Shown in pieces: positions 1 through 48,967 of a stretch of DNA of 48,967 nt. Within the stretch, counting starts at the first letter, position 1. Each line of letters opens with the position of its first letter. The notes beneath the pieces were generated by a model. The model made no database searches and had not been told where the DNA came from. It was given only the letters and a program-made list of their open reading frames with translations. The translations under genes and the position numbers were made by a program. Origin of the DNA: a virus; the IMG/VR virus record IMGVR_UViG_3300025086_000046, positions 1 through 48,967 of that record; one strand, given 5' to 3'.

Positions 1-73
1 TTTCTAGAACAGGATAACCTAATTGTCTTTTGGCATAATCAATTAAACCTTGTCTTGAACTTGGTTGAGCCAT
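1..73 (-). CDS. Neck protein, gp13-like (N-terminus only, runs off window)
   Basis: Only the first 24 codons are visible; the gene continues beyond base 1. The peptide opens with MAQPSSRQGLIDYAKRQLG and PVLE, matching the start of cyanophage proteins related to T4 gp13, whose own start has ELKDVILRRLGAPII. In T4, gp13 and gp14 form the neck that closes the head and joins it to the tail. The position supports the call: it follows baseplate genes 6-8 and the DUF4815 gene, as gene 13 follows the baseplate genes in T4. The start at 73 is 11 bases after the stop of the 120-residue gene. The assignment rests on a short peptide plus synteny. Confidence 0.6.
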   Translation of the reverse strand, partial: MAQPSSRQGLIDYAKRQLGYPVLE

Positions 74-84
74 TCATCTACCTC

Positions 85-447
85 TTAAGTCGAAATTCCT
101 GCCCTGACAATGATGTTACCTTCAATTACTTTAAAGAAGGTGGAACCAGAACTTACATTTACGTCGTAGAGGTATCTGCCCTCTTCCAAACTTCTGGTTT
201 CTGTAGAACCCATTGAAATGGTGATTCTACCACTATCACCCCCCAGTCCCACAGTAAAAGTGTTTGCTGTTCCAATTACAGACTTCTTCATGTTACTGGT
301 TCCTGTATAACCAGTGAAGTTAATACTAGAACCTGCAGAGGTTTTTACCGTGAAGACTGCATCAAAATCTGCGCCAGAGAAAATGGTCAGATTAGATCCA
401 AAGGGAACGGCAACTTCTGGGTCAAATGTAATTACCTTCTGTGCCAT
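85..447 (-). CDS. Small virion structural protein (120 aa), unassigned
   Basis: A 120-residue protein rich in beta-prone G/S/T/V residues, with no signal peptide, membrane segment or catalytic motif visible. Its centre (ITISMGSTETRSLEEGRYLYDV) reads like a small beta-sandwich of the kind found in tail and neck accessory proteins. It lies between a coiled-coil protein and the gp13-like gene, inside the late structural operon. The region between baseplate genes and gene 13 in T4 holds fibre-attachment and whisker proteins, so an adaptor or neck-accessory role is plausible but inferred. A CTAAATA late-promoter-like element sits about 10 bases upstream of the start. I do not recognise a named family. 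Confidence 0.75.
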   Translation of the reverse strand: MAQKVITFDPEVAVPFGSNLTIFSGADFDAVFTVKTSAGSSINFTGYTGTSNMKKSVIGTANTFTVGLGGDSGRITISMGSTETRSLEEGRYLYDVNVSSGSTFFKVIEGNIIVRAGIST

Positions 448-452
448 TTTTT

Positions 453-686
453 CTAACTATTTAGTTTTTGTACGATAGAAGACAACATATGTTTGATATC
501 TCCAATATCACTCTTTACATTGTCAAGTTCTTCTTTCATTGTATCGAACTCAGAATTTTTCTTTTCCAAGGTTTCTTTTCTAGCCATGTAGTTTTCATAA
601 GCAGATCGATCTCTATTGATAATCGCTTGAGTGTTAGGGTCTCGGGCTAAATCCGAATGACCCTCTACTTTGATATAATCAGACAT
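453..686 (-). CDS. Small coiled-coil virion-associated protein (77 aa)
   Basis: A 77-residue hydrophilic protein. The N-terminal third (MSDYIKVEGHSDLARDPNTQ) resembles the start of a small protein found after the baseplate genes in many T4-like phages. Residues 35-75 have heptad-like spacing of I, L and M among K/E/D (ETLEKKN to IVQKLNS), suggesting a coiled coil. Its ATG overlaps the stop of the 2592-residue structural gene (TAATG at 684-688), so translation is probably coupled. Function is unknown; a role in late assembly is inferred from position only. Confidence 0.8.
   Translation of the reverse strand: MSDYIKVEGHSDLARDPNTQAIINRDRSAYENYMARKETLEKKNSEFDTMKEELDNVKSDIGDIKHMLSSIVQKLNS
457..464 (-). 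promoter_or_regulatory. Possible late promoter CTAAATAG
   Basis: The minus strand reads CTAAATAG just upstream of the ATG at 447 and at the very end of the upstream gene. It matches the T4-type late -10 element seen elsewhere here. The leader would be only a few bases long, so it may be fortuitous. Confidence 0.35.
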
Positions 687-3600
687 TATGCAAGTGCAAT
701 AGCGCGGAGGTCTTTGATGTATGGTGGTTCAGCCTGATTCGTTCCAACCATATCAATCTTGATTTGGAACTTAGTGAATCTAGGAATACTTCCTGTAGTA
801 AAGTCATAATCTTTATAACCAAAGTCTGTGCTTGGTGTTGTCAAAGAATCAGGTAAACCATTACTTGCGGAGGAGTTGAGAACAGTTCCACCTTGAGTGA
901 AGTTACCTGTACCGGGGAAAGGTGTAAAGTTAACGTTCATTGAGTTCTCAGTAGAACCCTCACTCAAAGTCTTAAAGAACACTCTGATGTCTGAAGAATT
1001 TCTTCTATATGCGGCGAAACTAACTTTAATCTCACTGGCGGGATTCTCCAGAACGATGAGTTTGGAGACATATGTAGAAGCGCAAGGATCTTGCCCAGTT
1101 ATCCTTACGTTAGGATCGGTTGCAAAGTTACTTACAGGGCTGTTGATTCTGTTAGTTGTCAAACAAACGTTGACTCTATCAAGATCGATAACAGGAGATA
1201 CATTAAAATCAGTTGTTACCATAATATGTTCCAATGTGAACGACTTGTTCGCAGGAAGTGTGTCTAATTGCTCTACTTCATTGATCTCAGAAGCAATCAT
1301 TCTTGGAGTATCAAAATGATTTTGTCCACCAAGATCGATTGACTGGAATCCTTGATCAATGAAAGATTCTTCAGAACCATCTACACTGGTTGCAGAAATT
1401 GTTCTAGCTCTTCCAGATACCGAAGTTCCGGGAGGAGTGAGAATTTGAACATTAGGTGTGATAGTTTCAAACTGAATGTTCTGAGTAGCTGTGATATCAC
1501 CACCACCAGACTGTTTAGTAGAAGTGAAGAATCTGTCGGGTAAACTAGAGTTACTTCTATCAGTTCCATTGGAACTCATATCCAGTTTAATATGATAGTA
1601 ATCTAAATCTTTTTCATCTGGAACAGTTACATTTGGATTGTTCATGTCGTGAACTTTATTAATTCTTCTCAAAGAAATACCACCAAATTCATATTTTTTG
1701 ACTTCAGTGCCAGAATCATATGAGAAAGAACCAGAGTCGTCTACACCTCTGGTTGTGATACCAGTGATAGAACCAGAAGCGGTTCCAGTGTATGCGATGA
1801 TTTCATTACCAATCTTCAGATATCCGTGGTTAGTGGTTCCAACACCAACACCTTCAAATGTGTCAAAGTTTGCAGAAGAAACAACCGAGATATTACCAGT
1901 AGAATCGTTAGCATAATCTGCACTCAACGTTGTCACTGGAACATCAGATTCAACGCCAGCAATTTTAACTCTGTTGTTGAAAGAGTGCATTGCGTGAGCT
2001 CTATGATTCACTTTCATATGCAGACCATCATTTGTAGTATCAACATCGAACGAAGAAATAGTTGATCCTGCACCAAGTTGAACAATACTACTTCCATTGT
2101 CAAAGGTCATTGTACCGACACCTGAGTTGAAAGTACCTTGAATATTATCCAAAATCAATGTGTTGGTAGAAGTAATGATTCCAACAGAAAGAACTGCGTT
2201 AGATCCGTTTCCAAGTCCAAGAGTGCTAACTCCAACAGTATCACCAACCGCAAAGTTTTTACCACCGTTTGTTACATTAACAGCAGAAATCTGTCCGTTG
2301 TTCACAGTAACGTTAGCGACCATTCCAGAACCAGAACCAGTCAAAGCGACCATGGGAACGTCGGAATAGACCAAAGATCCAGAAGATGGTGTATATCCAA
2401 CACCCGCATTTGTAATAGTAAAGGTTTTAGTACCAACACTAGCAATACCTGCAGTGTTAATTAATTTTGCAGATGCTGTAAGATTGCCTTCTTGAGTAAC
2501 TGTTACACCAGGAATGAATCCAGCTGGTGCGGCAAAGGTTGTTCCAAGTCCAACGGTAGCCTTTTTGGAGAGAATCCTGATTGGATTTTCTGGAAGAGTA
2601 ATAATTTGTTTATTACCTTCATCAAGTTTTGGATTATAGAATCTAGCAACACCAGTTGAGTTAGAGAACACAGCTGAGAACAGAGTCATTTTCAAGTCTT
2701 CATATTGACTTGGATCCCATGTTCCACCATTCTGAGATTTAAATAGTGAACCAAGATATGGTTGTTGTGTGATGATTGTTTGTTGAGCGTCTGGTAAATT
2801 TCTAGTTGAAATATCTACCTCACCCATTCTAGCAATCCATGCATTATAAGTTGTAACACTACTCCTTAAAACAACAGCATATTCAGTTTCACCATTTAAG
2901 TAAATTGGGGAACTAAAGGTAAATTTTGTAGGTACAGATCCGTCTTGAGAAATGTTAACGTCATCGGGTTCTTTTTCAATGTAACCAAAAGGAAGAACTT
3001 TTTGAGTTGGAAGACCACTCTCAACAGTTCTCATTTCCATAATTACTGGTAATGTATCGTCCTTAGATTGGAAGAATACATCAATACTGGTAATAAACAT
3101 ACCAGATGTTTGACCCACAGTAAACGTTTGAGCAAGAGGGTCATCGTCAAAGAAATTGTTCTCAACGTTAATGTTAGTGACGTTAGTGACTCTTCTAACG
3201 TTAGTGACGTTAGTAATGTTGTTGGTAATAAACCGTCTTCTGTCAACAAACGTCTGTTCAGTTACATTGAGATCAATGTCACTAACTCTTTGAGTATTAA
3301 TCGCAGCAGTTTGAGTTCTTGAGTTTCTATCTAGAACTTCTGTGTTAACAGTAAGTCTGTCAGGGCCTTGTTGTCTTGTAATTCTACTACTTTGAACTCT
3401 GGCATCTGTATGGTCAATTCTTCTAATCTGAGGAATTCTTGTACTCAGAACAGTTTCTCTGACCGTTTGTAGTTCACCTTGTGCATAGAAATTAGACTCT
3501 GAAGAAGTTGTAACAGTGCCAAAAATTGAACTGTTAGTGGAACTTGTAGTGAACTTAAGAGTTTTTGTACCAGTTTCCCATCTTGGATTAGCCTGTCTGT

Positions 3601-6600
3601 CTGGATCAGGAATTTGGAATGTGCCTTGCAACTTACCAAGATTGTCGGTAATAAATCTAATATCAGTCACTCTAGCTTGAGCAGCGCTGCTCCGACCTTC
3701 AAGAATCATACTAGGACTTACTTGTCCACGGAATTGTCCTTGAACTTGAGATGCAAGACTGAATGTATCAACATTCAGAATAGTGGAGGACGTAGAGTAA
3801 TTAGCCGGAATGTTACCTGCATTGGCATATGGGTTTCTTCCATATGTATTGGTAGGATTATTAAATGGCCCATCTTTATGATTTGGAGCACAAATTCTAA
3901 AGACAAGATCTGGGGTTCCGCCTGTTCTTCTGGCATTTGTGGTATATCCAAATACAGTTTCACCAATTCTGAATCTTCCAGATGTCATAGAAATTTCCAG
4001 AAGTTTTGGTGTCATATATTTGGTTACATTTACACCATCAAAGAATCCATAGATGCGAGTCAATGGTTTCATCTTCGTAGCATTAAATTGAATACTACGA
4101 GATCTCATAAATGAAACAATATCTCTACTTACAATTCTATCACCAATACTTTGTCTATTAGTTGTAGGAGTGATTTGGAACTGAATACCATTTCTAGACT
4201 GTCTTGTAGTAGTTTCGATGTCTTGCATCGTCCTCTCAAGACGGAAAGTGTCTCTAGTTGTAGTAGTTGTAGTTCTAGTTGCAAGATTTGTTCTACTGTT
4301 CTGAAGGCTAACATTGACTCTACTACGACCAGAAGCTGATCTAGCACCAACATTTCCCCTACCTGTGTTTTGCGTATTAGAAGTAAAGTTAACACCAGTT
4401 ACATTGGTCTGTGCTGCGCCTCTAGTTGTTGATGATTCAACTCTTTGTCCTACGACTCTTTCACCAGTCCAAGTGGTTTCCCATGCACCCCAATCAACTT
4501 CACTAAGTCCAGTTTGAGCATTTACACCCAGAATAGCAGAAGCGGCATCAAACGCAGCTGTTTGATTAATTGTTTGTGCATTAACTCTTCTTGTAGCAAC
4601 CCAAGTATCAGAGTTTGGAGTGAGTTCAAGATCACCTTCATAGAAAACAACCAAGAATGGAGTGCAATTTTCAACCCTGGATGCATATGGTTGTTTAAAG
4701 TATACTCTCTCCTCATAATCCAGAGTGATCAAACTACCAGTTTTTCTGATATTCAGTCCATCAATGTCATCAACAAAATTTAAATCTACATCTGGATTAG
4801 AACTGGTTCCAATTCCAACCAGAGAGGTTGATCCTGGAATAAGATCAATAGCCGTTGTATAATGACCCGGACGTAAGATACCCTCTTTTCTGTCAATACT
4901 TGCAGAAAAATCAACGTGTGCAATATGATGAGAATCGTGAGACTTAAAGTTATCTACGAAGAAACCAGATTTAAATCTATTCAATCCGTTCGCATCAACA
5001 ATTTGAAGGTTGGATGTTTCTGTTTCTAAAAGAGACAGTTGAGTATAGAATTCAATATTTTCAATTCTTTTCTCAAGACCACCAATATCTTTCATGGTAT
5101 AACGTTTATGTTCTGTTGGTCGAACAATAACGTCCTTCACACTATAAACATAAGGAGGAAGTTCAATCTTACATACTTCTATGGCATCTTTTACTGGTTC
5201 TGGTTCAGTTGGATCATCTGAGGGGAAACCAGCAACGTAAAGGAATTTTCCATCTTTATCAAGGAATAACCTATCTCTTCTACCTTGATAATACTCATAA
5301 TCAACGATGATTTGTTCATCAGAAACCATGGGATCATTGATACTACTACCAGTAGATGCAAATGACCTGGAAGCAAAATCAAATGGAGATGTGGTTGAGG
5401 AAGTATTATAGTTGCTAACTCTAGGTCTAATGTCAATCAGATCACTAGTAATTCTGTCATAAAATCCATTGATAGGAATGAATTCTTTACCAAGATTAGA
5501 TGGATAACTAGAAGCCGTATAGAAGTCTCCCTCATCACTGCTTTCTACAAACAAATTCTTAAATACAATTTTTAGTCTATTAGATGGTTCTGAAACATTT
5601 TTGTCTCTTTCAATGTAAGAATAATCATAATACGTATCCTTATCATTTGAAATCATAAAATATTGATTGGTTACGTTTCTATCTCCAGGAGTTGCACCAG
5701 CAACAATAGCAGTAATATTAGTATTAGAAGTTCTTACTCTTTCACCAACTGAAAATGTATTCTCATTGAGAAAAACAACACCAACAGTAGTGGTATTTGG
5801 TCTTTCTGTAATAACTGCAACAGCATCACTATCAGTGCCAATTAATTTTTCACCAATTCGCATATCACTATTGTTTCCACTTGGTCCAGAATATGCACCA
5901 AGAGTAATACCTGGAAGATCAGGATCTGAAGCGTCATTGGATTCAAAAACGCCAAGAAGTTCAATAACTTCAGGAACATTCAATGAGATTTGTCTATCTT
6001 GAACTCTAGTTCCATAGACTCTACTGTTGGTAAGACCATCGTTAAGAGTGTTTGTACCGATACCAGAAGACGCTAACTTAGATCTATTGACAACTAAAAC
6101 ATTTGCTTCATTCAGAAGTTTTGACTTGTTCCTAACATTAGACTTAAGAACAGTCGCAAACAGATTGGCTTTTCCACTAGACTTAGAAAGAGCTGTGAAA
6201 GTAACTGTCTTCGCATCATCTGCTTTGGTAAATTGACTTGGAGTCAACGGTTCAATACTTCCATCATCATATGAAATGAGATATCTCTCTTCATCAAAAG
6301 GTTGGAAGAACAGATCTTTGCCTGCAGCTGGTGAAGTGAATCCAGAATTTGCAACCGTAATATCAGAATATTGTTTTCTGAGTTGAATATTTGTTGTTGT
6401 TACATCAAGACTATCAACGTTTGGTTTGTTGACGGGTGTTGTCAGTGTATTTTCTGTAATAGCAAAAGTTGTGTCCCTACGTCTCAAGTCTGTGATGGTT
6501 ACTTTATTAGAACTCGATACAGAACCATTATTAACATTAGAAATAGTTGGGACAGTGGCAATTGACACTTCATCACCTGTAGTGCTAACGCCGGTGACTC

Positions 6601-8464
6601 TATTAAATTGTGGAATTTTACTTGAACCAAGACCATAACTTAGAATATTACCAGTAGTCAGAATACCTGCAAAGTTTCCTCCAGTTGCAGAAATGATACC
6701 TGTTGTACTACTAGTCTTCGTATATTCAAACGAACCTGTGGTGACATTATCAAGTCTTGAGATTTCATCGAGAATTAAGTCAGCCTCGAACGTGGAAACA
6801 CCAACGTAACTACGCATAGACTTTACATCATCAATGTTAAAGTCTGTAATTTTTGTGATGGTTCGACCATCAGCATTACCATTGATAATAATATTTTCAT
6901 CGTTAAGAAATTGACCACTTACATCAGAAAGTGAAAGTTCTGTCACGTTTGTTCCGGACGTGCGAACAAAACCACCTGCACCACTTCTGGCACCCTCAAT
7001 GTAATCAGATGCCGTGACAGAAGTAATTGCAGTTCCTACTTGAAGTTTGGTGAAAAGTTTGACATCAAATAATCTACTTTCAAAAATTGTAGCGGAGTTT
7101 ACATAACTTGCAGACTGTGATTTGAAATCATAAAGTCTTGCAAGACCAACTTCTTCGCCATAAGAATCGATACCAAGAGTACTCTCACCCTTTCTTCTAC
7201 TACTAATAAGAGATACGGTAGCTGTAGTTCCGATACCAATTGCAGGAGAACCAAATACGTTGTTTACGAAGATTGGATTGCCAGTAACATATGTAATTGG
7301 TTCTTGTTCTACTAATTTAGTTGTTCTTGATTTTGTTACGTCAATAAGAGTTGGTGCAATAGTCTCAATATCATATCCTTTGATATATGCTTTACCGGGA
7401 CTCACCTGAGCAATCATCAAGTCATCTGATGGAGTATTACCATCAGGAGTTGTTTGAATGTCTGTAAAGAGTCCTTTGTTACCTACCTGATCATTCAAAG
7501 ACTCTTTCATGAAGACTTCAAAAGAATCTACACAATAGTCACCAGACTCATCATAAGTCCGTTTTGCCATCGCATCGCGAATTAGGTTATAATTAGTTTC
7601 TCTTACAAAAGTTTGAAGTGAACCTTGTACAACACGAGCAATTTCTATAAAGTCTGGATCGACAATATCATCAATATCTTTCTTTGCAAGCGTTAAGGAA
7701 ATTCTGAATCTATCTGCACCAGGAGCCGCAAAGTTTGTAAATCCCGATGCATTGTCATTAAGAGATTCATCCTCATTAGAAGTAATAATTTCTTCTAATA
7801 CTTGAAAACCAATTCTATACGTTGGAGTCCGAGCGTATTGATCTAGAAGCAGAGTTTCATTAGGAACTTGAACGAACGTACCTCTGGCAAAATAAACACC
7901 TTCACCAACAGACATGGAACTACCTATTTGGTTAGCTCCAGATGCAATCGTATTTGCAAAAGGTTCGTTTGTAGAAATTACACTCAATCCATATGTAATA
8001 TTAGAAAGTGTAATAAGACTTTCTCCATCTAAGAAAGTCTCCGATTCATTATCAAGAGTAGAAGAACTTTCATAGTTGAGGTAAAGAGTGATAATTCCTC
8101 TTTCAGATTCCTCCTCAGTAAGGACAGAAATAACTCGTGCTGTTACACCAGATCTTTCTCCAGTAATTCTTTTATCTACTAGTTGTTCCAGATATAAAGA
8201 AACTGGAACAGACAAATATGTTGACTCAATCTGAATACATTGAAAATTTGAATTATATGTAAGGTTACCTGGAATTACTTTGGAACCTTCTTTGAAGAAG
8301 TGAACACCAAACTGTTCAATTTGATCTTGCAGAATAGACTGCAAGGTAGAAAGTTCTCTAGCCTGTACTGGAGTACCTGGTTTGAACAGAACTTTTTTAA
8401 AGTTCTTGTCCTTATCAAAATCGTCAAAATAAGGACTTACGTTAAGATTAGTTTCCTGTGGCAT
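686..8464 (-). CDS. Giant DUF4815-type virion structural protein (2592 aa)
   Basis: A 2592-residue late structural protein. The N-terminus (SPYFDDFDKDKNFKKVLFKP, then GTPVQARELSTLQSILQDQIEQFG) is the hallmark of the DUF4815 family of large phage tail/baseplate proteins. The rest is long G/S/T/N/V-rich beta-type sequence. Around residues 1742-1768 there is an Asn/Thr/Val repeat (TNVTNVRRVTNVTNINV), followed by a conserved-looking segment starting DPLAQTFTV. It occupies the place of T4 genes 9-12, so it probably forms peripheral baseplate or fibre-connecting structure. It starts 6 bases after the gp8-like stop and overlaps the next gene by 4 bases. No catalytic motif was seen. Confidence 0.85.
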   Translation of the reverse strand: MPQETNLNVSPYFDDFDKDKNFKKVLFKPGTPVQARELSTLQSILQDQIEQFGVHFFKEGSKVIPGNLTYNSNFQCIQIESTYLSVPVSLYLEQLVDKRITGERSGVTARVISVLTEEESERGIITLYLNYESSSTLDNESETFLDGESLITLSNITYGLSVISTNEPFANTIASGANQIGSSMSVGEGVYFARGTFVQVPNETLLLDQYARTPTYRIGFQVLEEIITSNEDESLNDNASGFTNFAAPGADRFRISLTLAKKDIDDIVDPDFIEIARVVQGSLQTFVRETNYNLIRDAMAKRTYDESGDYCVDSFEVFMKESLNDQVGNKGLFTDIQTTPDGNTPSDDLMIAQVSPGKAYIKGYDIETIAPTLIDVTKSRTTKLVEQEPITYVTGNPIFVNNVFGSPAIGIGTTATVSLISSRRKGESTLGIDSYGEEVGLARLYDFKSQSASYVNSATIFESRLFDVKLFTKLQVGTAITSVTASDYIEGARSGAGGFVRTSGTNVTELSLSDVSGQFLNDENIIINGNADGRTITKITDFNIDDVKSMRSYVGVSTFEADLILDEISRLDNVTTGSFEYTKTSSTTGIISATGGNFAGILTTGNILSYGLGSSKIPQFNRVTGVSTTGDEVSIATVPTISNVNNGSVSSSNKVTITDLRRRDTTFAITENTLTTPVNKPNVDSLDVTTTNIQLRKQYSDITVANSGFTSPAAGKDLFFQPFDEERYLISYDDGSIEPLTPSQFTKADDAKTVTFTALSKSSGKANLFATVLKSNVRNKSKLLNEANVLVVNRSKLASSGIGTNTLNDGLTNSRVYGTRVQDRQISLNVPEVIELLGVFESNDASDPDLPGITLGAYSGPSGNNSDMRIGEKLIGTDSDAVAVITERPNTTTVGVVFLNENTFSVGERVRTSNTNITAIVAGATPGDRNVTNQYFMISNDKDTYYDYSYIERDKNVSEPSNRLKIVFKNLFVESSDEGDFYTASSYPSNLGKEFIPINGFYDRITSDLIDIRPRVSNYNTSSTTSPFDFASRSFASTGSSINDPMVSDEQIIVDYEYYQGRRDRLFLDKDGKFLYVAGFPSDDPTEPEPVKDAIEVCKIELPPYVYSVKDVIVRPTEHKRYTMKDIGGLEKRIENIEFYTQLSLLETETSNLQIVDANGLNRFKSGFFVDNFKSHDSHHIAHVDFSASIDRKEGILRPGHYTTAIDLIPGSTSLVGIGTSSNPDVDLNFVDDIDGLNIRKTGSLITLDYEERVYFKQPYASRVENCTPFLVVFYEGDLELTPNSDTWVATRRVNAQTINQTAAFDAASAILGVNAQTGLSEVDWGAWETTWTGERVVGQRVESSTTRGAAQTNVTGVNFTSNTQNTGRGNVGARSASGRSRVNVSLQNSRTNLATRTTTTTTRDTFRLERTMQDIETTTRQSRNGIQFQITPTTNRQSIGDRIVSRDIVSFMRSRSIQFNATKMKPLTRIYGFFDGVNVTKYMTPKLLEISMTSGRFRIGETVFGYTTNARRTGGTPDLVFRICAPNHKDGPFNNPTNTYGRNPYANAGNIPANYSTSSTILNVDTFSLASQVQGQFRGQVSPSMILEGRSSAAQARVTDIRFITDNLGKLQGTFQIPDPDRQANPRWETGTKTLKFTTSSTNSSIFGTVTTSSESNFYAQGELQTVRETVLSTRIPQIRRIDHTDARVQSSRITRQQGPDRLTVNTEVLDRNSRTQTAAINTQRVSDIDLNVTEQTFVDRRRFITNNITNVTNVRRVTNVTNINVENNFFDDDPLAQTFTVGQTSGMFITSIDVFFQSKDDTLPVIMEMRTVESGLPTQKVLPFGYIEKEPDDVNISQDGSVPTKFTFSSPIYLNGETEYAVVLRSSVTTYNAWIARMGEVDISTRNLPDAQQTIITQQPYLGSLFKSQNGGTWDPSQYEDLKMTLFSAVFSNSTGVARFYNPKLDEGNKQIITLPENPIRILSKKATVGLGTTFAAPAGFIPGVTVTQEGNLTASAKLINTAGIASVGTKTFTITNAGVGYTPSSGSLVYSDVPMVALTGSGSGMVANVTVNNGQISAVNVTNGGKNFAVGDTVGVSTLGLGNGSNAVLSVGIITSTNTLILDNIQGTFNSGVGTMTFDNGSSIVQLGAGSTISSFDVDTTNDGLHMKVNHRAHAMHSFNNRVKIAGVESDVPVTTLSADYANDSTGNISVVSSANFDTFEGVGVGTTNHGYLKIGNEIIAYTGTASGSITGITTRGVDDSGSFSYDSGTEVKKYEFGGISLRRINKVHDMNNPNVTVPDEKDLDYYHIKLDMSSNGTDRSNSSLPDRFFTSTKQSGGGDITATQNIQFETITPNVQILTPPGTSVSGRARTISATSVDGSEESFIDQGFQSIDLGGQNHFDTPRMIASEINEVEQLDTLPANKSFTLEHIMVTTDFNVSPVIDLDRVNVCLTTNRINSPVSNFATDPNVRITGQDPCASTYVSKLIVLENPASEIKVSFAAYRRNSSDIRVFFKTLSEGSTENSMNVNFTPFPGTGNFTQGGTVLNSSASNGLPDSLTTPSTDFGYKDYDFTTGSIPRFTKFQIKIDMVGTNQAEPPYIKDLRAIALA

Positions 8465-8469
8465 AGTCT

Positions 8470-10041
8470 TTAGAATTCCAGTACGATTTTAATGTCTTCT
8501 TTTTGTTGCGAACTGCGAGTCACAGATGCTCTATTATCCACGTAGATAATTTCACCACTGTATTTTTGAACTTCAGGATTTGCAACACCCTTAACGAAAC
8601 TCATACCTAGGTTGTATGTCCTATTATTTATTGACGTAGATAAACCTGGTGCAACAGATGTGCCAAAATTGGTGTCTATATTAAGATTGTTGGAACCACC
8701 AAAAACAGTTGTTCCTGCTCCAGTGGTTGGATCAGCACTAAATCTGAATAATTTAAATCCATATTCTGGACTAGTATTCACCGTTCCATCTGTATTGAAT
8801 CCTGCAAGTCTTCTATCTTGCCAATATTTTAATACACCAGTTGTGGAATCCCAACTAATTGTTCTACCCACAGCGGTAGAACCAATACCAATTGTTTGAG
8901 TAACCTGGTCATCTGCACGGAAGGTGGTTTGCGTTGATCCAGCACCGATCAGTTTAAGTGCATAAGTTGCACTAGCTCTAGCAAGAGTCAGTCTGTTACT
9001 AGATCCAAAAGAATCTGGATTTTTTACAATACCAATTCTTGCAAATTGATTACCAGTAATAAAGTCTGGATTTGTAACATCGTTTTCAAGTCTTGAATAA
9101 ATCAAAACTCTATTTGCACCCAATTCTCTATAAACATCTGATCCATGTCCACCTTGTGGTGGAATAATTACATTAAAAGCAGCATCAGTTGAACCAGATG
9201 GATTAGTTAATCCAACTGCGTTTAAATCAACACTACCAAAAGAATAATCTGAACCACCGTTAGTAACCTCTACGGAGTTAATTTTTCCTGCAGCGTTTAC
9301 AACAACCGAACAAGTTGCACCCTCACCATCGCCTTTGATTGGTACATTGTTATACGTGGTTGCAGTACCATATCCAACGCCTCTATTCTTAATAGTAACA
9401 ATTTTTAATTGTCCACTAGTATCTGCGTTATTTCTAACTGCCGCAACATCGGATAAAGTTTCCCAATTATTAGGTACAGGAACAAAACTTGTAGAATCAA
9501 ACTTAATCAATTCAGTTGGTTTGATTGTAAAAAGATATTTCCAAATATATCCGTCACCAGAACCACCAGCAGAACGAGGTTCTAAATCTGTGAATAGTGG
9601 TTGGTCAAGAGATGGTCTTCCATCTGGATTCTCCGGATCCGTACCATTTTGTAAACAAACATAAACCCTAAAGTCAGAGTTCATTACATAATAATTGGCA
9701 TCATATAAGTTAGTAGAACTTGTTACTGGTGAAACGTTTGACCTTGAATAGTCATTTCGATACATCTCATAAGTCGTACCGGAAGTCCAATCTAGTTTTC
9801 TTACAACTCTCGTTACATCAGATGCATTGATTCTTTTCAATCCGATCATGGTATCCCAATAATCAGTTTCCTCACTAAAAGAATCTTTTGGAGATGGGGG
9901 AGACTCATTCCAATCTTCGTCGAATTCGGTTGCATTTGGCAAACCGATCCAAACATAATAACTGTTGGAAGTAGATGCAACTCCAGCTACAAAATTACCA
10001 GAATTTACAATACGAAGTTGATCAGTTATAATAGCTGACAT
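8470..10041 (-). CDS. 8: Baseplate wedge subunit gp8-like (523 aa)
   Basis: The N-terminal section (MSAIITDQLRIVNSGNFVAG, YYVWIGLPNATEF, then DEDWNESPPSPKDSFSEETDYWDTM) is characteristic of the gp8 baseplate wedge protein in T4-like cyanophages. T4 gp8 is 334 residues; this one is 523. Part of the extra length is an insertion at about residues 215-275 with motifs of the type GVGYGTATTYNNVPI and NGGSDYSFG, the same repeat style found in the neighbouring giant proteins. The gene lies between the gp7-position gene and the DUF4815 gene, as expected from T4 order, and has its own perfect late promoter TATAAATA upstream. Confidence 0.85.
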   Translation of the reverse strand: MSAIITDQLRIVNSGNFVAGVASTSNSYYVWIGLPNATEFDEDWNESPPSPKDSFSEETDYWDTMIGLKRINASDVTRVVRKLDWTSGTTYEMYRNDYSRSNVSPVTSSTNLYDANYYVMNSDFRVYVCLQNGTDPENPDGRPSLDQPLFTDLEPRSAGGSGDGYIWKYLFTIKPTELIKFDSTSFVPVPNNWETLSDVAAVRNNADTSGQLKIVTIKNRGVGYGTATTYNNVPIKGDGEGATCSVVVNAAGKINSVEVTNGGSDYSFGSVDLNAVGLTNPSGSTDAAFNVIIPPQGGHGSDVYRELGANRVLIYSRLENDVTNPDFITGNQFARIGIVKNPDSFGSSNRLTLARASATYALKLIGAGSTQTTFRADDQVTQTIGIGSTAVGRTISWDSTTGVLKYWQDRRLAGFNTDGTVNTSPEYGFKLFRFSADPTTGAGTTVFGGSNNLNIDTNFGTSVAPGLSTSINNRTYNLGMSFVKGVANPEVQKYSGEIIYVDNRASVTRSSQQKEDIKIVLEF

Positions 10042-10066
10042 TTTTAAAAACTTTACGCTTTTTGTT

Positions 10067-10074
10067 TATTTATA
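10067..10074 (-). promoter_or_regulatory. Late promoter TATAAATA for the gp8-like gene
   Basis: A perfect match on the minus strand to the T4 late promoter TATAAATA, 25 bases upstream of the ATG at 10041 and 1 base after the stop of the 4033-residue gene. In T4 this element is read by host polymerase carrying gp55; a gp55-like factor is presumably encoded elsewhere in this phage. Confidence 0.8.
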
Positions 10075-10075
10075 G

Positions 10076-13000
10076 TCAAATGTAAGCCTCTTTTAAATCT
10101 CTGGTTCTAACAACGATTGGACCCGTTTGAATTCCAACAACACCATCATCAGTGATAGCATTAAATGCACTGTCACCTTCCTTGACAAAATCATGCAAAC
10201 GACCCCAGGAGTATTGACCAAACCTCTCACTGCTTCCAAGACTTACTCCAATTGTAGAACTTACACTGACAGTAACTCTTCTTAGAGTTGTTTCGCCAAC
10301 ACCAATTGCACTACCAGTAACGTTTTCTACTGACATCACTTTGTAGATGTTATCTATAAAGGAAGTTCCAATACCCACAGGTGATGTGCCAGATGCATCT
10401 CCATATGCAGTGATACCAGTTCCACTATATGAATCAAATACTACAAAGTAATATCCAGTTTGAATGCCACTGTTTGTAATTGGTGTGGACATTACAGAGG
10501 AATCTCTAAGAGTGGAGTCTAAAGGAATAAACAGATCAAATGTTAATCCAGTGGTTGCAACACCAACAACCGAGGTTGTTCCAATACCAGTGATAATACC
10601 GAAATCGCCTTCATATTTAATACTCGTGAGTTGATCATTGCCGAAAGCTTCTGGTTCAATCAATACAATTGGTGGATTTGTATTTGTATATCCAGCACCA
10701 GGATTTGTGAGAGACACGGAGTTAACAGTTCCCACACCAGACAAACCTGCGACTGCAGTTGCATTGGTATTTACTGTAATACCAATACCAGCAAAGATTG
10801 TTCCGATACCAGCAGTTACACCGATAGAAACAGTGGGTGCAGATGTATATCCAGAACCACCATCAGAAATTACGAAACTTGTAATAGTTCCGGCGGCCGA
10901 AACGATTGCAGTAGCTGCTGCACCTGTTTTTTCAGTAGGATCTATGATGAGAACACTCTGTAAGGTTTCACCGAGATCATCAATTTCACTAAACAATGGA
11001 ACTGCGGTATCAACAAACACTTCAGTTGCACCAGCAGAAACATTATTGATGATACGTGAGTTTGGTCTAATACCTGCTTCAAGTAGAGCTCTATCTTTAC
11101 CGATTTCAAAACCATCAACAATCACATCCGAAGTTTGTTTTCTCCAGGTGATGGGTCTTGATAAAGTAGCGTCTGTGGTAATACCAACTTCAATATATGT
11201 ATTGGTAGAAACACTATCGGTAGTGGTAATGCCAGTAACAACTCTTGGATTCTGTTGGAAACCATCTTTGATTCCAATTTCTGGATATTCATTAAGAGTC
11301 AGAGAATCTCCAACCTTAACGCTTTCCAAAATATCAACATCAACTACATCATTATCAGATCCACGATAGTAATAAATTCTTACCTTATCTCCCAACTTAG
11401 GAGCTTCAGAGAATACAAGTCTAGAACCACCTACAAACTTATAACTCTCGAATGGAATTTGAAGAATGTCATTCAGGAAAATAAGAACGTTATCTTCAAT
11501 TCTAATTGGAGAACCCTTACCAGATCTGAGGGTGATTGGCGTCTCAGATGCACCAACAGTCTTTGTCAGACCAAATGCTCTCTTAGCACCATCAAATTCA
11601 TCTTCAAAAGTATTCAGTTTTTCAAGTTCACCAAACGACCAACCACCGAAACTATCTGTGAATACATCCTGAACAGTAAGCCTGAATGTCTTGAATGCAG
11701 ATCCAGCAGAAGCATCTGTTGGGATACCTGCTTGGTTATCCGTAGCAAGTCTTAGAGTATCACCAATCTTATAGTTGTAACCATAATTTGTAATGCTGAA
11801 ACTAATTACACTAGTTGCGGAACCAACGCGAACTGATACAGATGCACCGATACCAGTTGAACTTCCAACTAATCTCATATTTTCATAATTGAGTGGTTGT
11901 TCAAATTCAAGGGTTGGTGGAGTAGCAGAACTAAATCCAGAACCACCATTGGTAATGGTGACAGAAGTAACAAGACCTGCAGTAACATTTGCACGACCTA
12001 TGGTTGTGACTCCAGAAGAACTAATAGCTCTGACCAAAATATTTGTTTGAACTCCGACCCTATATCCAGAACCACTATTACCAATAGCAACAGATTCAAC
12101 TGTTCCTGCAGCAGAAACAATTGCCGTACCGCCGGCAGATACAAGAGGTTGATAACCGAAAGAGGATGTTTCTCCAACAGAAACGATGACGCCACCTCTA
12201 GGAATAGAGGAAGAATTAACATCATAAGTTACTGATACACCTGCACCAGTAAATCTAATGGAAGTAATACCTGCAGTTTCAGTGATGATATAATCATCTG
12301 GAGATGCAGGATTCTGGAAAATTTCATTGATTAAAATGACACCGTTATTTGTTGCGACTCCTGTGACATTTTGTCCGCCAGATTTTAGTATGAATGCAGT
12401 CGAGACACCCGTAAACTGACTTTCAATACTATCAAACACATAGTTGTTTGCATAAGTATCTTGAGTTCCATTCTCAGATCCAGTTCGTGTAAATACTCTT
12501 GCTGCAAATGTGGAGGTGGTTGTAAGGCCAACCGGACCCCTTTCTCCCTTAGGTGCATCAGTGAAGTTGATTGTGTCCTCAACAATTCTATAGTTACCGA
12601 TAAACTTAGTGACTGTTGCACCAGCACTATGATTTGCAAGAGCAGAATTCAATTGAGATCTCTTCATCAAGAGTTGGTTTGTTGAACCGATACCAACGGT
12701 GTCAACCTTCATGAATTCATCATTGACTTTTAAAATATCTCCAGAGAATATAGAGGATATACCAGAGATAGTTACAAAGTCTGAGGTTGTTCCAACATCG
12801 AAAGAAAGTGCATAATTAACCGGAGACTCAATCAGTGGGCTTTGAATATTATTATCCAAAGTTACCAACATCTTAGAGTCAAGATTTTTGGATGTAAACG
12901 CATGTGTCGTACCAACACCAACTGCGGTGATGTCAAGAATATTTGGTACAGTTAAGAGCGCATCTGTTGCACTTGCAGCTACCCTGAACTTGTTCTCTGC

Positions 13001-16000
13001 AATCTTGACTGCATAAACAGTAGATGGTAACTTATCTGTGGTTCCAAAACCAACAATAGACGTGGTGTTGATACCGATACTCATCGTTGTGCCAGCACCA
13101 GTTGGGGTGTAAGTAAGTTCCTCACCAGTTGTGAAGAAGTGATTGTTAACGATCAGTGTGTTTGATGTAACATCAACTGCACCAGCGTCCGAAGCATCAA
13201 ATACTTTATGGAATACTGAGTCTTCATTATGTTTCAGTGGGAATGAGAACTTAACATCGTTTTCAGTTCCAGTATATGATCCATCTTGAGAACGTATCTC
13301 TGAATTAGTAAAGGTGACAAAACCAACACCACCTGTTCCAGTTTCGGTAAAGTTGTATTGGAACACTTTTGCGGTAATTGCAGTATTTGTGGGTGGAGTC
13401 AATCTAAGTTCTAAATCACCACCGGAAACAGAGGAATATCCAACACCAACCGTTCCGATACCAGAACCATTGAAAGTATCAAATGCACCAAACTCACTGA
13501 AGTAGATATTAGATCCATCATGAATTAAGGTTACCTGAGTAACCGCACTTCTGTTATTTGTTGTGTCATTGATTTCAATGAGACAATCTGCAGCCTGATA
13601 TGTTCCAGATCCAAATCCACTAATTCTAGTGGCCTGAGGAGTCCCAGTAGATGCGATATTAGTAGTGGTGGTCAGAATCTGATTCAGTGAAACTGATGTG
13701 CTACCAATTCCAGTTGCAGAAGAATCGATTGATGTTTGATGAACTCTCATCGTTACACCAACACCCGAAACTGGAGTGAAGTAAACACTGGTAATACCAG
13801 ATCTTACATCTGCACCAAAAGTTCCCAATCCAACACTTGGAGAGTTTGTTATTGAAATATTATCGTTCACTAGTTGTCCATATTCAAGAACATATGCTTC
13901 AGATCCGTCTTGATGAACAACTAATTCATTTAACTGACTTCTTTCTTGACCGCCAAGTTCTTCGGTAAGAACAAGAAGTTTAGAAGTTGTTGTTGTAGTT
14001 GTACTAAATGCAACAACTTCACAAACAGATTCTGGATCTGTTGAACCAATACCAGATGCGGAAGAAATGATTTTATAACCTGTGCCAACGTTGGTAGAAG
14101 CAAAACCTACTGTGGTATCAGTGTTAATGAACATTTGCTGAGAGAATATTCTCAACGCATAGTTGTTATTTCTGAATTTTGCGGGCACAAATCGAATTGT
14201 ACCTGTACTACCAGAGACACTGAAGTCAAATTCTCCCAAATCAATAGTTGTTTCTACTCTACCAAAGGGAACCAGATATCCAAGATTATTATCATGCAGA
14301 AGGTTCATTTGAAGAATTTGTTTTTCACCAGAGAATCTGGTATCAAATGCCATGATATAGAACTTACCACCACGGATTTTTTCAAGATTAAAGTCCGCAA
14401 TATCGGAGAACGCCGTAGCACGGGGCAAGTCGTTAAACTGATCACTCACACCATCAATAGAAATTGCTCTGTTGGTTCTAGACTCGCTATAATCTGAAAG
14501 AATTATGTTATCAAACTTAATCTCATCAGAGGCTAAATCATTTCCAATAAACAAAGAATTTTCTGATGCAAGATCAAAGTTATATTTTTCATGAATAGAG
14601 GTGTTATCACTAACAAGGTCAACTAAGAAACTTACAACGTCGGATGCAACACCAACATTTGCAGTTCTTCTATTCTTAGCATCAGTTGATGCAATAGAAA
14701 TAATATTGTGATCAGAGAAGTTTTTGAAACCAACAACGTGTCCAAGGGAATTAACAGGATCTCTCCACTTGTCATATTCAATAGTAGAACCTAAAGAATA
14801 TGAAAATGTTTGGTAATAATCATTATCCGGTGTTTTTTGAAGTTCTTCACTCAGTTTACCGGTGTCTCTTTGCCATCCACTTCTAATTTCCGAAGTTGCA
14901 TTAATATCAAATTTGGCCGTAGAACTGTTAACTTCCTGAATAATACCAACAGTCTTAGAAGATTGTCCATTAAGAGTTTCACCAACTGCAAAAAAGTCGT
15001 CTGAGAGAACTTTCAGGTACTTATTATTTTCATTCCAAATTGTAACCTCACCAATTTTATTACCAGTTGTTACAGTCTCACCTTCAGCAAAATTAAGTGG
15101 TTCAACATCAACGACAAAGATTGGTAAATCTTCAGATCGAACAACTCTTGCCGACGAACCAACATCACTGTATATACCTGGGTTTGTTACTCCTGGATCT
15201 AATTGATAAGAAACGTTGGCTCCACCTCCACCAAAATTGGTTGTCACACCAGTTACAGTGAAATTTTTATATCCATAATCTGCAGAGTTATATCCACTAC
15301 CAGTAGATCCAATTCCGATCTGTTCAACAAAGATCTTTTCACCAATTGTGAATGGATATGTTGATGTTGAGAATCCTACAGTTCCACTTTCAAGGGTCAA
15401 AGTTACAGTTCTGGTTGAAGTCTGATATGAAACATCAGATACCTTAAATCCGTTGGAGTTATTAGTCGCAACAACTAAAGGAGAAGAGTCAAAAAGTCTG
15501 TTAGTATTTCTCAGAAGTTTGACACTATTGACAGATGTACCTTGAAGTTCCGTGCGAGTTACAATATCAGTGTTAATTTCATCAGTAATTCTATCGACAA
15601 AAATAAGTGTTGGTGGAGTCAGATAATTTTTGCCGCCAGATGTAATACCAATATTCGAAACTTTAGATAGTCTATCCAGTTTTAAAATTTGTGGGAAAAG
15701 AACTGATGGTTCTAGAGTTTTATCTGCAGAATAGTCAAAACCAACGTTCTTGATAGTGAAAGTTTTCGGAACACCAATATTTTTGCTTACCAGTCTGATA
15801 GCAGCGCCAACACCACTTGTAGAAGCAATGGAAGTTACAACTGGAATCTCCGTGTAATTCTTTCCTCTAGAAATAATTTGAATAGTCTTTACTGGACCAT
15901 CAGTTTGAGTTGCGGTTGTTGAATACTCAAGAGTTGTAGCTTCTGATTGTGTATAAGATCCCTTTTCCGGTTGAGATGGAATATTGAAATTGAATGTTGT

Positions 16001-19000
16001 GCTTCCAATTCCAGTAACGTTGAATACACCGTTGTAATTGCTAAATCCAGATTGTATTCTGGAGAATCCAATAACATCCATGTCGGTGATTGGATCTTTC
16101 TTAGACTTATCAACAATGTCGAGGTTGACGTTATCTAACTTATAGAAAAGTTCTCTTGGAGTAGACTCTGTGATAGAAACATTAACCCTCGCATCAGTAG
16201 AAACGCCAACTGTGCCAACACCAACTACTTGGAAAGGTTCACCTGGGTTAGAATAATATGGTTTAATAAAGTTTTTATCTTCATATAGATTAAACTCAAA
16301 TATTTGTCTCTTTTTACCATTTATAGTTTGAACAAGTGATGGATCTGATAATGCAAATCCTACATTATATCCACGAGAAACTGTTATAGATGGATTGATC
16401 AATCCTACTTCATGACCAGAACCGGTTCCAGTCAAACCAATGATAACTGGTACAGATTTAGTAGCCTGATAATAAGTAGAAGCTAATTTAAAGGAGTTGG
16501 AGTCATTTCTAACAACAAAATAAACAGTATCCGTTGTTAGAGGTGTTGCTACGTTTGAAGAAGTATACAAAATCTTATCACCAGTTTCATAACCATGATT
16601 TGGAATGTTTATGGTGTCTGTAGTAGTGTTAATCTCTGCACCACTAAAACTTCTGGGGTTGATAATGATTCTCTTTGAAGTATCATTATACTTCACATAA
16701 TATGTGGTAGAAATACCGGGAGTAACAGAAAGATCAATAAGATCATTTTGCAAAAGTCCGTGATTTTCTTCACAAACAACTGTGCCCACATTCTTTTCTA
16801 CGCGACCAGTAACTTCAACATCTTGTTCAAGGAAACTATGGACTTTTCCAGATCCATGTCCTGTAAAGAATAATCTATAAGCAGTGGAACCGATACCAAC
16901 AATCTGACCGGTATTACCAATGCTCACTGGATTTGTAGAAAGACCGATCAAATCTCTACCATCATTGATGATATAGACTATTGAATTATTTGTAAGGTTA
17001 AAGGTAGAAATTCCGTTATAGACTTGAATGGAAGTTCCATCACCATTATTGTAAAGAACTTTTTCTCCAGTTTTAAATCCATGATCTGGAATCAGGGCTT
17101 GTTGCGAAAGAACAAATTTATCTGTGGAACCTCCACCAACAACACCGAGTGTATATCTTATAGTAGAACCAATACCAACACCTGCAGTAGAACCTAATGA
17201 TAATGTCTCTGATGGATCAAAATATGTTCTTGTATTTCTGTTGGTAATAAAATCAGTATTGAGGCCAACATTGAATTGAATGACTCTGTTTACTGCCGTT
17301 ATCAAGGAGGTGCCTGTATAAGAAGATCCCACAACATTGTTATGTTCTCTCTTAACACGAATTGAATTATTCAAATTATCAATATTCAGAACCAACATCT
17401 GTTCTGTTGATGTGCCAATACTAACAATATCGTCTGATTCAATATTCAAACGACTCAAATTACCACTAACACTCAAATCAGTCACGATACCAGTGATTCC
17501 GGTAGAACCAATACCAGTGTTAAGAATAAGGAAAGATGTATTAAAACCAACTCGATGAGATCCAGTCAATTTTTTAACAGAATCTGTTGATATACCAGAT
17601 ACTGTGATAAAGTCTCCAATAGTCAATCCATGTGGTTGTGTTGAGAATCCTACAACTGCACCAGTTCTATTATTGTAATCAAATACAACATTATCAATAA
17701 TTACCGTGGTAGAAGCAATCGAAACGATTTTCTTTCCACCAACTCTAGATATTTGAGCCTCAAATCCTGTACCATTGTCAACAGTTTTAAGTCTCAGTTT
17801 ATCTTTTACTTTGTATCCAGTGCCTTCATTTTCAATTTCAAAACTTCTAATGTCACCTTTGGCAGCAAAATTAACTTCAACTTCTTGTTTTACTTTATTT
17901 CTACTGTTATAGTATCCATCGTAAGATGTATTTGGAGATGTAGGTTTGTATGGATAAGAATTTCTTCTCAGTCCAATTGCACCAAAGTCAAGTCTCTGAT
18001 CATTAACTTCAACAAAGTTAAAATTATCTGGCTTTGCTCTATAATTTTCACCAATTAGATATGGAAATACTGGTGATCTAAAGTTCTTAAATGTACCACT
18101 AGTATCATTTTCATCTGGATTAATTGTTGCAAAATATGCATATGTTCCATCAGGATAATCTGGTGTAATACAGAATCTGCCATTATTCTCATCCAGATCA
18201 CCCTTTCCAAGGAATTCATAGTCTTCAATAAAGAATCCTAAAGGATAGGTATCAATAGGAGGTCCATTCTCTCTAGATGTCTTCAGAGAATATCCGGAAC
18301 GCATTACTCTTGCAATACCACCATCCTTTCTGTCATATCCATATGGACCATAGATTGGATGTCCATCATAAGACCATCCAATGATAGGAGAGTGATTAGA
18401 TGAACTCGATTCTGCATTATTAACAAGAGACAAATCATTCTGTGCATAATTATACGTATTATCACTATTCTTTTGTTTCAGAACTTTTCTTAAAGATCTG
18501 GGGGCATACAATGAAGTAAATTTCATTCCGATGTCATTGTTTCCTCTAGTCAAAAATCCATCATCTTGAGTGAATACATCAATATATCTTTGAACATTAT
18601 TAATATTCCAGTTTCTAACCTTAGTAAGGAACTTAACGCCGGTGCCGGGAACTTGTTCACTTACAACAACTTGAGATGTTGAATATCCAACACCACCACT
18701 TGCAACAGTTACTTTATCAACTTTACCGTCTTTAATAGAAGCAATAACTTTAGCACCTACACCATCACCAAAAATAGTAAGATCTGGAGCTGAAATATAT
18801 CCTTGACCTTTGTTGGTAATGATTACAGAGTCAATCTTACCATCTTGGACAATAGCTTTATATTCTGAAGAGGAACCTGAAGAAACTCTAATTGTCGGTG
18901 GAATTGCAAAGTTGAGGATGGTGGAAGATCCATAACCAATTCCAGATTCTTCCATGTTAATTGAGGTAATAGAACCTCTAACAATAGGATTTACCTGTGC

Positions 19001-22000
19001 ATGATAATTCTGAGACTCTGAGCCAGTGGTATTAATACCGAGAGTACCTTTAACCTTTACAGAAATCGGCGGATAGTTGAAAACATGTTCTCCCGAACCC
19101 ACAGAGTTAAAACCAACATATTCTCTTGTAATATAATTTGCATCTGAAAGTGTGGAACCAATGCCCGCGGCCGCAAGTCTGAATCTATCTTCATTTACCT
19201 TTAAAACATAATAATCCTGAGTGGTATCAAGACCACCAATTCTCACACCCTCGTTTGAATATCTTACAACTTCACCATCTTGGAATCCATGTCTCTGATA
19301 TTCAATATAATCTGAATATGTATTAATACCAGTTACAGGTACAAGTCTTCTCTTGTTCTCATAATCCTCACCAGGATTATCAATAATAATACGTCCAAGA
19401 ACTCTCTTTTTATCAAAAGATTCAAATCGTTGAACACCATCTGCAAATCCAGTAATGTTGAGTGGGTTTACTTTGTTAAGAGCATCGTTGCGAGTGTTTG
19501 CGAGTTTAATTGTGGTTGCATCAACTTTAGACACAAAATAAACTTCATCATTAACAAGTCTTTGATCTGGATTTGTTTGAGAACCAGAAACACTGGAATC
19601 ACTTGCAATACCAATTGCACCAGTGCCTGTAAAGGTTTTGTAGATTACGGTTTCACCGTCTCTAAATTTATGATATGTACCAAACCCGATAGTATTGTCT
19701 GCAATATTAATTCTTCCGCCTGTAGAAGAAGCGTCAAAGTCTATAAAGTGATCAACCTGTCTTAGGACAGCTCTTGCTACGGCATTTCTACCATTACCAC
19801 CAGTAATTTCAATATCTGGTTCTTGAGTGTAATCGAATCCTGGATCAACAATATCAAATCTTGTGAATTCACCTTTTACGTTTGCAGTTGCACTTGCACC
19901 AGTTCCAACATTGCTTTCAATAACAACATCGGGTGGATTAATAACATCATAATTATTTCCACCAAACAGAACGTCAATACTGTTAATTCCACCAAAGAGA
20001 ATAACATCACCAGACTTGTAGTTTTGAATTTCGGTGCCATTCATCAAGATACCAGTTGGCCCTGGAGATGTTTCATATAATGATCCATCATACAAAGGGT
20101 TAATAGAAATTCTCTTCAGAAGTTTCTGGTTTTCGAGTTTTTTGTTAGACAGTTCGGGAACAGAAATCTTAAACGTTCCCTGACCTGTTGCTCTAACATA
20201 ATCTTCATTCACTAAATCCGACAATGATCCAGCGAGTCTAATTTCGTTAGAATTTTCTCTTTTGATAAAATAATTCTTGCCATCCTCAAGTTCACCAAGA
20301 ACACCCTGAATTACACTAAAAGTAACAACTTCGCCAGTGTAAAAACCATGGTCTCTAGAACCATCAGTAACTTGAATAAGTTGAATGATGTCTCCACCAG
20401 TTGTACCACTCCATGTGATAGAACGATCTGATACAGTAATCGGTTCACCACCTAAACTTGGGATAGATGGAGATGTTACGTATACATGAGGATGTGGTGG
20501 ATTTGATGGAGTCTTTTTATGCAGTAAAGTATGATGATCGTATGAGTTTTGAATATCTGTAGTATACTTGGTAATATTGTCATGAACTGTGCTGTTGCCT
20601 CTATGAAGTCTTCTTCTAATAAATTCAACTATGTTGATGTTTGGTTGAAGACCTGGTAAGTCACTTAGAACAAAAGTAGAGCTACTGATTACACTACTAA
20701 CTCTACCTACACCAAGTAAATTATCATCAGTATCAAGAACTTCAACAAAGTCTTCTTCAAAGAAGTCGTGAGCAGATGCAGTTGTTACGTTATAGACACC
20801 AGTTGTCGATGTCTGTTCAAATATCGTTGGATTATGTCTGATAGAAACATTATGCATCCAAGAGTTAAAGTTTGGATCTTCTGGACTAGTTAAAAGACCC
20901 GGTGTGCCAACTCTAATTTTATCTCCCTGTTCAAAATAAATGCCCTCTTGGGGAAGTTCCATGTCAGAAAGAACACCAGTGATAACGACTTCAATTTTGT
21001 TATCAATACTGGCTGCAGAATATCCATATGCAACGTTGTTATATCTAACTTCGTTGCCAACAGCATATGAGGTAATCATTGGATCAACTCCAATGAATTG
21101 TGTGGAACTCTTATCGCTGTAAGTAACTACACCAATAGTGCCATTTTTATCAATACAGTTTAATATACCAGTAGTAGGGAATCCCACCGTAGTGTCCACT
21201 GTAAGGACCGTGGCACCCACTGAAACGTTATCTGTGAACCTAGTCCTACCTGGAATGACAAAAGAACCTTCAACCGATTCTCTAGACAATCCAATCTGAT
21301 AATAGTGGTCTCCACCGTAGACAAAATTAGATATTTCGGAGATTGCACCCGAAGCTCCTTGAATGCGGTTATCTTTTTCATCTTTATCTTGGAAAAGAGT
21401 AGACCCCTTCAAAGAAAGAGGATCACCTGTGATAACTTTTACCAACAGATCATTAGTGATGCGATAATCTGCATCAGATGGTCTCAACAGAAAATCAGAT
21501 GGTTTGATAATATTGACATCATCGCCAAATAAGACTTTGAACAGAATTTTATAAGACTCTTCTGTACCCTTTGTCTTATAGAAATCCTTAACTTGACGGA
21601 CAAAGTTAACCTGGTCTAAATCACCAGTGAGTTTTCTGTTTTGAAACCCATTCGCAAAAGTATCCTTCAGTTTATCAAAAAACTTCTGAAGGAAAAGATT
21701 AGAAAGATTGAATACCTTTGTTCCACCAGTGTGAGCTGCACCGACCGTGTTCTTAAATGATAATAAGTCGGGTCTATCAGATCTCTTTAAAGAATCAACG
21801 CCACTGAACCCTCTGACGCACCCTGTGAAGGTGTTTGTGGTCAGTCCAGTGTATGTAATGATCTCATCATCAATTTTTAAAAGACCATACTTTGCAGGAT
21901 ATCCATCGGTGGTCTCAACTTGAATAGTTGATGAGAAAGATTTAGTATCTGTACTTAAACCAGTGAATACTGTTGTTGCGGAACCAACAAAAGTTTGTAA

Positions 22001-22177
22001 TTTTGTATATCGATCAATATTTTCTCCAAGATCAACTGTTCCACCTTGAAATTCTTGTGAAACATAATACTGTTTCATGAATTCCACAAAAAGTGGATTT
22101 TCTGCTTGAACAAATTCAGGCAACTGATTTTCAATTACCTGACTAATTTTTACTCTTTGGATAGAGGTGTCGATCAT
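10076..22177 (-). CDS. Giant baseplate/virion structural protein in the gp7 position, with YHYH domain (4033 aa)
   Basis: An uninterrupted 4033-codon gene between the gp6- and gp8-like genes, the place of T4 gene 7 (T4 gp7 is 1032 residues). The N-terminus (MIDTSIQRVKISQVIENQLP, FVQAENPLFVEFMKQYY) is typical of the cyanophage protein at this locus. Residues about 1260-1360 form a YHYH-type domain: W1268, SYDGHPIYGPYGY, then further on PDYPDGTYAYF. Elsewhere the protein is built of glycine-rich beta units, for example GGSGYTSAPTVSI, GQGYISAPDLTIF and GAGYTNTNPPIVLI, plus many GIGST/GVGTT turns. It probably forms an enlarged wedge or outer baseplate structure. Equating it with gp7 is by position only. 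The start overlaps the motif TATAAATG. Confidence 0.8.
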   Translation of the reverse strand: MIDTSIQRVKISQVIENQLPEFVQAENPLFVEFMKQYYVSQEFQGGTVDLGENIDRYTKLQTFVGSATTVFTGLSTDTKSFSSTIQVETTDGYPAKYGLLKIDDEIITYTGLTTNTFTGCVRGFSGVDSLKRSDRPDLLSFKNTVGAAHTGGTKVFNLSNLFLQKFFDKLKDTFANGFQNRKLTGDLDQVNFVRQVKDFYKTKGTEESYKILFKVLFGDDVNIIKPSDFLLRPSDADYRITNDLLVKVITGDPLSLKGSTLFQDKDEKDNRIQGASGAISEISNFVYGGDHYYQIGLSRESVEGSFVIPGRTRFTDNVSVGATVLTVDTTVGFPTTGILNCIDKNGTIGVVTYSDKSSTQFIGVDPMITSYAVGNEVRYNNVAYGYSAASIDNKIEVVITGVLSDMELPQEGIYFEQGDKIRVGTPGLLTSPEDPNFNSWMHNVSIRHNPTIFEQTSTTGVYNVTTASAHDFFEEDFVEVLDTDDNLLGVGRVSSVISSSTFVLSDLPGLQPNINIVEFIRRRLHRGNSTVHDNITKYTTDIQNSYDHHTLLHKKTPSNPPHPHVYVTSPSIPSLGGEPITVSDRSITWSGTTGGDIIQLIQVTDGSRDHGFYTGEVVTFSVIQGVLGELEDGKNYFIKRENSNEIRLAGSLSDLVNEDYVRATGQGTFKISVPELSNKKLENQKLLKRISINPLYDGSLYETSPGPTGILMNGTEIQNYKSGDVILFGGINSIDVLFGGNNYDVINPPDVVIESNVGTGASATANVKGEFTRFDIVDPGFDYTQEPDIEITGGNGRNAVARAVLRQVDHFIDFDASSTGGRINIADNTIGFGTYHKFRDGETVIYKTFTGTGAIGIASDSSVSGSQTNPDQRLVNDEVYFVSKVDATTIKLANTRNDALNKVNPLNITGFADGVQRFESFDKKRVLGRIIIDNPGEDYENKRRLVPVTGINTYSDYIEYQRHGFQDGEVVRYSNEGVRIGGLDTTQDYYVLKVNEDRFRLAAAGIGSTLSDANYITREYVGFNSVGSGEHVFNYPPISVKVKGTLGINTTGSESQNYHAQVNPIVRGSITSINMEESGIGYGSSTILNFAIPPTIRVSSGSSSEYKAIVQDGKIDSVIITNKGQGYISAPDLTIFGDGVGAKVIASIKDGKVDKVTVASGGVGYSTSQVVVSEQVPGTGVKFLTKVRNWNINNVQRYIDVFTQDDGFLTRGNNDIGMKFTSLYAPRSLRKVLKQKNSDNTYNYAQNDLSLVNNAESSSSNHSPIIGWSYDGHPIYGPYGYDRKDGGIARVMRSGYSLKTSRENGPPIDTYPLGFFIEDYEFLGKGDLDENNGRFCITPDYPDGTYAYFATINPDENDTSGTFKNFRSPVFPYLIGENYRAKPDNFNFVEVNDQRLDFGAIGLRRNSYPYKPTSPNTSYDGYYNSRNKVKQEVEVNFAAKGDIRSFEIENEGTGYKVKDKLRLKTVDNGTGFEAQISRVGGKKIVSIASTTVIIDNVVFDYNNRTGAVVGFSTQPHGLTIGDFITVSGISTDSVKKLTGSHRVGFNTSFLILNTGIGSTGITGIVTDLSVSGNLSRLNIESDDIVSIGTSTEQMLVLNIDNLNNSIRVKREHNNVVGSSYTGTSLITAVNRVIQFNVGLNTDFITNRNTRTYFDPSETLSLGSTAGVGIGSTIRYTLGVVGGGSTDKFVLSQQALIPDHGFKTGEKVLYNNGDGTSIQVYNGISTFNLTNNSIVYIINDGRDLIGLSTNPVSIGNTGQIVGIGSTAYRLFFTGHGSGKVHSFLEQDVEVTGRVEKNVGTVVCEENHGLLQNDLIDLSVTPGISTTYYVKYNDTSKRIIINPRSFSGAEINTTTDTINIPNHGYETGDKILYTSSNVATPLTTDTVYFVVRNDSNSFKLASTYYQATKSVPVIIGLTGTGSGHEVGLINPSITVSRGYNVGFALSDPSLVQTINGKKRQIFEFNLYEDKNFIKPYYSNPGEPFQVVGVGTVGVSTDARVNVSITESTPRELFYKLDNVNLDIVDKSKKDPITDMDVIGFSRIQSGFSNYNGVFNVTGIGSTTFNFNIPSQPEKGSYTQSEATTLEYSTTATQTDGPVKTIQIISRGKNYTEIPVVTSIASTSGVGAAIRLVSKNIGVPKTFTIKNVGFDYSADKTLEPSVLFPQILKLDRLSKVSNIGITSGGKNYLTPPTLIFVDRITDEINTDIVTRTELQGTSVNSVKLLRNTNRLFDSSPLVVATNNSNGFKVSDVSYQTSTRTVTLTLESGTVGFSTSTYPFTIGEKIFVEQIGIGSTGSGYNSADYGYKNFTVTGVTTNFGGGGANVSYQLDPGVTNPGIYSDVGSSARVVRSEDLPIFVVDVEPLNFAEGETVTTGNKIGEVTIWNENNKYLKVLSDDFFAVGETLNGQSSKTVGIIQEVNSSTAKFDINATSEIRSGWQRDTGKLSEELQKTPDNDYYQTFSYSLGSTIEYDKWRDPVNSLGHVVGFKNFSDHNIISIASTDAKNRRTANVGVASDVVSFLVDLVSDNTSIHEKYNFDLASENSLFIGNDLASDEIKFDNIILSDYSESRTNRAISIDGVSDQFNDLPRATAFSDIADFNLEKIRGGKFYIMAFDTRFSGEKQILQMNLLHDNNLGYLVPFGRVETTIDLGEFDFSVSGSTGTIRFVPAKFRNNNYALRIFSQQMFINTDTTVGFASTNVGTGYKIISSASGIGSTDPESVCEVVAFSTTTTTTSKLLVLTEELGGQERSQLNELVVHQDGSEAYVLEYGQLVNDNISITNSPSVGLGTFGADVRSGITSVYFTPVSGVGVTMRVHQTSIDSSATGIGSTSVSLNQILTTTTNIASTGTPQATRISGFGSGTYQAADCLIEINDTTNNRSAVTQVTLIHDGSNIYFSEFGAFDTFNGSGIGTVGVGYSSVSGGDLELRLTPPTNTAITAKVFQYNFTETGTGGVGFVTFTNSEIRSQDGSYTGTENDVKFSFPLKHNEDSVFHKVFDASDAGAVDVTSNTLIVNNHFFTTGEELTYTPTGAGTTMSIGINTTSIVGFGTTDKLPSTVYAVKIAENKFRVAASATDALLTVPNILDITAVGVGTTHAFTSKNLDSKMLVTLDNNIQSPLIESPVNYALSFDVGTTSDFVTISGISSIFSGDILKVNDEFMKVDTVGIGSTNQLLMKRSQLNSALANHSAGATVTKFIGNYRIVEDTINFTDAPKGERGPVGLTTTSTFAARVFTRTGSENGTQDTYANNYVFDSIESQFTGVSTAFILKSGGQNVTGVATNNGVILINEIFQNPASPDDYIITETAGITSIRFTGAGVSVTYDVNSSSIPRGGVIVSVGETSSFGYQPLVSAGGTAIVSAAGTVESVAIGNSGSGYRVGVQTNILVRAISSSGVTTIGRANVTAGLVTSVTITNGGSGFSSATPPTLEFEQPLNYENMRLVGSSTGIGASVSVRVGSATSVISFSITNYGYNYKIGDTLRLATDNQAGIPTDASAGSAFKTFRLTVQDVFTDSFGGWSFGELEKLNTFEDEFDGAKRAFGLTKTVGASETPITLRSGKGSPIRIEDNVLIFLNDILQIPFESYKFVGGSRLVFSEAPKLGDKVRIYYYRGSDNDVVDVDILESVKVGDSLTLNEYPEIGIKDGFQQNPRVVTGITTTDSVSTNTYIEVGITTDATLSRPITWRKQTSDVIVDGFEIGKDRALLEAGIRPNSRIINNVSAGATEVFVDTAVPLFSEIDDLGETLQSVLIIDPTEKTGAAATAIVSAAGTITSFVISDGGSGYTSAPTVSIGVTAGIGTIFAGIGITVNTNATAVAGLSGVGTVNSVSLTNPGAGYTNTNPPIVLIEPEAFGNDQLTSIKYEGDFGIITGIGTTSVVGVATTGLTFDLFIPLDSTLRDSSVMSTPITNSGIQTGYYFVVFDSYSGTGITAYGDASGTSPVGIGTSFIDNIYKVMSVENVTGSAIGVGETTLRRVTVSVSSTIGVSLGSSERFGQYSWGRLHDFVKEGDSAFNAITDDGVVGIQTGPIVVRTRDLKEAYI

Positions 22178-22192
22178 TTATATTTTCCGCTA

Positions 22193-24235
22193 TTAGTAGG
22201 AAGAACTGGATGTTCCGCTAGAAGACGATGTAGATGAAGCTGATGTAGATGACCCAGACGACCCAGATGATGCAGTTGTGCTTGATGCCGCTCTGGTTGA
22301 CGTTGCAGTTGACGCTATAGCAGTCAATGCACTACTAGAAATTGGCGATTTAGAATTTCTAACGAATGTTGGGACATTGTAACTAGACTCTTTACGGAAT
22401 CTAGAACCTGAGGTATTCTCACCCGAAGAAATAATGTCTTGTACCATTGTGATGTTGGTATTTGTCATATCAAACTTGATATACAAGTCTCTAAGACCAA
22501 CCACATCGTTAGAGGCAGGAATCGCCTGCACTTCTACAATATTATTTGAAATGTTTGTAGAAACAATATTTACAGTATCTATAAGAATTTCACCGATGTC
22601 ATATTTGACTGTACCGGCGTTACGTTTGATGATGTTTGGAGTGCCACCTTCGGTGTAAGTAAAGAAGAACAAACGTCCACGATTCTTATCAATTACCTCA
22701 TCCGACATATAAACAACATCATTAATTCCATCAATCTTGAACCCTGTAGAAACGATGTTATAAGAGGATTCTGCGACGTGGAACTGATTTCCAAAACAAA
22801 GTTCATATTGAGCTTGTTTTCCGAGTTCAGAAATGAGATTTCTCCTCATTCGGACTCTAGTGATGTTAGAAGTGACGGATACGTCAGATCCATCAATCAA
22901 AGTTTGTGTTCTACTATACTTAAATCGACCACCAAACTTGTTAACATCAATAGAACGCGAATATTGAGTCAAAGTGCTCGAAATAATCGTTTTCAGTTGA
23001 TTTACATCACTACTAAAGTTTGTGTTATAATAAACAAAGGAGTCTAATTCAACATAAAGGTACTTCAGGTCAATAAATTCGGGTACGATACCCGCAACAG
23101 CGTAACTTTTCAGTTTTTGAACTAAATCACGCTTGGTAAAGTCGGATAAAAAGTCACCATTTCTTGGTTTTGCAGAAATAAACACTTTTCCGAACCTTGG
23201 AGGAGATAATTCCTCTCCACCATACGCAGAAACAGACTCAATGTTCGGAGAAATATGTGCCAGAATGCCTTCATAGTCCGATGCGGTCACTGCTCGATAC
23301 TGAGACGAGTAAATTCTTGGTGCGTAGTACTTAATCGACGAAATTGACTCAATATCGTCCCCATCTCGTGCTGGTTCGTTTGTTGTAACCAGAGAAACTG
23401 CGGATGGATCAATACTTCCACCGTCTTGATTGACTAAACGACCGATAAAACTGAATTGTGACGCTCCATTTCCTTCACGACCTGATGTCGTCACATAAGT
23501 TGCAGAAACATAATTATTATTTGACAGTTTTCTACCAATAATTCCGTCACCAAACAGAATTTCGTACCTTTCATCCTCAATTTCTTGCAATAAGTAAGAA
23601 GAAGAGGTCGAAGTTATGCCAATAATGTTATCAATACCATTATAAGTGACTGCTACGTTCGCATTTTCGTCAGTTTTGACCTTAACTTGAAGAGTATCGG
23701 TATCAATGAACGAATTATTCAGAATATATCGTTGATTATAGAGACTAGAGTCTGTCGTGAAGTTCTGAGTGACGAATAATCCCTCATAAATCTCAACATT
23801 TTCAAATCTTGCGACACCATCAACAACATTTACCGTGATGTCTTCCGGAAGAGAGAAAATATAACTTGTATTTGCTGCAGAACCGTTACAAACCAGACCA
23901 GCTTTTAACGTGGCTGTAACAGTTTCGGTTAATCCACTCAAACTAAACGATACTCTTGATCTTGCAGCGCGTCTAGAACGTGGAACATAACCAATATTAC
24001 GTGCTAGAGATACGACATTTTCTCTTAATGTCGCAGAATCGAGAAAACTTTCATTCGCCGCCATGTTTGTGTTGTAGGCGGTGATGTATGTGTTATATGC
24101 TAACGCATCAATCAACACTGAAAGGTTGGACCCTTCAAAATCATAATCAGTAAAAGTCGTGTTCGACCTCAGATAGTCTCTGATGGACTCTTTTATCTGA
24201 TCAAAATCTAAATTTACGTATTGACCGAAAGCCAT
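22193..24235 (-). CDS. 6: Baseplate wedge subunit gp6-like (680 aa)
   Basis: At 680 residues it is close to T4 gp6 (660). The N-terminus (MAFGQYVNLDFDQIKESIRD, then NLSVLIDALAYNTYITAYNT, NMAANESFLDSATLRENVVS and LARNIGYVPRS) is the strongly conserved gp6/J-like baseplate wedge signature. In T4, gp6 dimers form the ring that joins the wedges around the hub. The last 55 or so residues (from about 626) are a low-complexity Ser/Thr/Ala tail ending SSSGTSSSSY. Its ATG overlaps the gp25 stop (TAATG), so the two are translationally coupled, consistent with their adjacency in the wedge. Confidence 0.93.
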   Translation of the reverse strand: MAFGQYVNLDFDQIKESIRDYLRSNTTFTDYDFEGSNLSVLIDALAYNTYITAYNTNMAANESFLDSATLRENVVSLARNIGYVPRSRRAARSRVSFSLSGLTETVTATLKAGLVCNGSAANTSYIFSLPEDITVNVVDGVARFENVEIYEGLFVTQNFTTDSSLYNQRYILNNSFIDTDTLQVKVKTDENANVAVTYNGIDNIIGITSTSSSYLLQEIEDERYEILFGDGIIGRKLSNNNYVSATYVTTSGREGNGASQFSFIGRLVNQDGGSIDPSAVSLVTTNEPARDGDDIESISSIKYYAPRIYSSQYRAVTASDYEGILAHISPNIESVSAYGGEELSPPRFGKVFISAKPRNGDFLSDFTKRDLVQKLKSYAVAGIVPEFIDLKYLYVELDSFVYYNTNFSSDVNQLKTIISSTLTQYSRSIDVNKFGGRFKYSRTQTLIDGSDVSVTSNITRVRMRRNLISELGKQAQYELCFGNQFHVAESSYNIVSTGFKIDGINDVVYMSDEVIDKNRGRLFFFTYTEGGTPNIIKRNAGTVKYDIGEILIDTVNIVSTNISNNIVEVQAIPASNDVVGLRDLYIKFDMTNTNITMVQDIISSGENTSGSRFRKESSYNVPTFVRNSKSPISSSALTAIASTATSTRAASSTTASSGSSGSSTSASSTSSSSGTSSSSY

Positions 24236-24633
24236 TATACTCTAGCCGGGAAAAGAAGAACCTCTACTCCTTGAGTAGGAACAGGAAGACCAACGATATC
24301 GTATTCAATCGTTGCATACATGTCGTTACTGTCAGCATCAATCGTGACAGTAACGTTCAAATTATCAACTCTTGGTTCAAAATTGTTGATTGATGTGGTA
24401 ATTTGTTCTTTCAAACCCACAGCTTCAACTGATGTATTCAAGTTAAACAGGGAATCATTAATATTTGTACCAAAATATGGTGCAAATGCTTTTTCACCAA
24501 CCAGTGTCAGAACGATATTTTGTACTGAACGTTTGATTGCATCTTCGTTTTTTAACGAAATGATGTCATTCGTCACTGGATGACGTTTAAAGGACAAACT
24601 AATGTCCTTAAATGCCCTTGAAATACCTGCCAC
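24235..24633 (-). CDS. 25: Baseplate wedge subunit gp25-like (132 aa)
   Basis: At 132 residues it equals T4 gp25 in length. The order of motifs fits the gp25/lysozyme-like baseplate family: RAFKDISLSFKRHPVTNDI, then EDAIKRSVQNIVLTLVGEK, then AFAPYFGTNINDSLF. Such proteins nucleate sheath polymerisation from the baseplate in contractile systems (T4 gp25, type VI TssE). The gene opens the structural operon and is followed by gp6 with overlapping stop and start codons. A CTAAATA late promoter lies 28 bases upstream. Confidence 0.93.
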   Translation of the reverse strand: MAGISRAFKDISLSFKRHPVTNDIISLKNEDAIKRSVQNIVLTLVGEKAFAPYFGTNINDSLFNLNTSVEAVGLKEQITTSINNFEPRVDNLNVTVTIDADSNDMYATIEYDIVGLPVPTQGVEVLLFPARV

Positions 24634-24660
24634 GGATACGAATCTGGTCTAACCTCTTTA

Positions 24661-24667
24661 TATTTAG
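24661..24667 (-). promoter_or_regulatory. Late promoter CTAAATA for the 25-6-(7)-8 operon
   Basis: The minus strand reads CTAAATATAAAGAGG about 28 bases upstream of the gp25 ATG. It is a T4-type late -10 element in the gap before the baseplate operon, and the AGAGG may also help ribosome binding. Confidence 0.7.
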
Positions 24668-24674
24668 TCAGAAA

Positions 24675-24848
24675 TTAGAGCACTTGTTTACCTTCTGAAC
24701 TATCATCCTGGTCAACTCGTTCCAGGAGTTCATTATTCTTCTTATTTTTTGTTGTTTTCTTCAACATGTCATCATTATAGACCTCTTGAATTAGCTTTTG
24801 ATACTGATCATTCGCTAAATTATCGAGAAAATCATTGGTCGGTGTCAT
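24675..24848 (-). CDS. Small acidic/Lys-rich protein (57 aa), unknown
   Basis: I place the start at 24848 because GAGGAAG, a good ribosome-binding site, lies 5-11 bases upstream. A longer in-frame start at 24935 would lie deep inside the upstream gene without a ribosome site. The 57-residue product (MTPTNDFLDNLANDQYQKLI to DDSSEGKQVL) is charged and helical with a KKTTKNKKNNE stretch, and lacks membrane or catalytic motifs. It overlaps the 3' end of the 225-residue gene by 17 bases. Late expression with that gene is likely. Function unknown. Confidence 0.7.
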   Translation of the reverse strand: MTPTNDFLDNLANDQYQKLIQEVYNDDMLKKTTKNKKNNELLERVDQDDSSEGKQVL

Positions 24849-25509
24849 TGTTTTCTTCCTCTTGACGTTCTTTTGATGTTTTCCAGAAATATTCATCTTC
24901 ACGACCCATACCGAGACGATCAAATCCATTCTCAACTTGATAATATTGAGTTGATACCTTGAAATCAGGCATCTTTGGTGTCTCTGGTGTCAAACTGTTA
25001 TCATAGATACGCAATCGATTGTTTGGATAGAGTGCGTATTGACCATTCTCAAGTTCAATTAGATTATGTGATTTGTGTTCTGCAGGATTTTCACTAGTTG
25101 CATAGTCCACATAATCCGGATCATGATGATAATTGTCTATCGTACAAATGTACGTGCCTTTGACATTACCATGATCTCTTGTATAACACTCAAAGTCCAT
25201 ACTACCGATGAACTTCTTGTCCACTGAAACGACGCCGTAATCCATACAATTCCAGAATTGTAGGTTAGGTAAGGTCATATCAGGTGAAGGGATCTCAGGG
25301 TCCGCCACAAACGCGCTGATGGGGAGTTTATCGTACATTGCTGCATACTCTGGTAAGTATGTCTCAAAATAAAAAGCGCGCCCAGGAATCGATTTAACCG
25401 ATACCCAGACGCCCTTTACGAATTCTCCATGACCAGACTGATGATCCGTCAAATACTCTTTACGGACCCAGACTTCCATTGAAGGAAGATTTGCAATCAA
25501 ACAAGCCAT
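24832..25509 (-). CDS. Conserved-looking phage protein, unknown (225 aa)
   Basis: A soluble 225-residue protein rich in aromatic residues (GRAFYFETYLPEYAAMYDKL, NLQFWNCMDYGVV, FECYTRDHG). It contains YICTIDNYHHDPDYVDYATS and an Asn/Leu-rich turn (NGQYALYPNNRLRIYDNS). It has no signal peptide or recognised catalytic motif. The position, just upstream of the baseplate operon and behind a TTAAATA late promoter, points to a late virion-associated or assembly protein. I do not recognise the family. The C-terminus is charged (KTSKERQEEENNDTDQ) and overlaps the next gene. Confidence 0.8.
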   Translation of the reverse strand: MACLIANLPSMEVWVRKEYLTDHQSGHGEFVKGVWVSVKSIPGRAFYFETYLPEYAAMYDKLPISAFVADPEIPSPDMTLPNLQFWNCMDYGVVSVDKKFIGSMDFECYTRDHGNVKGTYICTIDNYHHDPDYVDYATSENPAEHKSHNLIELENGQYALYPNNRLRIYDNSLTPETPKMPDFKVSTQYYQVENGFDRLGMGREDEYFWKTSKERQEEENNDTDQ

Positions 25510-25530
25510 ATAAAGTTTTATGTCTTCTTC

Positions 25531-25537
25531 TATTTAA
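25531..25537 (-). promoter_or_regulatory. Late promoter TTAAATA
   Basis: The minus strand reads TTAAATAG 22-28 bases upstream of the 225-residue gene, in the short gap after the small basic protein gene. It fits the late element seen repeatedly in this window. Confidence 0.55.
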
Positions 25538-25543
25538 CTATGA

Positions 25544-25690
25544 TTACTTACCTTGACCACGATATGGTTTTTTGGCTTTATTGCGAGATGTCGCGCTATA
25601 CAGTGTATGTTTACCATGACCTTGCCGAGTTTTTTTCGGTTTGCCCTCAATAAACACTCCACCACTCAGACCAACTTTAGACTTTGCCAT
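25544..25690 (-). CDS. Small basic protein (48 aa), unknown
   Basis: A 48-residue, strongly basic protein (MAKSKVGLSGGVFIEGKPKK at the start, NKAKKPYRGQGK at the end). It resembles a tiny basic protein I have often seen encoded near cyanophage structural genes; that is recollection, not a search result. The high Lys/Arg/Gly content and lack of hydrophobic core suggest a nucleic-acid-binding or flexible virion-associated peptide. Its ATG overlaps the stop of the 59-residue gene (TGATG), so the three genes 26633-25544 form one coupled operon. Confidence 0.8.
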   Translation of the reverse strand: MAKSKVGLSGGVFIEGKPKKTRQGHGKHTLYSATSRNKAKKPYRGQGK

Positions 25691-25869
25691 CAGGACTCAC
25701 TCTCCGCTAATACATCAATGACTGTTACTTTATCAGGATCGATCGCACCTTTACGACCTTCATCAAACCATGCAGAAAGTTTTTGCAGTGCTTCAAACTT
25801 TCCTTCCTCACTCAGAAGGGTCGAGAGTTCCCGCCCTTCATAGACTAACTTGAAACGTTTCTCAGACAT
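25690..25869 (-). CDS. Small protein (59 aa), unknown
   Basis: The start at 25869 (MSEKRFKLVYEGRELSTLLS) is preferred. It overlaps the glycosyltransferase stop (TGATG) and has GAGG about 10 bases upstream; an upstream in-frame ATG lies inside the glycosyltransferase gene. The 59-residue product is an alpha/beta-looking acidic protein ending DKVTVIDVLAESES. The motif FDEGRKGAIDPDKVTVIDV suggests a compact folded domain, but no family is recognised. It is co-transcribed with the glycosyltransferase and the 48-residue basic protein. Confidence 0.75.
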   Translation of the reverse strand: MSEKRFKLVYEGRELSTLLSEEGKFEALQKLSAWFDEGRKGAIDPDKVTVIDVLAESES

Positions 25870-26633
25870 CAGATAATCCTCGTCTTTTCGTGACCGACTC
25901 TGATCCGTGGGTCGCACCATGTCACGATACCTTCTTTCTTTGCATCGAGACAGAAACTTACATCCTCACCACACATATCTTGGACATTCCCTGATTCGAA
26001 CACCTGCATCTTTGGTGCAAACCATGGATACTCCAATCGTTCAAAGACACCGTGTTTGATCAGTACCCATCCAAAACCTGTGTAGTCTACAGTGAATGGT
26101 TTCTTCTTACGACTGATACTCTCCACTGTCTCATGATTCATGACTCCGCCATTCTTTGCAAAGTCATCCTCATCTAACCAGTGTGCAACAGATGTCGTGT
26201 GTCCATCCTCAGTTGCATACCATCCAGCAACAATCTCTTTCTCTTCTCCCTCTGCAGGAATTGCAAGATCCACCAATTGCCAAAACTTTTCGGTGTCAAA
26301 TACAATATCACTATCAATCCACAATTGATAATCATACTTCAATTTACCATCCCAAGGAATTTGGTTCGGTCCCCTCAGAACATTCGCTCCGAGTACTTTG
26401 CATCGTGCAAAGTTTACCATTGAACTATAATCTTGGGAAATCTGAATCTGTGTGCCGTTCTGTACAAGATCAAATGCAAGTTGTACAAAATTTTTCAGAA
26501 AGATATAAGAGCACCCACGACCAGGTAGGCAGAATACAATACTCTTACCTTTGACTCGTTCCTTGATCGCGTCGTAATCCCACTCTTCTTTCGTTTCAGT
26601 CTCTTTTGGAATAACTTTGAATCCTTTAGCCAT
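25869..26633 (-). CDS. Glycosyltransferase-like protein, GT-A type (254 aa)
   Basis: The fold signals match a GT-A glycosyltransferase. There is a nucleotide-binding strand at residues 31-37 (SIVFCLP), a segment FARCKVLG about 75-82, and the metal-binding DxD motif as D107-S-D109 in YQLWIDSDIVF. A probable acceptor loop with GEDVSFCLDA starts at about 222, and an H near 248 follows (RVGHEKT). Such proteins transfer sugars from nucleotide donors. In phages they may decorate virion proteins, DNA or host glycans. Donor and acceptor cannot be read from sequence. It heads a late operon with two small genes and has a CTAAATA promoter 36-42 bases upstream. Confidence 0.75.
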   Translation of the reverse strand: MAKGFKVIPKETETKEEWDYDAIKERVKGKSIVFCLPGRGCSYIFLKNFVQLAFDLVQNGTQIQISQDYSSMVNFARCKVLGANVLRGPNQIPWDGKLKYDYQLWIDSDIVFDTEKFWQLVDLAIPAEGEEKEIVAGWYATEDGHTTSVAHWLDEDDFAKNGGVMNHETVESISRKKKPFTVDYTGFGWVLIKHGVFERLEYPWFAPKMQVFESGNVQDMCGEDVSFCLDAKKEGIVTWCDPRIRVGHEKTRII

Positions 26634-26668
26634 AATTACGTGAAGGTTACCTTTACATCATACTGCAA

Positions 26669-26675
26669 TATTTAG
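26669..26675 (-). promoter_or_regulatory. Late promoter CTAAATA for the glycosyltransferase operon
   Basis: The minus strand reads CTAAATATTGCAG in the 50-base gap upstream of the glycosyltransferase start at 26633. It matches the late -10 element used elsewhere in the window; AAAGGTAAC downstream supplies a ribosome-binding site. Confidence 0.65.
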
Positions 26676-26682
26676 TTTTTGT

Positions 26683-26826
26683 CTACCGACCTCCGTTGTT
26701 TGGTATCCCGTACTCAGAGAGATTATAGTTTGACCTTCGACCAATCTTAGAGGTCCTCGGGGCAAATGTAGACTGTGTGTAGTTAAGTGCTAGAAGACCT
26801 AATACGATCCTGGCCAGAGTTTTCAT
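26683..26826 (-). CDS. Small secreted or membrane-associated protein (47 aa)
   Basis: I choose the ATG at 26826, giving a 47-residue product whose first 22 residues (MKTLARIVLGLLALNYTQST) look like a signal peptide: positive start, hydrophobic core, then FAPRTSKIGRRSN. An in-frame start at 26985 would run through the upstream hairpin and promoter region and is less likely. The mature part is short and basic with Asn/Gly. It could be exported to the periplasm or membrane during infection; function is unknown. There is no clear ribosome-binding site. Confidence 0.6.
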   Translation of the reverse strand: MKTLARIVLGLLALNYTQSTFAPRTSKIGRRSNYNLSEYGIPNNGGR

Positions 26827-26922
26827 GGGGCAAAAATTTTTTAAATGGAAGTAAATAACGAGCGCGTTTTTGGTTCGTTGTAGGTTAGGGAAGTTAGCGT
26901 TTTTTGATACGCGCTTCGCGCT

Positions 26923-26952
26923 TACATAAACACCCCCGTAAAACCCTGTCAA
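26923..26952 (-). promoter_or_regulatory. Possible sigma70-type promoter (TTGACA-18-TATGTA)
   Basis: On the minus strand TTGACA (26947-26952) is followed after 18 bases by TATGTA (26923-26928). It would give a leader of about 90 bases to the 47-residue gene, containing the short palindrome CGCGAAGCGCG. The -35 is perfect and the -10 is weak. Confidence 0.4.
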
Positions 26953-26969
26953 ACTGACCCAAACTGTGT

Positions 26970-26998
26970 CCTCCCTAAGTGTCATAAACTCAGGGAGG
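26970..26998 (-). terminator. Hairpin after the 76-residue gene
   Basis: CCTCCCT and AGGGAGG (perfect 7 bp) flank a 15-base loop, 19 bases downstream of the stop at 27017. There is no T-run afterwards, so it may be a processing or stabilising hairpin rather than a classical terminator. The loop carries the AGTGTC motif found in other intergenic hairpins here. Confidence 0.55.
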
Positions 26999-27016
26999 GT
27001 TTGTGTTAGTCAGACC

Positions 27017-27247
27017 TCAAAGATATTCTGGTGAACACCAGATCTCTTCTCCAGATTTTCTAAGTGCAGGAGTGAGTTGAATAGTGACACATTCCTCCTT
27101 GAAGTCTTCAGGTGTTCCGCTATACTTAAGAACGTTTGCAAACTTAATACGTGAGAGGACAGGATCTCCGTTGCGGTACACTTTAGTTTTTCCTCGAAAG
27201 GTTAACTGAAACGTTCCACGTTTGATAACAGGATCGTAAACCAACAT
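27017..27247 (-). CDS. Small protein (76 aa), unknown
   Basis: A 76-residue protein (from MLVYDPVIKRGTFQLTFRGK to EEIWCSPEYL) with alternating beta-type sequence in the first half and a charged helical second half. A start 30 bases upstream (27277, MYKGRTHHTH) overlaps the putative -10 box, so the internal ATG at 27247 is preferred. No motif is recognised. It is preceded by a copy of the TTTTCGTGTATTGTA element and followed by a strong hairpin, so it looks like a single-gene transcription unit in the early-type region. Confidence 0.65.
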   Translation of the reverse strand: MLVYDPVIKRGTFQLTFRGKTKVYRNGDPVLSRIKFANVLKYSGTPEDFKEECVTIQLTPALRKSGEEIWCSPEYL

Positions 27248-27273
27248 GTGAGTGTGATGTGTTCGACCCTTAT

Positions 27274-27279
27274 ACAATA
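27274..27279 (-). promoter_or_regulatory. Putative -10 box in a TTTTCGTGTATTGT context
   Basis: The minus strand reads GTTTTCGTGTATTGTATAAGG, closely related to the four identical promoter repeats elsewhere. Unlike those, I find no recognisable -35 17 bases upstream, so activity is uncertain. Confidence 0.4.
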
Positions 27280-27385
27280 CACGAAAACAGAATCAAAAAC
27301 GAAAGGGTGTGACACTTATTCAAATGGGCGAAAGGTAGGACTGTTTGCCATCACGAACTGCCCATGGTAGAGTGTTAATAACTGC

Positions 27386-27628
27386 TCAACCTGATGTCTT
27401 GAAATAAGCGGAACGGTTACCCTCTACAGCGCTCGCAGTGGCATAAGTGGCGTGCCCAGTGTATGCTTGCCCACGGCGGTTAGTGTTAGTACGAACTCCC
27501 TTTGTACTGCTCATAAGCAACTCAGAGCGGCGCGCCCTGCGTGGTTTTAGCACTGTCATTTTCACCTGCTTTCCAGCAGCGTTCAGTTCCTCTGCAATTT
27601 GCATCAGGTTCTGGGTGGAGGTTTGCAT
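27386..27628 (-). CDS. Small basic protein (80 aa), unknown
   Basis: The start at 27628 is chosen because AAAGGAAC, part of the 31-bp repeated promoter/RBS block, lies 9 bases upstream; an upstream ATG would overlap the -10 box. The 80-residue product has an N-terminal helix (MQTSTQNLMQIAEELNAAGK), then a very basic middle (VLKPRRARRS, TNRRGQAYTG) and a Thr/Ala-rich tail. Basic composition suggests nucleic-acid or anionic-surface binding, but this is inference. It is a single-gene unit facing a divergent plus-strand promoter. Confidence 0.7.
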   Translation of the reverse strand: MQTSTQNLMQIAEELNAAGKQVKMTVLKPRRARRSELLMSSTKGVRTNTNRRGQAYTGHATYATASAVEGNRSAYFKTSG

Positions 27629-27636
27629 TGCTTTGC

Positions 27637-27667
27637 GTTCCTTTGACTCTTTAATAATACACGAAAA
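27637..27667 (-). repeat. 31-bp intergenic repeat, copy 1
   Basis: One of four identical 31-bp copies (others at 28726-28756, 29897-29927 and 35070-35100). On the minus strand it reads TTTTCGTGTATTATTAAAG then AGTCAAAGGAAC. It contains a -10 box (TATTAT) and the ribosome-binding site AAAGGA of the following gene. Confidence 0.9.
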
Positions 27668-27682
27668 GGACTGCTCTGGCAC
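27654..27682 (-). promoter_or_regulatory. Early-type promoter GTGCCA-17-TATTAT
   Basis: Minus-strand -35 GTGCCA (27677-27682), 17-bp spacer, -10 TATTAT (27654-27659) inside the 31-bp repeat. It drives the 80-residue basic protein. A divergent plus-strand promoter begins about 45 bp away. Confidence 0.7.
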
Positions 27683-27707
27683 TAATAACGGACGGTTCTA
27701 TAAGTGT

Positions 27708-27724
27708 CTCAGAGGTGCTCTGAG
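27708..27724. repeat. Perfect inverted repeat between two divergent promoters
   Basis: CTCAGAG and CTCTGAG are separated by three bases (7-bp perfect stem). It lies between the -35 of the minus-strand promoter (27677-27682) and the -35 of the plus-strand promoter (27727-27732). It could be an operator, or a hairpin if transcribed. Confidence 0.6.
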
Positions 27725-27726
27725 GA

Positions 27727-27756
27727 TTGCCAGATCTGGGTGGGGTGGTTTATAAT
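27727..27756 (+). promoter_or_regulatory. Plus-strand promoter TTGCCA-18-TATAAT
   Basis: TTGCCA (27727-27732), 18-bp spacer, consensus -10 TATAAT (27751-27756). It is one of only two plausible plus-strand promoters in the window and uses the same TTGCCA -35 as several minus-strand ones. Transcription would start near 27763. Confidence 0.5.
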
Positions 27757-27883
27757 GGGCGGCGGCACGATAGCGTGCGCGCTAAGACAACAAGACCCCG
27801 GCACATTTCATAAGACTTTAACACGAATTGAAAGGGAGTTAAATCATACTTTTGGATACTATCCAGAGAATGATTATCAATAA
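27755..27883 (+). CDS. Possible plus-strand small protein (42 aa) or RNA gene
   Basis: An open frame of 42 codons on the plus strand (MGGGTIACALRQQDPGTFHK, ending FGYYPENDYQ). The second half looks protein-like (TRIERELNHTFGYYPEN), and GGGGTGG about 7-13 bases upstream could bind the ribosome. Against it, the ATG overlaps the TATAAT box, so a transcript from that promoter would begin inside the frame. The stretch may instead make a short non-coding RNA containing the hairpin GCACG/CGTGC at 27765-27778. Treat as a candidate only. Confidence 0.35.
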   Translation: MGGGTIACALRQQDPGTFHKTLTRIERELNHTFGYYPENDYQ

Positions 27884-27937
27884 CAATAAAACGCTCGCTT
27901 ACATTTTTTTAAACGTTTTTTAATTGATTTACATACA

Positions 27938-27961
27938 TTTTACCCTATTTTTCGGGTAAAA
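27938..27961. terminator. Palindromic terminator TTTTACCC/GGGTAAAA
   Basis: A perfect 8-bp stem with an 8-base loop, 5 bases downstream of the 27966 stop on the minus strand. The A/T-rich stem ends make it usable in both directions, so it could also end a plus-strand transcript started at 27.76 kb. Confidence 0.65.
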
Positions 27962-27965
27962 GCAA

Positions 27966-28160
27966 CTATTTCAACAGTTCTGGATAACATTCCTCAACCT
28001 CTTCAATCAGTTCCGGAACGCTATACTTATCAAGATTTTCGTTAATCGTATCATATACAAATGCGTACATACTTTTATGATCCATGCCATCAATTAGTTC
28101 CTTAATATAGTCATCTTGGAGTTTATCACGATCGATGATGTTGTCCATGGTTTCAGTCAT
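27966..28160 (-). CDS. Small acidic protein (64 aa), unknown
   Basis: An acidic, helix-rich 64-residue product (MTETMDNIIDRDKLQDDYIK to VPELIEEVEECYPELLK). Another in-frame ATG at 28193 adds 11 residues; I prefer 28160 because the extra residues (MPFFHPNHTIT) look like untranslated leader, but neither start has a good ribosome site. The type resembles small hypothetical proteins I associate with cyanophage early regions (recollection). It is the last gene of the unit 28709-27966 and is followed by a strong palindromic terminator. Confidence 0.65.
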   Translation of the reverse strand: MTETMDNIIDRDKLQDDYIKELIDGMDHKSMYAFVYDTINENLDKYSVPELIEEVEECYPELLK

Positions 28161-28195
28161 TGTGATTGTGTGGTTAGGGTGAAAGAATGGCATAA

Positions 28196-28555
28196 TTATG
28201 CGAAGACGTATCCATTAGTGAAATCATCTACGTTGTAAACTTTAGACTGTCCTGCTTGACCAATAAAGCGACGAACATACCAGACAAAATTTTTCTGAAA
28301 TACTCCTTCACCAGTAACACAAAACTCATCACATAAAGCGTTGAGTCTGCTCTTGGTTGTATTAGACTGCCAACCGCCATCGAAGATTGTCACATCGTTA
28401 TCTGTAACCTCAGCGATAAGATTGTTGTGAAGGTAGACTTGAGTCACAACGCACTCCTTATCATCATTGAAAAAATTGATAGTGTGAGTGTTGCCAGACT
28501 TCCAATCCTTTTCGGACTTGATAGCAGCAATCATTTGTGATTCGATCTTACGCAT
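28196..28555 (-). CDS. Conserved-looking phage protein (119 aa), unknown
   Basis: A soluble 119-residue protein starting MRKIESQMIAAIKSEKDWKS. The middle is beta-rich (YLHNNLIAEVTDNDVTIFDG), followed by GWQSNTTKSRLNALCDEFC and an aromatic/basic stretch (FQKNFVWYVRRFIGQAGQS). It has the look of small early-region proteins in T4-like cyanophages; no enzyme motif is visible. It lies 40 bases after the 35-residue gene and ends just before the 64-residue gene, so the three probably share the promoter at 28743-28771. Confidence 0.8.
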   Translation of the reverse strand: MRKIESQMIAAIKSEKDWKSGNTHTINFFNDDKECVVTQVYLHNNLIAEVTDNDVTIFDGGWQSNTTKSRLNALCDEFCVTGEGVFQKNFVWYVRRFIGQAGQSKVYNVDDFTNGYVFA

Positions 28556-28601
28556 GATGAGTGAGGTTGTGAAGAATTGGTGTGAGTGAAAAAAGGAAGA
28601 A

Positions 28602-28709
28602 TCAGCGTAGTTTTAAATATCCGTGCTCAACTAATAAGTCGATGAACTTAATGCATTGGTTTCCAGTTTCCATTTGTGAGAGGTGCTTAAGCAGAGTGGA
28701 TCTTGTCAT
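28602..28709 (-). CDS. Very small protein (35 aa), unknown
   Basis: A 35-residue product (MTRSTLLKHLSQMETGNQCI to EHGYLKLR). It is the first frame after the early-type promoter and 31-bp repeat, with AAAGGAAC about 14 bases upstream of the ATG. Its amphipathic helical look (LLKHLSQM, FIDLLVEHGYL) supports a real peptide. Function is unknown. It is the first gene of the unit that continues to 27966. Confidence 0.6.
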   Translation of the reverse strand: MTRSTLLKHLSQMETGNQCIKFIDLLVEHGYLKLR

Positions 28710-28725
28710 ACTCGGTTTGAGGTGT

Positions 28726-28756
28726 GTTCCTTTGACTCTTTAATAATACACGAAAA
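28726..28756 (-). repeat. 31-bp intergenic repeat, copy 2
   Basis: Identical to the copy at 27637-27667. It holds the -10 TATTAT and the AAAGGAAC ribosome-binding site for the 35-residue gene. Confidence 0.9.
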
Positions 28757-28771
28757 CGAACCCTGTGGCGG
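28743..28771 (-). promoter_or_regulatory. Early-type promoter CCGCCA-17-TATTAT embedded in a terminator
   Basis: Minus-strand -35 CCGCCA (28766-28771) and -10 TATTAT (28743-28748) with a 17-bp spacer. The -35 lies in the loop and stem of the GAACCC/GGGTTC hairpin that follows the upstream gene. Confidence 0.7.
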
Positions 28772-28775
28772 GTTC
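28758..28775 (-). terminator. Hairpin GAACCC/GGGTTC
   Basis: A perfect 6-bp stem with a 6-base loop, about 20 bases after the 82-residue gene, followed on the minus strand by GTTTTCG. It overlaps the -35 of the next promoter. Confidence 0.65.
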
Positions 28776-28795
28776 AGTAGACAGATAGCAGACCG

Positions 28796-29044
28796 TCACA
28801 GGTCCGCCATCATTTCCTCCATTTCGGCACTATTGATGGCAGAGTCGTTCCATGCCACACCGTCGCCAGTCGTTTCAAGATGACGACCGATCTGCCCATT
28901 CATCATGCAGCGAACGAACTTCGTCCAAGGTGTGTCGCCTTCGTTCACATACTCAACGCATGCCTTAGCGGTGTTGTAGAGAAACTCATCGTTCTGGATC
29001 CACAGAGCAGCGTTCCAGGTTTCGTAGTTTGCCCAACCATTCAT
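28796..29044 (-). CDS. NYETWN-type small phage protein (82 aa)
   Basis: An 82-residue protein starting MNGWANYETWNAALWIQNDE. The N-Y-E-T-W-N motif followed by a hydrophobic helix marks a domain of unknown function common in phage and plasmid proteins (I believe the DUF7249 family, not checked). The rest is helical and acidic (MEEMMADL at the end). A ribosome site (CGGAGC) lies 8-13 bases upstream. It forms its own unit between two early-type promoters. Function unknown. Confidence 0.8.
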   Translation of the reverse strand: MNGWANYETWNAALWIQNDEFLYNTAKACVEYVNEGDTPWTKFVRCMMNGQIGRHLETTGDGVAWNDSAINSAEMEEMMADL

Positions 29045-29073
29045 GATGTTGCTCCGTTTGTTTGCTTGTGTGT

Positions 29074-29102
29074 ATTGTAGACCGTAGGGGGATCAGTGGC
29101 GA
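29074..29102 (-). promoter_or_regulatory. Early-type promoter TCGCCA-17-TACAAT embedded in a hairpin
   Basis: -35 TCGCCA (29097-29102), 17-bp spacer, -10 TACAAT (29074-29079). The -35 lies in the loop region of a perfect 7-bp hairpin (29092-29110) formed by the last codons of the preceding gene. It drives the NYETWN gene. Confidence 0.7.
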
Positions 29103-29110
29103 TCACTGAT
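29092..29110 (-). terminator. Hairpin ATCAGTG/CACTGAT at the stop codon
   Basis: A perfect 7-bp stem with a 5-base loop, formed by the last codons and stop of the 65-residue gene (stop at 29093-29095). No clear T-run follows. It overlaps the next promoter's -35 box. Confidence 0.5.
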
Positions 29111-29290
29111 GGACCAGTTCCCCCACTGTCCAGCAGGTTCCAGTCCAGCACGTACACGTTCACGATAGGCGGTCTCTGTTGCCATCTGACGTTTGATGCT
29201 CTCCATTGCTGCCATCATGACAGGTGAAGGATTAACAGAGGTCAGGAACATACCGTCAGCAGAGCGGGTGAGTTTGGTGGTTTTGTTCAT
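29093..29290 (-). CDS. Small protein (65 aa), probably leaderless mRNA
   Basis: A 65-residue product (MNKTTKLTRSADGMFLTSVN to NWSISDRH) with a basic start and a helical middle (AAMESIKRQMATETAYRERV). An in-frame ATG at 29305 overlaps the -10 box. The ATG at 29290 lies 6 bases after the TATTGT box, about where transcription should begin, so the mRNA may carry no leader; no ribosome-binding site is present. Function unknown. Confidence 0.7.
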   Translation of the reverse strand: MNKTTKLTRSADGMFLTSVNPSPVMMAAMESIKRQMATETAYRERVRAGLEPAGQWGNWSISDRH

Positions 29291-29296
29291 ATGTCT

Positions 29297-29325
29297 ACAA
29301 TACACGGAAACGAACCCTGTGGCGA
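29297..29325 (-). promoter_or_regulatory. Early-type promoter TCGCCA-17-TATTGT
   Basis: -35 TCGCCA (29320-29325), 17-bp spacer, -10 TATTGT (29297-29302). The spacer and -35 include the imperfect hairpin AACTC/GGGTT. The start codon is 7 bases downstream of the -10. Confidence 0.7.
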
Positions 29326-29330
29326 GTTAG

Positions 29331-29354
29331 TGTGACACTTATCCCAGTGTCACA
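29331..29354 (-). terminator. Perfect 9-bp hairpin TGTGACACT/AGTGTCACA
   Basis: A nine-base-pair inverted repeat with a 6-base loop. It includes the stop codon of the 43-residue gene (29350-29352) and immediately precedes the -35 of the next promoter. Confidence 0.7.
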
Positions 29355-29481
29355 TCCGGTCCATGCTACGTTGGATTGTTTCGTTACGTTCTTTCATGAT
29401 GCTCATCATGTCAGAATCGAGCAGGTCAATGAGAAGATTAGCACCTAACAAAATGACAATGGCAGAAAGAAAAATACGCAT
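29350..29481 (-). CDS. Small single-span membrane protein (43 aa)
   Basis: A 43-residue product starting MRIFLSAIVILLGANLLIDL. The first 20 residues form one hydrophobic segment (membrane anchor or signal peptide), followed by an amphipathic, Met-rich charged tail (DMMSIMKERNETIQRSMDRM). The probable location is the inner membrane. Function is unknown; small phage membrane peptides are often involved in lysis timing or superinfection exclusion, but nothing here proves that. Its stop lies inside a 9-bp hairpin. Confidence 0.65.
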   Translation of the reverse strand: MRIFLSAIVILLGANLLIDLLDSDMMSIMKERNETIQRSMDRM

Positions 29482-29524
29482 GAGTTTCAGTTAAGAATGT
29501 GTTCGTAATCGGTAGTTTTCATCA

Positions 29525-29692
29525 TCAAAATAAATTGGTCCAGCGTTCGTGTTGTATTTTGCTGATTCTGCCGTCACTGAGTAAACTATCACAAACACGA
29601 CAGAAAACCTCAAATTTTTCTATTCTGTCCATGTTAGGATCAACTCCGTTGGCAGTTTCACCGACAACCTTAAGTAAGTTGATTTTTAACAT
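29525..29692 (-). CDS. Small protein with a CRVC motif (55 aa)
   Basis: A 55-residue product (MLKINLLKVVGETANGVDPN to HERWTNLF) beginning 2 bases after the stop of the 63-residue gene, so translation is probably coupled. It contains FCRVCDSLLSDGRISKIQHE. The CxxC pair could bind metal, but with no second pair this is weak. Otherwise it looks like a small alpha-helical protein. No family is recognised. Confidence 0.65.
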   Translation of the reverse strand: MLKINLLKVVGETANGVDPNMDRIEKFEVFCRVCDSLLSDGRISKIQHERWTNLF

Positions 29693-29694
29693 GA

Positions 29695-29886
29695 TCACTC
29701 ACCCTCGGTTTCAGTTAGTTTGAAAATTGCGGAGATCTTATCACAAACCGCAAAATATGCACGGTCTTCAGTGTCATCCTCACCGAGGTGATCTTGATAC
29801 TCACTCAACGCACGATCAATGACACTCCACTCCGAATCAGTGAACAAACCTTTGTAAATTGTTGCAGACATTTCTTGTGAGGTCAT
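29695..29886 (-). CDS. Small acidic protein (63 aa), unknown
   Basis: A 63-residue helix-rich acidic protein (MTSQEMSATIYKGLFTDSEW to ISAIFKLTETEGE). It is the first gene after the 31-bp promoter/RBS repeat, with AAAGGAAC 10 bases upstream of the ATG. A second in-frame ATG five codons on is possible. The pattern FTDSEWSVIDRALSEYQDHL is a strong amphipathic helix. Function unknown; it shares a transcript with the 55- and 43-residue genes. Confidence 0.75.
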   Translation of the reverse strand: MTSQEMSATIYKGLFTDSEWSVIDRALSEYQDHLGEDDTEDRAYFAVCDKISAIFKLTETEGE

Positions 29887-29896
29887 TTTGAGTTTT

Positions 29897-29927
29897 GTTC
29901 CTTTGACTCTTTAATAATACACGAAAA
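29897..29927 (-). repeat. 31-bp intergenic repeat, copy 3
   Basis: Identical to the copies at 27637, 28726 and 35070. It carries the -10 TATTAT and the ribosome-binding site of the 63-residue gene. Confidence 0.9.
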
Positions 29928-29942
29928 CGGGATCAGATCAAC
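29914..29942 (-). promoter_or_regulatory. Early-type promoter TTGATC-16-TATTAT
   Basis: The -10 is TATTAT (29914-29919). The best -35 is TTGATC with 16-bp spacing (29936-29941) or GTTGAT with 17. This is one of two copies using a TTGA-type rather than GCCA-type -35. Confidence 0.65.
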
Positions 29943-29966
29943 CGATGATGGACACCTTACAGACCG

Positions 29967-30203
29967 TCACATTCCGTTCAGAAATTCGTGAAGTGCTTCA
30001 TCATACTCCTGCTGGGTTTCATACACTCTCCCATGAATGTTCAACGGAAAAGTTTTATCAATCCCAGCAACTGCAACGGTTTCACAATCAGCACGATCAT
30101 AACCCATTGATACCAAATTTTCGACGTAGGGGTTGTTGTGAATTTCCATAAGTTCTTTATCAGATTGGAGAGCGAAAGTGCAAGGGTCAGTGAACATCAT
30201 CAA
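29967..30203 (-). CDS. Small protein (78 aa), unknown
   Basis: A 78-residue acidic protein (MMMFTDPCTFALQSDKELME to QQEYDEALHEFLNGM). It contains YVENLVSMGYDRADCETVAVAG, which could be a small UBA-like helical hairpin; this is speculative. The first ATG overlaps the stop of the upstream 81-residue gene (30200-30203), so they are coupled. Its stop lies in a 12-base word (TGTGACGGTCTG) also found at the end of the 82-residue gene at 28796. Function unknown. Confidence 0.75.
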   Translation of the reverse strand: MMMFTDPCTFALQSDKELMEIHNNPYVENLVSMGYDRADCETVAVAGIDKTFPLNIHGRVYETQQEYDEALHEFLNGM

Positions 30204-30445
30204 CCTCCGAACATTTCATCGAACAGGTTATCAGCGTTCTTCGCTCTTTCTTCCCATTCTGTCATCTCTGCGTGGCGATCGAGTTGATCACGCATTGAAA
30301 CTAGTGCTTGTTGTTTAGCACGAAGTTTGTCAATTTCGACGTTGAGGTAGTGCAACTCGTTGTTAATCTGACAGCGGTCCATGTCATCAACTGTTGGCAT
30401 GTCGTAGATTGTGTTGTTGATTTTGCGAGGTTGAAGTTTGATCAT
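30200..30445 (-). CDS. Small coiled-coil protein (81 aa), probably leaderless
   Basis: An 81-residue protein (MIKLQPRKINNTIYDMPTVD, ending NADNLFDEMFGG). Residues 28-70 have coiled-coil character (ELHYLNVEIDKLRAKQQALV, then RDQLDRHAEMTEWEERAKN). The ATG at 30445 lies 6 bases after the TATTAT box and no ribosome-binding site is seen, so the transcript may start at the AUG. It overlaps the next gene by 4 bases. No family is recognised. Confidence 0.75.
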   Translation of the reverse strand: MIKLQPRKINNTIYDMPTVDDMDRCQINNELHYLNVEIDKLRAKQQALVSMRDQLDRHAEMTEWEERAKNADNLFDEMFGG

Positions 30446-30451
30446 GTGTTA

Positions 30452-30480
30452 ATAATACACGAAACCCACCACATTGGCGG
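30452..30480 (-). promoter_or_regulatory. Early-type promoter CCGCCA-17-TATTAT
   Basis: -35 CCGCCA (30475-30480), 17-bp spacer, -10 TATTAT (30452-30457). The -35 is in the loop of hairpin CCACCA/TGGTGG (30466-30489). The start codon follows the -10 by 6 bases. Confidence 0.7.
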
Positions 30481-30510
30481 AATTGGTGGACACTTCACGG
30501 ACTGTCCACC
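30466..30510 (-). terminator. Two overlapping, mutually exclusive hairpins
   Basis: Stem A is CCACCA/TGGTGG (30466-30471 with 30484-30489). Stem B is GGTGGACA/TGTCCACC (30485-30492 with 30503-30510), a perfect 8 bp. They share bases 30485-30489, so only one can form at a time. They lie directly after the stop of the 58-residue gene (30512). Confidence 0.6.
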
Positions 30511-30511
30511 C

Positions 30512-30688
30512 CTACTCCAAGACGAACGCTCGGACGTGGTAAGCGTGGGGAATCATTCGCTTCATCAATTCTTCACCTTCTGCTGAGTTAGTAACACTTT
30601 CTGGCAGACAGATAACCTCATCTGCTTGACGTGGATGCCCTGGAGATTCTAACCAGATCTCTCCGAAAAATTTTTTGTTCATCATCAT
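30512..30688 (-). CDS. Small protein (58 aa), unknown
   Basis: A 58-residue product starting at 30688 (three consecutive ATGs; any of 30688, 30685 or 30682 is possible). After MMMNKKFFGEIWLESPGHPR it continues QADEVICLPESVTNSAEGEE and ends YHVRAFVLE. Its first ATG overlaps the stop of the 39-residue gene (TGATG), so the two are coupled. The sequence looks like a small globular alpha/beta protein. Function unknown. Confidence 0.65.
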   Translation of the reverse strand: MMMNKKFFGEIWLESPGHPRQADEVICLPESVTNSAEGEELMKRMIPHAYHVRAFVLE

Positions 30689-30807
30689 CACAGTGCAAAT
30701 TCTTGAATGTAGTAATCAACTGTGATTTCGTACTTTGCTGCTTCTTCCTCGATGATTTCCATCAAAAGTTCATCTTTCATGATCTCTTGAATTTGCTTCT
30801 CAGTCAT
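30688..30807 (-). CDS. Very small acidic protein (39 aa)
   Basis: A 39-residue, highly acidic helical protein (MTEKQIQEIMKDELLMEIIE to DYYIQEFAL). The ribosome-binding site AAGGA lies 8-12 bases upstream of the ATG, and the gene follows a recognisable promoter by about 20 bases. Small acidic phage proteins are sometimes inhibitors or DNA mimics; here that is only a possibility. It overlaps the next gene (TGATG). Confidence 0.65.
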   Translation of the reverse strand: MTEKQIQEIMKDELLMEIIEEEAAKYEITVDYYIQEFAL

Positions 30808-30829
30808 GACGAAATCCTTGATCTTCTTT

Positions 30830-30858
30830 AAAATACCACGAAAAAACGTCCGTGGCGG
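30830..30858 (-). promoter_or_regulatory. Early-type promoter CCGCCA-17-TATTTT
   Basis: -35 CCGCCA (30853-30858), 17-bp spacer, -10 TATTTT (30830-30835). The -35 forms the loop and one arm of the short hairpin TCCG/CGGA, followed by a run of six Ts. Confidence 0.65.
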
Positions 30859-30884
30859 AAATTATGGACACTTAGATTAGTGTC
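30841..30884 (-). terminator. Tandem hairpins with T-run
   Basis: On the minus strand hairpin GACACT/AGTGTC (30867-30884, 6 bp, 6-base loop) is followed by the short stem TCCG/CGGA and six Ts (30841-30846). They lie 40-85 bases after the stop of the 54-residue gene. Confidence 0.6.
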
Positions 30885-30924
30885 ACACGATCACTACCAC
30901 GAACGCGGATCTGTGATCAATATA

Positions 30925-31089
30925 TTACCAGTCGTCGGTGAGATCTTCGACATGCACGCTCAAACTCTCTTGACCTTCGATGTCAAATAGTTTGTCCCAG
31001 TTGATGTTATATGGATCGAAATCATCCAAAACATCAAATTCAAGTGTGACCCGAAACTTTGATTTTTGTGGAATTGCTTGAGCGTACAT
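30925..31089 (-). CDS. Small acidic protein (54 aa), unknown
   Basis: A 54-residue product (MYAQAIPQKSKFRVTLEFDV to SVHVEDLTDDW) with a beta-hairpin-like start and an Asp-rich, aromatic C-terminus. It is the first gene downstream of a strong sigma70-type promoter and a late element, so it may be expressed early and late. A weak ribosome site (ACGAG) lies about 10 bases upstream. No family is recognised. Confidence 0.7.
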   Translation of the reverse strand: MYAQAIPQKSKFRVTLEFDVLDDFDPYNINWDKLFDIEGQESLSVHVEDLTDDW

Positions 31090-31122
31090 CGTAAGATCTC
31101 GTAGGGGTTGGTGAACTTAAGT

Positions 31123-31151
31123 ATGATACTCTCTCTGAGGACTCATGTCAA
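31123..31151 (-). promoter_or_regulatory. Strong sigma70-type promoter TTGACA-17-TATCAT
   Basis: The -35 is perfect (TTGACA, 31146-31151), the spacer is 17 bp and the -10 is TATCAT (31123-31128). It is the best consensus promoter in the window. It lies just downstream of a TATAAATA late element. Confidence 0.8.
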
Positions 31152-31163
31152 GTCTCAATAGAG

Positions 31164-31171
31164 TATTTATA
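31164..31171 (-). promoter_or_regulatory. Late promoter TATAAATA next to an early promoter
   Basis: A perfect TATAAATA on the minus strand, 13 bp upstream of the TTGACA box and 13 bases after the DUF4385 stop. A transcript from here would run through the early promoter into the 54-residue gene. Confidence 0.65.
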
Positions 31172-31184
31172 TCTCGTAGCGCGA

Positions 31185-31646
31185 TTATTCATTCTCGCGC
31201 CACGAACGTCGCATACGTTGATAATCAGGATCGTATGCTGCTTTATCTCGTACTACCTTGAAGATCTGCGCTGATCTCGCTTTGACATTCGTGAGGCAAT
31301 CTTCCTCACAGGGAGATATACTCCCATTTTTTGCATATTTGCGTCCCGAAGAGTGATTGGCGTAGCGTCTGGCACGAGTGAATCCCATCTCAAGGAATTT
31401 TCTTGCCATGTCCATACCAATGAAATCATCCCGTTGTTTATACTCACAGAACATTGAGTATATTTTATCAGAAGATTTAGTAGATGTTTCTTCATCTACA
31501 AATCTCCAATGAGAGCAAATGTCGTGAGTGTAAGGGCGTACCAATAACACTCCTTGCTCTCCCCTTCCAATACGATAAAGTTTGCGAGTTTCTGGATCTG
31601 TAAAATCAAGTTGTTTGTAATCCAGTTCATAGTCAAACTCTTTCAT
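31185..31646 (-). CDS. DUF4385-family protein (153 aa)
   Basis: A 153-residue protein with the recognisable DUF4385 pattern: FDYELDYKQLDFTDPETRKL then YRIGRGEQGVLLVRPYT; SHWRFVDEETSTKSSDKIYS; and DFIGMDMARKFLEMGFTRAR then RYANHSSGRKY. The family occurs in bacteria and phages and has no assigned biochemical role that I know of. The many conserved Arg/His/Gly residues suggest an enzyme or nucleic-acid-binding domain. It is the last gene of the operon that starts at 32643. No truncation is apparent. Confidence 0.85.
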   Translation of the reverse strand: MKEFDYELDYKQLDFTDPETRKLYRIGRGEQGVLLVRPYTHDICSHWRFVDEETSTKSSDKIYSMFCEYKQRDDFIGMDMARKFLEMGFTRARRYANHSSGRKYAKNGSISPCEEDCLTNVKARSAQIFKVVRDKAAYDPDYQRMRRSWRENE

Positions 31647-31841
31647 TTAATCAAAGACGGGAGAAATACGATGGCGCCATTCATACAAATGGTCTATGTT
31701 GTTTCCATAATAACCCATGTGCATGTAGATGCAATCAATGTAACGTAAATCATCATGATCTGCATAATACGTAAAGACATCACAGTATTCTACAATTTCT
31801 TGTGGAACTTCTACCTGTTTGTAATCATAATCAATTATCAT
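31647..31841 (-). CDS. Small protein rich in Tyr/Asp (64 aa)
   Basis: The start at 31841 (MIIDYDYKQVEVPQEIVEYC) is preferred over 31883 because the shorter form overlaps the upstream gene by only 11 bases and GAGGAAA lies upstream. The 64-residue product is acidic and aromatic (DVFTYYADHDDLRYIDCIYM). Its N-terminal YDYKQVEVP weakly recalls the YDYKxL start of the adjacent DUF4385 protein. Function unknown. Its stop abuts the ATG of the DUF4385 gene. Confidence 0.7.
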   Translation of the reverse strand: MIIDYDYKQVEVPQEIVEYCDVFTYYADHDDLRYIDCIYMHMGYYGNNIDHLYEWRHRISPVFD

Positions 31842-32031
31842 TTTCCTCTCTGTGTTTCCTCCACAACTCAGCAACCATATCAACTGGTTCTGTAGTTCGT
31901 TTGTGAATGTCCTCCTTGTGATTTAACCACTTGTCGATTGCTTCCTGTGTAGGAACAACAATTCTAACAGCGGTTCCCTCTTCTCCAAACTCTTTGTTCA
32001 TATCAATGTATGTTTGAGGAGTAATTTTCAT
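31831..32031 (-). CDS. Small protein (66 aa), unknown
   Basis: A 66-residue product (MKITPQTYIDMNKEFGEEGT to AELWRKHREENDN). It begins with a helix/turn, has a beta segment AVRIVVPTQEAIDKWL and ends in a charged helix. It overlaps both neighbours by a few bases, typical of coupled translation. No catalytic or membrane feature is seen. Confidence 0.75.
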   Translation of the reverse strand: MKITPQTYIDMNKEFGEEGTAVRIVVPTQEAIDKWLNHKEDIHKRTTEPVDMVAELWRKHREENDN

Positions 32032-32183
32032 TGATCCGGAACTGTGATGATGTATTTTGTAGAAGTTTCACCTCGGGAGTTAACACATCGAACACAATGC
32101 CATGATCCATTAGTTAGTTTTGACACACTATCCAATAGATTTCTAGCAATAATCCAGTTAGTTTGTTTTCTCCAATCACTCAT
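32028..32183 (-). CDS. Small basic protein (51 aa), unknown
   Basis: The ATG at 32183 (MSDWRKQTNWIIARNLLDSV) has AGGAC 7-11 bases upstream and overlaps the preceding gene by 8 bases; the longer in-frame start at 32243 would overlap it much more. The 51-residue product has a helical first half and a beta-like second half with WHCVRCVNSRGETSTKYIIT. A CVRC pair could bind metal, but there is no second pair. Function unknown. Confidence 0.65.
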   Translation of the reverse strand: MSDWRKQTNWIIARNLLDSVSKLTNGSWHCVRCVNSRGETSTKYIITVPDQ

Positions 32184-32388
32184 TTTTGTCCTGTTTGATT
32201 CTTGGATGTGGAGCATACAATGGTCCCGGATAGTTACCAGCAAACTTTGGTTTATTCAGTTTTTTTAGAGCTTCGACAACTTCGGGTGTTTCCTCCCACT
32301 CCCAAGTATCACCACCTTTCGAAATAGATTGTTTTTTCATAGTTTCATCATACATCAGGTCATAGAGAAATTGTTTAATAAGAGACAT
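32176..32388 (-). CDS. Small protein (70 aa), unknown
   Basis: A 70-residue protein (MSLIKQFLYDLMYDETMKKQ, then WEWEETPEVVEALKKL, ending PLYAPHPRIKQDKNE). The N-terminal half is helical; the C-terminal half is Pro-rich and probably extended. It follows the 83-residue gene by 3 bases. No recognised motif. Confidence 0.75.
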   Translation of the reverse strand: MSLIKQFLYDLMYDETMKKQSISKGGDTWEWEETPEVVEALKKLNKPKFAGNYPGPLYAPHPRIKQDKNE

Positions 32389-32391
32389 GAT

Positions 32392-32643
32392 TCAAACTGC
32401 CATTGGAGTGTACTCGGAGCGTGGCATCTGATCAAGGTGGTAACCTGTGACCTCAGCACCGTTAGCGATACGCTCTGCCCACTCATTCTTAGCAGTGAGC
32501 ATGGTGATAGTGCTGTAAGACTTCTGACCGTTAACATTGAACACGACACGCTTTTGGAAACGCTTGACAACAGTGCCAGACTCCTCAGCGATGAATGCTT
32601 CGGGGAAGTAGTCAACTGTGGTGATGGTGTTGGTGAGTTGCAT
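32392..32643 (-). CDS. Small protein (83 aa), unknown, first gene of an operon
   Basis: An 83-residue beta-rich protein: TITTVDYFPEAFIAEESGTV, then FQKRVVFNVNGQKSYSTITM and LTAKNEWAERIANGAEVTGY. It may form a small single beta-sheet domain. It is the first gene behind an early-type promoter and heads the operon that runs to the DUF4385 gene at 31185. GAGAAG lies 8-13 bases upstream of the ATG. Function unknown. Confidence 0.75.
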   Translation of the reverse strand: MQLTNTITTVDYFPEAFIAEESGTVVKRFQKRVVFNVNGQKSYSTITMLTAKNEWAERIANGAEVTGYHLDQMPRSEYTPMAV

Positions 32644-32667
32644 TGGGGTGTTCTTCTCAACAAGTAC

Positions 32668-32696
32668 AATATAGACCCTTTGGCGGTCCTTGGCGA
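32668..32696 (-). promoter_or_regulatory. Early-type promoter TCGCCA-17-TATATT
   Basis: -35 TCGCCA (32691-32696), 17-bp spacer, -10 TATATT (32668-32673). The spacer holds a GACC-GCCAAA-GGGTC hairpin. It drives the six-gene operon 32643-31185. Confidence 0.7.
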
Positions 32697-32723
32697 GGGG
32701 TCTGAGACAGTTCTAGAAGTGTC

Positions 32724-32951
32724 CTACCGGCTGTCCACGCAACGCAATTGGTGCCAATGTTGAGGGAAACAAAGGACACAACAATGAACCTTTTTATGAA
32801 AATTCACAAAACTATCAGATTTATCTTTCACACTTATTTCAATCGTGACGTATTGATCACAAACGAAATAGACCCATCCCTCGAGCACATGACCGAGGGA
32901 ATCTTTCCAGATGACATAATCATCTATTTGTGGATTATAACCAACGGTCAT
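32724..32951 (-). CDS. Small phage protein (75 aa), unknown
   Basis: A 75-residue protein (MTVGYNPQIDDYVIWKDSLG, VEGW-type segment EGWVYFVCDQYVTIEISVKD, end CFPQHWHQLRCVDSR). Aromatic residues, three Cys and several His near the C-terminus make metal binding conceivable. It resembles small hypothetical proteins I associate with T4-like cyanophages (recollection). Its start overlaps the end of the dehydratase gene by 17 bases. It ends the operon that begins upstream of 34422. Confidence 0.75.
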   Translation of the reverse strand: MTVGYNPQIDDYVIWKDSLGHVLEGWVYFVCDQYVTIEISVKDKSDSFVNFHKKVHCCVLCFPQHWHQLRCVDSR

Positions 32952-33951
32952 TACTTAAAGTCCATGCCGTAACTTCAGCAATCCGTTCCCGCACTGATTT
33001 AGCGGGAGTCCATCCAATAGACTTCATTTTACCTCCATCAAGAGCATAGCGAAGATCATGACCAGGACGAGAAGAGTGGAAATCAACTAGTTCATAGTTT
33101 AGTTCACGATCTTGTGAATCTGCAATGATCTGAGCGAGTTCCAAGTTGTTCAATTCCTCAGCACCAACAATGTTGAACTTAGGGCATTTGGCACCACCAT
33201 AGTTCTCCTCCATGACGTTTTTCCCAAGAAGGAACAACACAGCAGACGCAACATCATCCGCATGAATGTAATGACGAGACCCAGGAATTGTGCGAGTGTT
33301 GTCACTATGAATCGTGACACGATCACCATCACGAATGCGACGAATACACATAGGAATGTATTTCTCAGGGTGTTGACGTTCCCCGAACACATTCATTGTG
33401 TGAGTGATGTAAATTGGCATACCATAAGTGTTCTGATATGCTACCGCAAGTTCCTCACCTCCAGCTTTAGTGGCACTGTAAGGATTGGTGGAATTGTAGC
33501 GATCGTTCTCTTTATACTTAATTCCATTTGGCGCAGGACCAAATACCTCATCAGTGCTGAAATACAGGAATCTTTCAAGATTATCCTGAGATCTTGCAAA
33601 CTCAAGAATATTACATGTGCCAACCACATTATCCATGACAAATTCCATGGGATAATCGATACTGCGATCCACATGAGATCCAGCAGCAAGGTGCAGAACA
33701 TAGTCTACTTTACCAATCTCACGACGGACAAGTGGGTTCAGTTCAGCTTTAAGATCGTGGAAGACTACACGAACACGCTTACGTTGTTCTGGTGTGCAAT
33801 CATGCAGGAGAATGTCATTCAGACGATTCAGATTACCACTGTAATCCAGTCGATCAAGAGTGACAATATTCCAATCAGTTTCTTTCAGAATACGGGAAAT
33901 GAGGTGGTGGGCAATGAACCCAGCACCTCCAGTGATAAGAGCAGTCTTCAT
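32935..33951 (-). CDS. dTDP-glucose 4,6-dehydratase-like enzyme (RmlB family, 338 aa)
   Basis: A short-chain dehydrogenase/reductase-type enzyme of the nucleotide-sugar 4,6-dehydratase group. It has the NAD-binding motif TGGAGFI (7-13), HVDRSI (93-98), the catalytic T133-D134-E135 (FSTDEVFG), and Y158-x3-K162 (YSATKAG). NVFGERQHPEKYIP (187-200) matches the RmlB substrate loop. Length is normal for RmlB (about 340-360). RmlB converts dTDP-glucose to the 4-keto-6-deoxy sugar, the first committed step of 6-deoxysugar synthesis. UDP- or GDP-sugar relatives cannot be excluded. No nucleotidyltransferase or other Rml enzyme lies nearby. It overlaps both neighbours and is in an operon of small genes. 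Confidence 0.85.
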   Translation of the reverse strand: MKTALITGGAGFIAHHLISRILKETDWNIVTLDRLDYSGNLNRLNDILLHDCTPEQRKRVRVVFHDLKAELNPLVRREIGKVDYVLHLAAGSHVDRSIDYPMEFVMDNVVGTCNILEFARSQDNLERFLYFSTDEVFGPAPNGIKYKENDRYNSTNPYSATKAGGEELAVAYQNTYGMPIYITHTMNVFGERQHPEKYIPMCIRRIRDGDRVTIHSDNTRTIPGSRHYIHADDVASAVLFLLGKNVMEENYGGAKCPKFNIVGAEELNNLELAQIIADSQDRELNYELVDFHSSRPGHDLRYALDGGKMKSIGWTPAKSVRERIAEVTAWTLSNDRWL

Positions 33952-34139
33952 TTTAGAGTTTCAGAGATATATTCAACGAAGATCCATTCATCAGGTTCTT
34001 CAGTATCGACCACGAACTCTTCCCAGAGAGCGTGCGAATCATCAAATTGGTCTTTGTCTACGAGTTCTTCCATACGTTCCATATAGAAGTTCTCAACATG
34101 TTCAATGCACTCATAGTGCATCTCAGTTTTATCAATCAT
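33948..34139 (-). CDS. Small acidic protein (63 aa), unknown
   Basis: The start at 34139 (MIDKTEMHYECIEHVENFYM) is preferred to the ATG three codons upstream; either overlaps the 96-residue gene. The 63-residue product is very acidic (VVDTEEPDEWIFVEYISETL) and overlaps the dehydratase ATG by 4 bases. Its acidic helical character might suit a protein-binding or DNA-mimic role, but there is no direct evidence. No family is recognised. Confidence 0.7.
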   Translation of the reverse strand: MIDKTEMHYECIEHVENFYMERMEELVDKDQFDDSHALWEEFVVDTEEPDEWIFVEYISETLK

Positions 34140-34422
34140 AAAAAGCACACTCCAAAGGACTGAGATTGATGGTCATAGCAGTATAGGGTCTTGTCGATGA
34201 GATGTCAACCACCGCCCCTATTTTTTTACTGTTGATGGGTGCGTGGTATTGTCGTTTCTTGGTGTTGTAAAATCCCCAGATAGTTTTTGCAGCAATACCA
34301 CCGTTGTAATTGAATTTAGAATGATTGCAGCACCAAATACCAAGAACATCACGTTTAAACGGCACAACATCGTAAGTGTAGTTTTTAGGCGGATCATGTG
34401 GAAAATCTTCAGGTAAGTTCAT
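34132..34422 (-). CDS. Small phage protein (96 aa), unknown
   Basis: A 96-residue protein (MNLPEDFPHDPPKNYTYDVV, then DVLGIWCCNHSKFNYNGG, ending TINLSPLECAFYD). It includes TIWGFYNTKKRQYHAPINSK. Cys/His residues (WCCNHS) are present but do not form a known zinc motif. It overlaps genes on both sides. Length and composition fit a small beta-rich early protein. Function unknown. Confidence 0.8.
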   Translation of the reverse strand: MNLPEDFPHDPPKNYTYDVVPFKRDVLGIWCCNHSKFNYNGGIAAKTIWGFYNTKKRQYHAPINSKKIGAVVDISSTRPYTAMTINLSPLECAFYD

Positions 34423-34841
34423 TTCGGAATACTAACAACTTGTGGATCTTTGTCATTGAAACTATTCATATCAATGCAGACCCAGGTATATTCATCGCAA
34501 ACTTTGCGATAGACATAGTGATACTCTTCTCCACGTTCCTTGTTAGCATATGCACCAAGGTTACGATCAAGACGCGGAGGGCATTCTTCACCACGCGCAG
34601 AATAGTATTGAGGACCCCATTCTGCTTTCTTATCCATCGTGCCATCAGAATTGCGGAAGCAGTCATCAGTCCAGCAGACTGACATATCACCACCGTCAAT
34701 CAGTTCTGCTACTTTCTCCTTTGTATTGTAGTGCGTTTCAAGTGTCCTGCCCAACCAAGAAGGATAACCGTCCCAATGATGATAAACAGAAAGAATTGAG
34801 TCATCTGAGAGTTGAAGTCCGATGCGTGAACGTGTGCCCAT
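34419..34841 (-). CDS. Phage protein of unknown function (140 aa), MGTRSRIG type
   Basis: A 140-residue protein starting MGTRSRIGLQLSDDSILSVY, then HHWDGYPSWLGRTLETHYNT. I recognise this MGTRSRIG...YHHWDGYP opening from hypothetical proteins of many T4-like and other phages, but no activity is assigned. The conserved His, Trp, Asp and Gly near the N-terminus could mark a catalytic or ligand site. It overlaps the next gene by 4 bases and heads the operon that contains the dehydratase. There is no obvious promoter box immediately upstream. Confidence 0.8.
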   Translation of the reverse strand: MGTRSRIGLQLSDDSILSVYHHWDGYPSWLGRTLETHYNTKEKVAELIDGGDMSVCWTDDCFRNSDGTMDKKAEWGPQYYSARGEECPPRLDRNLGAYANKERGEEYHYVYRKVCDEYTWVCIDMNSFNDKDPQVVSIPK

Positions 34842-34869
34842 TATGTAGAAGAATTAGGTGAAAATGTGA

Positions 34870-34884
34870 GAGTGAAGATCACTC
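34870..34884 (-). terminator. Hairpin GAGTG/CACTC at the stop of the 61-residue gene
   Basis: A perfect 5-bp stem with a 5-base loop, containing the stop codon at 34879-34881. A short T stretch (CATTTTC) follows on the minus strand, so it may terminate weakly. Confidence 0.45.
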
Positions 34885-35064
34885 AAAAGATGGAATCTTT
34901 GCTTTTGCTTCTGCCGCATACTTTTCAGAATAAACACCAGCAATCCACTCACTTTCAAGTTGTGTTGGTTGATCACCGTATCCAATTTGTGGACCGCCAT
35001 CAGTCTTCCGACCGACCCAAACGCGTTGACGGTCAGTGATGCGTGATGCTTGAGAGAGGATCAT
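34879..35064 (-). CDS. Small protein (61 aa), unknown
   Basis: A 61-residue protein (MILSQASRITDRQRVWVGRK, then TDGGPQIGYGDQPTQLESEW, ending AEAKAKIPSFE). It is a single-gene unit behind the fourth copy of the 31-bp promoter/RBS repeat; AAAGGAAC lies close upstream of the ATG. The Gly/Gln-rich centre suggests a small beta domain followed by a helix. Function unknown. Confidence 0.75.
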   Translation of the reverse strand: MILSQASRITDRQRVWVGRKTDGGPQIGYGDQPTQLESEWIAGVYSEKYAAEAKAKIPSFE

Positions 35065-35069
35065 GGTGT

Positions 35070-35100
35070 GTTCCTTTGACTCTTTAATAATACACGAAAA
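35070..35100 (-). repeat. 31-bp intergenic repeat, copy 4
   Basis: Identical to the three copies between 27.6 and 29.9 kb, although more than 5 kb away. It holds the -10 TATTAT and the ribosome-binding site of the 61-residue gene. Confidence 0.9.
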
Positions 35101-35115
35101 CGGGGGTCACTCAAC
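35087..35115 (-). promoter_or_regulatory. Early-type promoter TTGAGT-16-TATTAT in a terminator loop
   Basis: The -10 is TATTAT (35087-35092). The -35 is TTGAGT with 16-bp spacing (35109-35114) or GTTGAG with 17, lying in the loop of the GGGGGT/ACCCCC hairpin. Confidence 0.65.
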
Positions 35116-35141
35116 CCCCAGTGTGACACCAGTCGAACTGG
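35102..35141 (-). terminator. Two tandem hairpins after the 73-residue gene
   Basis: First on the transcript is ACCAGT/ACTGGT (about 35127-35141, extended by flanking bases), then GGGGGT/ACCCCC (35102-35119, perfect 6 bp) followed by GTTTTCG. This is a good rho-independent-like arrangement. Confidence 0.65.
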
Positions 35142-35363
35142 TCAGTCACTCAATTTTCCGCCGCGTCTGCGTTGACCGGGGGAATCAATAAGTTTATTAA
35201 CATAATCGTCCACAATTTCAGAACTCTTTAGACTCTGCACCATATATTCGGCAAAGTCTTCCATTTTGTCAGGGTGAATTGCTGTAATGTCTGTCTCTTC
35301 GACAGCAAGTTTTATTGATTCAATTTCCTGATCGGAGAGTTGTTTTTTGCGGTCGAAGCTCAT
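35142..35363 (-). CDS. Small acidic protein (73 aa), unknown
   Basis: A 73-residue helical acidic protein (MSFDRKKQLSDQEIESIKLA to DYVNKLIDSPGQRRRGGKLSD) ending in a basic Arg/Gly patch that could bind nucleic acid. It overlaps the 69-residue gene by 4 bases and is the last gene of a four-gene unit (35932-35142). No family is recognised. Confidence 0.75.
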   Translation of the reverse strand: MSFDRKKQLSDQEIESIKLAVEETDITAIHPDKMEDFAEYMVQSLKSSEIVDDYVNKLIDSPGQRRRGGKLSD

Positions 35364-35569
35364 TTGTCTGTCAATGGTGTGAGTGGTTCAATCTTTTCCA
35401 TTTCTTCCCATACTTTTTTAAAAGTATCGGAATCCCAGGTGTCTTGTGATTCTGGAGTATCCCAGAAATCCTCCCAATCTTTAGGAGAGTCCGTAACATC
35501 TTTTATACACTCTTCTCTATCAACTTTGATCTCATCAACGTAACATTCAACTTTATTAGCATCTATCAT
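35360..35569 (-). CDS. Very acidic small protein (69 aa)
   Basis: A 69-residue protein with about one third Asp/Glu (MIDANKVECYVDEIKVDREE, DSPKDWEDFWDTPESQDTWD, then TFKKVWEEMEKIEPLTPLTDK). The repeated Asp/Trp pattern is striking. Such acidity is typical of DNA-mimic or enzyme-inhibitor proteins of phages, but this is only a hypothesis. It overlaps both neighbours in the 35932-35142 unit. Confidence 0.75.
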   Translation of the reverse strand: MIDANKVECYVDEIKVDREECIKDVTDSPKDWEDFWDTPESQDTWDSDTFKKVWEEMEKIEPLTPLTDK

Positions 35570-35735
35570 TCTTAAACTCCTTACGACACTTCTTTAGTTC
35601 TTTAAGTTCGGTTTTAATCATTTGGTAAGCGTCTTCTGGACTGATACGCCTACTCATCTCCATTGCAATAGTAAACTCCACTCTGGTGCCAAAGTGTTTC
35701 AATGCCTCTTCAAAGCAGTTTAACTCTTCATACAT
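35556..35735 (-). CDS. Small helical protein (59 aa), unknown
   Basis: The start at 35735 (MYEELNCFEEALKHFGTRVE) overlaps the upstream stop region and is preferred to one three codons earlier. The 59-residue product is helical with a basic end (ELKELKKCRKEFKNDRC). The pattern FTIAMEMSRRISPEDAYQMI suggests a helix-turn-helix-like bundle, not confirmed. It overlaps the 69-residue gene by 14 bases. Confidence 0.7.
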   Translation of the reverse strand: MYEELNCFEEALKHFGTRVEFTIAMEMSRRISPEDAYQMIKTELKELKKCRKEFKNDRC

Positions 35736-35932
35736 TAGTACCACCTCTTTGTTTTAAGATATTCGAGAACATCTTCACGAACATCCATCAATTCATGATA
35801 ACACTTTTGATTGTGAGCGCAAGATCTTAATGTAGGATCTGGTTCAATGACAGATTCGATGAAAATGTCAAGTCCTCGATTCCATTTGTCTTTCTTAGAT
35901 TCGCCGGCAGGAATAGTGTTTTGATCTTTCAT
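35735..35932 (-). CDS. Small protein (65 aa), unknown
   Basis: A 65-residue protein (MKDQNTIPAGESKKDKWNRG, then DIFIESVIEPDPTLRSCAHN, ending LEYLKTKRWY). It starts a four-gene overlapping unit that follows the helicase by 28 bases. A TTAAATA element lies upstream. The C-terminal half is helical with Cys/His (RSCAHNQKCYHE), possibly metal-binding. No family is recognised. Confidence 0.7.
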   Translation of the reverse strand: MKDQNTIPAGESKKDKWNRGLDIFIESVIEPDPTLRSCAHNQKCYHELMDVREDVLEYLKTKRWY

Positions 35933-35950
35933 GAGATAAAGCGATTGGTA

Positions 35951-35958
35951 CTATTTAA
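35951..35958 (-). promoter_or_regulatory. Possible late promoter TTAAATAG
   Basis: The minus strand reads TTAAATAG in the short gap between the helicase stop and the 65-residue gene. It fits the late element form used at 25531, but is a short A/T motif and could be chance. Confidence 0.4.
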
Positions 35959-35960
35959 TG

Positions 35961-37127
35961 TCACCGACGAACGGTGGAGATTGCGGGTTGACCTTGGTTG
36001 AACACGGTATCAACAACTGCCTGAACGGATCTGGCAGTGCTGATGCCCACTCTATCATAAACAGGGACACAGACAAGCCCAAACGTCTTCTGGCGGTCGC
36101 CTAGACGGATCACCCGACCGATAGACTGACTGATACCAATGTAATCCATGTTTCGCATGAACAACACAGCTTCTAGTCCCTTGACATTCATACCCTCAGA
36201 CAGGATAGAGTGGTGAATAACCACAAATTTCTTGGAAGAATCCTGACCCCAAGTGTTCAAGGTGTCGAAGAACTCTCCACGACTGACTTTCTCACCGTCA
36301 ATGATTGCACCAGTCTTAGATGTGATCACCATCCAAGAATAACCACGGTCGAACAACTTAGAACAGAACAAAGATTCCTGAATAAGGTTGATGATCTGTT
36401 TGGTAGAACGTGCAGCAATCAGTATTTTGTTGAGAGAGTTGCTATCAATGGTGTCCAACAAATTCTTACAATCAGACTGTTTGAAATCACCCTGAGGCAA
36501 CTCCTGAACCACAACCTTAGGTGGCAAGATGTAACCCTCGTCAACCAGTTTGGGTGCGGGAACATTGCAAATCACCTGCCCATAGACAGCACCATCATTC
36601 ATTCCTGGTTTGAAGATGGTAAGAGAATGCTTAGGAGTAGCAGTAAAAAAGTAGCAACGATCAGCATCGTCAGAGAAGAACTCAGTAGCAGGGAAGAAGT
36701 TACGTTTGACGGAATTGTGTGCTTCGTCGAAGTAAATTGTATTGACTGAGATACCCGACTCCTGAACACGTCGCAGGGAATTGTAGGTAGTAAAGATAAT
36801 ACGATTACGTTTCCAAGTTTGCACCGCCCAGTCGTAGATATAGTCTGATTTAGTGGTAGATTCGTGATGAGTTTCTCCACTGTGAACATGAAGAACACGC
36901 ACCATAGGATCAGTGATGTGCTCTAGAAACTCAGATGAAAGTTGTTCCGCGAGAAGAATACGAGGAGCAACAACAACAATAGTCTGAGGAATATCACCAC
37001 TGAACAGACGCAAAGCATCAGTGATCATGGTGAGAGTCTTGCCACCACCAGTGGGCACGATGATTTGACCCTTGGAGTGAGTCAACATCGCGTCACATGC
37101 ACTTTGTTGATGGGGACGAAGTTGCAT
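35961..37127 (-). CDS. DEAD/DEAH-box (SF2) helicase (388 aa)
   Basis: A superfamily 2 helicase or translocase. It has Q-motif-like LRPHQQSACDAM (3-14), Walker A PTGGGKT (25-31), motif Ia VVVAPRILLAEQL (51-63), DEAH (134-137), motif III TAT (162-164), and motif VI QSIGRVIRLGDR (334-345) with the arginine finger. At 388 residues it has the two RecA-like domains and little else, shorter than T4 UvsW (about 500). Phage relatives remodel recombination or replication intermediates; the exact substrate is unknown. The ribosome site AGAAGG is 4-9 bases upstream. It has its own promoter embedded in the preceding terminator. Confidence 0.88.
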   Translation of the reverse strand: MQLRPHQQSACDAMLTHSKGQIIVPTGGGKTLTMITDALRLFSGDIPQTIVVVAPRILLAEQLSSEFLEHITDPMVRVLHVHSGETHHESTTKSDYIYDWAVQTWKRNRIIFTTYNSLRRVQESGISVNTIYFDEAHNSVKRNFFPATEFFSDDADRCYFFTATPKHSLTIFKPGMNDGAVYGQVICNVPAPKLVDEGYILPPKVVVQELPQGDFKQSDCKNLLDTIDSNSLNKILIAARSTKQIINLIQESLFCSKLFDRGYSWMVITSKTGAIIDGEKVSRGEFFDTLNTWGQDSSKKFVVIHHSILSEGMNVKGLEAVLFMRNMDYIGISQSIGRVIRLGDRQKTFGLVCVPVYDRVGISTARSVQAVVDTVFNQGQPAISTVRR

Positions 37128-37147
37128 AACCTTCTGTCGATGAATAT

Positions 37148-37176
37148 ATGATATAACAAAAAAGGGGACTCGGCGA
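37148..37176 (-). promoter_or_regulatory. Early-type promoter TCGCCG-17-TATCAT inside a terminator
   Basis: -35 TCGCCG (37171-37176), 17-bp spacer, -10 TATCAT (37148-37153), upstream of the helicase. The -35 is the loop of a strong GC-rich terminator hairpin and the T-run forms part of the spacer. Confidence 0.65.
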
Positions 37177-37183
37177 GCCCCCT
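37158..37183 (-). terminator. Rho-independent terminator after the DUF262-HNH gene
   Basis: On the minus strand AGGGGGCTCG pairs with CGAGTCCCCT (one mismatch/bulge), followed directly by TTTTTT. It lies 23 bases after the stop at 37206. It is the clearest intrinsic terminator in the window. Confidence 0.85.
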
Positions 37184-37205
37184 ATGACAGTTATTCAAGT
37201 GGTTA

Positions 37206-38549
37206 TCAGGAGATTGGGTTTCGACCCAGTTTCAGGTTGTCCTCAGTCTCCTGAATGGCACAGTTCTCATCATCATGTGTACTGCCACCATCAGCGTGAG
37301 GTGTAATGTGTCCACCTTGATAGACGCTGGGATCGAAGAGTTTACCCTTCTCGATCTCCTTACCTTCAGGAGTAACCCAGTCCTGGCGTACAGCGGCAAC
37401 AAACTTCTGTTCCTTCGTGAAAGAACGACGGTTGTCCAGTTGTGTGCAATAGGACTCGGGTTTCCAAGTGCGAGTGATAATCTCACGACGCAACTTGTTG
37501 AAGTTCGCCTCACGAGATCTCATGAGTTCCTTATAAGTCTTCCAACTCCCGTTGGCGTAACTGTAAGTATCAGAGTCAGTGAGTCGAGCAGCATGGGTCT
37601 TCATGTAGTCATCAATGAATCCTATAGGATTACTGATGTTGAAGTTGTTGTCCTTCAGATCCTTCATAACAGAGAAGAGGTCAAGAACACAGTTCTTGTT
37701 GGGAAGAGCATCAAGATTGTCACCCATGAATGTGATGAAAGACTTGAAGTCTGATGCAAACTTGCCAATGAGTTGGTCCTCAGTTGACCCGCACTCATAA
37801 GCAGACCACATGGACTTGTCGGAAATAGTAACACTCAGTCCATGGAAGTAGATGAGAGCAAGTCCAGCGATGAAGTCATCAACCTTACGACGATTGATGT
37901 CATTGGGTTTGAAGAACTTCTTCAATGTGCCCTCGTATGTAGTAGCAAGGTCACGGATAGTATTACAGAAGTCAGAGATAACAGCGTTACGCTTCTCAGG
38001 ACCGTTGAGAGAGATACCATCATTCATACGAATGAAGAGTTGAGAGAGTTGGCTGCGAGTAGCAACACTGATGACCTCAACAGTCACCACAGCATTCAAG
38101 AATGCTTTAAGAACTACATTAGGGAGAGTTTCGTAGGTGTCATTCTGACCCTCAATGATCTCAATAACTTGACCACAAATCTCATAAAAACCTGATTGAA
38201 TACCAAACTCATTGCGAATAAACTGGGAGAGAGTGGTTACACGGTTGTTGGAATCGATGTTCAGAAAATCAATACCGCGACCCTTCCAGAGTTTATAATA
38301 CTGTTTGTCCGCGGCAATCTTCGAAGTAATCTTGCAAGCGTCTGTAGAGGCAAGGATGAACTTGGAGGGTGCCATACCCAGAATCACTGAAGTGACGTAT
38401 GATTTCTTATTGTCAAGAGACCAGCGAACTCGGGATTGGAAGGAGTAATCAGCACGGGTCTTGGTTGCCATGTCTGACATGAAAGACTCGACCGAGTACT
38501 TGTAGAAATCCGATTGAATCGGAAAGAAAGCAATTGATTTAGTTGACAT
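37206..38549 (-). CDS. DUF262-like protein with C-terminal HNH nuclease motif (447 aa)
   Basis: The start at 38549 (MSTKSIAFFPIQSDFYKYSV) has AAGG 6-9 bases upstream; a longer frame to 38657 would read through the promoter. The N-terminal part fits DUF262 (ParB/GmrS-like): YSFQSRVRWSLDNKKSYVTS (35-54), a variant of the DGQQR motif as I98-D99-S-N-N-R103-VTTL, and LFIRMNDGISLNGPEKRNAV (171-190). The C-terminus has an HNH-type motif, GGHITPHADGGSTHDDEN (412-429). DUF262 plus HNH is the architecture of GmrSD/BrxU/SspE-type nucleotide-dependent nucleases, usually bacterial defence. In a phage it could cut competing or host DNA, or be a free-standing nuclease. Its role is inferred. Confidence 0.75.
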   Translation of the reverse strand: MSTKSIAFFPIQSDFYKYSVESFMSDMATKTRADYSFQSRVRWSLDNKKSYVTSVILGMAPSKFILASTDACKITSKIAADKQYYKLWKGRGIDFLNIDSNNRVTTLSQFIRNEFGIQSGFYEICGQVIEIIEGQNDTYETLPNVVLKAFLNAVVTVEVISVATRSQLSQLFIRMNDGISLNGPEKRNAVISDFCNTIRDLATTYEGTLKKFFKPNDINRRKVDDFIAGLALIYFHGLSVTISDKSMWSAYECGSTEDQLIGKFASDFKSFITFMGDNLDALPNKNCVLDLFSVMKDLKDNNFNISNPIGFIDDYMKTHAARLTDSDTYSYANGSWKTYKELMRSREANFNKLRREIITRTWKPESYCTQLDNRRSFTKEQKFVAAVRQDWVTPEGKEIEKGKLFDPSVYQGGHITPHADGGSTHDDENCAIQETEDNLKLGRNPIS

Positions 38550-38625
38550 TTTACCTTTTTTAGTAGGACTAGGTGGGTGTGACTTAGAGCAACCATACAG
38601 AGGTCGGTCATCCATCAACAAGGTC

Positions 38626-38654
38626 AATATACACTGGTCAGAGGTGGGTGGCAA
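38626..38654 (-). promoter_or_regulatory. Early-type promoter TTGCCA-17-TATATT in a terminator hairpin
   Basis: -35 TTGCCA (38649-38654), 17-bp spacer, -10 TATATT (38626-38631), upstream of the DUF262-HNH gene with a leader of about 70 bases. The -35 forms the apical loop of the hairpin at 38636-38664. Confidence 0.72.
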
Positions 38655-38664
38655 CACCCTGACC
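38636..38664 (-). terminator. Nested hairpin after the 67-residue gene
   Basis: Outer stem GGTCAG/CTGACC (perfect 6 bp) and inner stem GGTG/CACC, starting at the stop codon of the 67-residue gene. No long T-run follows. It overlaps the next promoter. Confidence 0.6.
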
Positions 38665-38867
38665 TATTTGATTTTCTTATGAATGAAGTTGACCGCACTT
38701 TTATGATCGCGGGAGACCTTCACCCAGTTGCCATTATTGATGATCGCAAGTTTTTTTGATCCTGCGATAGGAATGGCAGCCCACATTCCATCCTTTGTAA
38801 CATAAGGTCTAGTGTAAGGTTTGGGATTTAAAATACTATCCCATCGATTCATCTCACTGTAGTTCAT
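38664..38867 (-). CDS. Small basic protein (67 aa), unknown
   Basis: A 67-residue product (MNYSEMNRWDSILNPKPYTR to NFIHKKIK). I choose the ATG at 38867; a GTG six bases upstream is also possible. It overlaps the end of the metallopeptidase gene by 14 bases. The centre is beta-like with VTKDGMWAAIPIAGSKKLAI and WVKVSRDHKSAVNFIHKK, suggesting a small beta-barrel with a basic helix. Function unknown; probably translated with the metallopeptidase. Confidence 0.7.
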   Translation of the reverse strand: MNYSEMNRWDSILNPKPYTRPYVTKDGMWAAIPIAGSKKLAIINNGNWVKVSRDHKSAVNFIHKKIK

Positions 38868-39267
38868 ACTCACGAAACAATACGTTTTCTAATTCATGAG
38901 CCTCAATCTCATGAGGTTGATCCTCGTAATCGTAATTGTCCACGGGTTCTAGAGAATAACACAATTTACCGTAACGATGTCGCAAGTCACCACGAATCCA
39001 CTGTGTAACATGCACCAATTCATGGAATAGAGTTATGAGATACAACTCTCGATCCATATTTGCTTGCAGTTCAATGAGAAAATGTCGGGGACGATAACAG
39101 TCACCCACAACATCGCAGTAACCTACAACTCTATCACGTTTCAGTCCTTTGTGTTCAATCTCGACTAAAATCTTGTGACGTGGAAAATACTTTTTCAAAA
39201 ACCAAGAGGTAGCATCCTCACAGAGCTTTTTAGAATAACCGTATCCAGAATGACAGATGCTAGACAT
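38854..39267 (-). CDS. Zinc metallopeptidase-like protein, HExxH (137 aa)
   Basis: A small zincin-type protein. HELVH (82-86) within ITLFHELVHVTQWIRGDLRH supplies two zinc ligands and the catalytic Glu. A downstream QPHEIEAHELENVLF (117-131) can give the third ligand, a pattern seen in SprT-like and related short phage/bacterial peptidases. I use the ATG at 39267; an in-frame TTG at 39378 would read through the promoter. The first 20 residues lack a signal peptide, so it probably acts in the cytoplasm. Substrate unknown. It is co-transcribed with a 67-residue gene just upstream of the DUF262-HNH gene. Confidence 0.75.
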   Translation of the reverse strand: MSSICHSGYGYSKKLCEDATSWFLKKYFPRHKILVEIEHKGLKRDRVVGYCDVVGDCYRPRHFLIELQANMDRELYLITLFHELVHVTQWIRGDLRHRYGKLCYSLEPVDNYDYEDQPHEIEAHELENVLFREYELQ

Positions 39268-39349
39268 GTACCCCAGTGAAGAAACCAAATAAAAGATGAA
39301 ACAAAGACTAGCTTTTCTTTCGCTGTCATGGAGGAACGCGACTCCATCT

Positions 39350-39378
39350 AAAGTACCACCCTTGGCAACCCTTGGCAA
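39350..39378 (-). promoter_or_regulatory. Promoter TTGCCA-17-TACTTT for the metallopeptidase unit
   Basis: -35 TTGCCA (39373-39378), 17-bp spacer, -10 TACTTT (39350-39355, weak). The -35 lies in the loop of CCCTT/AAGGG, and a second GCCAAGGG copy follows. It is divergent from the plus-strand promoter at 39384. Confidence 0.5.
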
Positions 39379-39383
39379 GGGGC

Positions 39384-39412
39384 TTGACAGGACTCAGTTC
39401 CATGAGTAGGAT
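39384..39412 (+). promoter_or_regulatory. Plus-strand promoter TTGACA-17-TAGGAT
   Basis: A perfect -35 TTGACA (39384-39389), 17-bp spacer, -10 TAGGAT (39407-39412). It gives a leader of about 26 bases to the plus-strand gene at 39445. It is back-to-back with the minus-strand promoter, their -35 boxes 5 bp apart. Confidence 0.6.
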
Positions 39413-39444
39413 CAACTCTGTTACGGTTGATAGAAACCAGCTCT

Positions 39445-39600
39445 ATGAAGTTCAAGGTAAATTACATGAAACCAAAGAAAAAAGGTTACTACTCACAACA
39501 AGTAGCAACCTTTTATGATGAACGTGATGCTTTGAACTGGGAACATCACATTCGTAAGAATGGATGCAAAGAAATTACATTGAGAGTTGATTTCTCGTAA
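39445..39600 (+). CDS. Small basic protein (51 aa), the only assured plus-strand gene
   Basis: A 51-residue protein (MKFKVNYMKPKKKGYYSQQV to NGCKEITLRVDFS). It has the form of a small beta-alpha-beta domain with a central helix (YDERDALNWEHHIRKNGCKE). The inner ATG at 39466 has a better ribosome site (AAGG 8-11 bases upstream), so the product may be 44 residues (MKPKKKGYY...). It resembles small MKPKKKGYYS-type proteins that I recall from cyanophages. Its stop abuts the stop of the convergent 56-residue gene. Function unknown. Confidence 0.7.
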   Translation: MKFKVNYMKPKKKGYYSQQVATFYDERDALNWEHHIRKNGCKEITLRVDFS

Positions 39601-39771
39601 TTAATCTGCAGGATCTGCCGTGTTACCTTCAGCGACCCATTGAAGGTATTCATCGTAGTCACTATTGTCTTCACAAAAAGGAATATTACGAATAATGTTG
39701 GTATCGTCAGTACGAATAATTGAAACTAATTCACCAAGAATATTTTTATGTAGTTTGTAATTAATAGACAT
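39601..39771 (-). CDS. Small protein at the end of the fibre region (56 aa)
   Basis: A 56-residue protein (MSINYKLHKNILGELVSIIR, then TDDTNIIRNIPFCEDNSDYD, ending YLQWVAEGNTADPAD). The NIPFCEDNSDYDEYLQWVAE pattern recalls short proteins encoded next to phage tail-fibre genes in other phages. It is the last gene of the fibre cluster, 23 bases after the 551-residue fibre stop, with AGGAG 10-14 bases upstream. It may be a fibre-associated or assembly protein (inference). Confidence 0.75.
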   Translation of the reverse strand: MSINYKLHKNILGELVSIIRTDDTNIIRNIPFCEDNSDYDEYLQWVAEGNTADPAD

Positions 39772-39794
39772 AATTTAATCTCCTAAATTTGTAA

Positions 39795-41450
39795 TTAAAT
39801 TTCCGCGTTAAATGCTAACCGTCCGCCTGACTCATCGTTTAATCTAAACCAACCGGCATTTCCTTGAGTCATACTAAGACTACCTCTTTCAATTGTGTGG
39901 GCATTTTCACTTGCCTCTTGCGTATTAAAGCTGTTAAAATTGGCGCTTGAACCACCTATAAAAATACGGTAAGCATTAGCAACATCGGCAACTTCTAAAG
40001 TTGGTACTGCTCGCATTGTAACGGGAAAATGAACAACACCAAAAGCAGCGGAGGTGGTATAAGCAGAGGCTTGAGAGATGGATTTTTGAACACCGCTGGC
40101 CGTATATGCCGCATGAAGGTAGTAATACCTTTGGCACTTAGCCAGCATATCAGCATAACTACGATGTTCAAAAGGTGTGGATTTGGAACCAACCTCTAGC
40201 TGGATTCCAGTAAGGTCAAAAGTTGCATTAGCTGTATTTCCCCAATTTTGTGCATAGTCTGGAAAATAACTACCACCACTTAAAGAGAACCAAGTGTTAT
40301 TGGACACGCTTCCACCTGTATGTTGCGTTCCATAATGTGCAACAATAACTATTCCAAGTCCAGAATTAACGTTATTATCAAAAACTAAACTTGCATGACC
40401 TGGAATTGTATGCGTGACTTTAGTCCACGTATCCGCAGCTACGGTAAAGGCTCTATTAAAGAAGAAACTACCAACATCATCCGCACGATACTGAACGTTA
40501 TAAGTACCAGCAAGACTAGATCTAACCCAGAAAGAACAGGACAATGAACGATTTGAGTCTTTGTATTTCCACCCAGATCGTGCAATGTCTTGTGCCTCCA
40601 AATGCGTTTGCATTTGAATATAAGCACTAGTGTTACTGGACGTGCTAGTTACTTGTAATCTATATGCGTATCTAAAACCTTCATCATACGGATCTCCAGA
40701 AGTTAAAGCAAGTTGAGATTGTGTTCCAGCAGTTTGGCTAAAAGTAGACTTCCAACGATCAACAGTAGCATAAGTGTTACTTGTGGCACTAGTTGCTCTT
40801 TGGGCTACTTGAAAATCGCCATTAATTATGAGGTTGCGATTACTTAACGGACCAGAATCAGGATATTGAACATCATTAACTTTGAGACTGCTAGAAGTAA
40901 TAGAAGTTCCAGTACCAACATTAAAAGTACCAATTACTGAGGCACCAACACCAGTGGTTTCAAATTTCTTATTGCCGTTATAATAAAGATCTACTGTTCC
41001 ACCGGAGACAAAGTTAGCAAAATTGGCAAATGAGTTTGCAGCATCTCTGAAACCAATTTGATCTGATGCTCTTATGAAAAGACCACCAGTTCCTCCATCA
41101 TCAATAAATGAATTGCTACCATCATGATAAATCTCTAAGTCACCACTAGCACCAAACTTTAATTTATCACTATCGCCCAGATTAACATGAGTTGCAAATG
41201 TTGTTTCACCAGTTACATTTAATGTTCCACCAACAGTAGCATTACCACTTAATGTGGAAGTGCCCGTTACACCCAAGGTGCCACCAATAGTAGCATTACC
41301 TGTAGCACTGAATGTTGTAACAATACCTGTGGTCGCTTTTAGTGTTGCAACGGTTGCAATACCAGTAAAATCTACACCAGTGGGAGATAGTGTAATCGTT
41401 CCTACACCAGTGCGACTGTTTATTTTATTGACTCTAATTTCTGAAGCCAT
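39795..41450 (-). CDS. Tail fibre/adhesin with C-terminal receptor-binding-like domain (551 aa)
   Basis: Residues 1-200 are fibre-like repeats (GATV/GGTLNVTG units, then NLGDSDKLKFGASGDLEIYH). From about 203 comes a distinct domain starting SNRNLIINGDFQVAQRATSA and including TVDRWKSTF, a sandwich-type module common at the tips of phage fibres (often carbohydrate-binding). The C-terminus (NAGWFRLNDESGGRLAFNAE) resembles a trimeric adhesin tip. It probably contacts the host surface. The N-terminal repeats share long blocks with the 462-residue fibre at 41812, so the two are paralogous. It has a late promoter with a leader duplicated from the gene at 43233. Confidence 0.82.
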   Translation of the reverse strand: MASEIRVNKINSRTGVGTITLSPTGVDFTGIATVATLKATTGIVTTFSATGNATIGGTLGVTGTSTLSGNATVGGTLNVTGETTFATHVNLGDSDKLKFGASGDLEIYHDGSNSFIDDGGTGGLFIRASDQIGFRDAANSFANFANFVSGGTVDLYYNGNKKFETTGVGASVIGTFNVGTGTSITSSSLKVNDVQYPDSGPLSNRNLIINGDFQVAQRATSATSNTYATVDRWKSTFSQTAGTQSQLALTSGDPYDEGFRYAYRLQVTSTSSNTSAYIQMQTHLEAQDIARSGWKYKDSNRSLSCSFWVRSSLAGTYNVQYRADDVGSFFFNRAFTVAADTWTKVTHTIPGHASLVFDNNVNSGLGIVIVAHYGTQHTGGSVSNNTWFSLSGGSYFPDYAQNWGNTANATFDLTGIQLEVGSKSTPFEHRSYADMLAKCQRYYYLHAAYTASGVQKSISQASAYTTSAAFGVVHFPVTMRAVPTLEVADVANAYRIFIGGSSANFNSFNTQEASENAHTIERGSLSMTQGNAGWFRLNDESGGRLAFNAEI

Positions 41451-41489
41451 TTGGGTTCACTATCCCCCGATGTTTCTAGTTATTTATCA
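41448..41489 (-). repeat. 42-bp duplicated late promoter/leader, copy A
   Basis: Identical over 42 bp to 43908-43949, from the start codon through GATAAATA. On the minus strand the ends read TGATAAATAACTAGAAACAT and GGGGGATAGTGAACCCAAAT. It sits before the 551-residue fibre gene. Confidence 0.9.
41481..41488 (-). promoter_or_regulatory. Late promoter GATAAATA for the 551-residue fibre
   Basis: A T4-type late element 31-38 bases upstream of the ATG, inside the duplicated leader. It overlaps the stop codon of the preceding gene. Confidence 0.7.
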
Positions 41490-41771
41490 GGCAGGTTTAT
41501 TAGCAATCAGATGTGCTTTATATGCATCTTTGACTGATTGAGTCCATGCTGCATTGCAGATTGCCTGAACATCAGCATCTTCACCACTGATGTCAGTATC
41601 AACCAGGTTATCACTCTCATCAAGTACTCCACATGTGAGTGCATGACGATGGAATGAACGTGTAAGTTCTACACCATCTTTCTCGATGATGGTTGCTTTA
41701 CGTACTTGTACTGCTTTGTATGTACCAACGACTTCAATTTTGTCGTTTTCAAATCTTTCAGTAAGTGCCAT
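41487..41771 (-). CDS. Small late protein (94 aa), unknown
   Basis: A 94-residue protein (MALTERFENDKIEVVGTYKA, VQVRKATIIEKDGVELTRSF, ending VKDAYKAHLIANKPA). The beta-type N-terminus and helical Ala/Lys-rich C-terminus resemble small proteins found among cyanophage tail-fibre genes. The middle (HRHALTCGVLDESDNLVDTD then ISGEDADVQAICNAAW) has a Cys/His pair of unclear meaning. The GGAGG ribosome site is strong (about 10 bases upstream). It may be a fibre-associated accessory. Confidence 0.8.
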   Translation of the reverse strand: MALTERFENDKIEVVGTYKAVQVRKATIIEKDGVELTRSFHRHALTCGVLDESDNLVDTDISGEDADVQAICNAAWTQSVKDAYKAHLIANKPA

Positions 41772-41808
41772 TAGGATTGTCCTCCGAACTAAACAGGTTT
41801 AGGCGTAT

Positions 41809-41816
41809 TATTTATT
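41809..41816 (-). promoter_or_regulatory. Late promoter AATAAATA
   Basis: The minus strand reads AATAAATA 38 bases upstream of the 94-residue gene, overlapping the end of the 462-residue fibre gene. The leader contains the short palindrome CTAAAC/GTTTAG. Confidence 0.6.
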
Positions 41817-43200
41817 CTGTTGTTTGATACATGATATCACAAGCAAATGATGTGTTATCTGCAATATCACTTGCGCTCAAATTGGTTTGAGTCCCATTGT
41901 CGAAATTCATCCAATAGAATCTTAAATGTGACTCACTAACCTGAATTCTGGTGCCAAGATAGTAGTATCCACTTTTCGAGATATACTGCATGTATCCAAA
42001 GTTAGAAGACGAGTTTTCAACTGCACTACTACCTGATTGAATATCACCAGCAGCAAAGGGGAGGTTACGAACATTAACAGCCCCGCTGCCACTCCCTTTA
42101 TCAGTTAACTCAAGTCGCACATGCAAATATACCAACCGACCAATTTTTGTATAAGAACCACCATTATTTGAACCGTATGTAATACCACTTGACGAATCAT
42201 TAACTGTCAGAGTGGGAGTCCAAGTGCCCTCCTCATAATCATCTAAAAGATTTGCGGCGGCATCTGTGTTTCCACCAAAAGCAACTCCAGTGCAGTAAAT
42301 ACTATCCCAACGTTTATTATGATGTCCAAGATCTTTTCCAGCATCAGCGCTTGGAACATAAGCAGCAGAGGTTAGTTCCGAATGAGTACCACCATTAGTT
42401 GTGAGGAATTCTAATGTATCAGCAGTTGCGTTATAGTCAAATCCACCATTAGTGGAACCACCTAGGAATACCCTAGATGAAGCCAAAACGCCACTGCTAG
42501 TGGTTTCAAATTTCTTAGAGTTGTTGTGATAAAGTTCTACAGAGCCATCATCAGTAAATTTAGCGTGAACCTCCGACTGGTGCCTTAGTTCGATTGGATG
42601 ATAGTGACCATCAATGATGTTTGTAGATCCATCATGGTAAATGCGAAAATCTTGACTATCGCCAAGTTGAATTTTTTCATCATCACCTGTTCTGACCTGA
42701 TCGCACTGAACCATGCCAGTTACATCAATGCCACTGCTAGTGGTTTCAAATTTCTTATTATTGTTATGGAAAAGTTCTACTGCTCCATCAGTATAACAAT
42801 TAATAAATTGATTACTATTTGAGTAATTTCTCAAAGAAACACCAGTGTTTCCTCTGATGTTCAGACTTCCGGTCCCTGTATCATCAATATATGAATTAGT
42901 TCCGTCATGATAAATTTCTAAGTCACCACTAGCACCAAACTTTGCCTTATCACTATCACCAAGATTGATATGAGTTGCAAATGTTGTTTCGCCTGTTACA
43001 CTTAATGTTCCACCAACAGTGCCATTACCTGTGACAGTTAGTGTTGTAACAATACCAGCGGTGATTTTGGTGCTACCACTATTATCAATACGGAATCTCT
43101 CCGTTCCATCATTAGTATGAAATGTTAACAAGTTATCACCAGCAGCCGCTGTCGTGATACTCGTAATACCAGATATACTTTTCTGATTGATGATAGTCAT
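41812..43200 (-). CDS. Tail fibre-like structural protein (462 aa)
   Basis: A 462-residue beta-rich fibre protein. The N-terminus (MTIINQKSISGITSITTAAA) differs from its neighbours. The middle repeats LEIYHDGTNSYIDDTGTGSL, then units like FHNNNKKFETTSSGIDVTGM; the motif NNKKFETTSSG occurs twice. The C-terminal third (from about GTWTPTLTVNDSSSGITYGS) looks like a separate tip domain. The block GETTFATHINLGDSDKAKFG is nearly the same as in the 551-residue fibre, suggesting duplication or recombination. Late promoter upstream. It is probably a distal fibre or short-fibre subunit. Confidence 0.8.
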   Translation of the reverse strand: MTIINQKSISGITSITTAAAGDNLLTFHTNDGTERFRIDNSGSTKITAGIVTTLTVTGNGTVGGTLSVTGETTFATHINLGDSDKAKFGASGDLEIYHDGTNSYIDDTGTGSLNIRGNTGVSLRNYSNSNQFINCYTDGAVELFHNNNKKFETTSSGIDVTGMVQCDQVRTGDDEKIQLGDSQDFRIYHDGSTNIIDGHYHPIELRHQSEVHAKFTDDGSVELYHNNSKKFETTSSGVLASSRVFLGGSTNGGFDYNATADTLEFLTTNGGTHSELTSAAYVPSADAGKDLGHHNKRWDSIYCTGVAFGGNTDAAANLLDDYEEGTWTPTLTVNDSSSGITYGSNNGGSYTKIGRLVYLHVRLELTDKGSGSGAVNVRNLPFAAGDIQSGSSAVENSSSNFGYMQYISKSGYYYLGTRIQVSESHLRFYWMNFDNGTQTNLSASDIADNTSFACDIMYQTTE

Positions 43201-43229
43201 CTCGGGTTCACTCTCCCCCTAGTTTTAAA

Positions 43230-43236
43230 TATTTAG
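43230..43236 (-). promoter_or_regulatory. Late promoter CTAAATA
   Basis: The minus strand reads CTAAATATTTAAAACTAG upstream of the 462-residue fibre (ATG at 43200). The leader GGGGGAGAGTGAACCCG is a diverged relative of the duplicated leaders at 41448 and 43908. Confidence 0.7.
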
Positions 43237-43910
43237 ACCACAACATAGTTGCCATCGATGGTCAATGTTCCACCAATGGTGACTGGTCCAGCCATGAGAC
43301 CATTGAAAGCAGTGCCAATGTAATGAACACCATTCAGTCTATTGTCATGGATAACCATACCATTAGAGATATAAAGACCCTGGAAGGAGTTGCCAATCCC
43401 CGTGAGGTCATTGTCATCGACTGTAGATGTATTGATACCTACAGAAGTATTTGTGACAATACCTGCGGTTTCTGTGACAAACTTACCAGCAGATACGCCA
43501 GTCAGGAATCTACCATCACCACGAATCTCGGTAGCACTGACGATACCTGTCAGTGTAAATCCACCAACACCAGAGTATGTACCAAAGGGATCTGCTAACT
43601 TGGTTGCAGTAACTGTTCCCTCAGCAGGTGTACCGATACTGACAGCAGCACCGAGTGCAATGATAAAGATAGAGGTGGAAGCTGTAGGTGGATTCGAAAA
43701 CGTAATCTGGTCATTTGTGACCGTATAAGACTCGATTGGTTCCTGAATAACACCACCTAAAGATACTAATAGAGCATTCGATGATCCTGGTGTAAATGCA
43801 TTACCACCAGTGGTCAGATTGAATGTTTTAGTCGTACCATTAAAAGATGACTGTAAGTCATCAATCTTGATATAATTACCTTGCGTTAGGTCGCGACCGA
43901 TGTATGGCAT
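43233..43910 (-). CDS. Tail-associated structural protein (225 aa)
   Basis: A 225-residue protein starting MPYIGRDLTQGNYIKIDDLQ, then SSFNGTTKTFNLTTGGNAFT and LVSLGGVIQEPIESYTVTND. Such N-termini are common in cyanophage fibre-region proteins that form short beta-sandwich modules. The C-terminal part has repeats of the type GGFTLTGIVSATEIRGDGRF and VTIGGTLTIDGN. It probably links fibres or forms part of a fibre. It is preceded by the 42-bp leader shared with the fibre at 39795. No enzyme motif. Confidence 0.78.
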   Translation of the reverse strand: MPYIGRDLTQGNYIKIDDLQSSFNGTTKTFNLTTGGNAFTPGSSNALLVSLGGVIQEPIESYTVTNDQITFSNPPTASTSIFIIALGAAVSIGTPAEGTVTATKLADPFGTYSGVGGFTLTGIVSATEIRGDGRFLTGVSAGKFVTETAGIVTNTSVGINTSTVDDNDLTGIGNSFQGLYISNGMVIHDNRLNGVHYIGTAFNGLMAGPVTIGGTLTIDGNYVVV

Positions 43911-43949
43911 TTGGGTTCACTATCCCCCGATGTTTCTAGTTATTTATCA
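43908..43949 (-). repeat. 42-bp duplicated late promoter/leader, copy B
   Basis: Identical to 41448-41489, including ATG, the GGGGG-containing leader and GATAAATA. It precedes the 225-residue gene and ends at the S74 fibre stop. Confidence 0.9.
43941..43948 (-). promoter_or_regulatory. Late promoter GATAAATA
   Basis: A T4-type late element inside duplicated leader copy B, overlapping the stop of the S74 fibre gene at 43947. It drives the 225-residue gene. Confidence 0.7.
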
Positions 43950-46208
43950 ACCCTCAAGTGCAGTAACACGAGACAGTAAGTCAGCGTTCTGTGTTTCAAG
44001 AGTTTCAATCCTTGCCATAGCTTCTTGAAGTGCGACTAACGCCTTCATAGTAAGAATCGAGGACTTAACTCCTTTGGTTTTTGTGCCCAAATCATTTCCA
44101 TCGATGTCTCTATCAACAGTTTCATATACAAGACCAGGACTTGTAAGTTCTAACTCTTGAGCGACTACACCCAGTTGTGTATTTGTTTCATGTCCTGTCT
44201 CTGATTTAAAGTTATACTTACGGAATCTGACAGACTTAAAGTCACTCCATTGTGATCCCGCATCAACAATATTCTCCTTCAATTTGATATCAGAGATTTG
44301 ACCATAGGAGTTGTTGGTATTTTGAATATTACCATTAGCGAAGATGAAAATGCTATCAGTTCCTGATCCAGGAGTTCCTACTGTTGCTGAGTGTAATCCT
44401 CTAAAAACTGCTGCACTAGTTCCACTTGATGCTACACTACTATAGATAGTATCAACATTAGTGTTAGGAACAAGTAGGAATGCACCACCTGATGAAAATC
44501 GGGCCCGCTGTTGGGCATCAGTGGCGAGTACAAGATCTTGTGAAGCGTGTCTGTATTGAATATATCCGTCGTATTCATCAGTTCCAGAAGTTGCATCACT
44601 AAATGCAATCGTGCCATTGCTTGTTGTTCCTGTTCGAATCGTAATGCCAGCGTTTCCAGAGCTGGCAACAGTAAATGTTTCAGCACCTGCATAACCTTCA
44701 GTCGTCGTGCCAATCAACACTCGGCCAGAGTTGTCGATTCGCATGCGCTCGCTGGGAACACCAAAAACAAGCACATCCTCTGAATGGGTGAAACTTATAT
44801 ATCCAGCAGTATTATTGCCAGCGTCAGCAAATCTAATTTGGGAAGAAGTTTGTGCACCAATAGTTATACCTTGTTCGCCTGTACTTGTACTACCAACAAC
44901 CAGATTGTCAGCACCACCGTCAGCGTAGTTAGAAGTAGTTCCTAACAACACTCGGCCAGAGCTGTCGATTCGCATGCGCTCACTGCCATTAGTTCGCGTC
45001 AACAAATGATCGCCAGCGTGGTCATATGTAAAGCCGCCAACGTATGGAGCAGTGCTGCTAGTGCCGTCTGCAAAATATAAATTAGTTCTCTTGTCTGACC
45101 CAGTTGATGCAACAGTTATTCCAGTGTGGCTTGAACTAGCGACTACAAGATTGCTTGCTTCATTGTCATAAGTGCTAGTTGTGCCAACTAGCACCCGCCC
45201 CGAGCTGTCGATTCGTAGGCGCGCCGCAGTAGACGTTGCAAATACCAAAGAGTCTGCACTATTTTGGTACTGAATATAGCCTCGATAAAAATCAGTGCCT
45301 GTTGCACCATCTCCCATCAAAATACTACAATTTCCATCATCGGCAGAAGCGAGGGCGATTTCACCATTGCCAGATCCGTGTGATCCAACCTGTAGTGCTC
45401 TAAGTGGGCTAATGGTTCCAATGCCAATATTACCACCAGAAGTTATACGAAGTCTTTCTGCTCTACTACCACTGCCTCGTGTTCCAAAGATTAAATCAGT
45501 TGCACCATCATTTGCTTCTGTGGCAGTGATTGCTGCTTCACCATTAGAACCAATAAGGAATTGCATCCCCACAGTCTTACTATCTGTGAAGTTATTGAGT
45601 TTTAATACGTGATAGTCCTGATCAAAATCAGTTCCACTATATGCTGTGCTATTTGCCTGAGATATTTGAAGTGCTCTACCTGGATTAGTCGTCCCGATAC
45701 CAACTGAACCAGCAGAAGTTATACGAAGTTTTTCCGTAGTTCCACCACTACCACCTCGTGTTCTAAAGATAAATCCACAAGTATTACTACCACCAGATGC
45801 ATGAGTTGCAGTGAGTTGAACATTACCAGTAGCATTAATACCCAATTCAAGTATTTCTGAAGTGGCGTCTGCACCATTTAATTGTATAATATTTCCTGAG
45901 TCTGCTCCAGGTGTTAAAATTAATTTGCCATTTGAATCTATACGAAGTCTTTCACTACCACCTGTCAAGAAACTTAGAGTATTGGATGCAGCACTATCTA
46001 CGGTAGCGCCAGTTCCTACTTGAACACCTTTATCTGTAACTTCAATACCATTTCTCGCAGTAATCAGACCTACCGAATCTACGTTCGTTACATCTTCATA
46101 GGTCAGAGTACCACCAACCGAAACAGTACTAGAAAAAGACGCTGCTACACCAACTAAGGTTCCAGTCGTAAGACCAAAACCAGCATTTGTAATCTTAGTA
46201 AATGACAT
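43947..46208 (-). CDS. Tail fibre with C-terminal S74 intramolecular chaperone (753 aa)
   Basis: A 753-residue fibre. Residues up to about 630 are tandem units with RLRIDSSGRVLVGTTS-like hinges (six or more copies). From residue about 638 comes the S74 (endosialidase-type) auto-chaperone: ISDIKLKENIVDAG with S639-D640 at the cleavage site and K643/K645 nearby, then FRKYNFKSETGHETNTQLGV, VAQELELTSPGLVYET, and a coiled-coil end (EAMARIETLETQNADLLSRV). S74 chaperones trimerise the fibre and then cut themselves off before the Ser. The ATG overlaps the stop region of the 110-residue gene. Late, virion surface. Confidence 0.87.
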   Translation of the reverse strand: MSFTKITNAGFGLTTGTLVGVAASFSSTVSVGGTLTYEDVTNVDSVGLITARNGIEVTDKGVQVGTGATVDSAASNTLSFLTGGSERLRIDSNGKLILTPGADSGNIIQLNGADATSEILELGINATGNVQLTATHASGGSNTCGFIFRTRGGSGGTTEKLRITSAGSVGIGTTNPGRALQISQANSTAYSGTDFDQDYHVLKLNNFTDSKTVGMQFLIGSNGEAAITATEANDGATDLIFGTRGSGSRAERLRITSGGNIGIGTISPLRALQVGSHGSGNGEIALASADDGNCSILMGDGATGTDFYRGYIQYQNSADSLVFATSTAARLRIDSSGRVLVGTTSTYDNEASNLVVASSSHTGITVASTGSDKRTNLYFADGTSSTAPYVGGFTYDHAGDHLLTRTNGSERMRIDSSGRVLLGTTSNYADGGADNLVVGSTSTGEQGITIGAQTSSQIRFADAGNNTAGYISFTHSEDVLVFGVPSERMRIDNSGRVLIGTTTEGYAGAETFTVASSGNAGITIRTGTTSNGTIAFSDATSGTDEYDGYIQYRHASQDLVLATDAQQRARFSSGGAFLLVPNTNVDTIYSSVASSGTSAAVFRGLHSATVGTPGSGTDSIFIFANGNIQNTNNSYGQISDIKLKENIVDAGSQWSDFKSVRFRKYNFKSETGHETNTQLGVVAQELELTSPGLVYETVDRDIDGNDLGTKTKGVKSSILTMKALVALQEAMARIETLETQNADLLSRVTALEG
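44240..46010 (-). repeat. Tandem repeats inside the S74 fibre gene
   Basis: Coding repeats with the recurring peptide RxRIDSSGRVLxGTT, spaced about 65-80 codons. Nucleotide blocks such as gtcgattcgcatgcgctc recur near 44.74 and 44.97 kb, and a variant at 45.2 kb. They are likely trimeric beta-helix units. Confidence 0.75.
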
Positions 46209-46540
46209 CAGGTAATCTCCATGATTGTAAGAGCTGCGTCAACACTAGTATTAGTGTCACTGTTTACTCTCACACAATCTCCGGATTGCAGTACAACTTT
46301 ATTACCCTGCATGAATTCCAAAGAAGAACCTTGTGGGAGAGGGGCATTCTTTAGGAGATCAATATTTTCTCCACTCGCAGAGAGTCTCGTTACACCAACA
46401 CCAACATTCACTCCCGAACCAGCTGTGTTCGCGAGAGTAATACCAATAACCACGGTGGTGGTTGAAGCAGGAACGGTATAGATACCAACTGTGGTAACTC
46501 CGATGTTTGCTTTAGTCTTTAGTTTAAAAGTGTTTGCCAT
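46208..46540 (-). CDS. Small beta-rich structural protein (110 aa)
   Basis: A 110-residue protein (MANTFKLKTKANIGVTTVGI, then YTVPASTTTVVIGITLANTA, ending DAALTIMEIT) with the look of an Ig-like or beta-sandwich capsid/tail decoration module. Proteins of this size with the start MANxFKxK are common in cyanophage structural regions. It follows the 406-residue fibre by 6 bases and abuts the S74 fibre, so the three form one operon. Function unknown. Confidence 0.78.
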   Translation of the reverse strand: MANTFKLKTKANIGVTTVGIYTVPASTTTVVIGITLANTAGSGVNVGVGVTRLSASGENIDLLKNAPLPQGSSLEFMQGNKVVLQSGDCVRVNSDTNTSVDAALTIMEIT

Positions 46541-46546
46541 TGTTTA

Positions 46547-47767
46547 TTATCCGAGAGCAATTGCAAGAGCGGTGGCATCGTTGGATGCAGTCACCAGGAC
46601 GCTGACGCCAGCGACATTAACTGCGCTAGAACTATTTATGTCGCCATGAACATCTAACACATGTTGTGGACTTGTGGAGTTGATGCCAGCGATTACGGAA
46701 CTTCCAGCCGCAACCACGGTCATCATAGTGCCACCAAGACCAACATTTAATTTGGTCGAAGTTGTGGTGATACCTGTTGAGAAGATATTACCTTCAGGTG
46801 ATAAAGTAATACCAGATCCAACCTTAACACCACTGTTAGTTGTAACAATACCAGTAATTGTTGCAGTGGTTGCTTTCAGTTGAGTGACAGTGCCAATGCC
46901 ACTTAACTCCATATTATCCACGTTCAGATTACTGATGGTAGTAATACCACTCAGTGTAGAGTTAGTGGAATTTAAATGTGTAACTGTTGTTACACCAGAT
47001 ACGAAGAAGTTTGTTGCAGTAAGGAACCCAACCGTACTAACACCAGATGTAAACGAATTGGTTGCAGTCAGGAAACCAATTGTAGCAATACCAGTAACTT
47101 GGAGGTTACGAGATACTAATTCATCAAGGTTGATGTCACCACCAACGTTCAGATTACCACCAATATAAGTGTTATTAGTGACAGTCAGAACACCAACTGT
47201 TGCAGCAGAACCGACTGCAATATCCTTCTCAAATCTTACAAACTCTGCAAACTTGGAGGAACTCGTAAAGGTAGAAATACCAGTAACTGTCAGTGCGGCA
47301 CCAACAGCTACATCTTTCTCGAACCTTACAAACTGTGCAAACTTAGAAGCACCAGTGACTGTTAATGCAGCTCCGACTGTTGCAGCTGCAGAAACGTTAA
47401 TGTCACCACTGACTGTAAGTCCTGCACCAACTGTAATATCTGTCGCGGTTAATGATTTAACCGTAGAAAATCCAGTGGTAACATTCAGGGACGAAGCATT
47501 TGCACGTCCAAGCGTTGAAAATCCTGTGACTGTTGCATCAGTCGCAGTCATTGTGGTAACACCCACAGCACCTGCTGTGACGATACCAACAAACTTACCT
47601 ACCCAACTTTCAACTTGACTGTCGGATAAGATTTTACCTCTTACATCTAAAGATGCAGTCGGGATTGTCGTCCCGATGGCAACTCTGTTATTCGCGGGAT
47701 CAACAAAAAGCGTATTAGTGTCAACTTCTAATCCGTTTTTGACAACAAAGTTCTTGTTTACTGCCAT
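46547..47767 (-). CDS. Fibre-like structural protein (406 aa)
   Basis: A 406-residue protein beginning MAVNKNFVVKNGLEVDTNTL, then NRVAIGTTIPTASLDVRGKI, typical of cyanophage fibre-region proteins. The rest is an extended run of short beta repeats (ATVGAALTVTG, FVRFEKDIAVG, TVGFLTATNFF). The block VRFEKDVAVGAALTVTGIST occurs almost twice. It ends HVLDVHGDINSSSAVNVAGV. Probably an elongated fibrous protein. A late GATAAATA promoter with a GTGAAACCC leader lies upstream. Confidence 0.8.
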   Translation of the reverse strand: MAVNKNFVVKNGLEVDTNTLFVDPANNRVAIGTTIPTASLDVRGKILSDSQVESWVGKFVGIVTAGAVGVTTMTATDATVTGFSTLGRANASSLNVTTGFSTVKSLTATDITVGAGLTVSGDINVSAAATVGAALTVTGASKFAQFVRFEKDVAVGAALTVTGISTFTSSSKFAEFVRFEKDIAVGSAATVGVLTVTNNTYIGGNLNVGGDINLDELVSRNLQVTGIATIGFLTATNSFTSGVSTVGFLTATNFFVSGVTTVTHLNSTNSTLSGITTISNLNVDNMELSGIGTVTQLKATTATITGIVTTNSGVKVGSGITLSPEGNIFSTGITTTSTKLNVGLGGTMMTVVAAGSSVIAGINSTSPQHVLDVHGDINSSSAVNVAGVSVLVTASNDATALAIALG

Positions 47768-47795
47768 CGGGTTTCACTCTCCACCCTTTTCTTTT

Positions 47796-47803
47796 TATTT
47801 ATC
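47796..47803 (-). promoter_or_regulatory. Late promoter GATAAATA for the 46547-43947 operon
   Basis: A T4-type late element 29-36 bases upstream of the ATG at 47767. The leader GGGTGGAGAGTGAAACCC is related to the duplicated leaders downstream. Confidence 0.7.
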
Positions 47804-47806
47804 AGA

Positions 47807-48967
47807 TCACAGTGTTGGATAAACTGTGATCGTTCCAGCCATTCCAGAGTGTGAAGTACACTGATAATAAAGAGTGTTTGGTGCATCATGTGGAACTTCA
47901 AATCTTGTCACTCCTTGTGAAGCACTTCCAGTGACTGTTACACCATCAGTGTATGCAGTCCCACCAGTGTTCTGATATTGAAGTTGAATCCGAAGTGGAT
48001 GTGCGCCCATGTTGTTGACAAACTCAACAATACTTCCTCTTGCAACATATAAAGTTGGATCATGTCTGGTGAATGTCATGCCACTACCAACGAATGTATA
48101 ATCATTGGATCCGTTTGCACCCAAATACCATCTCTGATTTGCAGCATTAGAGACATCACCATGATATGTAAGGATGCCAACAGCATCTGTGGTGGTTACA
48201 ATACCTGATGCAGAAATTGATGCAATACCAAGTGTAGTAACACCAACAACATTTAGTGTGCTCGTTCTTACATGTGTGGTTGATACACCAGAGATACCGG
48301 TTAGATTTGAACCATCACCAACAAAACTCGTGGCAGTAACAACACCGACTACATTTACTCCAGACTCACTGATTGTTACAGCAGAACCAACGATTGCAGT
48401 TGTTGCAGTTACTGCGGTTCCTGTCAAATTACCACTAAATGTGGTAGCTGTCAGAATACCACTAACAACTGCACCAGTATTTGCGGTGGTCAGTTTCTCA
48501 GAACCGTCGAAGTACAGCCCAACTGAACCATTTGCGGTTGCGACGATTGCATTCTCGTTTGTTGCAGTTCTGATGTTGATGTTGTTATCAGCATCGATGT
48601 TCAGAGCACCAGTGCTTGCATTTACCTGAAGATTTGCACCAGTGTTCGATGATACTGCACCAAGGAACAGTCTTGGTGATGTAGCTCCGTTATCAGTCGA
48701 AAGTCTGATCTTAGAACTACTACCGTTGACAAATTCAACTCCATTTCCAGCACCTGCACCAATCGTAAATGTAGCACCTGCACCGATAGTAGATACACCG
48801 ATAACAGTCAATGTGCTGGTTCTAACATCAGCAGTGTTACCTGTTCCCGTCAGAGCCGAACCATCACCAATGAAACTCGTGGCAGTAACAATACCTGAAT
48901 GAATACTGATACCAGATTCACTAATTGTAACCGCACCACCGACTCTAACCTCAGTGGATGTAAGAAT
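47807..48967 (-). CDS. Fibre-like protein with C-terminal cupredoxin-like domain (partial, 386 aa visible)
   Basis: The frame is open to the end of the window, so the N-terminus is missing; an internal TTG at 48811 is not a likely start. The visible N-terminal part has fibre repeats (VTATSFIGDGSALTG and VTATSFVGDGSNLTGI). The last 100 or so residues resemble a cupredoxin: FTRHDPTLYVARGSIVEFVN, then AHPLRI with a His, and YYQCTSHSGMAGTITV. The four type-1 copper ligands are thus H, C-x2-H and a Met with C-x2-H-x2-M spacing, as in amicyanin. Whether it binds copper is unknown. Late structural protein. Confidence 0.75.
   Translation of the reverse strand: MLTSTEVRVGGAVTISESGISIHSGIVTATSFIGDGSALTGTGNTADVRTSTLTVIGVSTIGAGATFTIGAGAGNGVEFVNGSSSKIRLSTDNGATSPRLFLGAVSSNTGANLQVNASTGALNIDADNNINIRTATNENAIVATANGSVGLYFDGSEKLTTANTGAVVSGILTATTFSGNLTGTAVTATTAIVGSAVTISESGVNVVGVVTATSFVGDGSNLTGISGVSTTHVRTSTLNVVGVTTLGIASISASGIVTTTDAVGILTYHGDVSNAANQRWYLGANGSNDYTFVGSGMTFTRHDPTLYVARGSIVEFVNNMGAHPLRIQLQYQNTGGTAYTDGVTVTGSASQGVTRFEVPHDAPNTLYYQCTSHSGMAGTITVYPTL

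Follow-up and report, generated by a model that had tools for sequence, protein, structure and literature searches.

Cassettes of overlapping predicted terminators and promoters in the small-gene regions of T4-like cyanophages, a new variety of the PeSL kind

Predicted promoter sites of the small-gene region

The window analysed here is the whole 48,967-nucleotide stretch of the IMG/VR virus record IMGVR_UViG_3300025086_000046, whose small-gene region carries a series of promoter-like sites on the minus strand. An earlier note on this DNA had called 13 minus-strand -10 boxes, and all are located where it placed them, its coordinate being the last base of each hexamer. On this strand the first T stands 5 bases higher, at 27659, 28748, 29079, 29302, 29919, 30457, 30835, 31128, 32673, 35092, 37153, 38631, and 39355, and these positions name the sites below. 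As had been claimed, an NNGCC[A/G] box lies 17 bp upstream of the -10 at exactly ten of them (27659, 28748, 29079, 29302, 30457, 30835, 32673, 37153, 38631, and 39355). The pattern GCC[A/G]-N17-TANNNT matches the minus strand 10 times between 27 and 40 kb; the 19 other spacings from 8 to 27 together return 15 (0-3 each, ~0.8 per spacing), while GCCR-N17-TANNNT itself has 1 match on the plus strand and 0 on the remaining minus strand. The count is far above chance. A module overlooked by the note, whose -10 has its first T at 27279, brings the promoter sites to 14. The window holds eight module copies, four of which share a 21-base block exactly. The sites are listed here with their weight-matrix scores and hairpin energies.

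28726-28800, minus: full module; score 71.0; hairpin -9.9 kcal/mol, p=0.007
28777-28800, minus: palindrome-like upstream element of the 28748 module
28757-28776, minus: its putative terminator hairpin TGAACCC(GCCACA)GGGTTCG, then TTTTCG
28766-28771 and 28743-28748, minus: its -35 CCGCCA and -10 TATTAT, followed by a leader with a predicted ribosome-binding site, AAAGGAAC
35070-35144, minus: full module with upstream element and leader; score 69.5; hairpin -12.3 kcal/mol, p=0.013
35101-35120, minus: its putative terminator hairpin TGGGGGTT(GAGT)GACCCCCG, then TTTTCG
35109-35114 and 35087-35092, minus: its -35 TTGAGT and -10 TATTAT, 16 bp spacer
37148-37183, minus: composite terminator-promoter outside the leader-conserved family, upstream of a helicase gene; -14.6 kcal/mol, p=0.003
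37163-37183, minus: its hairpin AGGGGGCTC(GCC)GAGTCCCCT, then TTTTTG
37171-37176 and 37148-37153, minus: its -35 TCGCCG and -10 TATCAT
30452-30509, minus: composite; score 24.2; hairpin -7.7 kcal/mol, p=0.087
30486-30509, minus: its upstream element GTGGACAGTCCGTGAAGTGTCCAC
30465-30481, minus: its hairpin TCCGCCA(ATG)TGGTGGG, then TTTCG
30475-30480 and 30452-30457, minus: its -35 CCGCCA, in the hairpin 5' arm, and -10 TATTAT
29897-29971, minus: weak-hairpin module; score 77.8; -2.4 kcal/mol, not significant; upstream element, -35 TTGATC (16 bp spacer), -10 TATTAT (29914-29919), conserved leader
27637-27711, minus: module without significant hairpin; score 57.7; p=0.59; -35 GTGCCA (27677-27682), -10 TATTAT (27654-27659), conserved leader
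29297-29354, minus: module; score 17.8; hairpin -4.1 kcal/mol, p=0.16, decayed by a change in the 5' arm as compared with 28748; upstream perfect inverted repeat TGTGACACTgggataAGTGTCACA, -35 TCGCCA (29320-29325), -10 TATTGT (29297-29302)
30830-30887, minus: module variant; score 17.9; short weak hairpin, p=0.14; upstream element GTGTGACACTAATCTAAGTGTCCA, -35 CCGCCA (30853-30858), T6 run, -10 TATTTT (30830-30835)
27274-27331, minus: the overlooked module, without hairpin; score 30.9; AAGTGTCACAC element, TTTTCGTG, -10 TATTGT (27274-27279)
29074-29110, minus: promoter-like site, hairpin ATCAGTG(ATCGC)CACTGAT (29092-29110) without T-tract (one T in the tail); -7.3 kcal/mol, p=0.023; -35 TCGCCA (29097-29102), -10 TACAAT (29074-29079)
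38626-38659, minus: promoter-like site without T-tract; -35 TTGCCA (38649-38654) inside hairpin GGGTG(TTGC)CACCC (38646-38659), p=0.07; -10 TATATT (38626-38631)
39350-39378, minus: promoter-like site, direct repeat TTGCCAAGGGTTGCCAAGGG, not terminator-like; p=0.14; -10 TACTTT (39350-39355)
32668-32696, minus: promoter-like site, direct repeat CGCCAAGGACCGCCAAAGGG, no hairpin; -35 TCGCCA (32691-32696), -10 TATATT (32668-32673)
31123-31151, minus: ordinary promoter of sigma-70 type, TTGACA-N17-TATCAT; hairpin not significant

A module family in Synechococcus phages

The module block is intergenic in 62 Synechococcus phage records, its core is present in 67 IMG/VR stretches, and a gapless profile was built from 107 distinct modules. 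Because the family is defined by sequence and register and not by a shared stem, loci were scanned with a weight matrix in place of a covariance model. At none of the scanned loci does it return a match on the opposite strand, and no annotated feature lies beneath the modules, among the matches listed. As judged from these sequences, a family of more than 100 module variants across T4-like Synechococcus phages, about one third of them with a strong hairpin, is new here. In twelve relatives the modules occupy small-gene regions, mostly between tail-fibre/2OG genes and gp25/gp6; isolates that carry modules include S-RIM8, S-P4, and Syn9. One bacterial contig labelled Rhodobacteraceae bears the leader block and may be a phage contig that was misbinned.

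The start codon is found +27 to +35 from the first T of the -10 in ~90% of modules. Classification of the -35 boxes of 121 modules reports 54 of TTG type with a 16 bp spacer, 31 of CCCAC type, and 12 of GCC type; many are poor (CCGCCA, CCCACA). The fixed 17 bp spacing announced by the earlier note applies to the GCC-type boxes of this phage, but the wider family is mostly TTG/16 bp or CCCAC type, GCC being a minority. A spacing peak at TTG[AC]CA-N17 is also present in relatives.

Hairpins at the promoters

A hairpin of -7 kcal/mol or lower whose 3' arm falls within the spacer is found at 6 of the 14 window sites, against 0.9 expected from shuffles. Four sites (28748, 30457, 35092, and 37153) are terminator-like, having T-rich tails and a -35 located within the loop or stem, while 29079 and 38631 are not, because their hairpins have no T-tract. 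The 39355 hairpin arises from a direct repeat, those at 27659, 29302, 29919, 30835, and 31128 are weak, and 32673 has none. The -35 had been placed in a hairpin at most sites, which is correct for the four terminator-like ones, but "most" is too strong; among the five examples held to be clearest, 37163-37183, 28757-28776, and 30465-30481 are terminator-like, but 38636-38664 and 29092-29110 are not. At the gathering threshold, Rfam returns no RNA family match in the window. Terminator-like sites of all kinds in 25-42 kb number 17, against 11.9 in shuffles (sd 4.1), which is not clearly above; the terminator signal resides in placement before -10 boxes and not in the overall site count.

Among the 107 modules, 17 have hairpins of -9 kcal/mol or lower (1.9 in shuffles, ~9-fold) and 33 have hairpins of -5 or lower (13.6 in shuffles). 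The 79 distinct canonical TTG[AC]CA-N17 promoters of the same loci include 8 hairpins of -10 or lower against 0.25 (~30-fold), as in AAGGGAGA(TTGACAT)TCTCCCTT followed by TTTTTATG and TAAATT. The U-tract of the module family is short (TTTTCG). Single non-Watson-Crick stem pairs are G-T in 6-7 cases and A-C in 0-2, as expected of RNA and not of a DNA cruciform. The hairpins might be incidental, the sites being repeated promoter cassettes whose GC-rich -35 surroundings fold by chance; two thirds of the modules sharing the -10 and leader are devoid of a strong hairpin, and several window sites have none at all. However, this is unlikely in view of the 9-fold and 30-fold excesses over shuffles, the occupation of the same register by unrelated stems, and the preference for G-T over A-C.

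The compact terminator-plus-promoter module of the earlier note is therefore well supported for the hairpin-bearing copies, on the strength of the hairpin excess, the U-tract, G-U but not A-C wobble, the fixed register across unrelated stems, and the fixed start-codon distance, but the hairpin is not constant across the family. An RNA stem as the constant module core is rejected, a strong hairpin being missing in most copies. The further proposal of a hairpin that gates promoter access, formed either in nascent RNA or as a cruciform extruded from the DNA, finds its argument in the strong cases, where the inverted repeat physically contains the -35. Yet most promoters of the family (~2/3 of modules with the same sequence) are devoid of a strong hairpin, so that the promoter does not need it; the tolerance of G-T and avoidance of A-C point to RNA and not to a cruciform, the upstream transcript, being RNA, leaves the promoter DNA unoccupied, and packing alone accounts for the -35 position. 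Gating of polymerase binding finds no support here and is highly improbable.

An upstream palindrome at fixed distance

Directly upstream of the hairpin, a conserved imperfect palindrome that does not figure in the earlier note, GTGnCAGTTGnnnnAAGTGTCCAC, ends 28 bp before the -10. Its register is fixed, with up to 1.45 bits, and gapless to the -10 though the intervening bases vary freely. When the palindrome alone is used for searching, 44 of 78 distinct matches have a TG-TANNNT -10 at exactly +28, and only 3 have one at neighbouring offsets. The palindrome also stands ahead of a TTGACA promoter in Syn9, in whose record (DQ149023) predicted -10 boxes end at 43170, 44832, and 46347.

The fold energy of the palindrome region is lower than that of shuffles. 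Despite this, an RNA hairpin is disfavoured: GTGCCA co-occurs with TGTCCAC 18 times and with TGGCAC 5 times, without covariation of the arms, and the mismatches are A-C in 7 cases and G-T in 1, unlike an RNA stem. Direct pair counts over the ungapped registers -80 to -84 give no information, since the position of the 5' arm varies by one or two bases. The absence of arm covariation and the A-C mismatches suggest that the palindrome acts as DNA and not as an RNA stem.

Such a site, kept at this distance across T4-like cyanophages, could be an operator for a hitherto undescribed activator, presumably dimeric and encoded by phage or host, that defines a dedicated early (or middle) promoter class. 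This protein would permit poor -35 boxes and free the spacer to double as terminator, the overlay being then a secondary economy. We regard this as a tentative possibility, compatible with the cassette reading preferred below. The fixed, gapless register, the recurrence of the -10 at +28, the mismatch pattern, and the Syn9 occurrence argue for it; conversely, the spacing could persist through shared descent of the cassette, and the low fold energy would allow an RNA role.

Gene swaps at the modules

Among the gene swaps that distinguish S-RIM8 isolates of 99% identity, two have their start exactly at the end of a module, 21-26 bp beyond its -10. In high-identity alignments, 20 right ends lie immediately past a module where 2.3 are expected, an excess to which gene boundaries and module conservation could contribute, and near-identical modules occur in otherwise unrelated phages. 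These observations are those expected if the modules were mainly recombination cassettes, kept alike for crossover, with promoter and terminator functions as passengers. However, most S-RIM8 swaps involve no module, and boxes and spacing are exactly those of a promoter and ribosome-binding site, which recombination alone does not require. This is quite unlikely as the main role.

Proposed mechanism and significance

The preferred reading, to which we give a probability of roughly 0.8, is that these sites are cassettes of a T4-like cyanophage akin to the promoter-early stem-loops (PeSLs), the composite promoter-terminator motifs reported for T4-like phages (Arbiol 2010; Comeau 2014; both as cited in PMC4503421). 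From the observed sequence, geometry, hairpin excess, conservation, intergenic placement, and swap junctions, we infer promoter and terminator activity, early timing (from neighbourhood and promoter type), the role of the palindrome, and recombination as the cause of the junctions. Each cassette would fill the interval between the stop codon of a small early gene and the start codon of the gene that follows, and carry a sigma-70-like, host-type early promoter with a ribosome-binding site. In a subset, an intrinsic terminator would overlie the promoter, the 16-17 bp spacer between -35 and -10 doubling as the 3' stem arm and U-tract, so that the -35 comes to lie in the loop of the hairpin or high in its 5' arm. 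The upstream transcript would finish at the U-tract, immediately ahead of the -10, and a new one would begin ~20 bp further on, giving each small gene or group its own insulated transcript. The palindrome is most likely a DNA site aiding RNA polymerase at often weak -35 boxes. Being near-identical and repeated, the cassettes may in addition provide sites where crossovers exchange genes in the hyperplastic region.

T4-like cyanophages are abundant marine viruses, and their early transcription control has been described as unsettled (PMC2984593). The modules make up a well-delimited promoter family whose members can be counted and whose start sites are precisely predicted, Syn9 included. Syn9 has reportedly been studied by infection transcriptomics, so that these starts may be checked with existing data. 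The cassettes also offer a candidate mechanism for the fast gene turnover of small-gene regions. As the hosts are devoid of Rho, intrinsic terminators are the known route, and in a model cyanobacterium they account for only a minority of RNA ends (PMC13289151); phage terminators working there would therefore be of practical interest.

Comparison with known systems

The T4-type early promoter (consensus -35 GTTTAC, PMC1524935) resembles the modules in its use of host polymerase, its GT-rich bases ahead of the -10, and its position upstream of small novel genes. No GTTTAC-like -35 is found in the modules, whose classes are TTG, CCCAC, and GCC types, and the T4 alt/mod genes, which favour T4-type early promoters, are absent from cyanomyoviruses (PMC2984593). 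The halovirus HF2 also possesses short repeated intergenic elements, in a tailed virus, that were shown to be promoters (abstract of PMC8707807). They differ in belonging to an archaeal virus with its promoter type, and that abstract reports no terminator overlay.

The closest likeness is with PeSLs, and the earlier note's statement that no element of this form had been described is wrong. PeSL studies are said to have covered the phage pairs RB49/phi1, T4/PST, and KVP40/nt-1. PeSLs join an early promoter to a terminator stem-loop, are repeated in similar copies between small genes of hyperplastic regions, and show gene exchange at the cassettes; the modules agree with them in repetition and placement, would likewise combine promoter and terminator, and may also be sites of gene exchange. 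The cyanophage modules lie on the coding strand of such a region, in several similar copies (eight in the window), with sigma-70-like -35 and -10 boxes at 16-17 bp and, in a subset, a GC stem and U-tract joined to the promoter. Phage nt-1 exhibits the same layout in GGGTTGAC(AGAT)GTCAGCCCTTTTTTG-TATTAT and two more sites, the -35 being within the hairpin and the 17-18 bp spacer made up of the 3' arm and U-tract. The sequences differ, with no weight-matrix match in RB49 (30 kb scanned) or nt-1 (25 kb scanned); the cyanophage modules are set apart by their GCC/TTG/CCCAC -35 boxes, the fixed upstream palindrome, the conserved leader GAGTCAAAGGAA, and the lack of a strong hairpin in most copies. 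A passage of a 2015 cyanophage paper describes the S-PM2 ORFan region as devoid of the dense PeSLs of other T4-like phages (PMC4503421); contrary to that view, the present family extends PeSL-type cassettes to cyanophages. The overlapping terminator-promoter layout is genuine and recurs widely among related viruses, as a new variety of the known PeSL kind.

Predicted Promoter Boxes in the Small-Gene Region

The 48,967-base window, an IMG/VR virus record, carries genes for baseplate wedge proteins of the gp25 and gp6 types, for a helicase and a nucleotide-sugar epimerase, and for a protein of 4033 aa, an arrangement that is that of a T4-like marine cyanophage. At the DNA level its nearest named relatives are Synechococcus and Prochlorococcus phages, with piecewise matches only. 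The promoter sites sit in a hyperplastic small-gene region, flanked by tail-fibre genes on one side and gp25/gp6 on the other. A strong 16-pair hairpin with a T-run (39480-39514, minus strand) follows the last tail-region gene and is the predicted ordinary terminator at the boundary between the structural genes and the small-gene region.

All 13 of the -10 boxes listed in the earlier note are found in the window, and a GCC[A/G] located exactly 17 bp from the -10 is borne out at 10 sites. Spacing 17 returns these 10 matches, against 15 in total over 19 other spacings (8 to 27), one on the plus strand, and none elsewhere on the minus strand of the window. A further module, an intergenic unit with a predicted promoter, lies at 27279 (sites are named after the first T of the minus-strand -10 hexamer) and was absent from that list. 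Two minus-strand promoter-like sites, 39355-39378 and 32673-32696, contain direct repeats TTGCCAAGGGTTGCCAAGGG and CGCCAAGGACCGCCAAAGGG of 10-base period spanning the -35 region, which could be an operator of a separate type. At 31123-31170 (minus strand), a TTGACA-N17-TATCAT promoter has a T4-late-like TATAAATA immediately upstream, and its leader CTTAAGTTCACCAACCCCTACGA has an identical copy in another contig (L029, around 3207).

A Module Family in Cyanophages

The block TTTTCGTGTATTATTAAAGAG has four mismatch-free copies in the window, its 16-base core occurs in 67 IMG/VR stretches, and 62 Synechococcus phage records match a 69-base module query; beneath the matches listed lies no annotated gene. 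In the loci read, the modules of relatives also reside in a hyperplastic small-gene region of the same kind. A gapless alignment of 107 distinct modules from fetched loci, with the initial T of the -10 as the origin of numbering, comprises:

Fixed module features
-52 to -29: upstream element, TGTGnCAGTTG...AAGTGTCCAC
-23 to -17: -35
up to and including the -10: T-rich bases, CGTG, then TATTAT
3' of TATTAT: leader, TAAAGAGTCAAAGGAAC with ribosome-binding site

In about 90% of modules, the start codon lies between +27 and +35. Because the search was keyed on the -10 and leader, conservation there partly reflects selection, whereas that of the upstream element is free of this bias. Of 121 modules, 54 have a TTG -35 with a 16 bp spacer, 31 a CCCAC-type box, and 12 a GCC box; GCC at 17 bp is thus more a habit of the window phage than a family trait. 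In relatives, TTG[AC]CA-N17 forms a clear spacing peak (34 and 54 matches versus about 5-8 at others). The collected species genomes of bacteria and archaea contain the leader block a single time, at 6613-6635 of a 24.6 kb contig labelled Rhodobacteraceae (L199), possibly a misbinned cyanophage contig.

Regarding the upstream element, it resembles an imperfect palindrome, the arms of which are of several types without covariation and whose mismatches are A-C rather than G-T (7 vs 1). A reverse search with this element alone reports 78 distinct matches; 44 of them have a TG-preceded -10 exactly at +28, and 3 have it at +27 or +29. The fixed distance, the non-covarying arms, and the A-C mismatches suggest a DNA site that spans roughly -64 to -41 as counted from the start and may serve an activator. 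A Syn9 infection transcriptome has reportedly been published. In this phage (DQ149023), promoters with an upstream half-site are predicted at 43130-43170, 44791-44832, and 46307-46347, one of the three with a plain TTGACA box. A TGTCCAC half-site also precedes a TATAAT box at 125354-125394 of G002, the near-complete 174 kb record of locus L129.

Hairpins Overlapping the Predicted Promoters

Six of 14 window sites have a hairpin of -7 kcal/mol or below with its 3' arm in the spacer, against 0.9 expected from shuffles. The proposal that GCCA mostly lies in the hairpin of the preceding terminator stands in part: four sites resemble terminators and hold the -35 in their loop or stem; two others among those originally named have no T-tract.

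Terminator-like hairpins
37153, minus strand: AGGGGGCTC(GCC)GAGTCCCCT-TTTTTG
35092, minus strand: TGGGGGTT(GAGT)GACCCCCG-TTTTCG
28748, minus strand: TGAACCC(GCCACA)GGGTTCG-TTTTCG
30457, minus strand: TCCGCCA(ATG)TGGTGGG-TTTCG

Across the family modules, 17 hairpins reach -9 or better, where dinucleotide shuffles give 1.9, and 33 reach -5 or better, where shuffles give 13.6; the loops lie mostly inside -23 to -16, and the stems are devoid of sequence kinship. Outside the family, 79 distinct TTG[AC]CA-N17-TANNNT promoters of the same loci form an independent set, in which 8 hairpins reach -10 or better versus 0.25 expected; in several, TTGAC(A) sits exactly in the loop and a T-run precedes the -10. 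Stems with a single non-Watson-Crick pair favour G-T over A-C (6-7 vs 0-2), as expected if the folding molecule is the RNA of this strand.

A terminator made of an 8-9 bp stem arm and a U-tract would cover 16-17 bp, the same length as the sigma-70 promoter spacer, so that packing terminator and promoter into one place would drop the -35 into the loop. Since this geometry alone accounts for the arrangement, the suggested gating of polymerase by the hairpin need not be invoked. From these motifs, we infer initiation, termination, and early timing for the cassettes. Rho is absent from cyanobacteria, and of the ends mapped in Synechococcus elongatus just a minority resemble intrinsic terminators (PMC13289151); therefore, even the strong hairpins are best called predicted terminators.

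Gene Swapping and Relation to PeSLs

Between S-RIM8 isolates of about 99% identity, single genes have been replaced. Two of these replacements begin 21-26 bp past a module's -10, at the module 3' end (L081: 8450, 10032), while others have no module at the junction. Across the loci as a whole, high-identity alignments have 20 right ends lying 20-40 bp past a module -10 versus 2.3 expected, an excess to which alignment lengthening by conserved modules may contribute, gene boundaries being favoured in any case. Junctions and alignment ends therefore support recombination at the cassettes, short of proof.

The earlier note knew of no described element of this form. Promoter-early stem-loops (PeSLs), composite promoter-terminator motifs mediating gene shuffling, are already published for T4-like phages, as stated in a cyanophage paper, which searched S-PM2 for PeSLs and considers those present too sparse to account for its ORFan region (PMC4503421). 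The overlays of RB49 are related to the cyanophage cassettes yet different, the hairpin lying within the spacer or around the -10. Phage nt-1, reportedly among the phages of the 2014 PeSL paper, exhibits in 25 kb three composites laid out like the cyanophage cassettes. Given the published PeSLs and this shared layout, the cassettes are not a wholly new type of element; they are a new form of the PeSL-type element already described in T4-like phages.
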